Origin: Bacteroidales bacterium
Lineage (GTDB): Bacteria > Bacteroidota > Bacteroidia > Bacteroidales > GCA-2748055
Direction: 5' to 3'
Length of the DNA stretch: 47,834 bases
NCBI GenBank assembly: GCA_023135955.1
Contig: JAGLSB010000509.1
Span: forward strand, 1-47,834
In this document: positions 1 to 47,834 of the stretch, in pieces
How the letters are laid out: every line of letters starts with the position of its first letter
How positions within the stretch are numbered: the stretch's first letter is position 1
Translations under genes and position numbers: made by a program
Notes under the pieces: model-generated
The model's database searches: none
The model's input: the letters and a program-made list of their open reading frames with translations, nothing else
What the model was told of the DNA's origin: nothing

Positions 1-332
1 TCGAGGGACTGAATTTCTTCAGAAACATATGATGCTGTAACCATGTTTACTCCATAACGTATACATTCCTTTGCAACAAAAAAGTGAAACTTTGCAGGAA
101 GCATGGAAACAACCAGGCTGGCTTTCTTGACTTCTTTTGCTAGTTGTTCAGAATTGTCAGCATTAAAAAATATTGCCTCTCCTCGGGGGTGATTATTGAT
201 CTTTTCCTTGGCTAAATCAATGGAAACGTCACCCAGACGTATGCTCCAGTCTCCAGCCTCAGCTTTCTCCAGTAAATAATTAATAAGAATTTTGGAGGAT
301 AAGCCTGCACCAAGAATCAGAATGTGTTTCAT
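1..332 (-). CDS. Saccharopine dehydrogenase-like protein (5' part only)
   Basis: The minus strand from the ATG at 332 is open to the window edge, giving 110 residues of the N-terminus. It starts MKHILILGAG, a Rossmann-fold nucleotide-binding loop (GxGxxS-like), and continues with an alternating strand/helix pattern including SLVVSMLPAKFH and NMVTASYVSEE. These are typical of the NAD(P)-binding half of saccharopine dehydrogenase (LYS9-type) proteins, which in Bacteroidota are often annotated for lysine metabolism. No signal peptide is visible, so it should be cytoplasmic. The catalytic and C-terminal domains lie outside the window, so substrate cannot be judged. It is transcribed away from the toxin-antitoxin pair. 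Confidence 0.8.
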   Translation of the reverse strand, partial: MKHILILGAGLSSKILINYLLEKAEAGDWSIRLGDVSIDLAKEKINNHPRGEAIFFNADNSEQLAKEVKKASLVVSMLPAKFHFFVAKECIRYGVNMVTASYVSEEIQSL

Positions 333-468
333 AGAAATAGATTTCTTTGATTCAAATGCTTAAAAATAATATGAATGAATTGCAATTATTCTGATTTCTT
401 GCACTTATAAAACATATTTTAGAGTTAGGCTTAATACCAATCGCTTCATCAAAGATTTCGAATAAAAT

Positions 469-499
469 TTTGAAATAGTTGTCTAATTAGGTAACTTTG
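469..499 (+). promoter_or_regulatory. Bacteroidota-type promoter for the toxin-antitoxin pair
   Basis: TTTG at 469-472, 19 bp, then TAACTTTG at 492-499, which fits the primary sigma factor consensus of Bacteroidota (TTTG-N19-TAnnTTTG). The toxin ATG follows only 4 bp after the -7 box, so the transcript may begin at or next to the start codon. Confidence 0.6.
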
Positions 500-503
500 C
501 ATC

Positions 504-857
504 ATGAAAGAAACATTTGTCAGGAAAATATTCTATTACAAAAATTACTATTTAGATTTCTTCGGAACTCTTAAAGATAATGTTAAGAAGAAATTTAACT
601 GGACATTAAAATTAATAGCAACACTTGAAAGAATTCCTGGCAAATATTTTAAACACATTCAAAACTCAACTGGGTTGTATGAAATCCGTGTTGAATCAGG
701 TGGAAACATTTTTAGAGTTTTTAGCTTTTTCGATAAGGGCAAAATGATAATCTTAATTAACGGATTTCAGAAGAAGTCTCAGAAAACCCCCAAGAAAGAA
801 ATTGAAATGGCAGAAAAACTTAAAAAACAATACTTCTATGAAAAAACAAAAAAATAA
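504..857 (+). CDS. RelE/ParE-superfamily toxin, HigB / phage Gp49-like
   Basis: This 117-residue basic protein has the size and pattern of the Gp49-like (DUF891) HigB branch of RelE-type toxins, which are ribosome-dependent mRNA endonucleases. Visible features are a helical N-terminal half (LKDNVKKKFNWTLKLIATL), then the strand pattern GLYEIRVESGGNIFRVFSFF and MIILINGFQKKSQKTPKKEIEMA, where the last lysine-rich stretch is characteristic of the family. It overlaps the following helix-turn-helix gene by 20 bp, the toxin-first order typical of higBA. Toxic activity is inferred from family and context only. Confidence 0.82.
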   Translation: MKETFVRKIFYYKNYYLDFFGTLKDNVKKKFNWTLKLIATLERIPGKYFKHIQNSTGLYEIRVESGGNIFRVFSFFDKGKMIILINGFQKKSQKTPKKEIEMAEKLKKQYFYEKTKK

Positions 858-1146
858 AAATCTTACATCATTTTCTGATCATTTAGATCAGCAATACGGT
901 AAGAGAGGCACAGAGAACAGAGAATTCTTTGAGGAGGGATTTGAAGCATTTAAGCTTGGTGTTATGATTCAAGAACTTCGAAAAGGGAATGGATTAACTC
1001 AGGCCCAACTGGCAGAGAAATGTGGAACAACAAAAAACTATATTTCTCGAATTGAAAACAATGCTTCCGATATCAGACTTTCAACTTTGATGAGAATTAT
1101 TCGGGAAGGGTTTGGAGGACATTTAAGAATGAATGTTGATTTTTAG
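838..1146 (+). CDS. XRE-family antitoxin (HigA-like)
   Basis: From the ATG at 838 the product is 102 residues and begins MKKQKNKNLTSFSDHLDQQY. An upstream in-frame ATG at 802 would add 12 residues inside the toxin gene and is less likely. The C-terminal half is a Cro/CI-type helix-turn-helix: LRKGNGLTQAQLAEKCGTTKN followed by YISRIENNASDIRLSTLMRI. It should neutralise the upstream toxin by binding it and repress their shared promoter. The gene overlaps the toxin by 20 bp, consistent with translational coupling. Confidence 0.85.
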   Translation: MKKQKNKNLTSFSDHLDQQYGKRGTENREFFEEGFEAFKLGVMIQELRKGNGLTQAQLAEKCGTTKNYISRIENNASDIRLSTLMRIIREGFGGHLRMNVDF

Positions 1147-1366
1147 TAGGCACATAAGCCTAACAGCGGGTATATTCTAATGCCTGTATTGGTTTTAAAA
1201 TGAAATTAGTTCTTAAAATATTAATAAATATTCTAACAATATTGACTCTCAGGCAACAGCATTACCCTGAACGATCTGAATTAAATTGCTGAAGTTTGAT
1301 ATAATTCTATAGCTTACCTTATCTTGTGAAGTTTTCAACATCATTCTGCAATTCATCACAATTTTT

Positions 1367-1374
1367 TAATTTTG
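1367..1374 (+). promoter_or_regulatory. Probable -7 box of the mutS promoter
   Basis: TAATTTTG matches the Bacteroidota -7 consensus TAnnTTTG and sits 26 bp before the mutS ATG. No clear TTTG is seen at the -33 position, so the site is supported by the -7 box and its location only. The rest of the 254-bp gap (1147-1400) shows no gene. Confidence 0.4.
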
Positions 1375-1400
1375 TAGAATACATTACATTCAACTCTTAA

Positions 1401-4025
1401 ATGGCAGAAGTCAAAAAGAAATACGTCGAAACTCCGCTAATGAAGCAGTATTATAGTATCAAGGCCAAACATCCTGATGCAATATTGTTATTCAGAGTGG
1501 GAGATTTCTACGAAACTTTTGGCGAGGATGCTATTCGTGCTTCTGAGATTTTAGGTATTACACTTACTCGCAGGGCTAATGGTGCTGCATCTTATGTAGA
1601 GCTTGCCGGTTTCCCACATCATGCTATCGATACATATCTTCCAAAGCTGGTAAGGTCAGGACTGAGAGTTGCAATATGTGAGCAACTTGAAGATCCTAAG
1701 CTTACAAAGAAGATTGTTAAAAGGGGAATAACAGAATTGGTCACACCGGGACTGAGCCTTAATGAGCATGTTCTGGATAATCGTGAGAATAATTTTCTGG
1801 CTGGCATTTATATGGAACGAAAGTATGCTGGAATTTCATTCCTTGATATTTCTACCGGTGAATTTTTAACAGCAGAGGGAAATTTTGAATACATAGATAA
1901 GCTACTAAATAGTTTTCGGCCAAAGGAAGTTCTTATAGAGAAGCGTAAATCGGAACAGTTTTTTGAAATATTTGGTTCAGGTTTTAATGTTTTTAAACTC
2001 GACGACTGGATCTTTACTTTCGAAAATGCTAATGAAAAGCTATTACAACAGTTTGAAACAAAAAATCTTAAGGGTTTTGGTGTCGATAAACTCCAATTGG
2101 GAATAGTATCTGCAGGAGCAATTTTGCAATACCTTGAAATCACTGAGCATCATAGTAAGAATCATATCTCAAAGCTCTCACGTATTGAAGAGGATCACTA
2201 TGTTTGGTTGGATAAATTTACAATCAGGAACCTGGAATTATTCCGGTCAATTTACGATGAAGGAAAAACACTTATTGATATTCTCGATCGGACTTTAACT
2301 CCAATGGGAGCACGGATGATGAAGCGCTGGGTTGTATTACCACTAAAGGATATTCAAACAATTGAAGACCGGCACGATGTTGTGGAGTACTTTATTAATG
2401 ATGAGGGAATAAGGGAAGAGGTTCATGATCATCTGAAAGGAATTGGCGACCTTGAACGAATCATTTCACGCGTTGCTGTTAATCGTGTAAATCCCAGGGA
2501 TCTGAATAAGCTTAAATCTGCCTTGGGAAGCTTGATCCCTTTGAAAGAACTTGCCATGGAATCGGGTATTGAAGCCCTTATTAAATTGAGCCATCAGCTG
2601 AATGCTTGTGAGGAAGTAAGGGAAAAGATTGAGAAAGAGATAAAACCTGATCCTTCTAATATGATTTCAAAGGGTGGCGTTATTGCTGAGTCGGTAAATG
2701 CTGAACTTGACGATCTGAGAAAAATTGTTCGTTCAGGAAAAGATTATCTAGCCTCCCTTCAGATTAAAGAAATTGAACGCACAGGAATATCATCTCTCAA
2801 AATAGCTTTTAATAATGTATTTGGATACTATATTGAAGTTAGAAATACACATAAAGATAAAGTACCCCCCGAATGGGTGAGAAAGCAGACTCTTGTTAGT
2901 GCAGAAAGATATATTACCGAGGAGCTTAAGGAATATGAGTCTAAGATACTAGGTGCTGAGGATAAAATATTAGCGCTGGAATCGAAAATTTATCAGGAAC
3001 TTGTGAGTTTTATCTCTGGCTTCACTTCTCCAATACAACTTGATGCAACAATTCTGGCGGCACTCGATTGCCTGCTTACATTCGCAGGGAATGCCATAGA
3101 ATTTAAGTATTGCAGACCTGAGTTAAGTGATAGTGATAAGCTGAGTATTCAAAATGGTCGACATCCTGTAATTGAAAGCCAACTTCCTGTCGACGAGGAG
3201 TATGTAGCTAATAATACAATTCTGAATAGAGATATTCAGCAAATTATTATTTTAACAGGACCTAATATGTCGGGTAAATCTGCTCTTTTGAGACAAACCG
3301 CATTGATTGTATTAATGGCTCAAATCGGATCCTATGTTCCAGCTAAGAAGGCAGAAATAGGAATAGTTGACAAGATATTTACTCGTGTTGGAGCTTCAGA
3401 TAATATTTCTTTGGGAGAATCAACTTTTATGGTTGAAATGCTGGAAGCAGCTAGTATTTTAAATAATCTTTCAGATCGTAGCCTTATTCTCCTCGATGAA
3501 ATTGGTCGGGGGACCAGTACCTACGATGGTATTTCAATTGCCTGGGCAATGGTGGAATATATTCATGAACATTCAAAATTCCAGGCGAAAACACTTTTTG
3601 CAACACATTATCATGAACTAAACGAAATGGAGAAATCCTTTCCCAGAGTTAAAAATTATCATATTGCTATAAGGGAATTGGAAGATAATGTAGTTTTTTT
3701 AAGGAAATTAGAACCTGGTGGTACCGAACATAGTTTTGGAATCCATGTGGCACAGATGGCAGGAATGCCAAAATCTGTTGTAAAGAGAGCGGGGAAAATA
3801 CTGGAGGAATTAGAGGAAGGAAAAGGTGGAAGCAGTATTTCGAAGCCAATTGAAGATCTTGCCGCCAGTAGGGAAGGATTGCAAACCAGTTTTTTTCAAC
3901 TCGACGATCCTGTTTTATTGCAAATAAGGGATGAAATTCAAAATGTTGATATCAATAACCTAACCCCTGTGGAGGCTCTGAATAAGTTGAATGATATTAA
4001 AAACTTAATTGGGAGGAGGTTATGA
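1401..4025 (+). CDS. mutS: DNA mismatch repair protein MutS
   Basis: An 874-residue, full-length MutS that recognises base mismatches and small loops and starts mismatch repair with MutL. The mismatch-reading motif GDFYETF is present with Phe36 and Glu38, the same numbering as in E. coli MutS. The core and clamp domains follow ([20 protein letters not shown] and the [19 protein letters not shown] region). The C-terminal ATPase has Walker A GPNMSGKS at about residues 620-627, Walker [17 protein letters not shown] and the ATHYHEL motif. The start is supported by alignment of the N-terminal motif and by a -7 box just upstream. It appears intact and is unrelated to the polysaccharide locus downstream. 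Confidence 0.98.
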
Positions 4026-4086
4026 CTCTTTTTTCTGTATATAGTGACCAATAATTTGCTAAATAATGAATTTCAGAATATTTTTT

Positions 4087-4116
4087 TTTGGATAACCAAA
4101 AAATCCGTTAAATTTG
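4087..4116 (+). promoter_or_regulatory. Promoter of the tRNA-Gly/tRNA-Leu unit
   Basis: TTTG at 4087-4090, an 18-bp spacer and TAAATTTG at 4109-4116 match the Bacteroidota consensus. The tRNA-Gly begins 31 bp downstream. Unlike the promoters of the polysaccharide locus, it has a recognisable -33 box and no TTTGGCA element. Confidence 0.65.
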
Positions 4117-4146
4117 CACTCCCGAATCAAGAGTTCTTATATTATT

Positions 4147-4219
<73 letters not shown>

Positions 4220-4290
4220 CATTTTGAAAATCCCACTAAGCTGGGATTTTTTTGGGATTAAGTTCTTTTTAATATAGAAAATTAAGCGTT

Positions 4291-4376
4291 GCCCGGGTGG
4301 CGGAATAGGTAGACGCGCTGGACTTAAAATCCAGTGACCAGTAATGGTCGTGCCGGTTCGATTCCGGCTCCGGGTA
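4291..4376 (+). tRNA. tRNA-Leu (anticodon TAA)
   Basis: An 86-nt class II tRNA with a long variable arm (about TGACCAGTAATGGTCG). The acceptor GCCCGGG pairs with TCCGGGT using two G:U ends, the anticodon stem CTGGA/TCCAG encloses CTTAAAA, and the T-arm contains GGTTCGATTCC. It lies 71 bp after tRNA-Gly and is probably co-transcribed. Remnants of a recombinase gene lie just beyond its 3' end. Confidence 0.97.
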
Positions 4377-4377
4377 C

Positions 4378-4435
4378 AAAATACAGAGTGAGAGTGAAGA
4401 GCGAGAGCGATGAACGACACTCTGTATTTTTCTTC
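4378..4435 (+). terminator. Rho-independent terminator of the tRNA unit
   Basis: A 13-bp perfect inverted repeat (AAAATACAGAGTG at 4378-4390, CACTCTGTATTTT at 4418-4430) followed by more T. The loop is 27 nt and purine-rich. A second arm at 4431-4445 (CTTCGCTCTCACTCT) can pair at 14 of 15 positions with 4385-4399, so two mutually exclusive hairpins are possible. Confidence 0.7.
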
Positions 4436-4439
4436 GCTC

Positions 4440-4729
4440 TCACTCTGACTCTCAAGACTCTTAAGTTCATTTGAAAAACGACCGTTCATTTTATTAAAAT
4501 CAATTGTGCTGATTTCATTATCAGCATACTTATTTTCCAGATTTGCTATCCTTGTTTTCAGTACTTCAACTTTCTTATTTATACTTTTTTGTTGTGATTT
4601 CCGGGAATGACCATTGTTAGTTAAGAAGTCATTTACTATATCCTTATATAAATCTTTAAATACTGATTCAACTTTGATTTGGCCAATTATTTTTCCAACA
4701 GTATTATTAGCTGGTTCTGCACGGAAGAA
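4440..4729 (-). pseudogene. C-terminal remnant of a large serine recombinase
   Basis: The minus-strand translation contains FFRAEPANNTVGKII, then KDLYKDIVNDFLTNNG, then INKKVEVLKTRIANLENKYA and DNEISTIDFNKMNGRFSNEL. This order matches the end of the recombinase zinc-ribbon domain plus the C-terminal coiled coil of large serine recombinases common in Bacteroidota mobile elements. The resolvase catalytic domain and the rest of the protein are absent, so this is a decayed fragment of about 95 residues. The family call rests on pattern recognition; the boundaries are approximate and the 3' end runs into the tRNA terminator. Confidence 0.55.
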
Positions 4730-4737
4730 ATTCGGAA

Positions 4738-4965
4738 ATGAAAAAGTTGTGGCGCAGTTCAAAAATTTTAGAAGATTTAGATAAACGAAATCATAACATA
4801 GTAACCAAACAGTATTTAGAAATAGAGGGTCTTGACCTTAATCTATGCACAAACCCAGTATCAAAAGACCCAAAGACAGGAAATCAATATTACAAATTAC
4901 TTGATTATTGGGTCATAATTCATCCAGATCTTGAAAAAATAGGAATTGAAAGAATAACATCATGA
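4738..4965 (+). CDS. Small hypothetical protein (75 aa)
   Basis: A 75-residue ORF starting MKKLWRSSKILEDLDKRNHN. I do not recognise a family. It has no signal peptide or membrane segment and looks like a soluble alpha/beta mini-protein (YYKLLDYWVIIHPDLEKIGI). Its stop overlaps the next start as ATGA at 4962-4965, suggesting the two were once translationally coupled. It sits between a recombinase remnant and a frameshifted gene, so it may be a leftover of the same integrated element. Confidence 0.4.
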   Translation: MKKLWRSSKILEDLDKRNHNIVTKQYLEIEGLDLNLCTNPVSKDPKTGNQYYKLLDYWVIIHPDLEKIGIERITS

Positions 4966-5353
4966 ATACACTTGAGGCAGCTCGACTTAATTACATCATA
5001 GAATCCTCTAGCAGAATATCCGAGATAAAAGATTGTCTTAAGGATATTAATAAGGTTCAAACAATTGAAAATACGGAATCTTTAAAAGGTTCACGAAATA
5101 TGCATATTTTTTTTTCTTGTATTTGTTATCGGAGCTTGTATTGTAACTTACAATTACTACAATAAAAGAAAACAACAAGCCTATCCCGCTTGATTTCCTA
5201 CCCAGAAAATACCAAATTGGCTCTTCTTCGCCATTTATACTATTCACATTTTCAAATGCTATAAAGCAAACTTACAAATTGCACCAGAACTCAAATCTTC
5301 ACTCAAGTCAAGCTCCCATTTATAATAGCATGGAAATAGGGAAGTGGAAATGA
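4962..5353 (+). pseudogene. Frameshifted small membrane-protein gene
   Basis: The first frame encodes a 45-residue helical start (MNTLEAARLNYIIESSSRIS) and then runs into a nine-T tract at about 5107-5115. In another frame the DNA encodes FLVFVIGACIVTYNYYNKRK, an obvious transmembrane segment with positively charged flank, ending at 5193. A third frame picks up near 5167 as KENNKPIPLDFLPRKYQIGS and stays open to 5353. The simplest reading is one former protein of about 125 residues with a single transmembrane helix, broken by two frameshifts in homopolymer-rich DNA. A sequencing error in the T tract or slippage is possible for the first break. No family recognised. Confidence 0.45.
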
Positions 5354-5623
5354 AATAGTGAATAACTAATATATTATGCAATAAATCGCAATTTAAAAAC
5401 GATAGCTTAAAGGTAATTAGGATTATAGATTCCAAAGCAATGAGGTATGGCGAAATATAGTATTAACCGGAGCACATTATGAAAGTGTCTTAAAGTATAA
5501 TCTGATTGGGAAGTATATATTTATTTTAAGTAAAGATTTCTAATAACTTTTTGTCAAAATGCCCTTAATTTGTTAAAAAGGTATGGTTCTACTTTGATAT
5601 ATTTTTCATAAATTGGCCGGAAT
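5354..5623. other. AT-rich intergenic region
   Basis: About 270 bp before the AraC-type gene with no open frame of note and no tRNA-like or repeat structure that I can see. The nearest promoter-like string is CTACTTTG near 5589, which only loosely resembles a -7 box. Confidence 0.4.
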
Positions 5624-6625
5624 ATGAATGAAGACATTTTATTAGGAAATGAGAAATTAAAGGCCATTGATATAAATACTCATCGTCCGGGAGTAAATAT
5701 ATGGATTGACTTTATGCATATATACCAATTTAAACCATCAGAGGAGTTTTCGGTCCACGCGCATGAGAATTTAGAGTTTCATTATATTGCCAGCGGGGAA
5801 GGAGAAGTAGGTTTCTTGAAGAAAGGTTTTAACAAAGATAACGTTGTTAAATTGCCAGCCGTTGTTAAAAGTCAGAATAAACCATTTCTTAAAGAGTTTC
5901 GGCTAAGTCAGCTTATTACTGAAAATAAAGAGTACATAATATACAAAATAAAGGCAGGTGATGCATTCCTAAACCCTCCGGGCCAATTTTGCTGGCAGAA
6001 GTCATCTCAGGAGAATCCATTGGTAGAATATGCCCTCAGGTTTTCTTTTGAAGAAGTCGAAGGAGATACCAGTACCGGTAAATATTTTAAAAAGGAAAAC
6101 AATATCATTAAAAAATTAATTTGTCAGGATATCATTCAGGTTACTAATGGGAACGAACAGTTAAAAAAAGTATTTGAGTCAGTTTTTCTGGAAGCCAGAT
6201 ATGAAATGCCTGGATATATTACCAAGATTAAAAATGAAATTTATAATCTGATAATAATTATTGCCCGCGCTGCATGGAATAAGCGACGTTTAAAATACTT
6301 CATTCCTGTAATTGATATTACACAGAAGAGATTAAAACTCATCGAAGATTATATCCAAGCCAACATCACTAATAATATTAAAATTGAAAATCTGGCTAAG
6401 AATGTGAATATGAGTGAGCGCAATCTTTCCCGGTTTGTAAAGGAAATCAAAGGCGTATCTGTACATAAATATATCATCCAAATAAAAGTTAAAATCGCGG
6501 TAGAACTTATATCAACCACGTCTAAGCCATTAGTCGAAATTGCCGTGCTTACAGGCTTTTCTTCTCCTTATCACCTGAGTAGTACTATAAAGAGAATTAT
6601 TGGCAAGAATCCATCCGAATTATAA
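5624..6625 (+). CDS. AraC-family transcriptional regulator with cupin-type sensor domain
   Basis: A 333-residue regulator. The N-terminal part has a cupin/AraC ligand-binding signature (FSVHAHENLEFHYIASGEGE and AGDAFLNPPGQFCWQ), expected to bind a sugar or oligosaccharide. Residues about 233-333 form the double helix-turn-helix: IKIENLAKNVNMSERNLSRF for the first and LVEIAVLTGFSSPYHLSSTI for the second, ending GKNPSEL. It is the only regulator in the window and stands at the head of the polysaccharide locus, so it is the natural candidate to control it. Its stop lies 2 bp before the first copy of the 19-bp upstream element, which is the kind of asymmetric site AraC proteins bind; that link is inference. 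Confidence 0.9.
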   Translation: MNEDILLGNEKLKAIDINTHRPGVNIWIDFMHIYQFKPSEEFSVHAHENLEFHYIASGEGEVGFLKKGFNKDNVVKLPAVVKSQNKPFLKEFRLSQLITENKEYIIYKIKAGDAFLNPPGQFCWQKSSQENPLVEYALRFSFEEVEGDTSTGKYFKKENNIIKKLICQDIIQVTNGNEQLKKVFESVFLEARYEMPGYITKIKNEIYNLIIIIARAAWNKRRLKYFIPVIDITQKRLKLIEDYIQANITNNIKIENLAKNVNMSERNLSRFVKEIKGVSVHKYIIQIKVKIAVELISTTSKPLVEIAVLTGFSSPYHLSSTIKRIIGKNPSEL

Positions 6626-6627
6626 TT

Positions 6628-6675
6628 TTTGGCAAACTTATGTAAAACCTACTGTTTTTATTTCTGCTATTATTG
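6628..6675 (+). promoter_or_regulatory. 19-bp locus element plus -7 box, copy 1 (symporter)
   Basis: TTTGGCAAACTTATGTAAA at 6628-6646, then TATTATTG at 6668, 40 bp from the start of the element (consensus TAnnTTTG, one mismatch). It would drive the symporter with a leader of about 245 nt. The rest of the 297-bp gap shows no gene. Confidence 0.5.
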
Positions 6676-6922
6676 CAACAATAGATTTTATGTAAATTGT
6701 CATTGACAAATCATGAATTTATTCTTGATGAAGTAGAATTTATATTTTTAAGGTAAACTCAATTTTGCTACTAGCAGTATTCTGATAGATAGCAATTGAA
6801 ATATCAGGGCAACCCAATTTTGTTTGAAGAATGTTAATGAACTCCAATTGATTCTAGTGGTAGAAGGCTTTGATTTTAAAGATATTGAATATTAATAAGT
6901 AATATTTCTAATATAACTTATA

Positions 6923-8521
6923 ATGAGTAATATAGTTTATGACATGTTGGTGGTGCTTCTTTATTTTACAGTTATTATCGTAGCTGGGTATTTAGTAAGT
7001 AGAAAACATCGCAGTGACAGTGCCAGTGACTTTCTTACCGGGGGCCATACACTAAATTGGTTTAAAACCGGATTAACCCTTATTGCAATGTCTATCGACA
7101 CTGGGATTATGGGAGTAGCCGGAATCGGTTTTGTATGGGGGCTTGCCATTCAACCAAACGCCTTGAATTTGTGGATTGCCGCTCCTTTGGCAGCAATGTT
7201 TCTTATTCCCATCTATTGGAGGTCTAAAATTGTTACTACTCCCGAATTATTGGAAAAACGGTTTAATGTATACAGCCGGTCATTGTTTTCCGGATTGATG
7301 ACGCTTTATAATATTATTGTTCTGGGAACCTCTATTTATTTAGGAGGGTTGATCCTTCAGACCATTTTTGATTGGAATTTACTTATTTCCTGTTCGGTCA
7401 TCATGGTAGTGGTCGCAATTTATGTTATGATGGGTGGAATGAAAGCCGTTCTTACCATTAATATTTACCAGGCAGTATTTATAACATTAACACTCATGAC
7501 CGTTGGGATCACTTGTATTGTGAAGGTTGGTGGTCTTTCAGAATTGTTTAATAGTGATGTTCTTAGTGCTTCCGGGGCTCCACTGGCAAGCACTATGCTT
7601 CCTTTCGATTTAAGTTTAAAAAGTAAAATGTGGTATGCCATGCCATCCGGATTAATATGGGGCGCATTGGCTGGCACAGCTTGGATTGCCTGCAATTTTG
7701 GAATGGTGCAACGTCTATTAGCTGCAAAGGATGAAAAGAGTGCCCAGAAAGCAATTCTTTTTACCGGAGCCGGCCATGTGTTTACATTCTTTTTCGCGTA
7801 TGCCGTAGGTGTAAGTATCCATTTATTACAACCAGAACTTGCAAAAGCAGATGAATCATACATGTTTGCAATAATGAACTTTTTTCCTGTGGGTATAAGA
7901 GGTTTATTGATCGCGGGTTTAATCGCTTCATTAATATCAACCATCGATGGATTATTGACCTCATCAGGAACACTTATAACTACGGATATCTTTCTCAGAT
8001 TTTTCAAGCCAAAAGCAGACGATAAGACTATTAAACGATTCGCCAGAATTGTACAGGCTGTTGTTCTATTAATAGCCTTTTTTATCATTCCGGTTGCGGC
8101 TAAAGAGCAAACAGTTACCCGACTAATTCAGGACTTGATATCAATACCCCTGGGAGTTATGATTGCACTCTACCTTATTGGTGTTTTCAGTACAAGGGCT
8201 ACACCATGGGCTGCATTTATTGGCGCCTTAACAGGAACTGTTGTTGCCATTTCAATTTATTTCTTTTTGCCTGAAATTAACTTTTTAAACAGGGGATTCT
8301 TTGGTTTCATAACCGTTGTTATAACGACTATTAGTCTTAGCTTTTTTGAAAAAAGACAAAGTATTGAAAGTCTTGAGAACCTTACCGTATTTACACTTTC
8401 AGATGTAAAAGGTCCCTGGGTGGGACAGGGGGCTTGGAGCAATCTATGGAAATGGATACTTGGGATCATTGTGGGTTGGTTTGTTTTAACTACCATATGG
8501 GAATTGCTAGTATCTCATTAA
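6923..8521 (+). CDS. Sodium:solute symporter (SSS family), probable sugar transporter
   Basis: A 532-residue polytopic inner-membrane protein with roughly thirteen hydrophobic segments. SSS-family features include the first helix (MLVVLLYFTVIIVAGYLVSR), SDSASDFLTGGHTLNWF with the family's early FLAGR-like loop, the TLIAMSIDTGIMGVAGIGF segment and GLIASLISTIDGLLTSSGTL, which contains the conserved Ser/Thr sodium-site region. It probably imports a monosaccharide or small glycoside with Na+. It lies between the regulator and the GH130 gene, consistent with uptake of products released by the secreted enzymes downstream. Sugar specificity cannot be read from sequence. Confidence 0.92.
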   Translation: MSNIVYDMLVVLLYFTVIIVAGYLVSRKHRSDSASDFLTGGHTLNWFKTGLTLIAMSIDTGIMGVAGIGFVWGLAIQPNALNLWIAAPLAAMFLIPIYWRSKIVTTPELLEKRFNVYSRSLFSGLMTLYNIIVLGTSIYLGGLILQTIFDWNLLISCSVIMVVVAIYVMMGGMKAVLTINIYQAVFITLTLMTVGITCIVKVGGLSELFNSDVLSASGAPLASTMLPFDLSLKSKMWYAMPSGLIWGALAGTAWIACNFGMVQRLLAAKDEKSAQKAILFTGAGHVFTFFFAYAVGVSIHLLQPELAKADESYMFAIMNFFPVGIRGLLIAGLIASLISTIDGLLTSSGTLITTDIFLRFFKPKADDKTIKRFARIVQAVVLLIAFFIIPVAAKEQTVTRLIQDLISIPLGVMIALYLIGVFSTRATPWAAFIGALTGTVVAISIYFFLPEINFLNRGFFGFITVVITTISLSFFEKRQSIESLENLTVFTLSDVKGPWVGQGAWSNLWKWILGIIVGWFVLTTIWELLVSH

Positions 8522-8600
8522 TTTATTGAGATGTTTTGAAAGTATCAGAAAATTTCATTTCAAAATCAGTTTATTAACTAAGTTTTTTTTAATTCACTTT

Positions 8601-8647
8601 TTTGGCAGCATTATATATTTTTAGGAATTAAGAAGTTTTAATATTTG
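8601..8647 (+). promoter_or_regulatory. 19-bp locus element plus -7 box, copy 2 (GH130 gene)
   Basis: TTTGGCAGCATTATATATT at 8601-8619, then AATATTTG at 8640-8647 (one mismatch to TAnnTTTG), 39 bp from the element's start. The GH130 ATG is 166 bp further on. The remaining part of 8522-8813 is AT-rich with no gene seen. Confidence 0.45.
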
Positions 8648-8813
8648 CAAGTAGAAAATATACACCTATCAACTGTCGGGTTTTTTTTGTAAAATTCAAA
8701 AAAGGTACTTTCGATTTCGATAGGGTTTTATAATTCAGAAGCATTAGGATTGGAAAATTTTAGACCAAAAATTGCTTCAGAAAATCTTCCAATAGATAAT
8801 AAAATTGAAATTG

Positions 8814-9818
8814 ATGAGTACTCAGCATGAAATAAAAGTGTCGAAAGACATAAATGGCCTTGAAAAAAGAGACGCTACGAAAATATTAAGCAGACATCCG
8901 CAAAATCCTTTATTGCATATTAGTGATTTTCCGGGATGTGCCCAGTTATACAATCCTTCACCCGTAATGTTTGGTGATGAAACGATACTCTTAGTTTCTG
9001 TTGTCGATCACGCCGCTACCGATGGCTTTGGCAGAGATGTTGGCCAGACACGAGTTGCTCGTAGTATGGATGGCGTCAATTTTACCCTTTCTGAAAAGAA
9101 TTTTATCGAACTCCAAAGTGATGAATATCCTTATCCCCTCTATCATCACTTCATCGACAATCGGGTTACAAAAATTGATGACTGGTATTATATCATTACA
9201 CCTGTAATGGTGAAAGGATTCGATTCCCCTGTGGGAATGCTGGGGCGGACAAAAGATTTTGAATCTTACGAACGTATCGATATTATTACCCAGCCTAAAA
9301 ACCGGGGAGCATCTCTCTTTCCTGTAAAAATTAATGGCAAGTACTATAAATTAGATCGTCCTGGTGGCGGTGATGGTGGAGATGGTGACATATGGATAAG
9401 TGCCTCAACAGATTTAGTACACTGGGGAGAGTTTAAACCGGTAATTGCAGCAGGATATCGTTTCTGGAATGTTCAAAAAATAGGACCAACTCCACCGATA
9501 AAGACGAAGGACGGTTGGCTGGATATTATCCACGGTGTATTCTCTCCGGCCGGAGGAACCTACTATTATATTGGTGCAATTTTGCTTGATCTTGAAGAAC
9601 CCTGGAAAGTTATCGGTAAAACGAACAGCTATCTGATGATGCCACAGGAGGAGTATGAAAAACATGGAAATTGCGACAATACAATTTTTCCCTGTGGAGC
9701 CATTCCAAAATACGACATTGATGAACTATGGCTGTACTATGGTGCAACAGATTTCTCAATTTGTCTGGCAACAGGTTCCTTAAGTGGTATTGTTGATGCT
9801 TGTAAAAAAGGCCTGTAA
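8814..9818 (+). CDS. GH130-family glycoside phosphorylase or hydrolase
   Basis: From the ATG at 8814 the protein has 334 residues; a TTG three codons upstream (8805) is less likely. No signal peptide is present, so it acts in the cytoplasm. The five-bladed propeller pattern of GH130 is clear: AQLYNPSPVMFGDETILLVS near the start, KNRGASLFPVKINGKYYKLD, then KIGPTPPIKTKDGWLDIIHG at about residues 218-237, DLEEPWKVIGKT, and DNTIFPCGAIPKYDIDELWL with YYGATDFSICLATG at the end. Family members mostly phosphorolyse beta-mannosides, some hydrolyse them. Next to the symporter it may process imported disaccharides. Whether it is a phosphorylase here is open. Confidence 0.85.
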   Translation: MSTQHEIKVSKDINGLEKRDATKILSRHPQNPLLHISDFPGCAQLYNPSPVMFGDETILLVSVVDHAATDGFGRDVGQTRVARSMDGVNFTLSEKNFIELQSDEYPYPLYHHFIDNRVTKIDDWYYIITPVMVKGFDSPVGMLGRTKDFESYERIDIITQPKNRGASLFPVKINGKYYKLDRPGGGDGGDGDIWISASTDLVHWGEFKPVIAAGYRFWNVQKIGPTPPIKTKDGWLDIIHGVFSPAGGTYYYIGAILLDLEEPWKVIGKTNSYLMMPQEEYEKHGNCDNTIFPCGAIPKYDIDELWLYYGATDFSICLATGSLSGIVDACKKGL

Positions 9819-9907
9819 CATTCGGGCTTAATATTCATCCTTTAAAAAAGTTCAAAGCTATCTATCCCATTTTGGATAAAAATGAAATCTCAACAAATCC
9901 TGAAATT

Positions 9908-11713
9908 ATGCCAAAAATCACCCAAGTAAAATGGATCTCAATTCTAATCCTGTTTTCAATATTGATTGCTTCATGTGGGGAAAAGGAAATACCTGAAAAT
10001 AAATTTATTTACGCTAAAGATGGTCGCTTGTTTTTTCCTGATGGCAAGGAATTGTCCCTTTGGGGCGTAAACCTGCAACCTTGCTTGTCCTGGGAGTACA
10101 ATAGCTTGTTTAAATTAATTGGAGTTCCATTAAGAGCAGATAGTCTTAAACTGGCAACCGATAATGCCCTGGATGAGATCCAAAAAATGAACTGTGATTT
10201 AATCCGTTGTCATCTGACACCTTCCGACTTTACCGATAACGAGGGAAATCTGGTTGAAACGGTTTATCTTGACATCCTTGACTATATGGTTGCTGAAGCT
10301 TCTAATAGAGGAATTTACTCTTACATTACCTTTCTAAATACGAATATGGGTTTCGATATTGATGTTGATGAACCCAAAGATCATACCCCAAATTTTGTCG
10401 AAAATTCCTTTGGAGGTAAACTGGACCGTAAGCATCTTATTGAAAATGAGGACATAGTTAATAAATCAAAAAATTATATAAGCCAACTTTTAAACCGGGT
10501 AAATCCTTATTTAAAAACAAGCTACAAAAATACTCCAGCCATTGCTGTCTGGGAAATTAGCAATGAGCCTACCTATTACTCCTATAAGCAAGTGAAAGAA
10601 ACTCCCTATTATGAGGAGTTTAAATCGTGGGCATTAGGACAGGGATTGGAAGATACTGAAGAGGATTACGCCTCATATCGATATGATCTTGTATTGAACT
10701 ACATCAATGATATGTATGATGTAATACGCGAGACGGGAGCGGTACAGCCTATTGTTTGGAATTGTAACTGGAATAAAATGATCAATGGTCACGAAGAAAT
10801 TTTTGATGCCATTGGGATCTCTAAAGTTGAGGTCGTGTCATTTTGTAACTATCCCGGACAAAGTGTTTGTAAAAAACCATATACCAAAAATCCTGTTGAC
10901 CTTTCAGGTTACGACTTTTCATCCTTTTTAAAGAATTCATATACCAAAGAAGATTGGTATGGTTGGGCATTGCGGCCCGACTTTATGAAAAAGGCTAAGG
11001 TCGCCTATGAGTTTGAGATTTTCTACAATCAGAGTGCCTATTTATACCCTGCACAAGCATCATTCTTCAGGGCAATGGGTGTGCAAATGGCAAGTATGTG
11101 GCATTATAGTATGCCAAGGTACGCACCTTACAGAAATGGTTCACATCATTTAAGTCTGACCAGTACACCCCCAAAAGCAGCTTCTTATGCTGTTGCCGGA
11201 GAGTTATTTAGGTCCTTACCATTGTATCACGAATATGATACCGTTTCAACTACAGAAAAAGTGACTGAAAATTATATGTATTCCTATGAAAAGAATATTA
11301 GCATTTATAGCTCAGATGAAATGTATATCCATTCTGGGCCTGTTGATGATAATGAGTTGCCTGAGCCTTCCGGGAATGTAAAAAAAGTGATTGGCTTCGG
11401 AAACTCTCCCCTTGCTAAATACGATGGGAATGGTATTTATACTATAAATATTCAGGATAATTCGATTGAAATTGAAATAGAACCGAATACAGAACAATTA
11501 AAACCTCTTTGGGGAAAGGACTTTCTTGTTGGTCTCGTAACTCAACTAGATTATCTGACTCATCATTCATTTGAATTAAATCTTAAGGGCTGGGATGCTT
11601 CCAATTCTGTTATTTATCGATTGGAGAATGATGTTAAAACCAAAATAGAAGTTCTGGATAATTCACTCCTTTCATTTCAGGCTATTCCAGGAAAATATCT
11701 TATTGAAAAATAA
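9908..11713 (+). CDS. Clan GH-A glycoside hydrolase (GH5-like), lipoprotein; paralog A
   Basis: The ATG at 9908 gives 601 residues with a lipoprotein signal peptide (SILILFSILIASCGEK, lipobox Cys). An upstream in-frame TTG at 9872 would add a poor 12-residue extension. The catalytic domain is a TIM barrel: LSLWGVNLQPCLSWEYN, LIRCHLTPSDFTD, acid/base candidate Glu220 in AVWEISNEPTYY, and nucleophile candidates Glu368/Glu370 in VAYEFEIFYNQSAYLYP. It resembles GH5/cellulase-type enzymes in layout, but I cannot assign a CAZy family. Two paralogs occur at 15294 and 36280 with the same LxPSDFTD/LxPADFTD, NEP, YEFE and FYNQS signatures. It is followed 25 bp later by a sulfatase and is likely co-transcribed with it. 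Confidence 0.85.
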   Translation: MPKITQVKWISILILFSILIASCGEKEIPENKFIYAKDGRLFFPDGKELSLWGVNLQPCLSWEYNSLFKLIGVPLRADSLKLATDNALDEIQKMNCDLIRCHLTPSDFTDNEGNLVETVYLDILDYMVAEASNRGIYSYITFLNTNMGFDIDVDEPKDHTPNFVENSFGGKLDRKHLIENEDIVNKSKNYISQLLNRVNPYLKTSYKNTPAIAVWEISNEPTYYSYKQVKETPYYEEFKSWALGQGLEDTEEDYASYRYDLVLNYINDMYDVIRETGAVQPIVWNCNWNKMINGHEEIFDAIGISKVEVVSFCNYPGQSVCKKPYTKNPVDLSGYDFSSFLKNSYTKEDWYGWALRPDFMKKAKVAYEFEIFYNQSAYLYPAQASFFRAMGVQMASMWHYSMPRYAPYRNGSHHLSLTSTPPKAASYAVAGELFRSLPLYHEYDTVSTTEKVTENYMYSYEKNISIYSSDEMYIHSGPVDDNELPEPSGNVKKVIGFGNSPLAKYDGNGIYTINIQDNSIEIEIEPNTEQLKPLWGKDFLVGLVTQLDYLTHHSFELNLKGWDASNSVIYRLENDVKTKIEVLDNSLLSFQAIPGKYLIEK

Positions 11714-11738
11714 TTAAGTTTTATCATAATTCTGAGCT

Positions 11739-13337
11739 ATGTCAGTGCGTAAACAAGTAATCAGTATCCTTCCTGTAATTTTTCTTTCAACAGGATGTAG
11801 TGAATCAATTAAACAAGACCTCAAACCCAATGTGGTAGTTATGTATATCGATGATTTGGATTTTGATGAACTAGGCTATTATGGTTCGATAAATCTAACT
11901 CCGAATATTGATAAGCTTGCCAGTGAAGGAATGAATTTCACACGTGCATATGTTACATCTACTGTATGCACACCCAGTCGGTATGGTCTTGTAACCGGTA
12001 ATTATGCATCCCGGTCGATAGCCATTCAGGAAAATCCAGCATCCACTTGGCGAAATCGACTTTATCCGCCCGGAACCGATGCAAATGTTCATTTTAATTG
12101 TATTCTGACTCCTGGAGAAAAGACCTTTGGTAATTATATGCATGAAGCGGGTTATGTGACTGGTATGGTTGGGAAATGGCATATGGGCGGTAGCGCAAAA
12201 GGAGAATATATCTATAAAGATAGTGACGGCAATTTTACAAAGCCTAAAATACCCTTGAATAAGGAAGAAAGTTATGACAGTCCCTACAACCAACAGTCTA
12301 TTAAAGAGCATTACAAAACCATAACCAATTATATTAAAGAAAATTTCGGATTCGATTTTGTTGATGGTTTTTTTGAACAGAATGCTTCTGGTCTGCGGCA
12401 ATCAGGATATCCGGAAATTTATCAAAAACATAATCTGGAATGGATAACCGCCAACGGACAGAAATTTATTAGAGAAAACAAGGATATACCATTCTTTCTA
12501 TATTATGCTTTAACCCTGCCACACGGCGAACAAGGTGGGTTTAAAGAAAATATTGAGTCCTCCGAATTGACAATTACTCCTGGTGGAAGAATTGATAAAA
12601 TGCCTGAAACCGGTATGCCTGATAGAAACAAGCTATCTGAACGCTGCAAAGCAGCAGACTTAAAACCGGCATCGATGGCCATGATGTATGTGGATGATGC
12701 AGTGGGAGCACTTTTAAATACCTTAAAAGAAGAGGGACTGGAAGAAAATACGATTGTAATGTTTATCAGCGATCATGGAAATTATGCAAAACTGGCACTT
12801 TTTGAAGGTGGGGTCAGGGTACCATTTATTGTTAAATGGCCGGGGATTGTAAAAGCCGGATCATCAAATGACCAGATTATTGCAAATATTGATGTTACTC
12901 CAACCATTTTAGAAATTTCTGAGTCTAATAAAGAAATTAGTTTTGATGGAATTAGTTTTTTATCACTTCTAAAAGGAAGCAAGGAATCCATACGTGAAGC
13001 CCTGTTAATTGAAGTAGGGTATGCAAAGGCAATAGTCACGAAAGAATCCAAGCTTACCTACATCCGGTTTCCTGAAGAAGAAAAGGAAACTATTGAAGGT
13101 CATGGAGGAATAGACGGTATCAATTACAATGCCTCAAACGCAACATTTGCAAAACGTCAAAAATCCAATTATCCTGGTTATTGGGATTTAAACCAACTAT
13201 ATGATCTGGTAAACGATTCTGCAGAGCAGAAAAATATTTATTCCGATAACCCTGAAAAGCTTGAGGGATTGGAAGAACTTATGAAAAGGGAGCTAGATAA
13301 ATTGCCTCATACTTTTGGCGAAATAAAAGTAAAATAG
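11739..13337 (+). CDS. Sulfatase (S1 family), lipoprotein, Cys-type
   Basis: A 532-residue sulfatase with a lipoprotein signal (VIFLSTGCSES). It hydrolyses sulfate esters, here presumably on a polysaccharide or its oligomers. Metal ligands appear in YIDDLDFDELGYYGS, the formylglycine motif is VCTPSRYGLVTG with Cys77 as the residue to be oxidised, GKWHMGG supplies the conserved Lys and His, and SDHGNYAKLALFEGGVRVP carries the second metal site and a conserved Lys. The C-terminus ends LPHTFGEIKVK. It is a close relative of the catalytic part of the sulfatase at 19559 and a more distant one of that at 29899. The gap to the next gene is 4 bp. Confidence 0.95.
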   Translation: MSVRKQVISILPVIFLSTGCSESIKQDLKPNVVVMYIDDLDFDELGYYGSINLTPNIDKLASEGMNFTRAYVTSTVCTPSRYGLVTGNYASRSIAIQENPASTWRNRLYPPGTDANVHFNCILTPGEKTFGNYMHEAGYVTGMVGKWHMGGSAKGEYIYKDSDGNFTKPKIPLNKEESYDSPYNQQSIKEHYKTITNYIKENFGFDFVDGFFEQNASGLRQSGYPEIYQKHNLEWITANGQKFIRENKDIPFFLYYALTLPHGEQGGFKENIESSELTITPGGRIDKMPETGMPDRNKLSERCKAADLKPASMAMMYVDDAVGALLNTLKEEGLEENTIVMFISDHGNYAKLALFEGGVRVPFIVKWPGIVKAGSSNDQIIANIDVTPTILEISESNKEISFDGISFLSLLKGSKESIREALLIEVGYAKAIVTKESKLTYIRFPEEEKETIEGHGGIDGINYNASNATFAKRQKSNYPGYWDLNQLYDLVNDSAEQKNIYSDNPEKLEGLEELMKRELDKLPHTFGEIKVK

Positions 13338-13341
13338 TATT

Positions 13342-14721
13342 ATGAATTCAGCTAAGATTTTTATATTCTTAACGATATCTTTCTCCAATCTTTTGTGCTT
13401 TGGGCAGGATGGCTCGTACGATTTTTTCGACGGAACCGATATACAGACATATTGCATTATGACTTATGCAGAGGATCAAATAAAGGATGTACGAAAAAGT
13501 GATTTTTTGCTGACTATTCATGATGAAAATGGAAACTCAATAAACGATTCGGTAAATATTGAACTGGTTTCACATGAATTTGATTTTGGAACCGATTTAT
13601 TTAATTTTCATAAACTTGATAATTCCGATCCGGCACTGATTACTTCCCTAAAAGTTATCGACACCCTTTTTAATTCTGTAATTATTTGTGATTACTGGGG
13701 TACTAACCAGAATCAACTAAATGGACCCTTTAATTGGGATTCACCCGATTATGGCTTTCAGATTGCCGAAGATTACAAGAAAAGAGGGCGTTATCATGCT
13801 TTGATTTTTGGCTTTCCAAGGTGGTTGCATTATTTCGATACCGAAGAAAAGCAATGGGAAGTAATCGAACAACGATTTATGAATGTAGCAGGCAGGTATG
13901 GCGATTTGATTACGGAGATTGATGTTATCAATGAGTTTGTCAATTACCAATATTGGGATCAAAATGCCCATGCCCTGTATTTAAAAACTACTACTTTTCC
14001 TGATTTTGCGAAACCCGAGAACGGTCTTAGGGTGTTGAAGCTTGCAAAAAAACATTTTCCAAATGCCAGACTGGTAGTACTGGAAACCGGGATATGGAGT
14101 ATGAAAAATCCTGTTTTTCATGAAATTTACGATTACCATAAATATCTCATAGATCATAATGCCCCAGATTATTTTATTGGATACCAGGCACATTATTATT
14201 CTGATGGATTACCTTTCCAGGAGGGTTCCAGAAAATATGGCCCCAGAACTTTTATGATGGATGATATCAACAGCGCCATTGAACATATGGGTTCTCTTGG
14301 CAAGCCTATGACTATTACAGAGTTTAATCCGCCTTCAAGAAATAATCAAAACACCGACCCAGATCAACCCAGAATAAGTGACGAAGAAATTGCTGCCTGG
14401 GAAACCAACTTCTATACACTGATGTTTTCCAAACCCTATGTGTATGGACTTTCCAGATGGTTTACAGTTGATAACCTGGGTGGCAAAGGCATGGATGCAG
14501 GCGTGGTAACCGAAGAAGGAGAATTGAAACCAAATTATTTTGCATTAAAGAAGCTGATTAAAGAGAAATGGCATACAAGATGGGAAGGGAATGCAAATCA
14601 AACCATTTCTTTGAATGGATTTTACGGTACTTACAAAGTAAATATTGATGGGTTTGAAGAAGAAATAGTTGAACTAACCCAATTGAATACCTTACAAACA
14701 ATTATACTCCGAAAGAAATAA
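13342..14721 (+). CDS. GH10-type secreted glycoside hydrolase
   Basis: A 459-residue protein with a signal peptide ending near LLCFGQDG. After a small beta-rich N-terminal stretch (LLTIHDENGNSINDSVNIEL and EFDFGTDLFNF, the usual lead-in of GH10-like proteins) comes a TIM barrel with acid/base Glu198 in IDVINEFVN and nucleophile Glu327 in MTITEFNPPS. These two motifs match the WDVxNE and xTExD positions of GH10 xylanases. LSRWFTVDN and KPNYFALKKLI complete the barrel. It should cut an internal beta-linked backbone such as xylan; the true substrate may differ, because divergent GH10 proteins are common. It is tightly coupled to the upstream sulfatase. Confidence 0.85.
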   Translation: MNSAKIFIFLTISFSNLLCFGQDGSYDFFDGTDIQTYCIMTYAEDQIKDVRKSDFLLTIHDENGNSINDSVNIELVSHEFDFGTDLFNFHKLDNSDPALITSLKVIDTLFNSVIICDYWGTNQNQLNGPFNWDSPDYGFQIAEDYKKRGRYHALIFGFPRWLHYFDTEEKQWEVIEQRFMNVAGRYGDLITEIDVINEFVNYQYWDQNAHALYLKTTTFPDFAKPENGLRVLKLAKKHFPNARLVVLETGIWSMKNPVFHEIYDYHKYLIDHNAPDYFIGYQAHYYSDGLPFQEGSRKYGPRTFMMDDINSAIEHMGSLGKPMTITEFNPPSRNNQNTDPDQPRISDEEIAAWETNFYTLMFSKPYVYGLSRWFTVDNLGGKGMDAGVVTEEGELKPNYFALKKLIKEKWHTRWEGNANQTISLNGFYGTYKVNIDGFEEEIVELTQLNTLQTIILRKK

Positions 14722-14810
14722 AAAAAATGAGTATATGCTTAGAATATTTTCAATACATTCCTTGTTATTTCGCAAGGACATTAATGCATTCATTTGCTTA
14801 TAACAGAATT

Positions 14811-15092
14811 ATGAAACAGAAGCATATTTTATCAATTTAAATTCTAATTATCTGAATCTCGGTAAATCCACTATTTTCACAGGAAGTTACAGGTGAATTG
14901 AAAAAATGGCATAAGGTCACAATTAAATTTAACGGTTCTTTAACCAGTGAGACAAAAACCGATAATCCATTTTTGAATTCTGGCACAATCGGCTGGGAAC
15001 AAATCTTTGGCGAGATTTTATATTCTCAAATGGTGCTATTTTTAAGGACTTTTCAAAATACTGCTATTATAAGTCTTCTTTTGCTAATATAA
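14811..15092 (+). pseudogene. Decayed DUF5060-type glycoside hydrolase gene (N-terminal remnant)
   Basis: Reading one frame from the ATG at 14811 gives MKQKHILSI, stop, ILII, stop, then ISVNPLFSQEVTGELKKW and HKVTIKFNGSLTSETKTDNP without interruption. That is a signal peptide broken by two in-frame stops followed by the first half of a DUF5060 domain, the beta-sandwich found at the N-terminus of some secreted GH-A hydrolases. The similarity ends after about 65 residues (FLNSGTIGW), and a different frame continues briefly to about 15111. Everything downstream of that domain is missing. It was probably another hydrolase of this locus, lost by deletion and point mutation. Confidence 0.6.
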
Positions 15093-15154
15093 ACACCTCA
15101 GCTATTTAATGGACTGTATTTTTACCAATTATCGACTCTTCGAGCATAATTAAA

Positions 15155-15201
15155 ATTGGCTGTTTTTTAAATCTCATTGTAATACCAAATTACTAATTTT
15201 A
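15155..15201 (+). promoter_or_regulatory. Degenerate locus element plus -7-like box, copy 3 (GH-A/FN3 gene)
   Basis: ATTGGCTGTTTTTTAAATC at 15155-15173 keeps the TTGGC core but little of the 3' half. TAATTTTA, one base off TAnnTTTG, starts 39 bp after the element's start, at the same spacing as the better copies. It precedes the 15294 gene by 93 bp. Weak alone; supported by spacing and position. Confidence 0.3.
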
Positions 15202-15293
15202 TGAAATTCGATAAGGTCTGAGTTTTTACCATAGAAAATATTTCTTTGGTTCATACTGGATTTGAATTTTAAAAGGAGTTAACAATTAGTGAT

Positions 15294-18200
15294 ATGAACT
15301 CAATTTTCAAGACTTGTAGAAAATTTAATAAAGTAATTTATAATGGGATTAATCCTAAATACCTATTTGTTACCATAATACTGGTCCTGGCATCTAATTT
15401 ATTTGCACAAGATGATTTTGTATATGTTCAGGATGGAAGATTGCTCTATCCCAATGGAGAGGAGGTAGCTCTCATGGGGGTAAATCTCCAAACTATGATT
15501 TCCTGGGAGTACAATGCGAAATTGAAGGATGCAGGAATTCCTAAGGATGCGGAAGTCTGGAAAAGAATGGCTGATAAAAGCCTGGATGAGCTTGAAATAA
15601 TGGGTGCCAATTATATACGTGTACATCTTACACCCTCTGATTTTACCGATGCCAATGGAGGCCTGATAGAAACAATTTATCTCGATTTGTTAGATTATAC
15701 GACTGCAGAAGCAGCCAAACGTGGCATCCGTTTGTGCTATGCATTCATGAATTATATGGGTGGCTATGAAGTTGCTTCTTCCTTTATGAGAACCTCTTAT
15801 CTGGAAGCAAAATCTATATCTTCAGCAGATGAAAAATATTATCATAAGGCTTTGTTGATGTTTGATAATGATTATCTGGCTGCATCTAAAAACTATATAC
15901 GAAACTTATTAAACAGGGAGAACCCTTATAGCAATAAGGCATACAAGTCGGATACCAACATTATTGTTTGGGGTATTCAAAACGAACCAACGTATTTGGA
16001 TTACAATCAGCTAAAATTATACACAGAAGAATATTCCAGATTTCAGATCTGGCTGACCGATAATGGTCTGACTGAAAATAATGGTGCTAACTATCCCTCC
16101 TATCGCAAACAAAGGGTGAAGGGATACATAAATGAAATTCATGACGAGATAAGAAGTACCGGATCTGTTCAGCCTGTGGAATGGAGCCTGAACTGGCACA
16201 GATTCCGTAATGGTCGTGAAGATGTATTTACAGCGGTAGCAGAATCAAAAGTTGAGGTGGTATCGTTCTGTACCTATCCAGGTCAAAGTGTTGCCACACA
16301 GTTAGGTGGGGGGAGCTATTTGAATTTCGATGGTGATCTTTCTACCTACGACTTTAGCGATTGGTTTAAAAGCGGCTACAATGAATTATCATGGTATGGC
16401 TGGCTTCTTACTAATGATTTTAGCTCCAAGGCAAAAATTGTATATGAGTTTGAAAGTTTTTATAACCAGAGTTCATATATATATCCTGCTATTGCTGATC
16501 TACAGCGTTCTTTAGGGGCACAGGCAGCTGCCATGTGGCACTATAGTCAACCTGATTATGCTCAGTACAACAGTGGATCGCATATTTTGAATCTTAAATG
16601 TACCCCCAATAAAGCTGCAGCCTTTGCGGTGGCTTCGAAAATATACCAGAATACCCAGACAGAACAAGCTTATCATCCAAACTCAACAACCGAGTGGCAA
16701 ACAGATAATTATATGTATTCATTCTCTAATGATATTGCCATTTATAGCGATGATGAATCATACTGCTATTCGGCAAGTGTAAGTCCGGGACAATTACCAT
16801 CACCTCCCATCAATCCGAAATATATAATGGGTATTGGTAATTCAGAGCTGGTGGAATACTCAGGAAACGGGAACTACCTAATAGAATTAGTTGGCGATAC
16901 ACTGGACCTAAATATCCAACCTGATGTCAGTTATAACTACTCGCTATCCTCAAGAGAAGATGCCTTAATAACTAATTTGCATTATGACACTATCCATGAT
17001 CTTAAGTTAAAATTCTGGGAAAAGTACGGAAAGTATGAAATTTTCTCGGTTGAAGAAGGCAAGTATGAACTGGTATCTACCGCTTTTTATTTAGACAGTT
17101 TGAGTGTCAAACCGGGAAAATACAAAATTTTTATTGCCGACACTTTATATTCAGCAGAAAGTGAAGCTCCTACTACTCCGGCAAATTTAGTTGTTGGAAA
17201 TGTAAAGCCAACCAAAGTAGATCTTAGCTGGGAAGCTTCCTCAAACGCTTATATTGAGAAATATATTGTATTTGTGGATGGTGTAGAAGACATAGCTGTT
17301 TTTGCGCCAGCAACGAGCGTTACCATCGATGGTCTGACATGTGGAAATTCCCATAACTTAAGTGTGAAAGCCGTTAGTGGTGCTGGAAATGAATCACCGC
17401 TTAGTGCAATTGAAACTGTTACAACCGATATTTGCGATATTATTGCTCCAACGAAGCCCACTAATCTCGTTTCTTCTAACATTACACCCAACAGTATTAA
17501 GCTTTCCTGGCAACAGTCAAGTGACAATATTGAAGTATGGGAATATGAAGTTTATATAAACGGTAAAAAAAAACTTGAGGTTCTTTACCCCGATACAAGC
17601 ATTAATATAAGTGGATTATACTGTGAAACCGACTATGAACTGTCCGTAAAGGCAAAAGATGAGGCAGGTAATTTATCACCTGCCAGTGAGATTCTGGCTG
17701 TCAGTACTATTGCATGCTCAGGATTAATTAGCTATCAGGAATGGAGAGGTATTGAAGGCTGGGAATTATCAGATTTAACATCTCATCCTGATTATCCTGA
17801 AAATCCTGACACCACCGGATATGTAACTTCCCTCCAAATCCCGACTAACTATGGATATAATTACGGCCAGAGGTTTTTGGGAAGTATAATCGCACCCGAA
17901 ACAGGGACCTATTATTTCTGGATTGCATCGGATAATGCTGGTCAGCTATGGCTAAGCCCTGATAATACATATGATAATAAATTATTGATCGCTTATAACA
18001 ATAGCTGGACCAATTACCAGGAATGGAATAAATTCTCATCTCAAAAGTCGGCAGGAAAAAACCTTATCAAGGACCAAAAATATTATGTTGAAGTTATAAT
18101 GAAGGCTGCTGCCGGTGGAGACCACCTAACTGTAGGCTGGAGAAAGCCATCAGATGGTATAGGTACTGAACCCTTTGAAATAATTTCTGGAAGAGTATTA

Positions 18201-19544
18201 GGTCCTTACCAGGACCATAGGGCTCCTACAATTCCTGTAAATCTCCTTGCGTCCAACATTACAGAAACCAGTCTGGATTTAAATTGGGATAGTTCAACAG
18301 ACGATTCCGGGCTGGCCGGATATTATATTCTCCAAAATGATGAACTTATCGATACTCTTTTAACTACATCCATTTCCATTACTGGTCTTACAAGCGGTTT
18401 ATCCTATGACTTTGCTATTAAAGCTTTTGATATATATGGCAATGTATCAAAATCAAGCATGGTTGAGACTGTGGTGACAACTGACAATGAGGAACCATCA
18501 GCACCCGGAAACCTTGTTGCAACGGAAATTACAGGAAATAGTTGCAAACTAAGCTGGGATTCCTCAACAGATAATGCAGCAATTGAAGCTTATGATATCT
18601 ATAAAAATGCTGTGTTTAAAAGCTCGGTAACAGATACTTTTTCTATCATAACTGGTTTAGAAATGGTTGTTTCTTATACTTTTACAGTAAAGGCCAGGGA
18701 TGCAGCCGGAAATAGTTCCAATGAAAGTAGTGTGGTGGTTCTTACCCCGGATACAGAAGCGCCATCTACTCCTTCCAACCTAACTTCATCGAATATTACA
18801 GGGAATAGCTGCTCACTTAGCTGGCAAGCATCAAATGATAATATTGATGTCGCAGAATATGAGGTATTCAAAGATGGTGAACTGGAAAAAAGCGTTTATT
18901 TTACTTATACTGATATATCTGAATTAACAAATGCCATCTCGTACACCTTTACCGTCCGGGCGAAAGATGTAGCCGGAAATGTTTCAGAAGAAAGTAATGC
19001 CATTATTGTAAATACTCTTGATACTGAAGCCCCAACAACTCCAGTAAATCTTAGGGCTTCAAATATATCACTGTCTGGTGTGGATCTAAGCTGGGAAGCT
19101 TCAACCGATAATCTGGGAGTAACTGCCTATGAGGTTTTCAAAAATAATGAGTTTGAAACATTAGTAAGCAATACTAATATATCTATTACAGGATTGCAGG
19201 TAAAAACAAATTACGAATTCCAGGTAAAGGCATTGGATGCTGCCGGAAATATTTCTATTGCAAGTAATTCTGTCAGCGTTTTTATAGATAATACCTCAGC
19301 GTCATTCCTTCAGGCTTCCGATAATAATATCCTACTCTATCCCAATCCAGCCAAGGATTTTGCCTACATAAAGAATGCTTTAGAAGGAATTGTTTCGGTA
19401 TTGTCAGTGGATGGAAGAATTATGTTGAGTAAAGATTATAAAAGAGGCGATTTAATTGATTTAAGTTCGCTTACACCTGGTTTTTATATCTTAAGATTAT
19501 CGGGAAATGGAATGATTAACTTGTGTTTTTCAATTGAAAGATAA
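15294..19544 (+). CDS. T9SS-secreted GH-A hydrolase with six FN3 repeats and a PA14 domain; paralog B
   Basis: A 1416-residue modular enzyme with a signal peptide (LVLASNLFAQDD). Residues about 40-610 are the GH5-like TIM barrel shared with the genes at 9908 and 36280: LTPSDFTD, acid/base candidate Glu231 in VWGIQNEPTY, nucleophile candidates Glu385/Glu387 in IVYEFESFYNQSSYIYP. Two fibronectin type III repeats follow (about 624-805), then a PA14 domain (about 808-973; ISYQEWRGIEGWEL, RFLGSIIAPETGTYYFWIAS), four more FN3 repeats (976-1332) and a T9SS type A tail starting NILLYPNPAKDF. PA14 often binds carbohydrate. The enzyme should be exported across the outer membrane and held at or released from the surface. 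It is followed 14 bp later by a sulfatase with the same kind of FN3/T9SS tail. Confidence 0.9.
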   Translation: MNSIFKTCRKFNKVIYNGINPKYLFVTIILVLASNLFAQDDFVYVQDGRLLYPNGEEVALMGVNLQTMISWEYNAKLKDAGIPKDAEVWKRMADKSLDELEIMGANYIRVHLTPSDFTDANGGLIETIYLDLLDYTTAEAAKRGIRLCYAFMNYMGGYEVASSFMRTSYLEAKSISSADEKYYHKALLMFDNDYLAASKNYIRNLLNRENPYSNKAYKSDTNIIVWGIQNEPTYLDYNQLKLYTEEYSRFQIWLTDNGLTENNGANYPSYRKQRVKGYINEIHDEIRSTGSVQPVEWSLNWHRFRNGREDVFTAVAESKVEVVSFCTYPGQSVATQLGGGSYLNFDGDLSTYDFSDWFKSGYNELSWYGWLLTNDFSSKAKIVYEFESFYNQSSYIYPAIADLQRSLGAQAAAMWHYSQPDYAQYNSGSHILNLKCTPNKAAAFAVASKIYQNTQTEQAYHPNSTTEWQTDNYMYSFSNDIAIYSDDESYCYSASVSPGQLPSPPINPKYIMGIGNSELVEYSGNGNYLIELVGDTLDLNIQPDVSYNYSLSSREDALITNLHYDTIHDLKLKFWEKYGKYEIFSVEEGKYELVSTAFYLDSLSVKPGKYKIFIADTLYSAESEAPTTPANLVVGNVKPTKVDLSWEASSNAYIEKYIVFVDGVEDIAVFAPATSVTIDGLTCGNSHNLSVKAVSGAGNESPLSAIETVTTDICDIIAPTKPTNLVSSNITPNSIKLSWQQSSDNIEVWEYEVYINGKKKLEVLYPDTSINISGLYCETDYELSVKAKDEAGNLSPASEILAVSTIACSGLISYQEWRGIEGWELSDLTSHPDYPENPDTTGYVTSLQIPTNYGYNYGQRFLGSIIAPETGTYYFWIASDNAGQLWLSPDNTYDNKLLIAYNNSWTNYQEWNKFSSQKSAGKNLIKDQKYYVEVIMKAAAGGDHLTVGWRKPSDGIGTEPFEIISGRVLGPYQDHRAPTIPVNLLASNITETSLDLNWDSSTDDSGLAGYYILQNDELIDTLLTTSISITGLTSGLSYDFAIKAFDIYGNVSKSSMVETVVTTDNEEPSAPGNLVATEITGNSCKLSWDSSTDNAAIEAYDIYKNAVFKSSVTDTFSIITGLEMVVSYTFTVKARDAAGNSSNESSVVVLTPDTEAPSTPSNLTSSNITGNSCSLSWQASNDNIDVAEYEVFKDGELEKSVYFTYTDISELTNAISYTFTVRAKDVAGNVSEESNAIIVNTLDTEAPTTPVNLRASNISLSGVDLSWEASTDNLGVTAYEVFKNNEFETLVSNTNISITGLQVKTNYEFQVKALDAAGNISIASNSVSVFIDNTSASFLQASDNNILLYPNPAKDFAYIKNALEGIVSVLSVDGRIMLSKDYKRGDLIDLSSLTPGFYILRLSGNGMINLCFSIER
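17163..19290 (+). repeat. FN3-coding repeat units in the GH-A gene
   Basis: Six related units of about 90 codons, two before and four after the PA14 insert (17715-18213). Each opens with a pattern like APxTPxNLxxSNIT and contains LSWxASTDN and a YEFxVKAxDxAGN close. Some share DNA-level similarity (for example the ITGNSC block near 18530, 18796 and again at 21770 in the next gene), pointing to duplication within and between the two genes. Confidence 0.8.
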
Positions 19545-19558
19545 AACTTGATAAAATA

Positions 19559-22258
19559 ATGATTAATACTAAATCAATACCAACTTTTAAAACAGGAATA
19601 AGTTGTTTGGTTCTTCTGCAAGGAGTTTCTCAAATGTCAATAAAAGCAGCAGCTCCTCCCACCGAGAAACCTAACATCATAATTATTTATGCCGATGATC
19701 TGGATGCAGACGAACTTAATCACACAGTTAATGATATTGATATATGGCCAACATTTAACGGTGTTAAAAGTCTTGGCATTGACAGCTATAACAAAACTTT
19801 TAGCCCATTGCTTTTGACTCCCAATATCGATTCACTGGCAAACGGAGGTATGATGTTTACGCATTTCTATGTTAATGCTACAGTTTGTACCCCTAGTCGC
19901 TATAGCTTACTAACCGGACGTTATGCAACAACTGGAGAGGAATTACTCGACCAGTATCCAGCCGGTACACATGCCACACTCGATTGGAGTCCTGCTATTA
20001 TCAGAAGTGAAAGCCTCCTGCCAAAAGAACTTAAAAAAGCAGGATACCGTACGGGTATTGTTGGCAAGTGGCATAATACTCCTGATGAGGCAAATTTGCC
20101 CGTCTCATCATCAAAAATTGAGAAAAACTCTCATCCAAGCTATGAAGAAGCGCTGGAAGAGGATGCCTTTCTCAAAAATCATCAGCAAACAGGAGTCAAC
20201 TATTTAAGTGAAGGTTTTGGATGGGATGTGGTCGAACGAATGGAGTGGGGAAATTCAATTGTAAACCTGGACTGGATGTGTGAAGGGGCGCTTAATTTTA
20301 TCGAAGAGAGTAAGGATACTTCCTTTTTCCTTTATTTATCCTTACCGGTGCCCCATGGTCAATATCAATACATTTACAATTCTTTAGATGTCCTGGATAG
20401 AAGGGTTTGTGCAAATGGAATCCTGCCGGATAATTATTCCATATTGCCCTCAGATAGTGATGTATACAGAAGAATCGATTCAGCAGGTGTCCCCAGAGAA
20501 AACGCTATGGCTACACATATGGACGATTATGTAGGTGCGGTTATGAATAAACTGGAGGAACTTGGAATAGGGGAGAATACCCTCATTATTTTTACAAGCG
20601 ATCACGGCAACCGTGGAAAAAATAGTTGTTATGAAGGAGGAGCCAGGATCCCTATGTTTATTTACTGGCCCGGTAAGATTGATCCAGGCACAACAAACAG
20701 TAGCCTGATTGGCAATATCGATATTTCAGCAACCTTACTGGATCTGGTAAGGATCACGCCTCCCGAGGATATGTCGCGCGACAACCTTAGCTTTTTACCT
20801 CAATTATTAGGAGATCCCGAACCTCTGGATTGGAGGAAAAGTATGATGATTGAAGCAGGGAATTCAAAAGCCATTGTTACAAAAGAATACAAGTATATCG
20901 CCAACAGGGTCACTCCCGAAATTGCGCAAAGTATGGCTGAACAACCGAAAGTGGTATATTGGTCGGGGGTTGATCACCACAATTACAACACCGAATTCAT
21001 GTATAAAGGCTATTGGGATGCAGATCAACTATATGATCTGGAGAATGACCTTTACGAACAAAAAAACCTTATGGGCAATCAGGGATACAAAGATATGCTG
21101 ATAGAAATGAAATCGGAGCTTGCCAGTTATGTTTCAAAACTGCCTCATTCATTTGGCGAGTTTAGCGAAGGGGGCTCAGTTCTTTCCGCTTTTAATGCTC
21201 CGACAAATCTTATTGCTTTGAATATTACTCCTACTAATCTTGATTTAAAATGGGATGCATCAAGCCATGACATTGGTCTGGTGGGATACGAAGTATATAA
21301 AGACGATGTTTTAGAGACCTTCGCTACAGGAACATTTGTATCCATTACGGGATTAGCTCTGGATTCAACTTACAAATTTAAGCTAAAAGCCCTTGATGTA
21401 ACAGGCACATATTCATCAGAAAGCAATGAGGTGACCATTAAAACACGATATCCGGATGAGGAAAGTCCGTCAGCTCCTTCCAATCTTATTGCTACTGAAA
21501 TTACAGCTACTGGATGTGAACTATCCTGGGAGCCTTCAAACGACAATATAGGTGTTATCGCTTACGAGGTTTATAAAGATGGTGAGTTTTTGACCACAAC
21601 TTCAGGAACATCCATTTCAATTAGTGGTTTGGAGAGTTTCCAAACTTACATTTTTACAGTTAAGGCAAAGGATTTTGATGGTAATATTTCCACGGAAAGT
21701 AACAGGTTTACAATAATAACTTCTGATAATATTCCTCCAACAGCGCCGTCTAATTTTACTGTCTCAAATATTACCGGAAACTCTTGCGGACTTGGTTGGT
21801 CGGCTTCCACTGATAATGTGGGTATAGAAGAATACGAAATTTACAGGGATGGTGTTCTAGATACTATCGTTTACTTCCCCCATGTCACAATTAGTGGTTT
21901 AAGTAATTCCACAACCTATGTTTTCACGGTTAAGGCAAAGGATGTAGCCGGAAATCTTTCAGAAGAAAGTAGTGAATTAATTGTGACTACCCTTGATTCG
22001 GTAATTATTGGAACTCAAAAAATTATTGTACAGGATGGAATAGAAATATACCCAAATCCAGTGGGAAGTATGCTATATATCTCAAATCTTGAAAGTGGTT
22101 TGCTCAGTATTCATTCTTTCGATGGCAGGCAGGTGTTAAGTGCTGATCACAGGCCTGGTCTGGCAGTTGATGTATCCTCATTGTCGTCGGGAGTTTATAT
22201 TCTTGAGATTTCAGCTAACAGGAAAAACTACTTATTGATAAAAAGTGGAGCAGAATAG
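19559..22258 (+). CDS. T9SS-secreted sulfatase with three FN3 repeats
   Basis: An 899-residue protein: signal peptide (LVLLQGVSQMSIKAAAPPTE), sulfatase domain about 35-540, three FN3 repeats about 546-812 and a T9SS tail from IEIYPNPVGSML to the end. Catalytic features are YADDLDADEL, formylglycine motif VCTPSRYSLLTG with Cys110, VGKWHN, and SDHGNRGKNSCYEGGARIP. The catalytic domain closely tracks the lipoprotein sulfatase at 11739, down to the ending LPHSFGEF. FN3 plus a T9SS tail on a sulfatase is an uncommon layout and mirrors the neighbouring hydrolase, suggesting that both act together outside the cell on the intact polymer. Confidence 0.92.
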   Translation: MINTKSIPTFKTGISCLVLLQGVSQMSIKAAAPPTEKPNIIIIYADDLDADELNHTVNDIDIWPTFNGVKSLGIDSYNKTFSPLLLTPNIDSLANGGMMFTHFYVNATVCTPSRYSLLTGRYATTGEELLDQYPAGTHATLDWSPAIIRSESLLPKELKKAGYRTGIVGKWHNTPDEANLPVSSSKIEKNSHPSYEEALEEDAFLKNHQQTGVNYLSEGFGWDVVERMEWGNSIVNLDWMCEGALNFIEESKDTSFFLYLSLPVPHGQYQYIYNSLDVLDRRVCANGILPDNYSILPSDSDVYRRIDSAGVPRENAMATHMDDYVGAVMNKLEELGIGENTLIIFTSDHGNRGKNSCYEGGARIPMFIYWPGKIDPGTTNSSLIGNIDISATLLDLVRITPPEDMSRDNLSFLPQLLGDPEPLDWRKSMMIEAGNSKAIVTKEYKYIANRVTPEIAQSMAEQPKVVYWSGVDHHNYNTEFMYKGYWDADQLYDLENDLYEQKNLMGNQGYKDMLIEMKSELASYVSKLPHSFGEFSEGGSVLSAFNAPTNLIALNITPTNLDLKWDASSHDIGLVGYEVYKDDVLETFATGTFVSITGLALDSTYKFKLKALDVTGTYSSESNEVTIKTRYPDEESPSAPSNLIATEITATGCELSWEPSNDNIGVIAYEVYKDGEFLTTTSGTSISISGLESFQTYIFTVKAKDFDGNISTESNRFTIITSDNIPPTAPSNFTVSNITGNSCGLGWSASTDNVGIEEYEIYRDGVLDTIVYFPHVTISGLSNSTTYVFTVKAKDVAGNLSEESSELIVTTLDSVIIGTQKIIVQDGIEIYPNPVGSMLYISNLESGLLSIHSFDGRQVLSADHRPGLAVDVSSLSSGVYILEISANRKNYLLIKSGAE
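21195..21998 (+). repeat. FN3-coding repeat units in the sulfatase gene
   Basis: Three units of about 90 codons (starting APTNLIALNIT, APSNLIATEIT and APSNFTVSNIT). The third shares the ITGNSC and DVAGNxSEES wording with units 4 and 5 of the preceding hydrolase gene, so the repeats of the two genes seem to have a common recent source. Confidence 0.75.
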
Positions 22259-22327
22259 TTAAATCGCCCCTTATTAGTTTGAATTTGAAATGAAGAATTA
22301 GTGTTAACTCAAAAAAAAGCTATAAGA

Positions 22328-23197
22328 ATGAAAAGATTATTGTTGATAGCACTGATAATACGATATGGAATTGGATCCTTTGCTCAATCCGGGAACAAAT
22401 CCTTGAATTCCTGCAGACATCCTGAAAATTTCAAAAAAGAAAACCTGGTGGTCTGGTGTATAGTTCCTTTTGATGCTGTGAATCGTTCGCCTGAAGAACG
22501 TGCTGAAATGCTGGTCGAATTGGGATTAAAACATGTTGCATACGACTGGCGGGAAAGGCACGTTGCTGAGTTTGAGGAAGAAATTATTCAATACCAGAAA
22601 CATGATCTGGATTATTTTGCCTTTTGGGGTTCGCATGATAAGGCTTTCGAATTGTTTAAACAATACCAAATTCATCCTCAGATCTGGATTACAAATCCTT
22701 CCCAAAAAACCGGAACTCAAGAAGAGAAAATCGAGCAGGTTGCTGAGATTTTGATTCCTTTGGCAAAAAAAGCTTCCGCCATTGGATCTAAACTGGGACT
22801 TTATAATCATGGAGGATGGGGAGGAGAACCGGAGAATCTGGTTGCCGTGTGCAAGTACCTTAAATCAAAAGGGCACGAAAACGTAGGCATCGTGTATAAT
22901 TTTCATCATGCGCATGAAAATATAAAGACTTTCAAAAAGGATTTTGAACAGATGAAACCCTTTCTTTTATGTCTCAATCTGAATGGAATGGCAGATCCGG
23001 AGTTGGTGAACGAAGAGACACATGAAAATATGATACTTCCGCTTGGTACAGGAAAGAATGAGGCTGAGATGATTCGGATTGTCATTGAGAGCGGCTATGA
23101 CGGACCTGTAGGAATAATTGGACACATTGAAACTCAGGATGTAGCATTAAGTCTGACCAACAATCTTAACGGACTTAAAAAGATACTGGAGAAATAA
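22328..23197 (+). CDS. Secreted sugar isomerase/epimerase-fold protein
   Basis: The ATG at 22328 gives 289 residues with a signal peptide (MKRLLLIALIIRYGIGSFAQ); an upstream in-frame GTG at 22301 is less likely. The body follows the xylose isomerase-like TIM barrel (AP endonuclease family 2): RAEMLVELGLKHVAYDWRE, LGLYNHGGWGGEPEN, VGIVYNFHHAHENIKTF and GPVGIIGHIETQDV. The His and Glu residues in these strands are candidate metal ligands. Such proteins with signal peptides are frequent in Bacteroidota and Planctomycetes polysaccharide loci, but their reaction is usually unknown. Here it stands between sulfatases and likely acts in the periplasm on a released sugar. Isomerase, epimerase and lyase-type activities are all possible. 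Confidence 0.8.
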   Translation: MKRLLLIALIIRYGIGSFAQSGNKSLNSCRHPENFKKENLVVWCIVPFDAVNRSPEERAEMLVELGLKHVAYDWRERHVAEFEEEIIQYQKHDLDYFAFWGSHDKAFELFKQYQIHPQIWITNPSQKTGTQEEKIEQVAEILIPLAKKASAIGSKLGLYNHGGWGGEPENLVAVCKYLKSKGHENVGIVYNFHHAHENIKTFKKDFEQMKPFLLCLNLNGMADPELVNEETHENMILPLGTGKNEAEMIRIVIESGYDGPVGIIGHIETQDVALSLTNNLNGLKKILEK

Positions 23198-23258
23198 ATA
23201 ATATTGCCAGTGAACCTGTAAATATTTGATATAGTAAATAACTAAAGATACTAAAAGT

Positions 23259-24722
23259 ATGTATAAAATGCTTTCACTCGCTGCTTTAACATTCAGCTAT
23301 TCTCATCCGGTTGAAGTTCCGGATACGGTCGAGAAAAAACCTCATATATTGTTTATCGCGATCGACGATTTACGTCCCGATTTAGGATGTTATGGAAACA
23401 CTGAGGTAAAAAGTCCAAACATCGACCAGTTGGCTAGTGAAGGCACTTCTTTTATGCGAGCATTTTGTCAGCAAGCTGTTTGTGGTCCTTCCCGTATAAG
23501 TCTCATGACCGGTATTCATCCTGATGGACTCGGATTGTGGGGTATGAGCGGAAGTCATTTAATCGAATGGCGGGAAACACGTACCGGGATAACCAGTTTA
23601 TCGGAGCAGTTCCGTAAAAATGGATACAAAGCTTATGGCTATGGAAAAATTTATGACCATCGTTTGGGTTTGGATATTGAGCACTCGTGGGACGAGTATA
23701 AGGGAGGAAAAACTTCATACAACCTAAAAAAGCACAACAGGGAAGGACGTTCGATAAATGGTAGTTCTCCATTAAAACCTGCATTTTTTGCGGTGGATGC
23801 AGTGGATGCAGAATTATCGGATGGCTACGTTGCCAATCTGGCCATCGAAAAACTTAAAGCATACGATACAAGTCAACCACTGTTTCTTGCAGTTGGGTTC
23901 CAAAAACCGCATCTGCCTTTTGTTGCTCCTAAAAAGTATTTTGACCTTTATGAGACTGAAAAACTTACATTGGCAGAGCGTAGATGTCCACCCGAATGGC
24001 ATACCGAGTTCATGTTCTCGTGGTACAAAGAAATAAACAGTTATGACGTTCCATATCCTATCCCTGAAGATATGCAGCGTCAGCTCATCGAGGGCTATTA
24101 TGCCTGTGTTAGTTATGTAGATGCACAAATTGGTAAAATCATTGTCACCCTGAAGGAAAAAGGAATGTATGACAATACTATGATTGTACTCTGGGGCGAC
24201 CATGGATTCAAACTGGGAGAGCATGGGGAATGGGCCAAACATACAAATACCGAACATGATGCAAGGGTTCCGTTTATAATTGCTGCTCCCGGGAATTATG
24301 AAAAGAATGCAAAGACAAAGGCCCTGGTCGAACTGGTGGATTTATTCCCGACTATGTGTGAGCTTGCAGGTATTCCGGTTCCGGATCATACTGAGGGACA
24401 CAGCCTGGTTCCGATAATGAAGGATAAAGATGCTAACGTCCGGAAATTTGCACTAACCCAATATCCAATGGTTAGGTCCACTATGAGCTATTCTATACGA
24501 ACAGATGACTGGAGATATGTCGAGACACGTAGCGACATAACAGGTGAACCTATTGCCGCTGAACTTTACGATTTACGCAGTAATTCAATAGAAATAAAGA
24601 ATAATTTGAATGATTATCCGGAAGTGGCAAAAGAACATGCAGCCATGTTGGATAAATATTTAAAAAGTGCTAAAAAATGGACGGGCGGTCATATGATAAG
24701 CTCCTGGGGTCCGGTCGAATAG
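23259..24722 (+). CDS. Sulfatase, iduronate-2-sulfatase-like
   Basis: A 487-residue sulfatase with a short, weak signal peptide (MYKMLSLAALTFSYSHPVEV). It belongs to the iduronate-2-sulfatase-like group, shown by FIAIDDLRPDLGCYG, the formylglycine motif AVCGPSRISLMTG with Cys75, the YGKIYDHRLG segment in place of GKWH, LFLAVGFQKPHLPFVAPKKY and WGDHGFKLGEHGEWAKHTN. The gene at 26738 shares all of these signatures and is its paralog. The name reflects fold similarity only; related enzymes in algal-polysaccharide loci remove 2-O or other sulfates from sugars such as fucose, galactose or uronic acids. Confidence 0.94.
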   Translation: MYKMLSLAALTFSYSHPVEVPDTVEKKPHILFIAIDDLRPDLGCYGNTEVKSPNIDQLASEGTSFMRAFCQQAVCGPSRISLMTGIHPDGLGLWGMSGSHLIEWRETRTGITSLSEQFRKNGYKAYGYGKIYDHRLGLDIEHSWDEYKGGKTSYNLKKHNREGRSINGSSPLKPAFFAVDAVDAELSDGYVANLAIEKLKAYDTSQPLFLAVGFQKPHLPFVAPKKYFDLYETEKLTLAERRCPPEWHTEFMFSWYKEINSYDVPYPIPEDMQRQLIEGYYACVSYVDAQIGKIIVTLKEKGMYDNTMIVLWGDHGFKLGEHGEWAKHTNTEHDARVPFIIAAPGNYEKNAKTKALVELVDLFPTMCELAGIPVPDHTEGHSLVPIMKDKDANVRKFALTQYPMVRSTMSYSIRTDDWRYVETRSDITGEPIAAELYDLRSNSIEIKNNLNDYPEVAKEHAAMLDKYLKSAKKWTGGHMISSWGPVE

Positions 24723-24875
24723 AGATGATAATTCCGATGAATCGCTTAGCCAGGTATTATTAAGTTATTGAGATTTGAATCTTATGCAAAAGAGAAAAAA
24801 TGAAGAATTAATTAATAGTATAGACTACCGGGGATAAGATAAAATCCTATTCAATAAATACCCAAATCCATAACA

Positions 24876-24922
24876 TTTGGCTAATTTATATAAACAGAAA
24901 TATCTCGACGGGGCTACTTTTG
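24876..24922 (+). promoter_or_regulatory. 19-bp locus element plus -7 box, copy 4 (sulfatase)
   Basis: TTTGGCTAATTTATATAAA at 24876-24894, then a perfect TACTTTTG (TAnnTTTG) at 24915-24922, 39 bp from the element's start. The sulfatase ATG is 64 bp downstream. No -33 TTTG is visible between them. Confidence 0.55.
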
Positions 24923-24986
24923 TATATTGAGTATCTTGTGAAGTGGATTTTTTGTTTTTTACCTCCACAAATAAAACATAAAAAAT

Positions 24987-26498
24987 ATGAATAGTATTTT
25001 AAAGACTCTAGGCTATACCGCCCTGATTTCTATCGAAACAGCCATTGTTCCGAAAATAAATGCTCAGGAAAAACCAAATATTCTAATGTTTTGTGTTGAT
25101 GATATGAATGATTGGGTAGGCTTCCTCGGTGGGCATCCCCAGACAATAACACCCAATATGGATAGGCTGGCATCCAAAGGAGTGAATTTTACCAATGCTC
25201 ATTGTCCGGCTCCAGGTTGTTCTCCCAGCCGGAACTCACTTATATTTGGGATTGAGCCACACAATTCGGGCCTGTATCCCTTTTATAATATCAATAATAT
25301 CGAAGCCGGGGTAATAGACAGCTACTATCCCCTGCCATTGCTATTTAGAAATAACGGATACTATACCAAAGGAATTACAAAGGTTTGGCATAATCCGGAT
25401 AACGCATATTTGCAAGACAGTACCTGGGATGAGTACAGTTCACATGGAGATAGTAACATTCAACTTATTAAGGAAGAGGGGTATTATCCTGATCCCTACG
25501 TAAAACGATTGGTTGCCTGTCCGGGCAGCAATCCCCTGGAGGATTTCATGGATTACAAAAATGCTATGCAGGCAGTCGATTTTTTGGATAAATCACATGA
25601 GGATCCTTTCTTCCTGGCAATCGGATTTATACGTCCTCATACACCCTTTATTGTACCCAAAGAAAATTATGACCGCTTCCAGGTACCCATTCAGGAACCG
25701 CCTATTAAGGCAGATGACCTGGTAGATATTCCTATTGCCGGACAAAGCAATGCACAAATCTATGTCGAGATACCCATGAGAAGAGACGGGGCCTGGGAAA
25801 AACTACGAAGAGGTTACCTGGCTAGCATTAACTTTATCGATGACAATGTAGGACGGGTTATGGATGCTCTGGATAAAAGTCCGTATGCTGATAATACAAT
25901 TATTGTATTGTGGTCAGATCATGGATTCCATCTGGGTGAAAAAAGAACCTATAGCAAGTTCTCTCTATGGAATGAGGCCACACGTACGCCTTTTATCATT
26001 TATGATCCAAGAGGGCAAAACGGCAACGGGCTGCAATGCGATGAATCGGTTGGGTTAATAAATATTTATAGAACCCTTTGCGATATGACCGGAATAGAGG
26101 TCCCTGAATATGTGGATGGCATAAGTCTGACTCCCTGGTTAGACAATCCTAAATTAGAAATGGAAAAACCAGCCATGACCACCTGGGGGCGGGGAAATTA
26201 TACCCTACGTTCCAAAGAATGGCGTTATACCCGGTATTTCGATGGTTCAGAAGAGCTCTATTCCGAGACCTGTGATCCGAATGAGTGGGTCAATCTGGCA
26301 AATAATGAAAGGTTTGATTCAATCAAGGATGAATTCTCGAAATGGCTTCCTAAAACCGAAGCTCCGCAGGTATCTTCTGGTTTAGAGCTTTATAATGTGG
26401 CAGATGCTGACAGCCCGATCCTAAATATTAATTCCTTTCTGAACAATGTAAGCAAGTATAATGCTGAAGGTTTGCAACCACCCTTGTATATAAAATAA
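24987..26498 (+). CDS. Sulfatase (S1 family), periplasmic
   Basis: A 503-residue sulfatase with an ordinary signal peptide (IETAIVPKINAQEKPN). Catalytic features: MFCVDDMNDWVGFLGGH for the first metal ligands, GCSPSRNSLIFG with Cys78 for formylglycine, FFLAIGFIRPHTPFIVPKEN and LWSDHGFHLGEKRTYSKFSL. It is related to the iduronate-2-sulfatase-like group but distinct from the two paralogs on either side (23259 and 26738), for example in its LGGHPQTITPNMDRL loop. It has its own upstream promoter element, so it starts a new transcription unit. Confidence 0.93.
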   Translation: MNSILKTLGYTALISIETAIVPKINAQEKPNILMFCVDDMNDWVGFLGGHPQTITPNMDRLASKGVNFTNAHCPAPGCSPSRNSLIFGIEPHNSGLYPFYNINNIEAGVIDSYYPLPLLFRNNGYYTKGITKVWHNPDNAYLQDSTWDEYSSHGDSNIQLIKEEGYYPDPYVKRLVACPGSNPLEDFMDYKNAMQAVDFLDKSHEDPFFLAIGFIRPHTPFIVPKENYDRFQVPIQEPPIKADDLVDIPIAGQSNAQIYVEIPMRRDGAWEKLRRGYLASINFIDDNVGRVMDALDKSPYADNTIIVLWSDHGFHLGEKRTYSKFSLWNEATRTPFIIYDPRGQNGNGLQCDESVGLINIYRTLCDMTGIEVPEYVDGISLTPWLDNPKLEMEKPAMTTWGRGNYTLRSKEWRYTRYFDGSEELYSETCDPNEWVNLANNERFDSIKDEFSKWLPKTEAPQVSSGLELYNVADADSPILNINSFLNNVSKYNAEGLQPPLYIK

Positions 26499-26737
26499 AT
26501 ATTACTTAGTTTAAGGCCTCCAATCCCAGAGCCTAACTCATTAATGGCAAGAATATGTAAAGCTAAATGAAAGAACTTCTATAATTTTAACTAACAGGAA
26601 AATTGGATTCTGTTCTTTTTGTGAAGGATATTGAGGGAAGATTGGGTGTATATGACCCATTATATGAAAAGCATTGGCTGGCTAATTGGTGAATTCAATG
26701 ATAAAAAAAGCATCTGATACAGATAAATTTTTAATAT

Positions 26738-28192
26738 ATGAAAAAGTTCCTGTTAAAAGCAATCGCAGTCTCTTTTACAAGCAGTCTCTTTGCGCAAAAC
26801 GATAAACCCAACGTATTGTTTATTGCCATCGATGATATGCGTCCGGAACTCAATTGTTACGGCGAATCTCAGATCATCAGTCCGAATATGGACCGCCTGG
26901 CAAACGAGGGGATAACATTTACACGAGCTTATTGCCAGCAAGCCCTTTGCGGGCCTTCACGTTTAAGTCTGATGACAGGTATGCACCCCGATGGAATTGG
27001 AAATTACGGAATGAATAGTTCCAATAAAATAGAATGGCGTGATTACCGACCAGGTGTAACAAGTTTACCGGAACAATTCAGAAACAATGGTTATTATGCT
27101 GAAGGTTTTGGAAAGATTTATGATAACCGATTAGGCATTGATGAAGGATATTCCTGGGATAAGTTTACACAAGGATGGAAGGGCGCATACAGTTCTCCAC
27201 GGGCTCAGGAAATACTGGCCACAGCAGATTCTTTGATCGCCATAGGCGAGGAACCGGATATTATCCGGCCAGCAGTTGATTTTTGGGATACAACAGACGA
27301 AACTTATACCGACGGCAGCAATACAAAACTAGCTGTCGAATTCCTTCAAAACTACATCAAGGATGAACCTTTTTTCTTGGCAGTGGGTTTTTCAAAACCG
27401 CATCTTCCTTTTGTAGCACCAAAAAAATATTGGGATTTATATGATCGCAATAGCATAAAACTTCCACAATATGCCAATGTTGCCCCGGGCTTTACGGAAT
27501 ACACTTTGTCGCCATATAAAGAAATTGAGTCCTATATAAGCAGGTCCATTATTGATGAGGACAAAACCAAAGAACTTCGTCATGGTTATTACGCCTGTAT
27601 AAGTTATGTAGATGCACAGATTGGTAAAATTCTGCAAGCCCTGGAGGATAAAGGCGAGCTCCAGAACACCATTATTGTTTTATGGGGTGATCATGGATTT
27701 AAGCTCGGTGATTTTGGTGAATGGGCAAAAGCTACCAACCTTGAAATAGATACACGGGTGCCTTTCATCATCCGCTTCCCGAAAAAAAGTATGGCAGGTA
27801 CAAAGATAGCTACCCCGATAGAATTAACCGACATTATGCCTACACTGTGCGATTTTGCCAACATTGAAACCCCTTCAAATGCAGAGGGGAAAAGTCTTCT
27901 TCCATTACTTTGCGACCAAAACGCTGAATTAAGGCCCTTTGCATTAACCCAATATCCTAGAAATGGTATGGCATACTCAATTCGAACCCAAAAGTGGCGC
28001 TATACAGAATATGTCGATAAAAATACTTTCGAAACACGGGAACAGGAACTTTACCTGATACGTGATGAAATCCTAATGGAGGAAGAAAATGTTGAAGATC
28101 TGTACCCGGAAGAGGTAGCACGATTGTCGAAAATGCTGCATGATTATCTGGAAACAGCTCCAAGGTGGGATGGTCCGGCTATACCCTATTAG
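26738..28192 (+). CDS. Sulfatase, iduronate-2-sulfatase-like
   Basis: A 484-residue sulfatase with a signal peptide (AVSFTSSLFAQND). Signatures: FIAIDDMRPELNCYGES, formylglycine motif ALCGPSRLSLMTG with Cys71, FGKIYDNRLGIDEG, FFLAVGFSKPHLPFVAPKKY and WGDHGFKLGDFGEWAKATN. Closely parallels the gene at 23259, so the two probably arose by duplication; a large difference is an insert around residues 150-190 (SPRAQEILATADSLIAIGEE). The 239-bp gap upstream (26499-26737) has no recognisable locus element. The start is chosen at the first Met before the signal peptide. Confidence 0.94.
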   Translation: MKKFLLKAIAVSFTSSLFAQNDKPNVLFIAIDDMRPELNCYGESQIISPNMDRLANEGITFTRAYCQQALCGPSRLSLMTGMHPDGIGNYGMNSSNKIEWRDYRPGVTSLPEQFRNNGYYAEGFGKIYDNRLGIDEGYSWDKFTQGWKGAYSSPRAQEILATADSLIAIGEEPDIIRPAVDFWDTTDETYTDGSNTKLAVEFLQNYIKDEPFFLAVGFSKPHLPFVAPKKYWDLYDRNSIKLPQYANVAPGFTEYTLSPYKEIESYISRSIIDEDKTKELRHGYYACISYVDAQIGKILQALEDKGELQNTIIVLWGDHGFKLGDFGEWAKATNLEIDTRVPFIIRFPKKSMAGTKIATPIELTDIMPTLCDFANIETPSNAEGKSLLPLLCDQNAELRPFALTQYPRNGMAYSIRTQKWRYTEYVDKNTFETREQELYLIRDEILMEEENVEDLYPEEVARLSKMLHDYLETAPRWDGPAIPY

Positions 28193-28236
28193 GATAAAAC
28201 AAAACCAATTAATTTTCAGAAACAGTTTGACAACAA

Positions 28237-29676
28237 ATGAAAAAGGGATTATTGCTAATTGCACCTGTAATTTTAGGAATTGGCTGTAGTATTGCTGAAA
28301 ATAAGGCAGAACAAAAACCTAACATTATTTATATTCTTGCCGATGATCTCGGATACGGGGATTTAAGCTGCTTAGGTCAGGAAACATTATACACACCTAA
28401 CATTGACAAACTGGCTAAGGAAGGGATGATCTTTACCCAGCATTATGCCGGATCTCCAGTTTGTGGTCCCTCAAGAGCAGTATTAATGACAGGCCAGCAT
28501 ACAGGACATGCTATCATCCGCGGAAATAAAGCATTTCAAGGTATTGGGGTAGCTCCCCTTGAACCACAGATAGTTACATTACCCGAAGCACTAAAGAATA
28601 ACACGTCTTATACTACCGCAATGTGTGGAAGGTGGCACCTCGGGGGTGAGTTATCGGATCAGACACCTTACCATCGGGGATTCGATTACCATTTTGGGAA
28701 GCTAAGTTCAGATTATGGCAATAGGTTTGGTGTTATGATTGATACCCTTTGGGATGAAACCGGCAATCATATCCCTTACCAAAGCTATTCGAAATTACAG
28801 GTAGAACCCATGTATGAAAACGGAAAGTTGTTTAATCTTTCTGAAGTCGAGATGGCTATGAGACCAATCAATATGGATGAGTTAGTCACCGACAAAGCGG
28901 TCCGCTATATAGAAACAGACAGGAAGTATCCCTTTTTTTTATACATAGCATATAGTCTGGTTCATGCTCCTATGGAGTACCATAAGAAATACCCGGTAAG
29001 CAATACAGATTGGCCGGAAGAGGAAAGGGCCTTTGCAAGCATGCTAACAGCTCTGGATGATTATGTGGGTAAAATACTGAAAGCTCTGGATGATGCCGGG
29101 CTCACAGACAATACCATTGTAATCTTTTCCAGTGATAATGGCGCACACAGCGAGCAACACGATTATCGCTTCTTTAATTCAAGTGGGAAGTTTAAAGAAT
29201 ACAAACGTTCATTTCATGAGGGCGGATTCCGGGAACCCTTGATCGTGCGATGGCCGGGTGTGGTTGATGCAGGAAGTCATTCCGATCATATTTCAGCATT
29301 TTGGGATATTATGCCAACCTTATGCGATATTGCAGGAGCTCCTGTTCCTGAACAAAGCGATGGAATTTCATTTTTGCCAGGCATTAAAGGTGAAAAACAA
29401 ACAGAACACGAATACCTCTACTGGGAATTCAATGAAGATATTTACAAAAAGAAAGGGAATTACAAACAAGCAGTGCGCCTCGATGATTGGAAAGGGATCT
29501 ATTATATCAATGATGACATTTTTGAATTATACAATCTTAAGGAGGATATTTCAGAAGAGAATAACATTGCAGAGGAGTATCCTGACATAGTTGAAAAGAT
29601 TAGAGAAATAATGAAGGAAGCACATACTCCAAATGAACGTTTTCCATTGCTGAAGGAAGAAAGGGCTATGAACTAA
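28237..29676 (+). CDS. Sulfatase, arylsulfatase A-like lipoprotein
   Basis: A 479-residue sulfatase with a lipoprotein signal (IAPVILGIGCSIAE). Features: YILADDLGYGDLSCLGQE, formylglycine motif VCGPSRAVLMTGQHTGHA with Cys76, CGRWHLGGE (Arg in place of the usual Lys in GKWHLG), FFLYIAYSLVHAPMEYHKKY and FSSDNGAHSEQHDYRFFNSS with FHEGGFREPLIVRWPG. This is the arylsulfatase A / GALNS-like branch. The 44-bp gap to the upstream sulfatase suggests one operon. The substitution Lys to Arg in the GKWH motif is unusual because this Lys normally contacts the sulfate group. Confidence 0.93.
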   Translation: MKKGLLLIAPVILGIGCSIAENKAEQKPNIIYILADDLGYGDLSCLGQETLYTPNIDKLAKEGMIFTQHYAGSPVCGPSRAVLMTGQHTGHAIIRGNKAFQGIGVAPLEPQIVTLPEALKNNTSYTTAMCGRWHLGGELSDQTPYHRGFDYHFGKLSSDYGNRFGVMIDTLWDETGNHIPYQSYSKLQVEPMYENGKLFNLSEVEMAMRPINMDELVTDKAVRYIETDRKYPFFLYIAYSLVHAPMEYHKKYPVSNTDWPEEERAFASMLTALDDYVGKILKALDDAGLTDNTIVIFSSDNGAHSEQHDYRFFNSSGKFKEYKRSFHEGGFREPLIVRWPGVVDAGSHSDHISAFWDIMPTLCDIAGAPVPEQSDGISFLPGIKGEKQTEHEYLYWEFNEDIYKKKGNYKQAVRLDDWKGIYYINDDIFELYNLKEDISEENNIAEEYPDIVEKIREIMKEAHTPNERFPLLKEERAMN

Positions 29677-29898
29677 GCTCGCGAGCTCACGAAATAATTT
29701 AGGTATGGTAAGCAAAACAAATCAGAATTAATTTTATTGAAGATCCATCTGGCCATTAAAATATGCTACAAGCAGATGAATCTGAATAACAAAATAAGAA
29801 GCAATTCGATAAAAGCCCTTCAAGAATGCAGAGGGCAAATATGAGCTGCATTATGATCTTTTTAATTGTATAAAAATTAAGTTTTAAATCACTTCTTT

Positions 29899-31581
29899 AT
29901 GAAGACAAAACTGGCAACTGCCTTATTCCTTGGGGACCTATTATTATTGACAGCTTGTGGAACTCAACCGGAAGAAAAGGGGCAAAAACAACCAAATATC
30001 TTATTCATCCTAACTGATGATCAGTCCATGGATCAATTTAATTTCCTCCCGGAAGGAAAAAATGAAGACGGTACTTTTATGAACCTGACTCCAACAATTG
30101 ATACACTGGCCAGCCAGGGGGTGATTCTCGACGGACTTTATTGTCCGAGCCCCTTAAGCGTTCCGAGTCGGTTTAATTATCTAACCGGAATGTATGCCTC
30201 CCGGGCAACCAATCAGTGGATGCAGGATTTACATCGCATCCATAAACATACCTTTATAGCTCAGGAACCGGAAATAACCCCCGAAACACCTACTCTTGCC
30301 AGACAATTAAAGGAATTGGGCTATGTTACAGGTTTTATTGGTAAAAACCATAGTGTGGAGCAAAGTGAATGGACAAAACTGCCGGTTGATGCCGATGTTA
30401 CTACTGAAGAATCAAAACAATATTTGCAGGCTCAGCAAAAGCTGATAAAACAGGCCATTGAAAACGTTGGATTTGATTATGCAGACAGAATCTACCATAC
30501 CAATCCCTGGGCTCACGGACCAAAAGCTATTTCAGTTCATAATCTTGAGTGGCTGACAGAAGGAGCATTGGGCTTCATAGATAAAAATGCAGACAAACCC
30601 TTTTATCTTTATTTTGCCGTAACCATTCCTCATTCTCCAAAAAATGGATGGAAATCGGATCCAAAGGCCACACCCGCAGGGATTTTAGATTCTTCTCCAG
30701 AGATTGGAACTGACCGGAAGAGCATTCCGAAACGTCTGAAAGAAAAAAATCTCGAAATGTCAAGAGGGGATATGTTATGGCTGGACGATAATATTGGAGC
30801 TTTGATTAAAAAACTGGAAGAGAAAGAAATTCTGGACAATACCATCATAGTTTATGTTAGCGATCACGGCGTGGAAAGCGGAAAAACCACTGCCTACCAA
30901 GGTGGTATGAAAACCAAAGGATTTATCTGGGCGAAAAATCTGGCCGGAGAGAAAGTCAATCATAGTCTCTGCAGTACAGTAGATTTAGTGCCCACTTTAA
31001 TGGATATGGCAGGTGGAAAGCTTGCTGATTATCCATACGACGGTGTGAGTCTTAAACCCATTTTAACCGGAGAGAAGGACGAGGTTCGCAATTCGGTTTA
31101 TGGCGAAATGGGACATTCCAGGGCAGTGATAAAAGGAAAGTATAAGTATATAGCATTGCGCTATTCAGATTATACTTTAAATATGTCAAAAAGCGAAAGA
31201 GAAGCCTGGATGGAAGCAATGGGAATATATATGAGAGCAATAGGCAGACCACCTTTCGATAACGATCTGAATGGACCCTTTGGTCATTCAGGACAAATAC
31301 CCGGGGGATGGGACAATGAATGGAAAGCCATGAAAAAATACCCTGCCTATTTCGATGCGGATCAGCTTTATAATCTGGAAGAAGATCCCAACGAACAAAA
31401 TAACCTGGCAGCTATTCCTGAATACCTGGATATTATGAATGAGATGAAAGAGGAGCTTCAGATATATATCGATAAACTACCAGGTGGATTTGCTGAGTTT
31501 AAGGAGGATGAATTTGAGAGCTTTCCGCAGGATAGTATTCTGGAACGTGCAGCCCGATTAAGAAAAAGTGTCTTTCATTAA
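29899..31581 (+). CDS. Ser-type sulfatase-like lipoprotein
   Basis: A 560-residue lipoprotein (LLLLTACGTQPEE) of the sulfatase fold. The first metal ligands (ILTDDQSMDQFN), GKNH and SDHG are present. At the formylglycine position the sequence is PLSVPSRFNYLTG: Ser87 takes the place of Cys, within an otherwise normal xPSR motif. Ser-type sulfatases exist (Klebsiella AtsA) and some radical SAM maturases accept Ser, so activity is possible. Other differences from its relatives at 11739 and 19559 are GKNHSVEQ for GKWHMGG and AYQGGMKTKGFIW for the EGGVRVPFIV motif, which loses the Arg and Pro. The C-terminus (LPGGFAEF) still follows the same subfamily. It may be a sulfatase with altered specificity or a non-catalytic binder. 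Confidence 0.88.
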   Translation: MKTKLATALFLGDLLLLTACGTQPEEKGQKQPNILFILTDDQSMDQFNFLPEGKNEDGTFMNLTPTIDTLASQGVILDGLYCPSPLSVPSRFNYLTGMYASRATNQWMQDLHRIHKHTFIAQEPEITPETPTLARQLKELGYVTGFIGKNHSVEQSEWTKLPVDADVTTEESKQYLQAQQKLIKQAIENVGFDYADRIYHTNPWAHGPKAISVHNLEWLTEGALGFIDKNADKPFYLYFAVTIPHSPKNGWKSDPKATPAGILDSSPEIGTDRKSIPKRLKEKNLEMSRGDMLWLDDNIGALIKKLEEKEILDNTIIVYVSDHGVESGKTTAYQGGMKTKGFIWAKNLAGEKVNHSLCSTVDLVPTLMDMAGGKLADYPYDGVSLKPILTGEKDEVRNSVYGEMGHSRAVIKGKYKYIALRYSDYTLNMSKSEREAWMEAMGIYMRAIGRPPFDNDLNGPFGHSGQIPGGWDNEWKAMKKYPAYFDADQLYNLEEDPNEQNNLAAIPEYLDIMNEMKEELQIYIDKLPGGFAEFKEDEFESFPQDSILERAARLRKSVFH

Positions 31582-31599
31582 TTCTAAAAACATAAAATT

Positions 31600-33366
31600 A
31601 TGGTCTATATCCTTTTTCTAATCCTGATATCCAGCCTTTTTGTGGCGGGATGTAAATCTTCAGAAGAAACAAAACAAATACCTAATGTAATCATCATCCT
31701 GAGCGACGATCAGGGTTGGGGTGATCTAAGTATGAATGGTAATACAAACCTAAATACCCCAAACATTGATGGAATAGCCAGGGACGGAGTAACTTTTAAT
31801 AATTTTTATGTTTGTGCGGTCTGCTCGCCCACCAGGGCCGAATTATTGACAGGACGATACAATTTTCGAGGTGGAATATACAGTACAGGAGGTGGTGGTG
31901 AACGTCTGGATATTGACGAAACTACTATAGCCGAAGTGTTCAAAGATGCCGGTTATCAAACGGCTGCCTATGGAAAATGGCACAACGGCATGCAATATCC
32001 CTATCATCCAAACGCCAGGGGATTTGATGATTTCTATGGTTTCTGCTCTGGACATTGGGGAAATTACTTCTCACCAATGCTTGAGCATAATGGGAAAATT
32101 GTTAAGGGAAATGGATTTATAATCGACGACTTCACCGATCACGGACTTGCTTTTATGGAGAAAAACAAGGACAAAGCCTTTTTTCTCTACCTTCCTTTCA
32201 ATACTCCCCATACCCCATTTCAGGCTCCTGCTAAAAATTGGGATAACTTCAAAGACAAGGAAATAAAACTGCTGGATTATACAGGTAAGGAAGATCTGGT
32301 GGAAACCCGGGCAGCTCTGGCGATGTGCCAGAACATTGATGAAAATGTGGGTCGTATTATTGCCAAAACAGAAGAACTAGGGATAGATGGCAATACCATT
32401 GTGCTTTATTTTAGCGATAATGGTCCGGCCAGAAAAAGATGGAATGGAGGTATGTTGGATAGAAAAGGTAGCACTAATGAAGGAGGAGTGAGATCCCCTC
32501 TCGTTATGAAATGGCCTTCAGGAATTGAGGCGGGAATAAAAACTGACCGCCTGGTCTCGGTTACAGACTTGCTGCCAACCTTAAGCGATATGTGCAATAT
32601 CCCTTTGCAAACCAACAAAGCTCTTGACGGGATAAGCGTGAAAAGCACAATCGTTGATGGTGAAACAGATTGGGCAGACCGCTTTGTATTGAATAACTGG
32701 AAGGAAAAAATAAGTATCAGATGTCAACAGTACAGGTTATCACAAGATGAGAAGCTTTATGATATCTCAACTGACAGGGGGCAGAAAAAAGATCTAAGCG
32801 CTGAGCTTCCTGAAATCAAAGCAGAAATGATGAAAGTTGCACAGGAATTCCTGAAACAAAAAGAAGAGGAGCTTCCGAAGGAGGATGATCGTCCCTTTTA
32901 CTTAGGGCATCCTGCTATGAAGTATACTCAGATACCGGCCCGGGATGGAACAGCTTATGGTAATGTCAAACGGTCCAACCAATGGCCGAATTGCTCCTTC
33001 TTCACAAATTGGATAAGCATAGAAGATAGCATCACATGGAAGGTAAATGTCCCAGAAGACGGGAAATTCAATCTTACACTATATTACACATGTCCTGAAG
33101 GGGATCAGGGATCCACTATTCAATTATCAGTGGGTGGAAACAAATTACAAGCTAAAATCCTTGAAGCATATGATCCACCGCTTCGGGGAATGGATGAAGA
33201 TTTGTCGCCACGAATAGAATCCTATGTAAAAGATTGGAAAGTTATTGAAATTGGTGCAATTAATTTGGAAAAAGGAGAGTCTGATATGTGTATAAAAGCA
33301 CTTGAGATGCCAGGAAGAAGTGTAATGGATTTTCGTTTACTTTTGTTTGAAAGAATTGATATCTAA
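31600..33366 (+). CDS. Sulfatase with C-terminal beta-sandwich, lipoprotein
   Basis: A 588-residue protein with a lipoprotein signal (ISSLFVAGCKSSEE). The catalytic part has ILSDDQGWGDLSMNGN, formylglycine motif VCSPTRAELLTGRYNFRGG with Cys75, AYGKWHNGMQYPYHP, LYLPFNTPHTPFQAP and YFSDNGPARKRWNGGMLDRK with STNEGGVRSPLV. This is the arylsulfatase A type often seen in algal-polysaccharide loci. After about residue 430 comes an extra domain of about 150 residues (AMKYTQIPARDGTAYGNVKR, ITWKVNVPEDGKFNLTLYYT, PGRSVMDFRLLLFERI), a beta-sandwich resembling carbohydrate-binding modules appended to some sulfatases. It follows the Ser-type gene by 18 bp and is probably co-transcribed. Confidence 0.93.
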   Translation: MVYILFLILISSLFVAGCKSSEETKQIPNVIIILSDDQGWGDLSMNGNTNLNTPNIDGIARDGVTFNNFYVCAVCSPTRAELLTGRYNFRGGIYSTGGGGERLDIDETTIAEVFKDAGYQTAAYGKWHNGMQYPYHPNARGFDDFYGFCSGHWGNYFSPMLEHNGKIVKGNGFIIDDFTDHGLAFMEKNKDKAFFLYLPFNTPHTPFQAPAKNWDNFKDKEIKLLDYTGKEDLVETRAALAMCQNIDENVGRIIAKTEELGIDGNTIVLYFSDNGPARKRWNGGMLDRKGSTNEGGVRSPLVMKWPSGIEAGIKTDRLVSVTDLLPTLSDMCNIPLQTNKALDGISVKSTIVDGETDWADRFVLNNWKEKISIRCQQYRLSQDEKLYDISTDRGQKKDLSAELPEIKAEMMKVAQEFLKQKEEELPKEDDRPFYLGHPAMKYTQIPARDGTAYGNVKRSNQWPNCSFFTNWISIEDSITWKVNVPEDGKFNLTLYYTCPEGDQGSTIQLSVGGNKLQAKILEAYDPPLRGMDEDLSPRIESYVKDWKVIEIGAINLEKGESDMCIKALEMPGRSVMDFRLLLFERIDI

Positions 33367-33374
33367 AAGGGAAG

Positions 33375-33405
33375 TTGGCGATTAGATGGCTATGATATAA
33401 TTTTG
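33375..33405 (+). promoter_or_regulatory. Possible conventional promoter before the GH51/79-like gene
   Basis: TTGG at 33375-33378, a 19-bp spacer, and TAATTTTG at 33398-33405. This fits the ordinary Bacteroidota promoter more than the 19-bp locus element. The ATG at 33439 follows 33 bp later. Confidence 0.4.
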
Positions 33406-33438
33406 CGGGAAAAGATATCAGTATTAATAACAAGAAAA

Positions 33439-36261
33439 ATGCCTAATAATCTCTTAGAAATCATTAGTTGGAATAAAGTTTTATTCTTCCATCTAACTTT
33501 TCTTATGTGTTTTACGGATCCGATTATCCAGGCACAGGAAACTTATACCCCATACACCATTCGAATTGATATATCAAGAATAAGCAATCCAGATTGGTTT
33601 AATACCATGTATATTGCTGAAAGCACAATTACCAACTGGCAGTTTAAAGCCATGAATCAGGAATCAGAAAATGTTTATTATTACTCTGATACTATATTGG
33701 AAGGAACTACAATCCGGCCAACGTTCTCTTACTCTGAAGGCTGGGGGACATCTGAAAGGGCACCAATTTGTGCCCAGGAGGGGAATAGTTCGAGAACACA
33801 AACCATTACATCCGCAAATAATGATTTCACCTTTTTCTGGGATGAATATGATTGTGAAGATCAGGTTGAATTGGATATTCTGAATGCAAAACCAACAGCA
33901 AATATCTTATTCTCAAAGGATAATCTGCTTGGAACAGTGGAACGCGAAGTATTGGGTCAGGGTCTTATCTACGACAAAGAACCTGATTCTCTTTGGTCAG
34001 CCCCAGAAGGGTTATTGTTCAAAGAAGTCAAAAACTTGTCGTCGGGTATTTTAAGATATCCTGGTGGTGTTGGAACCAATTACTATCACTGGAATAATCC
34101 TACCGGAACCTATAAAGACGATAACTGGAATCCAAATTATAATACGAGCAATAATATTGATCCGGATTACTGGATGAGCGTGGATGAGTATTTGTCTCTT
34201 TGCACCGAAATGGGAACAATTCCATTGCTGGGAGTTAATATTGAATCCGGCCTGGTTTATAATCGTGAACAAGATGGAATAGATGAGGCGGTTTCCCTCG
34301 TGGAACATACAAAAGACTTAGGATTTGAAGGCGCATATTATTACCTTGGCAATGAGCCCTATGTTCTTGATAACAACGAGGTTGATTTGTCAGCTACAGA
34401 ATATGCCAATCGATTCTTAAGTTATGCAATTGCAATAAAAAATGCTGATCCGACTGCCAAAACCATCTTAAACTGGCATCGCTATATCGCTGAGAAAACA
34501 GAAGAGCTCCATGAAATTTTTCAAATCGCTGGAGAATATATTGATGTGGTGGATTTTCACTGGTACTGGGAAAATGGAACGACATCCTTTGCTGAGTGGC
34601 GCAACCAGCAGGGAATGAGAACCTCAGTCAGTAGTTTGGGTTATATAGGTGGAACCTATGAAGAAGATGCCAAAGCCTTTAAGGATACCATGTCAGCGTG
34701 GGGTTATGAGGATGTGAAACTCGCTTCGTTGGAATACAATATTGGTAAAGGAAATTCATTCAATTATCCTTCAGAATCTGAAGTCTCCCTTATGGTAGGC
34801 GAGATGCTTCTTCAATTCATAAACGGTAGTGTTGATATAGCTTGCCTGTGGCCTATGCATTTCCCATTTCAATATTATTCTGAATATAACAACGCAAGGA
34901 CCTTATTTGCTGAAAACCGTGCTTTGGATAAAAACGCACTGTATGATGTTTTCCATTTCCTGAAAGATGTTCCGGGAAGGAAATTAATTGGCTCATATTC
35001 CAACAATGAATGGGTATACGGTTTGGCTGTAGTAGATTCAGTAAGCGGGGAAGTTGAGTTATATCTACTGAATCGGGCAGATTCTCCTATTTCAGGTATT
35101 CTTCCACTTACTGCCGACTTGTTTGAACCCGGGAACCTGGAATTGAGCTCCATTCTTTCTTTTGTCGAAGGAGAGAACTATAGAGCTGATACCAGTGAAG
35201 GATTCTTTAACCTATCCAATGGGGATGTAAGTGTAGAACTTCCGGCCTTTTCAATAACAAGAATAGCACTTCCTCCAACAGACTCTTTGTACAAGAAGCA
35301 ATCATATAATGTAGAGTTCGAAATTCTTGATAAAGAGAATGGACTGCCGGTTTCCAATTGTACGCTCGATTTTAACGGTATGCAGCTGATTACTGATGAT
35401 CAGGGCAAAGCGAATCTTGTAAATCTGGATTATGGTGAATACTCCCTGTCACTTTTGGCAAATGGCTATGGCACCAGAACAATTAACAGGATTGAGATCA
35501 TATCCGACTCAAGTTTTACATTCTATATGACTGAAGAAAATAATGAGTTTTCAGTCACCCTCAAAGTTCTTGACCGGGCATCAGGGATTCCTGTGAACAG
35601 GGCGATAGTAAATTTTAACAATGAACTCGGGAATACAAATAGTTCTGGTGAATTATTTATTGATAAGATGGAAATGTGTGAAATGATCTATAGTATAGAA
35701 CACTCTGACTATTTTGTCTTTACCAGCTCCTCTGTAATTGCAAGCGATACAATTTTGATCATAGAGTTGACAAGGAAGCTGGCAGACATCCAGTTTGAAG
35801 TCAGTAATTCAGAAGGTCCAATTAGTAATGCGTCTGTAAAAATTAATGATTATTCAATATCTACGGATTTCCTGGGAGTTGTTTTTATGGATAAACAACC
35901 TGCCCGAGTGGAATATCGCTATAGCATACAGGAATCAGGATATAAGTTTGTTGAGGATACTTTCTTCCTGGAGATTGATACTATTATAAAGGTATTGCTT
36001 GAACCAGCGACAGGATTAGATAACGAGCCCTTAGGACAGCTAAAAATTTATCCAAATCCTGTATCTGATATATTATACATAAAATCTACTTACTTAGAAG
36101 CCCAGGTAAGCCTGATAAGTTTGGATGGTAAAACTGTACTGAAGAAATTACTAAATGAAAATGGAAGTATTGACATATCCGGAATCTCTGAAGGATATTA
36201 CTTTTTGAAAGTGCAGACAAAATCTATTAGTAAATCATTTAAAATGTTAATTATCAGATAA
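33439..36261 (+). CDS. T9SS-secreted GH-A hydrolase, GH51/GH79-like, with C-terminal beta domains
   Basis: The ATG at 33439 gives 940 residues with a signal peptide (LTFLMCFTDPIIQAQE); an upstream in-frame TTG at 33403 is unlikely. Residues about 25-150 form a beta-rich, possibly carbohydrate-binding region. The TIM barrel has SGILRYPGGVGTNYYHWNNP, a GH51/GH79/GH30-like opening, acid/base candidate Glu306 in YYYLGNEPYV and nucleophile candidate Glu432 in ASLEYNIGKG. It is followed by the usual beta-sandwich (ELYLLNRADSPISGILPLTA). Residues about 625-850 carry about three carboxypeptidase-regulatory-like repeats (DKENGLPVSNCTLDFNGMQL, DRASGIPVNRAIVNFNNELG), and the end is a T9SS tail (LKIYPNPVSDILY). 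Likely an exo-type glycosidase on arabinose- or uronic acid-like residues; specificity unknown. Confidence 0.82.
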   Translation: MPNNLLEIISWNKVLFFHLTFLMCFTDPIIQAQETYTPYTIRIDISRISNPDWFNTMYIAESTITNWQFKAMNQESENVYYYSDTILEGTTIRPTFSYSEGWGTSERAPICAQEGNSSRTQTITSANNDFTFFWDEYDCEDQVELDILNAKPTANILFSKDNLLGTVEREVLGQGLIYDKEPDSLWSAPEGLLFKEVKNLSSGILRYPGGVGTNYYHWNNPTGTYKDDNWNPNYNTSNNIDPDYWMSVDEYLSLCTEMGTIPLLGVNIESGLVYNREQDGIDEAVSLVEHTKDLGFEGAYYYLGNEPYVLDNNEVDLSATEYANRFLSYAIAIKNADPTAKTILNWHRYIAEKTEELHEIFQIAGEYIDVVDFHWYWENGTTSFAEWRNQQGMRTSVSSLGYIGGTYEEDAKAFKDTMSAWGYEDVKLASLEYNIGKGNSFNYPSESEVSLMVGEMLLQFINGSVDIACLWPMHFPFQYYSEYNNARTLFAENRALDKNALYDVFHFLKDVPGRKLIGSYSNNEWVYGLAVVDSVSGEVELYLLNRADSPISGILPLTADLFEPGNLELSSILSFVEGENYRADTSEGFFNLSNGDVSVELPAFSITRIALPPTDSLYKKQSYNVEFEILDKENGLPVSNCTLDFNGMQLITDDQGKANLVNLDYGEYSLSLLANGYGTRTINRIEIISDSSFTFYMTEENNEFSVTLKVLDRASGIPVNRAIVNFNNELGNTNSSGELFIDKMEMCEMIYSIEHSDYFVFTSSSVIASDTILIIELTRKLADIQFEVSNSEGPISNASVKINDYSISTDFLGVVFMDKQPARVEYRYSIQESGYKFVEDTFFLEIDTIIKVLLEPATGLDNEPLGQLKIYPNPVSDILYIKSTYLEAQVSLISLDGKTVLKKLLNENGSIDISGISEGYYFLKVQTKSISKSFKMLIIR

Positions 36262-36279
36262 TTTAAAAAGCCGAAAATT

Positions 36280-38025
36280 ATGAAAAAAGGGATATCAATA
36301 ACGGTCATTTTATTATTTATAATTAGCCAGGTGGTTTTCAACCAGGATAATTTTATTTATAATGAAAATGGAAGATTATATCATCCAAATGGAGAAGAAG
36401 TTGCTCTTTGGGGAGTTAACCTTCAGCCAATGCTTTCATGGGAATACAGGCTTTTAAAAGGAGCAGGTGTACAGAAAGATGCTGAGTCAATTAACAGGGC
36501 CACCGATGAAAGTCTTGATGAACTTGAACTCATAGGTTGCAGACTAATTCGCTGTCATCTCACCCCGGCAGATTTTACAGACGATAAAGGCAATCTGGTT
36601 GAGACAGTTTTTCTGGATGCTTTGGATTATATGGTAGCTGAAGCTGCCAAAAGAAACATCTATCTGTACATTACTTTTATAAACCATATGGGAAGTGGAG
36701 AAGTGAAAAATTCATTTATGCAGGGGTATAAAAAAGACCGGGTCAAGTGGATTGCAGATAAAGAATTCGTAAAAAAATCAAAAAAATATATTACGCAACT
36801 TCTCAACAGGGAAAACAAGTATTCAAAATTCCAGTACAAAGCAGATTCTGCTGTCGCTGTATGGGAAATTATCAATGAACCTGACTATTTAAAATACGAC
36901 ACCATTCTAAGTGGTCCATATGCAAAGCAATACAAAAAATGGCTTAAGCGAAATAAGTTAAAGGATGGTAAATTCACATTTTTTAAATACAGGCAGGAAA
37001 TGGTATTAAACTATATCAATGAAATGTATAATGTGGTGCGCAAAACAGGTGCCAAACAACCCGTTTCCTGGTGCTGCAATTGGCACAGAATGATCATTGG
37101 TCATGAAGATGTCTTTGATGCCATTTCACAATCAAAGGTGGAGGCTGTATCATTCTGTAATTATCCCGGACAAAGCGTTTGCAAACATCCTTATTATGAA
37201 AATCCTCAAGATCTTACAAAATATAATTATTCCGACTGGTATGTAGATTGTTATGAAAAGGAAGAGTATTATGGATGGACGTTGAAACCGGAATTTCAAA
37301 GCAAAGCTAAACTGGTATATGAATTTGAGACATTTTATAATCAAAGTGCTTATTTATATCCTGTAATGGCCGACTTCTTCAGATCTATGGGAGTGCAAAT
37401 GGCTGCAATGTGGCAATATAGCATGCCTGCATATGCAGAGTACAGGGGAGGTTCTCATGTGCTCAACATCAAGTGTACTCCTGCCAAGGCTGCATCTTTT
37501 GCTGTTGCGGGAAAGATATTTGAAGAAACTTCCCTGCTTCAACCCTATCATATAGAATCAACTACAGAATGGCAGACAAACAAGTATATGTATTCCTATA
37601 AAAAGAATGTGAGTGCCTTCAGTGACGATAATTATTTTTACCATTCTGCGGATATTGATAATGATTTTAAACTTCAAGCTTCTTCCTCTGTAAAAGAGAT
37701 CTTTGGATATGGAAATTCACCCCTGGTTAATTATACAGGAACTAGTAATTATATAATTAAAATATCAGATAAAGAATTGGATATTACTATTCATCCTGAT
37801 GTCAGATACCGAAGAGAGCTATGGAAACTTCACAATATGGACTGGGGCCCTGTCACTACTTTGGATAGCAGCGAGAATCGCACCTTAAAATTGAATCTTA
37901 ACAACTGGAGTAAAGGAAAGTATACTCTATATGAAATCAAAGATGGTGTGCGTCAGAAAAAAGGTACAATGAATGAACTTACAATGTTTTTGAATCCCGG
38001 GCACTATCTGGTAGTTAAAGAATAA
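36280..38025 (+). CDS. Clan GH-A glycoside hydrolase (GH5-like), periplasmic; paralog C
   Basis: A 581-residue protein with a signal peptide (VILLFIISQVVFNQDN) lacking a lipobox, so probably soluble in the periplasm. It shares the whole catalytic layout of the 9908 and 15294 genes: VALWGVNLQPMLSWEY, LIRCHLTPADFTD, acid/base candidate Glu200 in AVWEIINEPDYL, WCCNWHRMI, and nucleophile candidates Glu348/Glu350 in LVYEFETFYNQSAYLYP. No accessory domain or T9SS tail follows. The gap to the GH51/79-like gene upstream is 18 bp and to the sulfatase downstream 48 bp. Together the three paralogs cover lipoprotein, secreted and periplasmic forms of one enzyme type. Confidence 0.87.
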   Translation: MKKGISITVILLFIISQVVFNQDNFIYNENGRLYHPNGEEVALWGVNLQPMLSWEYRLLKGAGVQKDAESINRATDESLDELELIGCRLIRCHLTPADFTDDKGNLVETVFLDALDYMVAEAAKRNIYLYITFINHMGSGEVKNSFMQGYKKDRVKWIADKEFVKKSKKYITQLLNRENKYSKFQYKADSAVAVWEIINEPDYLKYDTILSGPYAKQYKKWLKRNKLKDGKFTFFKYRQEMVLNYINEMYNVVRKTGAKQPVSWCCNWHRMIIGHEDVFDAISQSKVEAVSFCNYPGQSVCKHPYYENPQDLTKYNYSDWYVDCYEKEEYYGWTLKPEFQSKAKLVYEFETFYNQSAYLYPVMADFFRSMGVQMAAMWQYSMPAYAEYRGGSHVLNIKCTPAKAASFAVAGKIFEETSLLQPYHIESTTEWQTNKYMYSYKKNVSAFSDDNYFYHSADIDNDFKLQASSSVKEIFGYGNSPLVNYTGTSNYIIKISDKELDITIHPDVRYRRELWKLHNMDWGPVTTLDSSENRTLKLNLNNWSKGKYTLYEIKDGVRQKKGTMNELTMFLNPGHYLVVKE

Positions 38026-38073
38026 CGAATAAAGCCAGGTTTTGAATATAAATTTTTAAAGAATTCTTGAAAT

Positions 38074-39468
38074 ATGAAAAATAGAACCATTCTTAATCAT
38101 TGTTTACTCGGATTTGCTGTGTTATCCTCTTCATGCTTGTCAAAAAAAGATAACAAAAAAGAAGTTCCGGAAAGGCCCAATGTGGTAATAATCTTTTTAG
38201 ACGATTCCGGATTTTCAGATTTTGAACCTTTCCAGGGGTCTGAAAACATAACTCCAAATGTTAGCAAACTAGCGAAAGAGGGAACTGTTTTTACCAACTT
38301 CAGGGTTCCACAGGCCATTTGTTCTGCCTCCCGGGCAGCATTAATGACCGGGTGCTATCCAGGAAGGACTAAAGTATTTGGAGCACATGCACCAAGAGAG
38401 AAGGGTTTGGATCCTGAATTTGCTATCCTCTCAGAACAATTGAAGCTAAATGGCTATGCCACAGGATTCTATGGCAAATGGCACTTGGGAGATCAACCTG
38501 AAACCAGGCCTCATAATCGGGGATTTGATAAATCGGCCGGGTTAATGTATTCTAACGATATGTGGAAACATCATCCTTCAGATCCGGAATTTTGGGGTAA
38601 ATACCCACTCTCGTATTGGGAAAACGGAGAAATTAGTATTGAAGATGTTGATTCCTCAAAGCAAAAAATGCTTAGCAAATGGAGCACCGAATTTTCCTTA
38701 AATTTTATAGAAGAACACAAAGATGAACCCTTTTTTCTCTACCTGGCCTATTCAATGCCCCATGTACCCATCTTTTGTAGCGATGAATTTGAAGGAAAGT
38801 CGGGAAAAGGACTATACGGAGATGTGATTATGGAACTTGATGACGGAATAGGCAGACTATTGCACAAGTTGAAAGACTTAGGTTTGGATGAAAATACTAT
38901 GATCGTTTTTACCTCCGATAATGGTCCCTGGTCCGTATATGGAAACCATGCCGGCCGAACACCTTTTAAAGAAGCCAAAGCAACAAGCTTCGATGGGGGT
39001 TTAAAATCAGCACTGATTGTAAAGTTTCCCGGCAGGATACCGAAAGGAGAAACATCAGATAAATTTCTGTACTCCATAGATTTATTTCCAACAATTTGTG
39101 CTCTGACAAATAGTCCCCTTCCTGAAAATGAAATTGATGGCGAAAATATAGATAGTATCCTGACCGGAGAATCCGATATGTCCTATAAAAGACCATATTA
39201 TGCGTTTTCTACCGGAACTACTTTCGAAGGAGTTTTCTCTTCGGATGGACGATGGAAGTTGCATCTTCCTCACGGATACCGTTCAGTCAGGGAGTTCGGA
39301 AATGATGGCAAGCCCGGTAAGTATGATCAGAAAAATATTGAGTTAACACTTTATGATTTACAAAATGATCCTTATGAAACCATAGATGTAAAAGATAAAT
39401 ATCCTGAAATATTAGAAAACCTGTTGAAAAATGCAGAATTGCACAAATCCAGATTTTATTCCAATTGA
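38074..39468 (+). CDS. Sulfatase, arylsulfatase A-like lipoprotein with CxAxR motif
   Basis: A 464-residue sulfatase with a lipoprotein signal (GFAVLSSSCLSKK). Features: IFLDDSGFSDFEPFQGS, formylglycine motif AICSASRAALMTG with Cys83, FYGKWHLGDQ, FFLYLAYSMPHVPIFCSDEF and FTSDNGPWSVYGNHAGRTPF with SFDGGLKSALIVKFPG. The motif is CSASR, the Ala variant of C-x-P/A-x-R, which is accepted by maturases and found in characterised sulfatases. It follows GH-A paralog C, so each of the three GH-A genes is followed directly by a sulfatase, although this one belongs to a different subfamily from the other two. Confidence 0.94.
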   Translation: MKNRTILNHCLLGFAVLSSSCLSKKDNKKEVPERPNVVIIFLDDSGFSDFEPFQGSENITPNVSKLAKEGTVFTNFRVPQAICSASRAALMTGCYPGRTKVFGAHAPREKGLDPEFAILSEQLKLNGYATGFYGKWHLGDQPETRPHNRGFDKSAGLMYSNDMWKHHPSDPEFWGKYPLSYWENGEISIEDVDSSKQKMLSKWSTEFSLNFIEEHKDEPFFLYLAYSMPHVPIFCSDEFEGKSGKGLYGDVIMELDDGIGRLLHKLKDLGLDENTMIVFTSDNGPWSVYGNHAGRTPFKEAKATSFDGGLKSALIVKFPGRIPKGETSDKFLYSIDLFPTICALTNSPLPENEIDGENIDSILTGESDMSYKRPYYAFSTGTTFEGVFSSDGRWKLHLPHGYRSVREFGNDGKPGKYDQKNIELTLYDLQNDPYETIDVKDKYPEILENLLKNAELHKSRFYSN

Positions 39469-39534
39469 ATTCATTATCATCCTTCTCCGGAAAATCTACC
39501 TAATCTGATAAAAAGTTATTACCAATAATTAGTA

Positions 39535-39581
39535 TTTGGCAAGATTTTAATAGGAATATGCGTACCAGATATATATTTTTG
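39535..39581 (+). promoter_or_regulatory. 19-bp locus element plus -7 box, copy 5 (T9SS protein)
   Basis: TTTGGCAAGATTTTAATAG at 39535-39553 (good 5' half, weak 3' half), then a perfect TATTTTTG at 39574-39581, 39 bp from the element's start. The next gene's ATG is 35 bp downstream. Confidence 0.45.
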
Positions 39582-39616
39582 TAAAATGTCTTAAATAGTT
39601 GATAAGTCTGATTATT

Positions 39617-40921
39617 ATGCAAATAAAACTGATTCCCATACTGGTCGTAATGCAACTCATTACGAATTCATCCTATGCTCAGACGGACACCATAAGTGAG
39701 AATTTTAATAATATTTGCGAGCTAACCAGTACTCCGGGAAGAACATATGCTATTGAATATACAGGTGAGAATGAAATAAATTGGAGTATTAAAACCCTTT
39801 ATTCCTCCTCTTCATGGTGGGGTGGTTTAAATGATGATGGGAGTCATATTGATGGGACTATTCATTGTGGAAGCCTTCAATGGGATGAAAGTAACTCAGG
39901 CTATGCAAGAGCAATTCTTCCGAATGGAATCTCCTCCCTCTCATTCCAGATGGTATATGGGTTTCAATTGGTTGGAGGATATGTAAAGATAATGATCAAT
40001 GGGATTGAGATAGGCCGAACTGAAATTCTGGCAGATACAGAAGTGCATACCTACGACTTTCCTGTAAATGCTGCCGGTTCTCTTGATCTGGAGTTAATAC
40101 CTGTTGTAGAAAGCTCAATTCCTGGGGGGATTATCGTAGATAACCTGACAATTATAGAATCTGATTTGGAAACTCCGTTTTTTAGTGTAGAAAAACTGGA
40201 TGATTTTGATCCATGGATGGACACTCTTAGTAGTTCTTCTGAAAGTGTGCATTTACACTTGTTTGCTGAGCATTGTTTATATGTAAACGGAGAGTATGTA
40301 GAATATTTTGACCTGGCTGATGATGTGGATCTAACGATTGGATCTGTCATAGACCTTATTCCTGGCGATTCGATTATTCTATTCTACAATGGAACTGTTC
40401 TTCCGGGTGTCGGCCATACAACAGGAAAATCTGCCTTCGATCTGTATTTCCCGGCAAATATCAGCACAAATTCAATTGAATATGATACTTCTGAGGGTAT
40501 GGACACCCTGAATGGAGTTGTATCTTTTATTAATGGAAATATAGATTTAGATCTGGTTATATTTAAGATTTCTGATTTGAAAAATGAATACCATATTAAT
40601 TATAATTTTGAATCATTTAAACCAGAACCTATAGATACCGTAGCCACCGGTTTAGAAAAAAGGATTCAAAATCCTATTTCTGCAGTGAAATTATATCCTA
40701 ATCCAATACAGAATCACGCCTATTTTGAAACCAGTAAGAATCTGGATTATTTCGAATTATTTGATATGCATGGAAAGCGAATCTTTATTGAAAGAAATCC
40801 ACAACTGACCGGAGATGGGCATTACAAGCTGGATATTGAATCATTGGATATAGGTTTGAGTATTATACGTTTCACATATAAGGATAACACCTTTGATGCA
40901 CTGAAGGTGATGGTGCAATAA
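39617..40921 (+). CDS. T9SS-secreted protein of unknown function
   Basis: The ATG at 39617 gives 434 residues; a TTG six codons upstream (39599) is less likely. A signal peptide (VMQLITNSSYAQTD) and a T9SS tail (AVKLYPNPIQNHAYFE to the end) frame a protein of unknown role. Residues about 20-180 look like a jelly-roll domain (GLNDDGSHIDGTIHCGSLQW, GGYVKIMINGIEIGRTEI, GGIIVDNLTII) similar in pattern to carbohydrate-binding modules. A second beta domain follows (HLHLFAEHCLYVNGEYVEYF, IDLIPGDSIILFYNGTVLP). No catalytic motif is recognisable. It carries its own copy of the locus promoter element, so it is probably regulated with the enzymes and may bind the substrate at the surface. Confidence 0.75.
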   Translation: MQIKLIPILVVMQLITNSSYAQTDTISENFNNICELTSTPGRTYAIEYTGENEINWSIKTLYSSSSWWGGLNDDGSHIDGTIHCGSLQWDESNSGYARAILPNGISSLSFQMVYGFQLVGGYVKIMINGIEIGRTEILADTEVHTYDFPVNAAGSLDLELIPVVESSIPGGIIVDNLTIIESDLETPFFSVEKLDDFDPWMDTLSSSSESVHLHLFAEHCLYVNGEYVEYFDLADDVDLTIGSVIDLIPGDSIILFYNGTVLPGVGHTTGKSAFDLYFPANISTNSIEYDTSEGMDTLNGVVSFINGNIDLDLVIFKISDLKNEYHINYNFESFKPEPIDTVATGLEKRIQNPISAVKLYPNPIQNHAYFETSKNLDYFELFDMHGKRIFIERNPQLTGDGHYKLDIESLDIGLSIIRFTYKDNTFDALKVMVQ

Positions 40922-41353
40922 ATTAATCTCTAACATATTAATAGGAAAACCTATGATATATTTTCGTATTGAATCTTTCCCATCTTTTATCCTCAGCTTT
41001 TATTTCCTGCACAACATTCTCATTACATTAAAGAAATAGTTATCAATTATAGATCATTGCTTAGCTTTTAGGAGGGCATCTTGTACCCCTGGCTTCCAAG
41101 GGCAAGTTGGTTTATAAATAATTCATATCTCACAGCTTCCTATTCTACCAATGTTGAATTTTATTATTAGAAACCTATTGTCTCCATAACCTGTCAATAG
41201 AATCATTTCAATTGCTAACATCTGAGTATATTGTTAGGAATGAAGCTTTGAATATAGCCATTCTGGATTGATTGGAAATATGGAACACAATGATAATTAA
41301 TTCCATATAAATCGGAAGATTAATGAAACTTATTCTTGCCAATGGGATAAAAA
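40922..41353. other. Intergenic region between convergent units
   Basis: About 430 bp between the plus-strand T9SS gene and the minus-strand LTD-domain gene. I see no open frame of note, RNA gene or TTTGGCA element, apart from the terminator that closes the minus-strand gene. Confidence 0.5.
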
Positions 41354-41383
41354 AAAGAGGTTGGCCTAATGGTCAACCTCTTT
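41354..41383 (-). terminator. Rho-independent terminator of the LTD-domain gene
   Basis: A 13-bp stem with one G:T pair (AAAGAGGTTGGCC at 41354-41366, GGTCAACCTCTTT at 41371-41383) and a TAAT loop. On the minus strand it is followed by a run of T, 30 bp after the stop codon. The plus-strand side has a shorter A/T run, so use in both directions is possible. Confidence 0.85.
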
Positions 41384-41412
41384 AAAGAAAAAATATTGTT
41401 ATGAAAAACTTA

Positions 41413-44400
41413 CTATTTTACAATATTCAGTTTGTGTGTAAGAACATCTTGTCCGCAGGTAACAGTTACATAATATAGTCCTGAATTAAAACCACTCACA
41501 TCTATAACTGTTTTGGAATCACCTTTACTATCAAGATATACAATCTTGCCAGTTATATCGATTATTTTAATTATCGGTTGCTTGCCAGATAAGTTTTCAA
41601 TATCGATATTCAGCTTGTCATTTGCTGGATTAGGATACATCCTGGATTGCAAGTTGAACTGATTTATTCCAACAGTCGATTTAACACTTATTGATACTTC
41701 CGCTGTGGCACTTTTTTCAGTGTCGTCTGCGAGAATTTGAAGCTTATAGTTTCCTGTACTGGCAAAAGTTACTTTTGTTGCAAGTGCAGCTGCATCAGCA
41801 AAGCTAACATTTGCTGCAGTTCCTTCAATTACGGACCAGCTGTAGACTAACTCGGATCCAAATGGTAATCCGTCATCGTCAACAGATGCTTCAACATCAA
41901 CTTCTAAAATATCAGTAATAGTTTTCTGAGAGAAAGTTACCGTTACAGTTGGAGCCTGGTTGCCATCAGGAATCATCTCAGTTAAGAAATCCAGATAATA
42001 AACTTTGGTAACTGACAGGTCTTCAGAAACAACCGCTAATTTATCGTCGAAGTTCATATAACCTTCCGTTCTTTCAAAACCGGCTTTATCAACCAATGTA
42101 GCTGTAGCTCCTTTAACAACTTCTATATTTCCCCAGAAAAGTTGAGGACTTGATCCCTGAACTAAATTCGAAATGGTATTATTGTCCTGGTCAACTTCAT
42201 AAATTGATGAGATAACAAAGGCATCACTCGCAGCAGATGCGGGATCAAACCTATAAGTTACCTTATTGATACCGTTCTGGGAAATAACTTCAATATAAAT
42301 AGAAGCTCCGACTAAAGTCTTAACCATCACCGTATCATAATTGAGTACCTGATAGGGCGCTAATTCTCCGTTTTGATCAATAATACTTGTGTTAGCCAGC
42401 GGAGGAGCAACTATATTTGCCATCACATCTTCCAATACAGCACCATAAGTGACTCCTTTAATTAAACCGGTTTCACCGTCAACTTCAAATGTAATACCTG
42501 AATTCTCAAGAGCTGTTAACATAGCATTATCATCCAATGGTAGATCTATAATCGCATACTTGGTCAAGTTCTTTCCATCAGTAGATACAACTATAAGGGT
42601 ATCGTCACCAGCCATATTTGCAGTCAGGTCCTTATCTAATCCACTGCTGCCATCAATTACCGATAAAGTCTGGCCTTCATCTGCTTTGCTAATATTATCA
42701 TAGAAGGTTTCAAGTGTTACAGCACTAAGATCTCCCTGAATGCTTTGAATGCCTTGATATCCAACACTTACAAGATATAGTGTGGATGTAACAGTTGATT
42801 TGTGAGCTGTAACAGGATCAAAAGTGTGACTTCCAATCCATTGGTATACGTTTGGATTTTCAGAATCCTGGGGATTTGATACCCACTCATCCCTGTTGCT
42901 TGTGCTGTCTGCGTCAGTATTTCCAGCAAAAATATTTGGTTTACGGCGCATTGACAAATGATAACCCCAGTCTGTTCTTTGATGATCTCCTATCCACATA
43001 CTCTGCCATGTTGGGATTCCAGCATCTCCAACCATATCAACTAAAGTATAATCTGTAGGATCAGCATTAACCGCTTTGCCTCCGTCAATAATTGTATCAT
43101 TATCGATCTTGAATAAGTATAGATTTATCCAATGCATTCCCATTTGCAGATCCTTCGCTAAGTTTTCTACACCCCAGGTATTGAAGTTTACACCCAACGC
43201 ACTAATCCAGTCTCTGCCATTATTTGTGATAACATCACTATTTTCTATGGCATCATTTTTAACCCATTTTGTTTTAATCGGATTTCCAATTACAAATACA
43301 TCACCCGGGTCAACTATTGGGTTTACTAATGGGTCAAAATAAAGTTTAGCTGGATTAGCAAGCCATTCAAGGGTGTCGTCACTGAATTTGTATCCTGGAA
43401 CGTAACCATATTTATATCTGTGTTCAAATCCGCTTTGGGTAATATCGGAACCAATTGCACCAATAGCATTTGCGGGGGTTGCCCCATCACTTGTCCATGC
43501 AAATAAGTAATTCGACATATCAAGGGGTACATCTCCGACATTTACAAATTCATAGTAATGTCTTTTTGCTCCGGTCACTTCAGAAATGAATGGTTCTGCT
43601 ACATTTAACTGCAGATCCTGAGGTCTTTTCTCAATTGAAAATAATACCGCATATGATACAACCACTGAACCATCTTCGGACGTTACCGTAAAGGTTGTTG
43701 TACGTTCCGCCTGGCTACCTGTTAAGCTGGTTGCCCTTTGTACTTCTATTTTAGAGTTAATATCCATTGGAATAGCTGTAAAAGCCGGAACACTCTTGAT
43801 TCCATATGGCAGGATAACCTGGTAGGCAGATGAAGTTGGACTGAATTTTGGAATTGTATCTCCCATCCACCCATCTAAATAATAGGGCTTGTCCGGCCAT
43901 GTTATGGCGCTCAATGACGCATTCTCTCCCTTTGCTATATCAAGAACAGATATATAATACTCTTTTGTAGATGTTCCATCCTCAGCAGTAACCATCAATT
44001 TATCACCATCCTTAACATCAACCCTTTCCAAATCATCTACATAATCAATAACCCAGTCAGCTTTAGGAGCTTTTTCAAGGTATAAAAACAGAGTGTCCAT
44101 TCTGGTGCCAAAAGGAACATTTCCTACGGTATCTATTCCGGGAATATTTTCAGTAACGAAATAAGGTTCCCCGCCCCAAACTTGCCCGTTAAAATCTTCA
44201 CTTTCAATTGCTTCATAGCGCATCCTTCTTTTAGGAAAGACGAGGGCCATATCCGTTCCGGGCTCAGCAACCTGGAGTGTGTAATCTTTTTCTTCGTAAA
44301 CATCACCACAAGCCATAAAACGAAGGATGTCTCCATCCCGAACTGTTGAATATGCTGAATCCGCTGATTCAGTATTATCTTCGTTATAAATCCATGCCAT

Positions 44401-45366
44401 ACCCGGGCCGATATCAAATTCATTAAGAATTGAATCGTGCTTCAGGATTCCCCATGGAACTGTTAGGGTATTATTAATATCATCGATAGTAATAGTACTT
44501 GAATTAAGATTTATGCTATAATTTCCATGAGTACCAACAGTTGTGTAAGGAGTAGATCTGTCAAAACGATTTAATTTGCTATAAGGAGGTATAGGTATCC
44601 ATTCTGAGTCTATAAGGTCAATACCTCTTGATTGGTCCCAGTTGGTATTTCCTTTGGTCACGCTTGACTTACGAACAAGAATATATTCATTAGAAGCAGC
44701 AGTAACTCCTGCGACATCAGATGGAGTATTATCCAAATTATCGCCAGAAGGATTCTTGGCAAGTCTTACCTGGTCCACCATAACAGAGTCGGTTCCACCG
44801 GGATAAACATAAAATAATACCGTAGCACCTAAACCGTTCCATAAATTACACATCCAGTCATAATCAACATCTATACTATCAAATCCAAACATTTCCAAAT
44901 CCGGGCGATTCCAGAATTCAGGCTCGCCGCCTTCAGGATAATGTATGGGAATGTAATGTTCATTCTCAAGAAATGCAGCTTTGTTCCATGTCCATCTTCT
45001 CCAATCGAGTTCATTCCCGTCATTTCCGGGAGAGTCCCACACATTATTAACAAGCAGGGTCTGATTAGGTTCTATTTTTACATCTGGCAGCCGTTTTCCA
45101 AACCTTGCATCTGGAAAAATTTTTGGTATTGGATCCGTCCAGTCAAATGTACTGGCATTGACCCAACCCGGGACAACACCTAGCCAGAAATTTGACAAAT
45201 TTAAGGCAGTATCACCCTTGTTTGTCAACTCATAATAGGCACTATATGGTTCACGTCCATAATACTCCGTAAATATGAGAGCTGTAACACTATCTTGCTG
45301 GGCCATGACCGGCATGCCCATCAGGAAAATCAATAGTAAGAGAATAATTTTTTTTTTCATCAGCAT
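41413..45366 (-). CDS. Giant T9SS-secreted protein with lamin-tail-like and PKD-like domains
   Basis: A 1317-residue secreted protein on the minus strand. It begins MLMKKKIILLLLIF, and the second Met (45360) is an equally good start. The signal peptide ends at PVMAQQDS. Two lamin-tail-like domains are visible: SVTALIFTEYYGREPYSAYY near the start and FISEVTGAKRHYYEFVNVGD near residue 635. Between and after them are DUF5018/cadherin-like beta-sandwich repeats (VTAEDGTSTKEYYISVLD, TVTSEDGSVVVSYAVLFSIE, VSEDLSVTKVYYLDFL). Near the C-terminus is a PKD-like domain (ELVYSWSVIEGTAANVSFAD) and a T9SS tail (SRMYPNPANDKLNIDIENLS). No enzyme motif is seen. It is probably a surface adhesin or polysaccharide-binding scaffold. 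Two promoter elements of the locus type lie upstream on the same strand, so it likely belongs to the same regulon. Confidence 0.85.
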   Translation of the reverse strand: MLMKKKIILLLLIFLMGMPVMAQQDSVTALIFTEYYGREPYSAYYELTNKGDTALNLSNFWLGVVPGWVNASTFDWTDPIPKIFPDARFGKRLPDVKIEPNQTLLVNNVWDSPGNDGNELDWRRWTWNKAAFLENEHYIPIHYPEGGEPEFWNRPDLEMFGFDSIDVDYDWMCNLWNGLGATVLFYVYPGGTDSVMVDQVRLAKNPSGDNLDNTPSDVAGVTAASNEYILVRKSSVTKGNTNWDQSRGIDLIDSEWIPIPPYSKLNRFDRSTPYTTVGTHGNYSINLNSSTITIDDINNTLTVPWGILKHDSILNEFDIGPGMAWIYNEDNTESADSAYSTVRDGDILRFMACGDVYEEKDYTLQVAEPGTDMALVFPKRRMRYEAIESEDFNGQVWGGEPYFVTENIPGIDTVGNVPFGTRMDTLFLYLEKAPKADWVIDYVDDLERVDVKDGDKLMVTAEDGTSTKEYYISVLDIAKGENASLSAITWPDKPYYLDGWMGDTIPKFSPTSSAYQVILPYGIKSVPAFTAIPMDINSKIEVQRATSLTGSQAERTTTFTVTSEDGSVVVSYAVLFSIEKRPQDLQLNVAEPFISEVTGAKRHYYEFVNVGDVPLDMSNYLFAWTSDGATPANAIGAIGSDITQSGFEHRYKYGYVPGYKFSDDTLEWLANPAKLYFDPLVNPIVDPGDVFVIGNPIKTKWVKNDAIENSDVITNNGRDWISALGVNFNTWGVENLAKDLQMGMHWINLYLFKIDNDTIIDGGKAVNADPTDYTLVDMVGDAGIPTWQSMWIGDHQRTDWGYHLSMRRKPNIFAGNTDADSTSNRDEWVSNPQDSENPNVYQWIGSHTFDPVTAHKSTVTSTLYLVSVGYQGIQSIQGDLSAVTLETFYDNISKADEGQTLSVIDGSSGLDKDLTANMAGDDTLIVVSTDGKNLTKYAIIDLPLDDNAMLTALENSGITFEVDGETGLIKGVTYGAVLEDVMANIVAPPLANTSIIDQNGELAPYQVLNYDTVMVKTLVGASIYIEVISQNGINKVTYRFDPASAASDAFVISSIYEVDQDNNTISNLVQGSSPQLFWGNIEVVKGATATLVDKAGFERTEGYMNFDDKLAVVSEDLSVTKVYYLDFLTEMIPDGNQAPTVTVTFSQKTITDILEVDVEASVDDDGLPFGSELVYSWSVIEGTAANVSFADAAALATKVTFASTGNYKLQILADDTEKSATAEVSISVKSTVGINQFNLQSRMYPNPANDKLNIDIENLSGKQPIIKIIDITGKIVYLDSKGDSKTVIDVSGFNSGLYYVTVTCGQDVLTHKLNIVK

Positions 45367-45469
45367 AATAGATTAGTTTAATAAATAATGTCAACACTAA
45401 AATGTTTAATTTTCGGAATCATTAAAAATGCAATTATTAAAACAATGAATACTTTTATAGTATCCACTA

Positions 45470-45517
45470 CAATGTTAAGAAAAAATAGTAATTGATGGTT
45501 TATATAAATTTGCCATT
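45470..45517 (-). promoter_or_regulatory. 19-bp locus element plus -7 box, copy 6 (LTD-domain gene)
   Basis: On the minus strand AATGGCAAATTTATATAAA (45517 to 45499), then TAACATTG (45477 to 45470), 40 bp from the element's start. The LTD-domain gene starts about 104 bp downstream in the same direction. Confidence 0.5.
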
Positions 45518-45665
45518 ATTTTCAAGCATATATTAATGAATAGCATTTCTACAACAAAAAAACGAAGGTCAATAATTAAGTTGGAAACATGCTAAGACAG
45601 CATAATATACTTAATTTACTGATGTTAATTGTTTTGAATCATAGAAAGAATGCCTAATTCCAGAC

Positions 45666-45713
45666 ACGAATTATTTTGTAAGATAAATATCGAATTTGTA
45701 TAATTCTGCCAAA
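45666..45713 (-). promoter_or_regulatory. 19-bp locus element, copy 7 (upstream of copy 6)
   Basis: On the minus strand TTTGGCAGAATTATACAAA (45713 to 45695), with TAATTCGT 40 bp from its start (45673), only a partial -7 match. It lies 196 bp upstream of copy 6, so it may be a second promoter or an additional operator for the same gene. Confidence 0.35.
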
Positions 45714-45719
45714 AATTAG

Positions 45720-46073
45720 ATATCAAATGTTTTTCAACAGATTTTTATCTGCCTTTAGTTCCCTTTTATTTCCTTTGAATTAAATAGTCGTTGGTTTTGA
45801 TATAAATTTCAAGCTGTTTCCGGTAATTTTCTGTGGCAGGTTGATTTCTTCCTCTTTAAAACAGAGCCTTATTAGGCTCAATTTAACCAATCTAAATATT
45901 GCAATTTTCTGAAAAGTGTTAAATTGTTTATACCTTAACTTTGTTATGTATATTTGAGCACATAATATGATGCGAAATCTTATTTATTGGTTTTTATACA
46001 TCAGATGAATTGTCAACAATTGAAAGCCTGGATAGCAAGAAAGTAAATGCGCGGAATCTATATTTTGGCTTAA
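45720..46073. other. AT-rich part of the divergent intergenic region
   Basis: This is the middle of the roughly 960-bp gap between the divergent LTD-domain and fasciclin genes. No gene or RNA is evident here. The gap as a whole holds three copies of the locus promoter element (two facing left, one facing right) and a sorting-domain fragment. Confidence 0.4.
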
Positions 46074-46151
46074 ATGAAAATAGACGTTTCATTTCTTCCT
46101 GCCGGAATTTATTTTTTTGCTCTTTCAATTGGACGCGATCAGCACAGTTGA
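46074..46151 (+). pseudogene. Fragment of a T9SS C-terminal sorting domain
   Basis: A 25-codon frame encodes MKIDVSFLPAGIYFF followed by ALSIGRDQHS. The string DVSFLPAGIYFF is the standard core of a T9SS type A tail (DVSxLxxGxYxL), found at the end of the full-length proteins in this window. An in-frame stop precedes it and no larger gene is attached, so it looks like the last trace of a deleted secreted protein. The match is short and could be chance. Confidence 0.35.
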
Positions 46152-46259
46152 ACGCATGATTATCAGGAGATAGATAAAATATCTTAAAGTATGTGGCAAG
46201 GAACTACGGATTGTGAGAAATGTATAGAAAAAAAGGAAGCGGTAATTGTTAAAATATAA

Positions 46260-46307
46260 TTTGGCAAGTTTATGTAAATTTCACTTGCTTAAAAGGCTGT
46301 AATTTTG
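46260..46307 (+). promoter_or_regulatory. 19-bp locus element plus -7 box, copy 8 (fasciclin gene)
   Basis: TTTGGCAAGTTTATGTAAA at 46260-46278, differing from copy 1 at only two bases, then a perfect TAATTTTG at 46300-46307, 40 bp from the element's start. The ATG of the fasciclin gene is 18 bp downstream, an ideal promoter position. Confidence 0.6.
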
Positions 46308-46325
46308 AAGAACAAAACTACTTGT

Positions 46326-47834
46326 ATGAGAATGAACAGGCTACTGACTTTATTCATCGTTTTTTTAGGGCTGATAATATATGGTTGTCATGATATTTAT
46401 GATCAGGATTTATATAAAAGCCCTGACTGGTTGGAAGGAAAATTGTACACCCAGATTCTCGCTCAGGAAAATCTTTCAAAATTTGCTGAATGCCTGAGGA
46501 TTGTTGGTTACGACACAATTATTGATAAGTCAGGTTCATATACCGTTTTTGCACCTTCTGATGCCGCATTCACAAACTTTTTATTACTTAACAACTATAA
46601 TAGTCTTACTGATATTCCAAAAGCCGAATTGGAGAAGATTGTTAAGTTCCTTATCATACAAGATGCATGGAGTGAAAATCAACTTAAAATGCTTGATTCT
46701 GATGGTTGGATAGATCCACTTGACCCTGATAGCAAACCAAAAGCATATAAACGTCAGACTCTTTTAAAGAATCCAAACGAAAAGTATTGGATAACAAGGT
46801 ATAAGGATGAGTATACCATTTTGCTTGATTCAACCAACGCTAATGACTATAATATGGTATATACGCGTTCGAGAAAATATGTGCCTATTTTTTTCAATGA
46901 CTTTTTTGATCTCTATAACCTTAGTTATGAGGATTATGAGTTTTATTTTGACAGACCATTTGAACCTGGTAATATATTTTATGCAGAGGGTAAAGTAATA
47001 CAGGCAGAAATTTTTGCAGAAAATGGATTTGTATTTGTAATCGACAGGGTAGTTAAACCAATGCTTAATGCAAAGGAATTATTGGAAAACAAATATCCAG
47101 GAGAGTCCTACACGCGATTTCTTGGGCTCATCTATCAGTTTCCAAAATTTTCGATGAATCTGGTTGAAACATATAAAACCACTGAAGCCAGAGCTGGTCT
47201 TTCTTTTGACACATTGTATGATTTAAGTTATCCAAAGCTTCCCTTTGATCTTCATGAAGAACTTACAGGACCAAGTATAAATGTCTCAAACTATACCTAT
47301 TTGTCCCACAATGGAGTATATGTCCCTACAGATGATGCTTTCCAGCAATTCCTCGACGAAATTGTGACTATAAATTCAGGTTATCCACATTGGGAAAATT
47401 TTGATAGAATTCCCGACGAAGTAAAGCAGATAATCGTAAAATCACATTTCACCACTAAGCCAGTTTATCCTTCTGATATGTTAGAAGGTTTTGAGGATGG
47501 TGAAGGAAACATCATCCATCTCGATGAGAGTATTATTATTCGAAAAGAATTTGGTAGTAATTGTACTTTTTTGGGTTTGAATACCACCGTTGTCCCGAGG
47601 GCCTTCTCTAGTGTAACCGGCCCCGTTTATCTAAGACCAGGTTATTCACTCTTTATGTATGCAATGCAACTTTCCAAAGTACTTCCCGCTTTAACAAAAA
47701 TAAATGCTGAGTACTGCTTTTTCCCAATCCCTGATCAAATTTTAAATCTGGATTCATCTCTTATAATAAACTGGATTGATAAAGACTTAAACAGATACAA
47801 GTTTTCTGCTTTTAACCGCTTAAATAACGCTATG
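46326..47834 (+). CDS. Fasciclin-domain lipoprotein (3' end beyond window)
   Basis: From the ATG at 46326 the frame is open for 503 codons to the window edge; a second Met lies two codons on. The signal peptide ends in a lipobox (LGLIIYGCHDIYD), so it is a lipoprotein, probably on the cell surface. FAS1 signature SGSYTVFAPSDAAFTNFLLL occurs near residues 74-93, and a second FAS1-like unit is visible later (NGVYVPTDDAFQQFLDEI). Fasciclin lipoproteins often accompany SusC/SusD pairs in Bacteroidota polysaccharide loci, where they may aid glycan capture. Its promoter carries the best-placed copy of the locus element, so the same regulon seems to continue past the right edge. Confidence 0.88.
   Translation, partial: MRMNRLLTLFIVFLGLIIYGCHDIYDQDLYKSPDWLEGKLYTQILAQENLSKFAECLRIVGYDTIIDKSGSYTVFAPSDAAFTNFLLLNNYNSLTDIPKAELEKIVKFLIIQDAWSENQLKMLDSDGWIDPLDPDSKPKAYKRQTLLKNPNEKYWITRYKDEYTILLDSTNANDYNMVYTRSRKYVPIFFNDFFDLYNLSYEDYEFYFDRPFEPGNIFYAEGKVIQAEIFAENGFVFVIDRVVKPMLNAKELLENKYPGESYTRFLGLIYQFPKFSMNLVETYKTTEARAGLSFDTLYDLSYPKLPFDLHEELTGPSINVSNYTYLSHNGVYVPTDDAFQQFLDEIVTINSGYPHWENFDRIPDEVKQIIVKSHFTTKPVYPSDMLEGFEDGEGNIIHLDESIIIRKEFGSNCTFLGLNTTVVPRAFSSVTGPVYLRPGYSLFMYAMQLSKVLPALTKINAEYCFFPIPDQILNLDSSLIINWIDKDLNRYKFSAFNRLNNAM

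Follow-up and report, generated by a model that had tools for sequence, protein, structure and literature searches.

A 19-bp element, TTTGGCAnnnTTATrTAAA, recurs across a sulfatase-rich polysaccharide locus of a Bacteroidales genome, within the window considered here (the whole 47,834-nucleotide contig), where it faces the next gene and is followed at a fixed distance by a TAnnTTTG box; it is enriched there, and an AraC-type regulator gene lies in the same locus. The element is probably the operator of an AraC-type activator working from a class II position, most likely that of the cupin-AraC protein encoded at 5624-6625. For a locus encoding nine sulfatases, this provides a candidate operator and regulator open to test. 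No description of this site was found in the text of the open-access papers listed in literature searches.

Element copies and their boxes

Throughout, the box is TAnnTTTG starting 39-40 bp past the first base of the element. The element is matched at every defined position at 6628-6646 (+), 3 bp past the stop codon of the regulator gene, with the box TATTATTG at 6668-6675 (one mismatch), and again at 46260-46278 (+), with a perfect box TAATTTTG at 46300-46307, ahead of a protein that has its earliest in-frame ATGs at 46326 and 46332. A single mismatch separates it from the copies at 24876-24894 (+; perfect box TACTTTTG at 24915-24922, before the sulfatase gene at 24987) and 45695-45713 (-). 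Two mismatches are found at 8601-8619 (+; box AATATTTG at 8640-8647, one mismatch, before the GH130 gene at 8805) and at 45499-45517 (-; box TAACATTG at 45477-45470, one mismatch, before the T9SS gene at 45366-41413). The copy at 39535-39553 (+), before the T9SS protein at 39599, keeps TTTGGCA intact with four mismatches in its right half, and its box TATTTTTG at 39574-39581 is perfect. The three perfect boxes, at 24915, 39574 and 46300, read as the initial annotation had them, and its statement that the copies face the next gene holds for the good sites.

The same annotation counted eight copies, each with a box at 39 or 40 bp. Seven of the copies are good; the eighth, at 15155-15173 (+), is doubtful, keeping only the TTGGC core and scoring 7.1 bits, a value also attained by several coding positions, although it is followed by the box TAATTTTA at 15194 (one mismatch). 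A box with at most one mismatch follows seven of the eight; the exception is 45713 (-), where what had been described as a partial box has three mismatches at +39/+40 and is counted as absent. This copy is possibly a second operator of the T9SS gene at 45366-41413. A site at 26543-26561 (+), three mismatches from the element and left out of matrix building, had been overlooked; it carries the box TAATTTTA at 26582-26589 (one mismatch) before the sulfatase gene at 26738. A weak candidate, TTTGGCGAGATTTTATATT at 15006-15024 (+), precedes 15294 and lacks a box at the right distance, and matrix scoring gave no convincing site before 15294 or near 29899. Before the AraC gene itself the sole candidate is a weak one at 5505 (9.8 bits, with a one-mismatch box at +39). 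Ten sites, picked by likeness to the motif and including two weak ones, were aligned; at least seven of them agree at positions 1-8 and 11-18 of the 19-mer, and the architecture is asymmetric and bipartite, with half-sites one helical turn apart.

Enrichment within the window and the genome

By chance, a box with at most one mismatch at +39/+40 would follow 2.8% of intergenic positions, against seven of the eight sites; the corresponding binomial p of about 1e-10 is optimistic because the box belonged to the original observation. When nine sites are taken together (the seven core copies, 26543 and 15006), seven have the box at +39/+40, while every other offset from 19 to 79 yields at most two. 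The 19-mer alone is not rare, and its enrichment in the window is mild: with up to three mismatches it is found eight times against 3.2 expected, a count reached by 2 of 100 shuffles, and one of these matches, at 4767, is boxless and falls outside the locus, to its left. Genome-wide, with up to two mismatches, there are 33 matches against 21 for the backward pattern, and the window, 1% of the genome, holds six of the 33. The box (at most one mismatch) accompanies five of these six window matches and none of 24 of the 27 elsewhere, those that had a locus (Fisher p 4e-5); against the eight off-window matches outside open frames of 80 aa, the same comparison gives p 0.003.

A genome-wide search for element and box together, which the initial annotation had proposed, bears the pattern out: at up to three mismatches over 22 positions, the 4.6 Mb contain six distinct full-promoter sites and the backward controls none. 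Five of the six lie in this contig, and the suggestion that the promoter is specific to the locus stands to that extent; the sixth, on contig C420, sits just downstream of another AraC-type gene, and a weaker candidate, the best-scoring match on another contig (C338), is followed about 80 bp on by a paralog of an enzyme of the locus. That the element is a chance AT-rich resemblance selected by eye is scarcely credible and already disfavoured. The mild enrichment of the 19-mer at three mismatches would be consistent with it, as would the exact pattern TTTGGC-N33/34-TAnnTTTG, whose five genome matches equal the backward control; yet three of those five fall in 1% of the genome, and the full-promoter counts speak against it. 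So does leave-one-out scoring, in which each of the seven sites ranks first or second among non-training window matches, and other contigs, over 295 kb, offer 0-5 matches that score as well or better; site 26543, outside the training set, is recovered too.

The regulator and the geometry of activation

The proposed binder (5624-6625, +) is a one-component AraC-type regulator of 333 aa, with an N-terminal cupin/AraC-binding domain and a C-terminal double helix-turn-helix (Pfam HTH_18 55.9 bits, HTH_AraC 41.4 and AraC_binding 26.3, the first two above cut-off). Its proposed targets are blocks at 6923-40921 (+) encoding an SSF transporter, GH130, GH5-like and GH10-like enzymes, nine sulfatases and T9SS proteins, together with the 1317-aa T9SS-sorted protein at 41413-45366 (-), which 45517 and 45713 would serve. 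Sulfatase-family matches number 143 in the genome, and the substrate of this sulfatase-rich locus is possibly a sulfated mannan. Searches at E 1e-30 of 27 other genomes from the family and 392 others from the order (in the latter, the five best candidates per genome were scored) yielded no ortholog of the regulator, and the GH5-like enzyme was likewise found in none of the 392. A peptide-pattern scan of a collection of genome contigs, a method that detects close relatives only, confirmed no ortholog of the 5624 protein.

In the proposed mechanism, a single domain with two helix-turn-helices would read one 19-bp site, one of them on TTTGGCA and its partner, a helical turn further downstream, on TTATrTAAA. 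If the -7 box occupies -12 to -5, the element would cover about -52 to -34, and the bound protein would therefore abut sigma region 4, taking the place of the missing -33 TTTG contact as in class II activation; the AraC protein may in this manner control several gene blocks of the locus in answer to a sugar signal. Binding, this signal, the direction of the effect and the transcription starts are what we infer from the arrangement. Class II operators of the AraC/XylS type (MarA/SoxS, XylS, RhaS) are asymmetric bipartite sites of about 20 bp, read by two helix-turn-helices, that adjoin or overlap the upstream promoter hexamer. The window sites resemble them in being bipartite and asymmetric, in adjoining or replacing that hexamer at fixed spacing, and in having the regulator gene in the locus, but differ in their letters and in the Bacteroidota -7 box TAnnTTTG downstream.

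The same geometry bears on two other readings. That the element is repressive or architectural, so that the AraC protein or another blocks the promoters or several unrelated proteins share it, is highly improbable: the site adjoins -33, where a bound protein could hinder polymerase, and the 45713 copy has no box, but the promoters would be weak unaided because the -33 TTTG is absent, and activators typically show such a constant phase at several gene blocks. Remoter still is a dedicated alternative sigma factor for which the element would serve as upstream box. The fixed distance to the -7 box and the absent -33 TTTG would suit such a factor, but TAnnTTTG, the box downstream, is the usual one for the primary sigma, and 19 bp, with 20-21 bp left between element and box, is a long stretch for sigma to contact; an ECF sigma reading was rejected as well. 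A sigma-54 promoter, which has GG at -24 and GC at -12, 10 bp apart, was also rejected: the consensus has T-R 10 bp past GG, with a TAnnTTTG box further on. In Flavobacterium psychrophilum, motifs assigned to alternative sigma factors, as given in part of PMC9723704, differ from TAnnTTTG, which counts further against an alternative sigma factor here.

Another AraC-domain activator, such as a hybrid two-component or AraC protein with its gene past the contig end or elsewhere, the 5624 protein being a bystander, is unlikely, though less so than the other rivals. The genome holds 17 HTH_18 matches, ten of them within long frames (772-1407 aa) whose length suggests hybrid systems, and the contig ends (47834) within the locus, so that a further regulator may sit beyond that position. 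The 5624 gene nevertheless lies within the locus, 3 bp from the first site. It is the only HTH_18 match on this contig, and the part of the locus that the contig covers has no HTCS gene. Predicted hybrid-system operators are likewise AraC-type, according to part of PMC3878776, but the motifs published there are direct repeats at an average distance of 21 bp. For HTCS operators of Bacteroides polysaccharide loci, part of the same source describes direct repeats about 21 bp apart and proposes dimer binding. The window sites share with these an AraC-type DNA-binding domain and operators before several blocks of one polysaccharide locus, whereas they are single asymmetric 19-bp elements paired with a one-component cupin-AraC regulator; column counts of their aligned upstream flanks showed no conserved second copy near -21. 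In 13 stretches of the genome's own AraC-domain contigs (ten with long frames), T[AG]TAA stands 22 bp before the box twice, against a mean of 0.6 at other spacings (p 0.13), and both matches lie on contigs with a short AraC gene (C833 and C691), which argues against a hybrid-system binder. The Crp-like global sugar motif wwwTATGTTnTAnAACATAwww, placed upstream of sugar-utilisation genes in part of PMC3878776, resembles the window element in that position; as an identity for it the palindrome was rejected, the element being asymmetric and lacking the inverted TATGTT...AACATA symmetry.

AraC-linked half-sites in other genomes

In the 84,980 genomes scanned, TTTGGCWNNNTTATRTAAA-N20/21-TANNWTTG has four matches, of which the only one in Bacteroidota is in a Cyclobacteriaceae locus, L049. 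There the site starts 44 bp upstream of a 141-aa frame, with an AcrB-family gene after it, and an AraC gene (2348-2920, about 190 aa) ends 0.8 kb upstream; no cupin domain was detected in its product, and small regulators of this kind are metal-type by our reading. Among 30 loci of relatives of this AraC protein, T[AG]TAA occurs 22 bp before TAnnTTTG ten times, in ten loci, against 14 matches over 29 other spacings (0.48 per spacing), the spacing having been spotted by eye in the same loci later counted. The next 40 loci give a weaker peak, with six at spacing 22 and five at 21 against a mean of 1.5 excluding 22, and spacing 43 also reaches six. Around these relatives the full TTTGGCA element is not conserved; all that recurs is the right half with its spacing. 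An assignment of the left half to the first helix-turn-helix is unsupported: the AraC protein of L103 is 65% identical to that of L049, yet the left half of its site differs. These regulators are similar to the window's in carrying T[AG]TAA 21-22 bp before TAnnTTTG at part of their loci and in a site at L049 that matches the window element, but unlike it in lacking a conserved TTTGGCA and in having, at L049, efflux rather than sugar genes.

The second recognition helix of the 5624 protein contains S-S-x-x-H-L-S, which is present in 2 of the genome's 16 other AraC domains and in 42 of the 70 L049-type relatives, and absent from the remaining 28; the profile used for the genome and L157 comparisons was built from members picked for that helix. 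The spaced half-site lies near 14 of the 42 loci with this helix and 2 of the 28 without (one-sided Fisher p 0.009, post hoc). The first 30 loci account for this link (9/14 vs 1/16), which is not significant in the 40 further ones (5/28 vs 1/12, p 0.41). The L049 match, the 22-bp peak and the helix lend independent support to part of the initial annotation's interpretation, a class II site replacing -33 and an AraC-type binder; the 5624 protein, with the same helix, would be that binder.

More broadly, it is an evenly balanced question whether Bacteroidota AraC proteins commonly adopt a class II layout in which T[AG]TAA, contacted through the second helix-turn-helix, lies 21-22 bp before TAnnTTTG and replaces the -33 element. 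In such a layout, AraC subfamilies (sugar cupin-AraC and small metal-type) would differ mainly in the left half-site, a proposition that might equally go either way. If the common layout is true, regulons could be predicted from sequence for regulators without known sites. The -33 element is hard to find globally in the phylum, according to part of PMC7366714, and a more general layout would explain working promoters without it. T[AG]TAA appears in tandem, at a distance of about 21 bp, at several loci of the L049 group. In another genome, at L157, a match starts 33 bp after an AraC gene, a layout like that at 6625/6628, and the AraC protein there is without the S-S-x-x-H-L-S helix.

The element and its box in a polysaccharide locus

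The genome to which the window belongs (4.6 Mb in 856 contigs, 88% complete) is that of a Bacteroidota, judging from its genes and promoters, and contributes here all of contig C456, in which a mutS gene and two tRNAs precede a polysaccharide locus. The locus encodes, at 5624-6625, a regulator of the AraC type whose sensor is cupin-like, together with a sodium-solute symporter, a relative of GH130 mannoside phosphorylases, GH5-like and GH10-like enzymes, nine sulfatases and several proteins with T9SS sorting domains; one of its proteins is cut off by the right end of the window. Because relatives of GH130 enzymes and GH5 mannanases are present, our guess at the substrate is sulfated mannan. 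The GH5-like protein (window 9872-11713 and 36280-38025; comparison stretch L045, 9050-10819) bears a weak likeness to solved mannanases and has two paralogs in its own genome at 51-52% identity, with no relatives at E 1e-30 in the 392 other genomes of the order. Sulfatase-family matches in this genome reach the high count of 143 in 4.6 Mb, and the Gp49-like (DUF891) and HTH_3 pair left of the locus (504-1146) is likely a toxin-antitoxin pair.

The initial annotation described eight copies of a 19-bp element, TTTGGCAnnnTTATrTAAA, and reading every one of its coordinates bears the element out. Six copies (6628, 8601, 24876, 46260 and, on the minus strand, 45517 and 45713) fit with zero to two mismatches, the copy at 39535 keeps the left half and that at 15155 matches weakly. 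The accompanying claim of a -7 box, TAnnTTTG, at a fixed distance in all eight holds for seven, in which the box, with at most one mismatch, begins at +39 or +40 counted from the element's first base, and fails at 45713, which has none; 15155 and 45713 had been flagged as weak from the outset. A scoring matrix made from the seven good sites adds one outside the training set, at 26543, before a sulfatase and with its box at +39. Weak candidates lie at 15006, without a box at the correct place; at 45897, with a perfect box and only 8.4 bits; and at 5505-5523 (+), where ATTGGGAAGTATATATTTA (9.8 bits) precedes the regulator gene and is followed at +39 by the box TAACTTTT, with one mismatch. Self-control of the regulator gene through this last copy is possible.

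Against chance, tests of the whole promoter, of the box and by leave-one-out are stronger, and weigh more, than the count of the 19-mer alone. At three mismatches the 19-mer is mildly enriched (8 matches versus 3.2 expected); at up to two, the genome holds 33 versus 21 for the backward pattern, with six of the 33 in the window. Exact TTTGGC-N33/34-TAnnTTTG occurs five times in the genome, a number equalled by the backward control, and three of the five lie in this contig. Of the copies with up to two mismatches, the box accompanies five of six in the window versus none of 24 others (Fisher p 4e-5, three of the non-window 19-mer copies being left out; p 0.003 against only the eight other copies outside open frames). 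The whole promoter, at up to three mismatches over 22 positions, yields six distinct sites in 4.6 Mb (24876, 8601, 46260, 6628 and 45517 in the window, and 8305 on contig C420) and its backward pattern none. In leave-one-out runs no site falls below second place among the window hits outside the training set, with zero to five hits as good or better in 295 kb of other contigs, and scores of at least 20 number eight in the window (seven training sites included) versus two in those 295 kb. A paralog of the GH5-like enzyme, 52% identical, lies on contig C338, and the top-scoring hit there, ATTGGTAAGATATTATATG, has a perfect box at +40 about 80 bp before it. This site may be a distant regulon member, but its element earns only 8.3 bits, and its total of 17.8 is matched or nearly matched by 13 hits (17 or more) in the 295 kb.

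An AraC-type protein as candidate binder

In Flavobacterium psychrophilum the -7 box occupies positions -12 to -5 (PMC9723704), and Bacteroides promoters have TTTG near -33 in addition to TAnnTTTG (PMC7366714). With the box at -12 to -5, the element therefore falls at about -52 to -34, and its end would occupy the -33 position where Bacteroides promoters have TTTG. A single two-HTH domain would fit the asymmetric 19-bp site, with its two conserved cores one turn apart. On these two grounds we take the element to be a class II operator for the 5624 protein, which would activate upon a sugar signal. Of the original proposal, a class II activator with an AraC-type binder, the -33 replacement and the link to AraC-type genes find support, while binding by the 5624 protein, its signal and activation are what we infer. 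Predicted operators of hybrid systems consist of direct repeats spaced about 21 bp apart (PMC3878776); the window sites, in contrast, do not repeat in this way. No description of the element site was seen in the literature searched; the locus regulon is of a kind already known, and this member of it is new.

Three lines of sequence evidence point to an AraC-type protein as binder. First, an AraC gene lies immediately upstream of the site at C420:8305. Second, TTTGGCWNNNTTATRTAAA-N20/21-TANNWTTG has four matches in a scan of 84,980 genomes, and we put down to chance the three that fall in Clostridia, Bacilli and Patescibacteria. The remaining one (L049, from a Cyclobacteriaceae MAG) starts 44 bp ahead of a 141-aa frame with an AcrB-family gene behind it, and an AraC gene ends 0.8 kb upstream of it; metal efflux is our reading of this locus, although the match of its neighbour to a heavy-metal domain stays below the curated cut-off. 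Third, 140 of 296 genomes of the phylum, that of the window counted, hold relatives of the L049 AraC gene, and around part of these a half-site recurs at a set distance before the box, as described below. By sequence, the relatives with solved structures are AraC-type DNA-binding domains, RamA, SoxS and a hybrid two-component protein among them.

Across the order (393 genomes), the pattern at spacing 21 and with up to two mismatches has 18 sites in 17 genomes, two of the sites in the window, versus eight for the backward pattern. Half of the 16 sites outside the window lie inside open frames of at least 100 aa and half do not, and two of the latter are informative. One, in L157, starts 33 bp after an AraC gene. 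The other, in L161, stands 46 bp before a small protein that contains HYC and weakly resembles the one following the L049 site (pairwise 24% over 78 residues, E 2e-5). Here, at L161 6077-6142, a 21-bp direct repeat (GACAAAATTATACAA / GACAAAATTATATAA; GACAAAATTATAnAA) precedes TAnnTTTG.

A half-site before the box around AraC relatives

The full element is not conserved around the best 30 relatives of the L049 AraC gene, and inspection of the boxes in these loci reveals T[AG]TAA at one common distance. Spacing 22 accounts for ten occurrences in ten loci (two of one genus), and the 29 other spacings in the range 10-39 for 14 altogether; 295 kb of other contigs of the window's genome have one at spacing 22 and no peak. 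Because the pattern had been spotted in the very loci then counted, the next 40 of the list were added as a further set, giving six at spacing 22 (Poisson p 0.004), five at 21 and six at 43, while spacings other than 22 average 1.5. A second half-site located 21 bp farther upstream would account for spacing 43. Over both sets (L103-L132, L188-L227), T[AG]TAA stands 21-22 bp ahead of the box at part of the loci, and several have it in tandem, about 21 bp apart. Within the window, TRTAA in the element's right half, TTATrTAAA, also comes 21-22 bp ahead of the box, which matches the position in the relatives. That AraC subfamilies share this T[AG]TAA-22-box layout is a possibility, and would be more novel than the regulon itself.

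In XylS and its relatives the second HTH sits nearer the promoter. The residues S-S-x-x-H-L-S in the second recognition helix are common to the 5624 protein and the L049 AraC protein, and two of 16 further AraC domains in the window's genome have them as well. They occur in 42 of 70 relatives, the remainder having mostly S-S-V-A-Y-L-S or S-N-V-A-H-L-S, and T[AG]TAA 22 bp before the box is found near 14 of the 42 versus two of the 28 without them (one-sided Fisher p 0.009, asked post hoc). The link is carried by the first 30 loci (9/14 versus 1/16, p 0.001), the further 40 giving 5/28 versus 1/12 (p 0.41). Two findings go against a simple rule: the L157 AraC protein lacks this helix, and the L161 stretch showed no AraC gene over its 12.5 kb. 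Elsewhere in the window's genome, TGTAA-22-TATTTTTG occurs at L237 605 (-) and L238 2284 (-), on contigs C833 and C691, where it follows one short AraC gene at a distance of about 180 bp and precedes the other by about 55 bp.

Follow-up and report, generated by a model that had tools for sequence, protein, structure and literature searches.

Gene content of the locus

The window analysed here is a whole contig (C456, 47,834 nucleotides) from a Bacteroidales bacterium, the genome of which is fragmented (4.6 Mb, 856 contigs, 88% complete). Its 5.6–41 kb region encodes an AraC regulator, a sodium symporter, a GH130 phosphorylase, three GH-A glycosidases, nine S1 sulfatases, a GH10-like protein, an AP-endonuclease-type TIM barrel, and further T9SS cargo. 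No SusC/SusD pair was recognised among the genes of the whole contig, and the locus is thus not classified as a PUL. The host genome is extremely rich in sulfatases (235 matching stretches at E 1e-3) and contains about 98 T9SS tail matches, which imply an active T9SS. The features discussed below are as follows.

6923–8521, +: sodium:solute symporter, with relatives at 79–80% identity adjoining GH-A genes in Mariniphaga and Carboxylicivirga
8805–9818, +: GH130 beta-mannoside phosphorylase, no signal peptide seen, predicted cytoplasmic
9908–11713, +: GH-A hydrolase, lipoprotein version, signal peptidase II box IASC, AlphaFold2 pLDDT 87
11739–13337, +: S1 sulfatase, lipoprotein version, STGC and CTPSR, nearest solved relative OpSulf1 (9fvt)
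15294–17150, +: GH-A catalytic domain, T9SS version, plain Sec signal
17163–17711, +: FN3 units A1–A2 of 15294 (Pfam, FN3 profile)
17826–18152, +: PA14 domain of 15294, residues 845–953, between A2 and A3 (Pfam)
18219–19289, +: FN3 units A3–A6 of 15294 (Pfam, FN3 profile)
19335–19544, +: T9SS type A sorting tail of 15294 (Por_Secre_tail)
19559–21180, +: S1 sulfatase domain, T9SS version, CTPSR motif
21194–21997, +: FN3 units B1–B3 of 19559 (Pfam, FN3 profile)
22046–22258, +: T9SS type A sorting tail of 19559, reciprocal best with the 15294 tail
29899–31581, +: third sulfatase of the same S1 group as 11739 and 19559, lipoprotein, Ser-type SVPSR
36280–38025, +: third GH-A copy, plain Sec signal, tail absent
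38074–39468, +: lipoprotein S1 sulfatase of a different S1 group, directly after 36280

Four open frames (9872/9908–11713, 11739–13337, 15294–19544, and 19559–22258) form two pairs that lie approximately 2 kb apart in identical orientation, with gaps of 25 bp (9908/11739) and 14 bp (15294/19559) between the partners. In both, a GH-A hydrolase precedes an S1 sulfatase, and neither version has lost its catalytic motifs: the hydrolases retain NEP and YEFE, and the sulfatases retain the CTPSR formylglycine motif. Assignment of 11739 and 19559 to SulfAtlas family S1 follows from PF00884 matches (E 3e-45 and 5e-43, respectively) and from CTPSR. The first pair carries lipoprotein signals (ILIASC-GEKE on 9908, IFLSTGC-SES on 11739) that are absent from 15294 and 19559; these signals and the signal peptides were read by eye. 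In Pfam, 15294 has six FN3 units, a PA14 domain, and a Por_Secre_tail, while 19559 has three FN3 units and a Por_Secre_tail. Both thus combine a Sec signal (by eye) with the C-terminal tail of T9SS type A cargo; TIGR04183 scores 31.1 and 35.6 bits (cut-off 23), and PF18962 is likewise above its cut-off. The first-pass annotation had described the four genes in these terms, with one pair of lipoproteins and one pair bearing FN3 repeats and sorting tails, and its description is borne out; it overlooked the PA14 domain, the third pair, including the GH-A copy at 36280, and the membership of 29899 in the S1 group of 11739 and 19559.

In the stretch from 14721 to 15294, one small frame (window 14880–15010, +) reads QEVTGELKKWHKVTIKFNGSLTSETKTDNPFLNSG. 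It presumably is a decayed remnant and resembles the beginning of a gene for a DUF5060-type glycosidase. The sulfatases at 23259–24722 and 26738–28192 (+) are 49% identical and represent a further duplication within the locus. At 29899, serine replaces cysteine at the formylglycine site, such that a Ser-type maturase would be needed.

A common FN3 and T9SS tail

When a profile built from the nine FN3 units of 15294 and 19559 is run against the genome, 9 of its 11 matches fall in these two genes (108–136 bits), and the remaining two are weak (43 bits in a sulfatase on contig C354 and 28 bits on C652); as the genome is incomplete, other FN3 genes could be hidden. The sorting tails are reciprocal best matches among the 84 compared, with 41% identity versus 33% for the runner-up and 58.5 bits versus 49.7 for the next match. 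The FN3 and T9SS stretch as a whole aligns at 42% identity over 344 aa (E 6e-81). FN3 identity averages 43% between the genes and 42% and 45% within them, and the closest pair overall, A5–B3, is a between-gene pair (58%). The wording reported by the first-pass annotation (ITGNSC and KDVAGN[VL]SEES) is indeed common to the repeats of both genes. In a tree, the units of the two genes intermix, as a common origin would have it; a single clade of 19559 units is disfavoured, although it survives the AU test (p about 0.09).

No other gene in the genome has this FN3 and T9SS set; what moved between genes would therefore seem to be the tail and not the catalytic domain. Third codon positions of the FN3 units are only 30–48% identical, i.e., near saturation, and the copying is thus old. 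The matching tails most likely go back to ancient copying of a tail between neighbouring genes, although a donor outside both genes is possible, because tail identity is low. The earlier proposal that the tail passed from one gene to the other therefore stands with respect to the sharing, given the confinement of the FN3 units and the reciprocal best tails; the direction is conjectural. Had the genes been duplicated recently and the tail freshly copied between them, the common wording and the 58% identity of A5 and B3 would be explained. Such an event is extremely improbable and was rejected on DNA divergence: the catalytic domains are only 34–45% identical, the third codon positions have diverged as above, and long near-identical DNA repeats are absent.

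A collinear block copy of A3–A5 to B1–B3 gives the best register, but its permutation p is 0.07–0.10 and other assignments reach equal scores; it was dropped. Rooting the FN3 tree with the C354 and C652 units was likewise abandoned, as their branches are too long to help. A sulfatase on C354 (L186, C354:1358–3079, −) ends in a single FN3-like unit, apparently without a T9SS tail.

Kinship of the catalytic domains and origin of the pairs

The genome encodes four GH-A copies. The GH-A domains of 9908 and 15294 are 43–45% identical, and 36280 is 50% identical to 9908 and 46% to 15294. The fourth resides on contig C338, which has no sulfatase; its neighbour there resembles a glucosamine-6-phosphate deaminase gene (identified by eye). 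Relatives were located in Bacteroidales genomes. The family is rare. At E 1e-40, the host genome alone has it among 393 genomes of its order, and 395 genomes of the phylum yield one further, more distant match. A search of 60 relatives, 27 of them of the same genus or family, gave only far weaker matches; plasmids contain relatives at 24–26% identity only, and none was found in viral contigs. Proteins of ~850 aa with 25–29% identity are more widespread (L036–L041, L065).

The AlphaFold2 model of the GH-A protein (pLDDT 87, pTM 0.88) matches GH5, GH35, and GH164 structures, which places the family in clan GH-A. NE220P and E368/E370 (YEFE) are invariant in its nine members. None of the nine (0/9) matches PF00150 (cellulase), and no specific Pfam or NCBIfam model recognises the family (window 9872–11713 and 36280–38025; L002; L030–L034); it may constitute an unclassified CAZy family. 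Two assignments were dropped: GH164, for which there is fold similarity only (about 10% identity), and GH42, which had one marginal Pfam match of 64 residues in 1/9 members.

The first-pass annotation interpreted the two pairs as a unit that was duplicated, with one copy re-targeted. The kinship of the tails is supported, but duplication of the unit, as stated, is not. In trees of the four copies and five relatives (from Mariniphaga, Carboxylicivirga, Paludibacter, Rikenellaceae, and an uncultured Bacteroidales), 15294 clusters with 36280, the C338 copy, and the Mariniphaga protein (97–100 support), leaving 9908 outside. A forced clade of 9908 and 15294 is rejected (AU p 0.012, and 0.035 with outgroups added), also when the longest row is dropped (p 0.014) or a simpler model is used (p 0.008). 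Identity agrees, as 9908 is closer to 36280 (50%) than to 15294 (43%). On the GH-A side, the two genes are thus not closest relatives, an outcome that the first-pass annotation had itself named as one that would refute its proposal.

The sulfatase domains of 11739 and 19559 are only 34–38% identical, yet they are reciprocal best matches within the host genome as well as across 198 genomes of its order. The tree recovers them as sisters, each on a long branch (1.06 and 1.28), with a support of 87/89 that becomes 95/97 when outgroups are left out. Both fall within a 100/100 clade that includes OpSulf1; S1 subfamilies besides S1_51 are represented in the tree by a few outgroups only. OpSulf1 (9fvt) is also the top PDB match of both, with E 1.7e-63 for 11739 (218 versus 143 bits for the next match) and 3e-58 for 19559 (201 versus 115 bits). 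The expected sisterhood is therefore recovered, but four alternatives survive the AU test (p 0.11–0.22); a probable, very deep sister relationship is suggested. On the same tree, the T9SS state changes (by gain or loss) at least three times, so that re-targeting by acquisition of a tail is plausible, and it would be recurrent.

Two further histories were considered. In the first, GH-A genes and sulfatases were duplicated and shuffled separately, adjacency and matched destinations are largely coincidence, and only the tail was exchanged. This account, which we hold tentatively and at somewhat less than even confidence, agrees with the rejection of the 9908 and 15294 clade and with the repeated changes in T9SS state. 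A sulfatase follows every GH-A gene in the window, but in the third case it belongs to a different group, and that pair (36280 and 38074) is discordant in destination. The coordinated destinations of the two partners, previously read as the mark of a functional unit, do not by themselves exceed chance in a locus so rich in sulfatases (9/16 exported genes): agreement is expected with P about 0.22 if gene order is fixed and 0.09 if it is free. What independent assembly accommodates poorly is the reciprocal best relationship of 11739 and 19559.

In the second history, the whole unit underwent an old tandem duplication, after which both genes of one copy acquired the tail; three proteins that lack this sulfatase type (36280, the GH-A on C338, and that of Mariniphaga) would also descend from the GH-A lineage on the tailed side. 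A single old event of this kind, followed by duplications of GH-A alone, would agree with both trees. The probable sisterhood of the sulfatases, the similar path lengths (about 2.1 for GH-A and 2.3–3.0 for the sulfatases, varying with the set-up), and the proximity of the two units in the same orientation are consistent with such an event. However, in the clade of 15294, 36280, C338, and Mariniphaga, only 15294 adjoins this sulfatase type, such that several losses would be needed. In addition, the pair is absent from every outside genome examined, and the sulfatase sisterhood falls short of AU significance. Old duplication of the unit is accordingly a possible but rather doubtful explanation.

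Paludibacter shows another combination (L032:9995–13298), in which the gene directly after the GH-A encodes a sulfatase from a further group; its site is Ser-type (SGPSR), and it is 25% identical to window 23259.

Putative substrate and cellular location

In profile searches, the GH-A family hits GH5 endo-beta-mannanases (8gf3, E 2e-15) in the region of the acid/base NEP motif, with sequence similarity confined mainly to about 100–135 residues. The first fold matches of the model are likewise GH5 mannanases and mannosidases, and GH35 beta-galactosidases and a GH164 beta-mannosidase rank lower. The family shares with GH5 beta-mannanases and mannosidases (8gf3, 4qp0, and 1uuq) the barrel, the NEP motif, and an LLNRxNpYxxxxYKxDxxIxxWExxNEP segment. 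It differs from GH5 in its low structure-alignment identity (about 12–15%), in the absence of a Pfam cellulase match, and in an extra C-terminal beta domain, for about 600 aa overall. GH130 enzymes phosphorolyse beta-mannosides. In other genomes, the recurrent neighbours of the GH-A gene are the symporter (Mariniphaga and Carboxylicivirga) and GH130 (Paludibacter, 83% identical to the GH130 of the window), but not this sulfatase type.

The closest characterised parallel is the breakdown of diatom sulfated mannan by PbSulf1-GH195 of Polaribacter and by OpSulf1 and OpGH195 of O. pacifica, in which the sulfatase and GH195 are fused and exported by the T9SS in one species and encoded by two separate genes in the other, with further enzymes in the periplasm (PMC13063451). 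OpSulf1, an S1_51 enzyme, is an endo-acting mannan sulfatase specific for C6 sulfate, and its GH195 partner can cut only once OpSulf1 has acted (PMC13063451). In the window, too, a sulfatase of the same S1 group is found with a glycoside hydrolase, and the placement of an S1_51-group sulfatase and a hydrolase outside the cell is already known from the diatom system. The hydrolases differ, however: GH195 acts on alpha-1,3-mannan and is followed by GH92, whereas the window has a GH5-like GH-A and GH130.

On the basis of the GH5-like GH-A, the OpSulf1-like sulfatases, and GH130, the best guess for the substrate is a sulfated mannose-rich glycan. Its linkage is uncertain, since OpSulf1 acts on an alpha-1,3-mannan, while beta-mannosides are the substrates of the GH5 and GH130 relatives; the polysaccharide is probably beta-mannosidic, but it could be neither of the two. 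With their common secretion tail, 15294 and 19559 probably work outside the cell, and the cousin pair is probably anchored at the envelope. It is proposed that the T9SS pair would act together, with the hydrolase cutting at sites that the sulfatase has exposed, and that the lipoproteins 9908 and 11739 would process the products at the envelope. Uptake of the resulting sugars would be through the sodium symporter, and the GH130 phosphorylase would then cleave them. The preferred reading of the window, for which the chances appear evenly balanced, is therefore a cluster for a sulfated mannose-containing glycan with the T9SS pair outside, the lipoprotein pair at the envelope, and a tail copied between neighbours. 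A stronger version, in which an uncharted GH-A family and S1_51-like sulfatases degrade a sulfated beta-mannan at two cellular addresses, the partners having moved out together by the copied tail under selection for co-localisation at the level of the enzyme pair, is considered unlikely.

The distribution of related enzymes over different cell addresses is a known strategy. For alginate, Zobellia has extracellular AlyA1 and AlyA7 versus periplasmic AlyA5 and others (PMC8073546, PMC9296495). There, as proposed here, endo-enzymes are outside and oligosaccharides are finished in the envelope; the Zobellia enzymes are single lyases, whereas the window would be a variation with a two-enzyme set and one common secretion tail. 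The locus thus offers a concrete case of two different adjacent enzymes with the same FN3 and T9SS tail. The association of a rare, uncharacterised GH-A family with sulfatases, GH130, and a sodium symporter also makes it a lead for sulfated mannan breakdown.

Some similarities to outside loci extend beyond these genes. A related Carboxylicivirga cluster (L031) starts with an apparent SusC/SusD pair (by eye, from protein ends) and includes a 53% relative of the 23259/26738 sulfatases, plus relatives of 24987 and 28237. On the opposite strand of the window, 41413–45366 (−) encodes a 1317-aa T9SS protein, a full-length relative of which (32% identity) lies directly after the Mariniphaga GH-A gene (L030:5446–9459), hinting at a wider conserved gene content.
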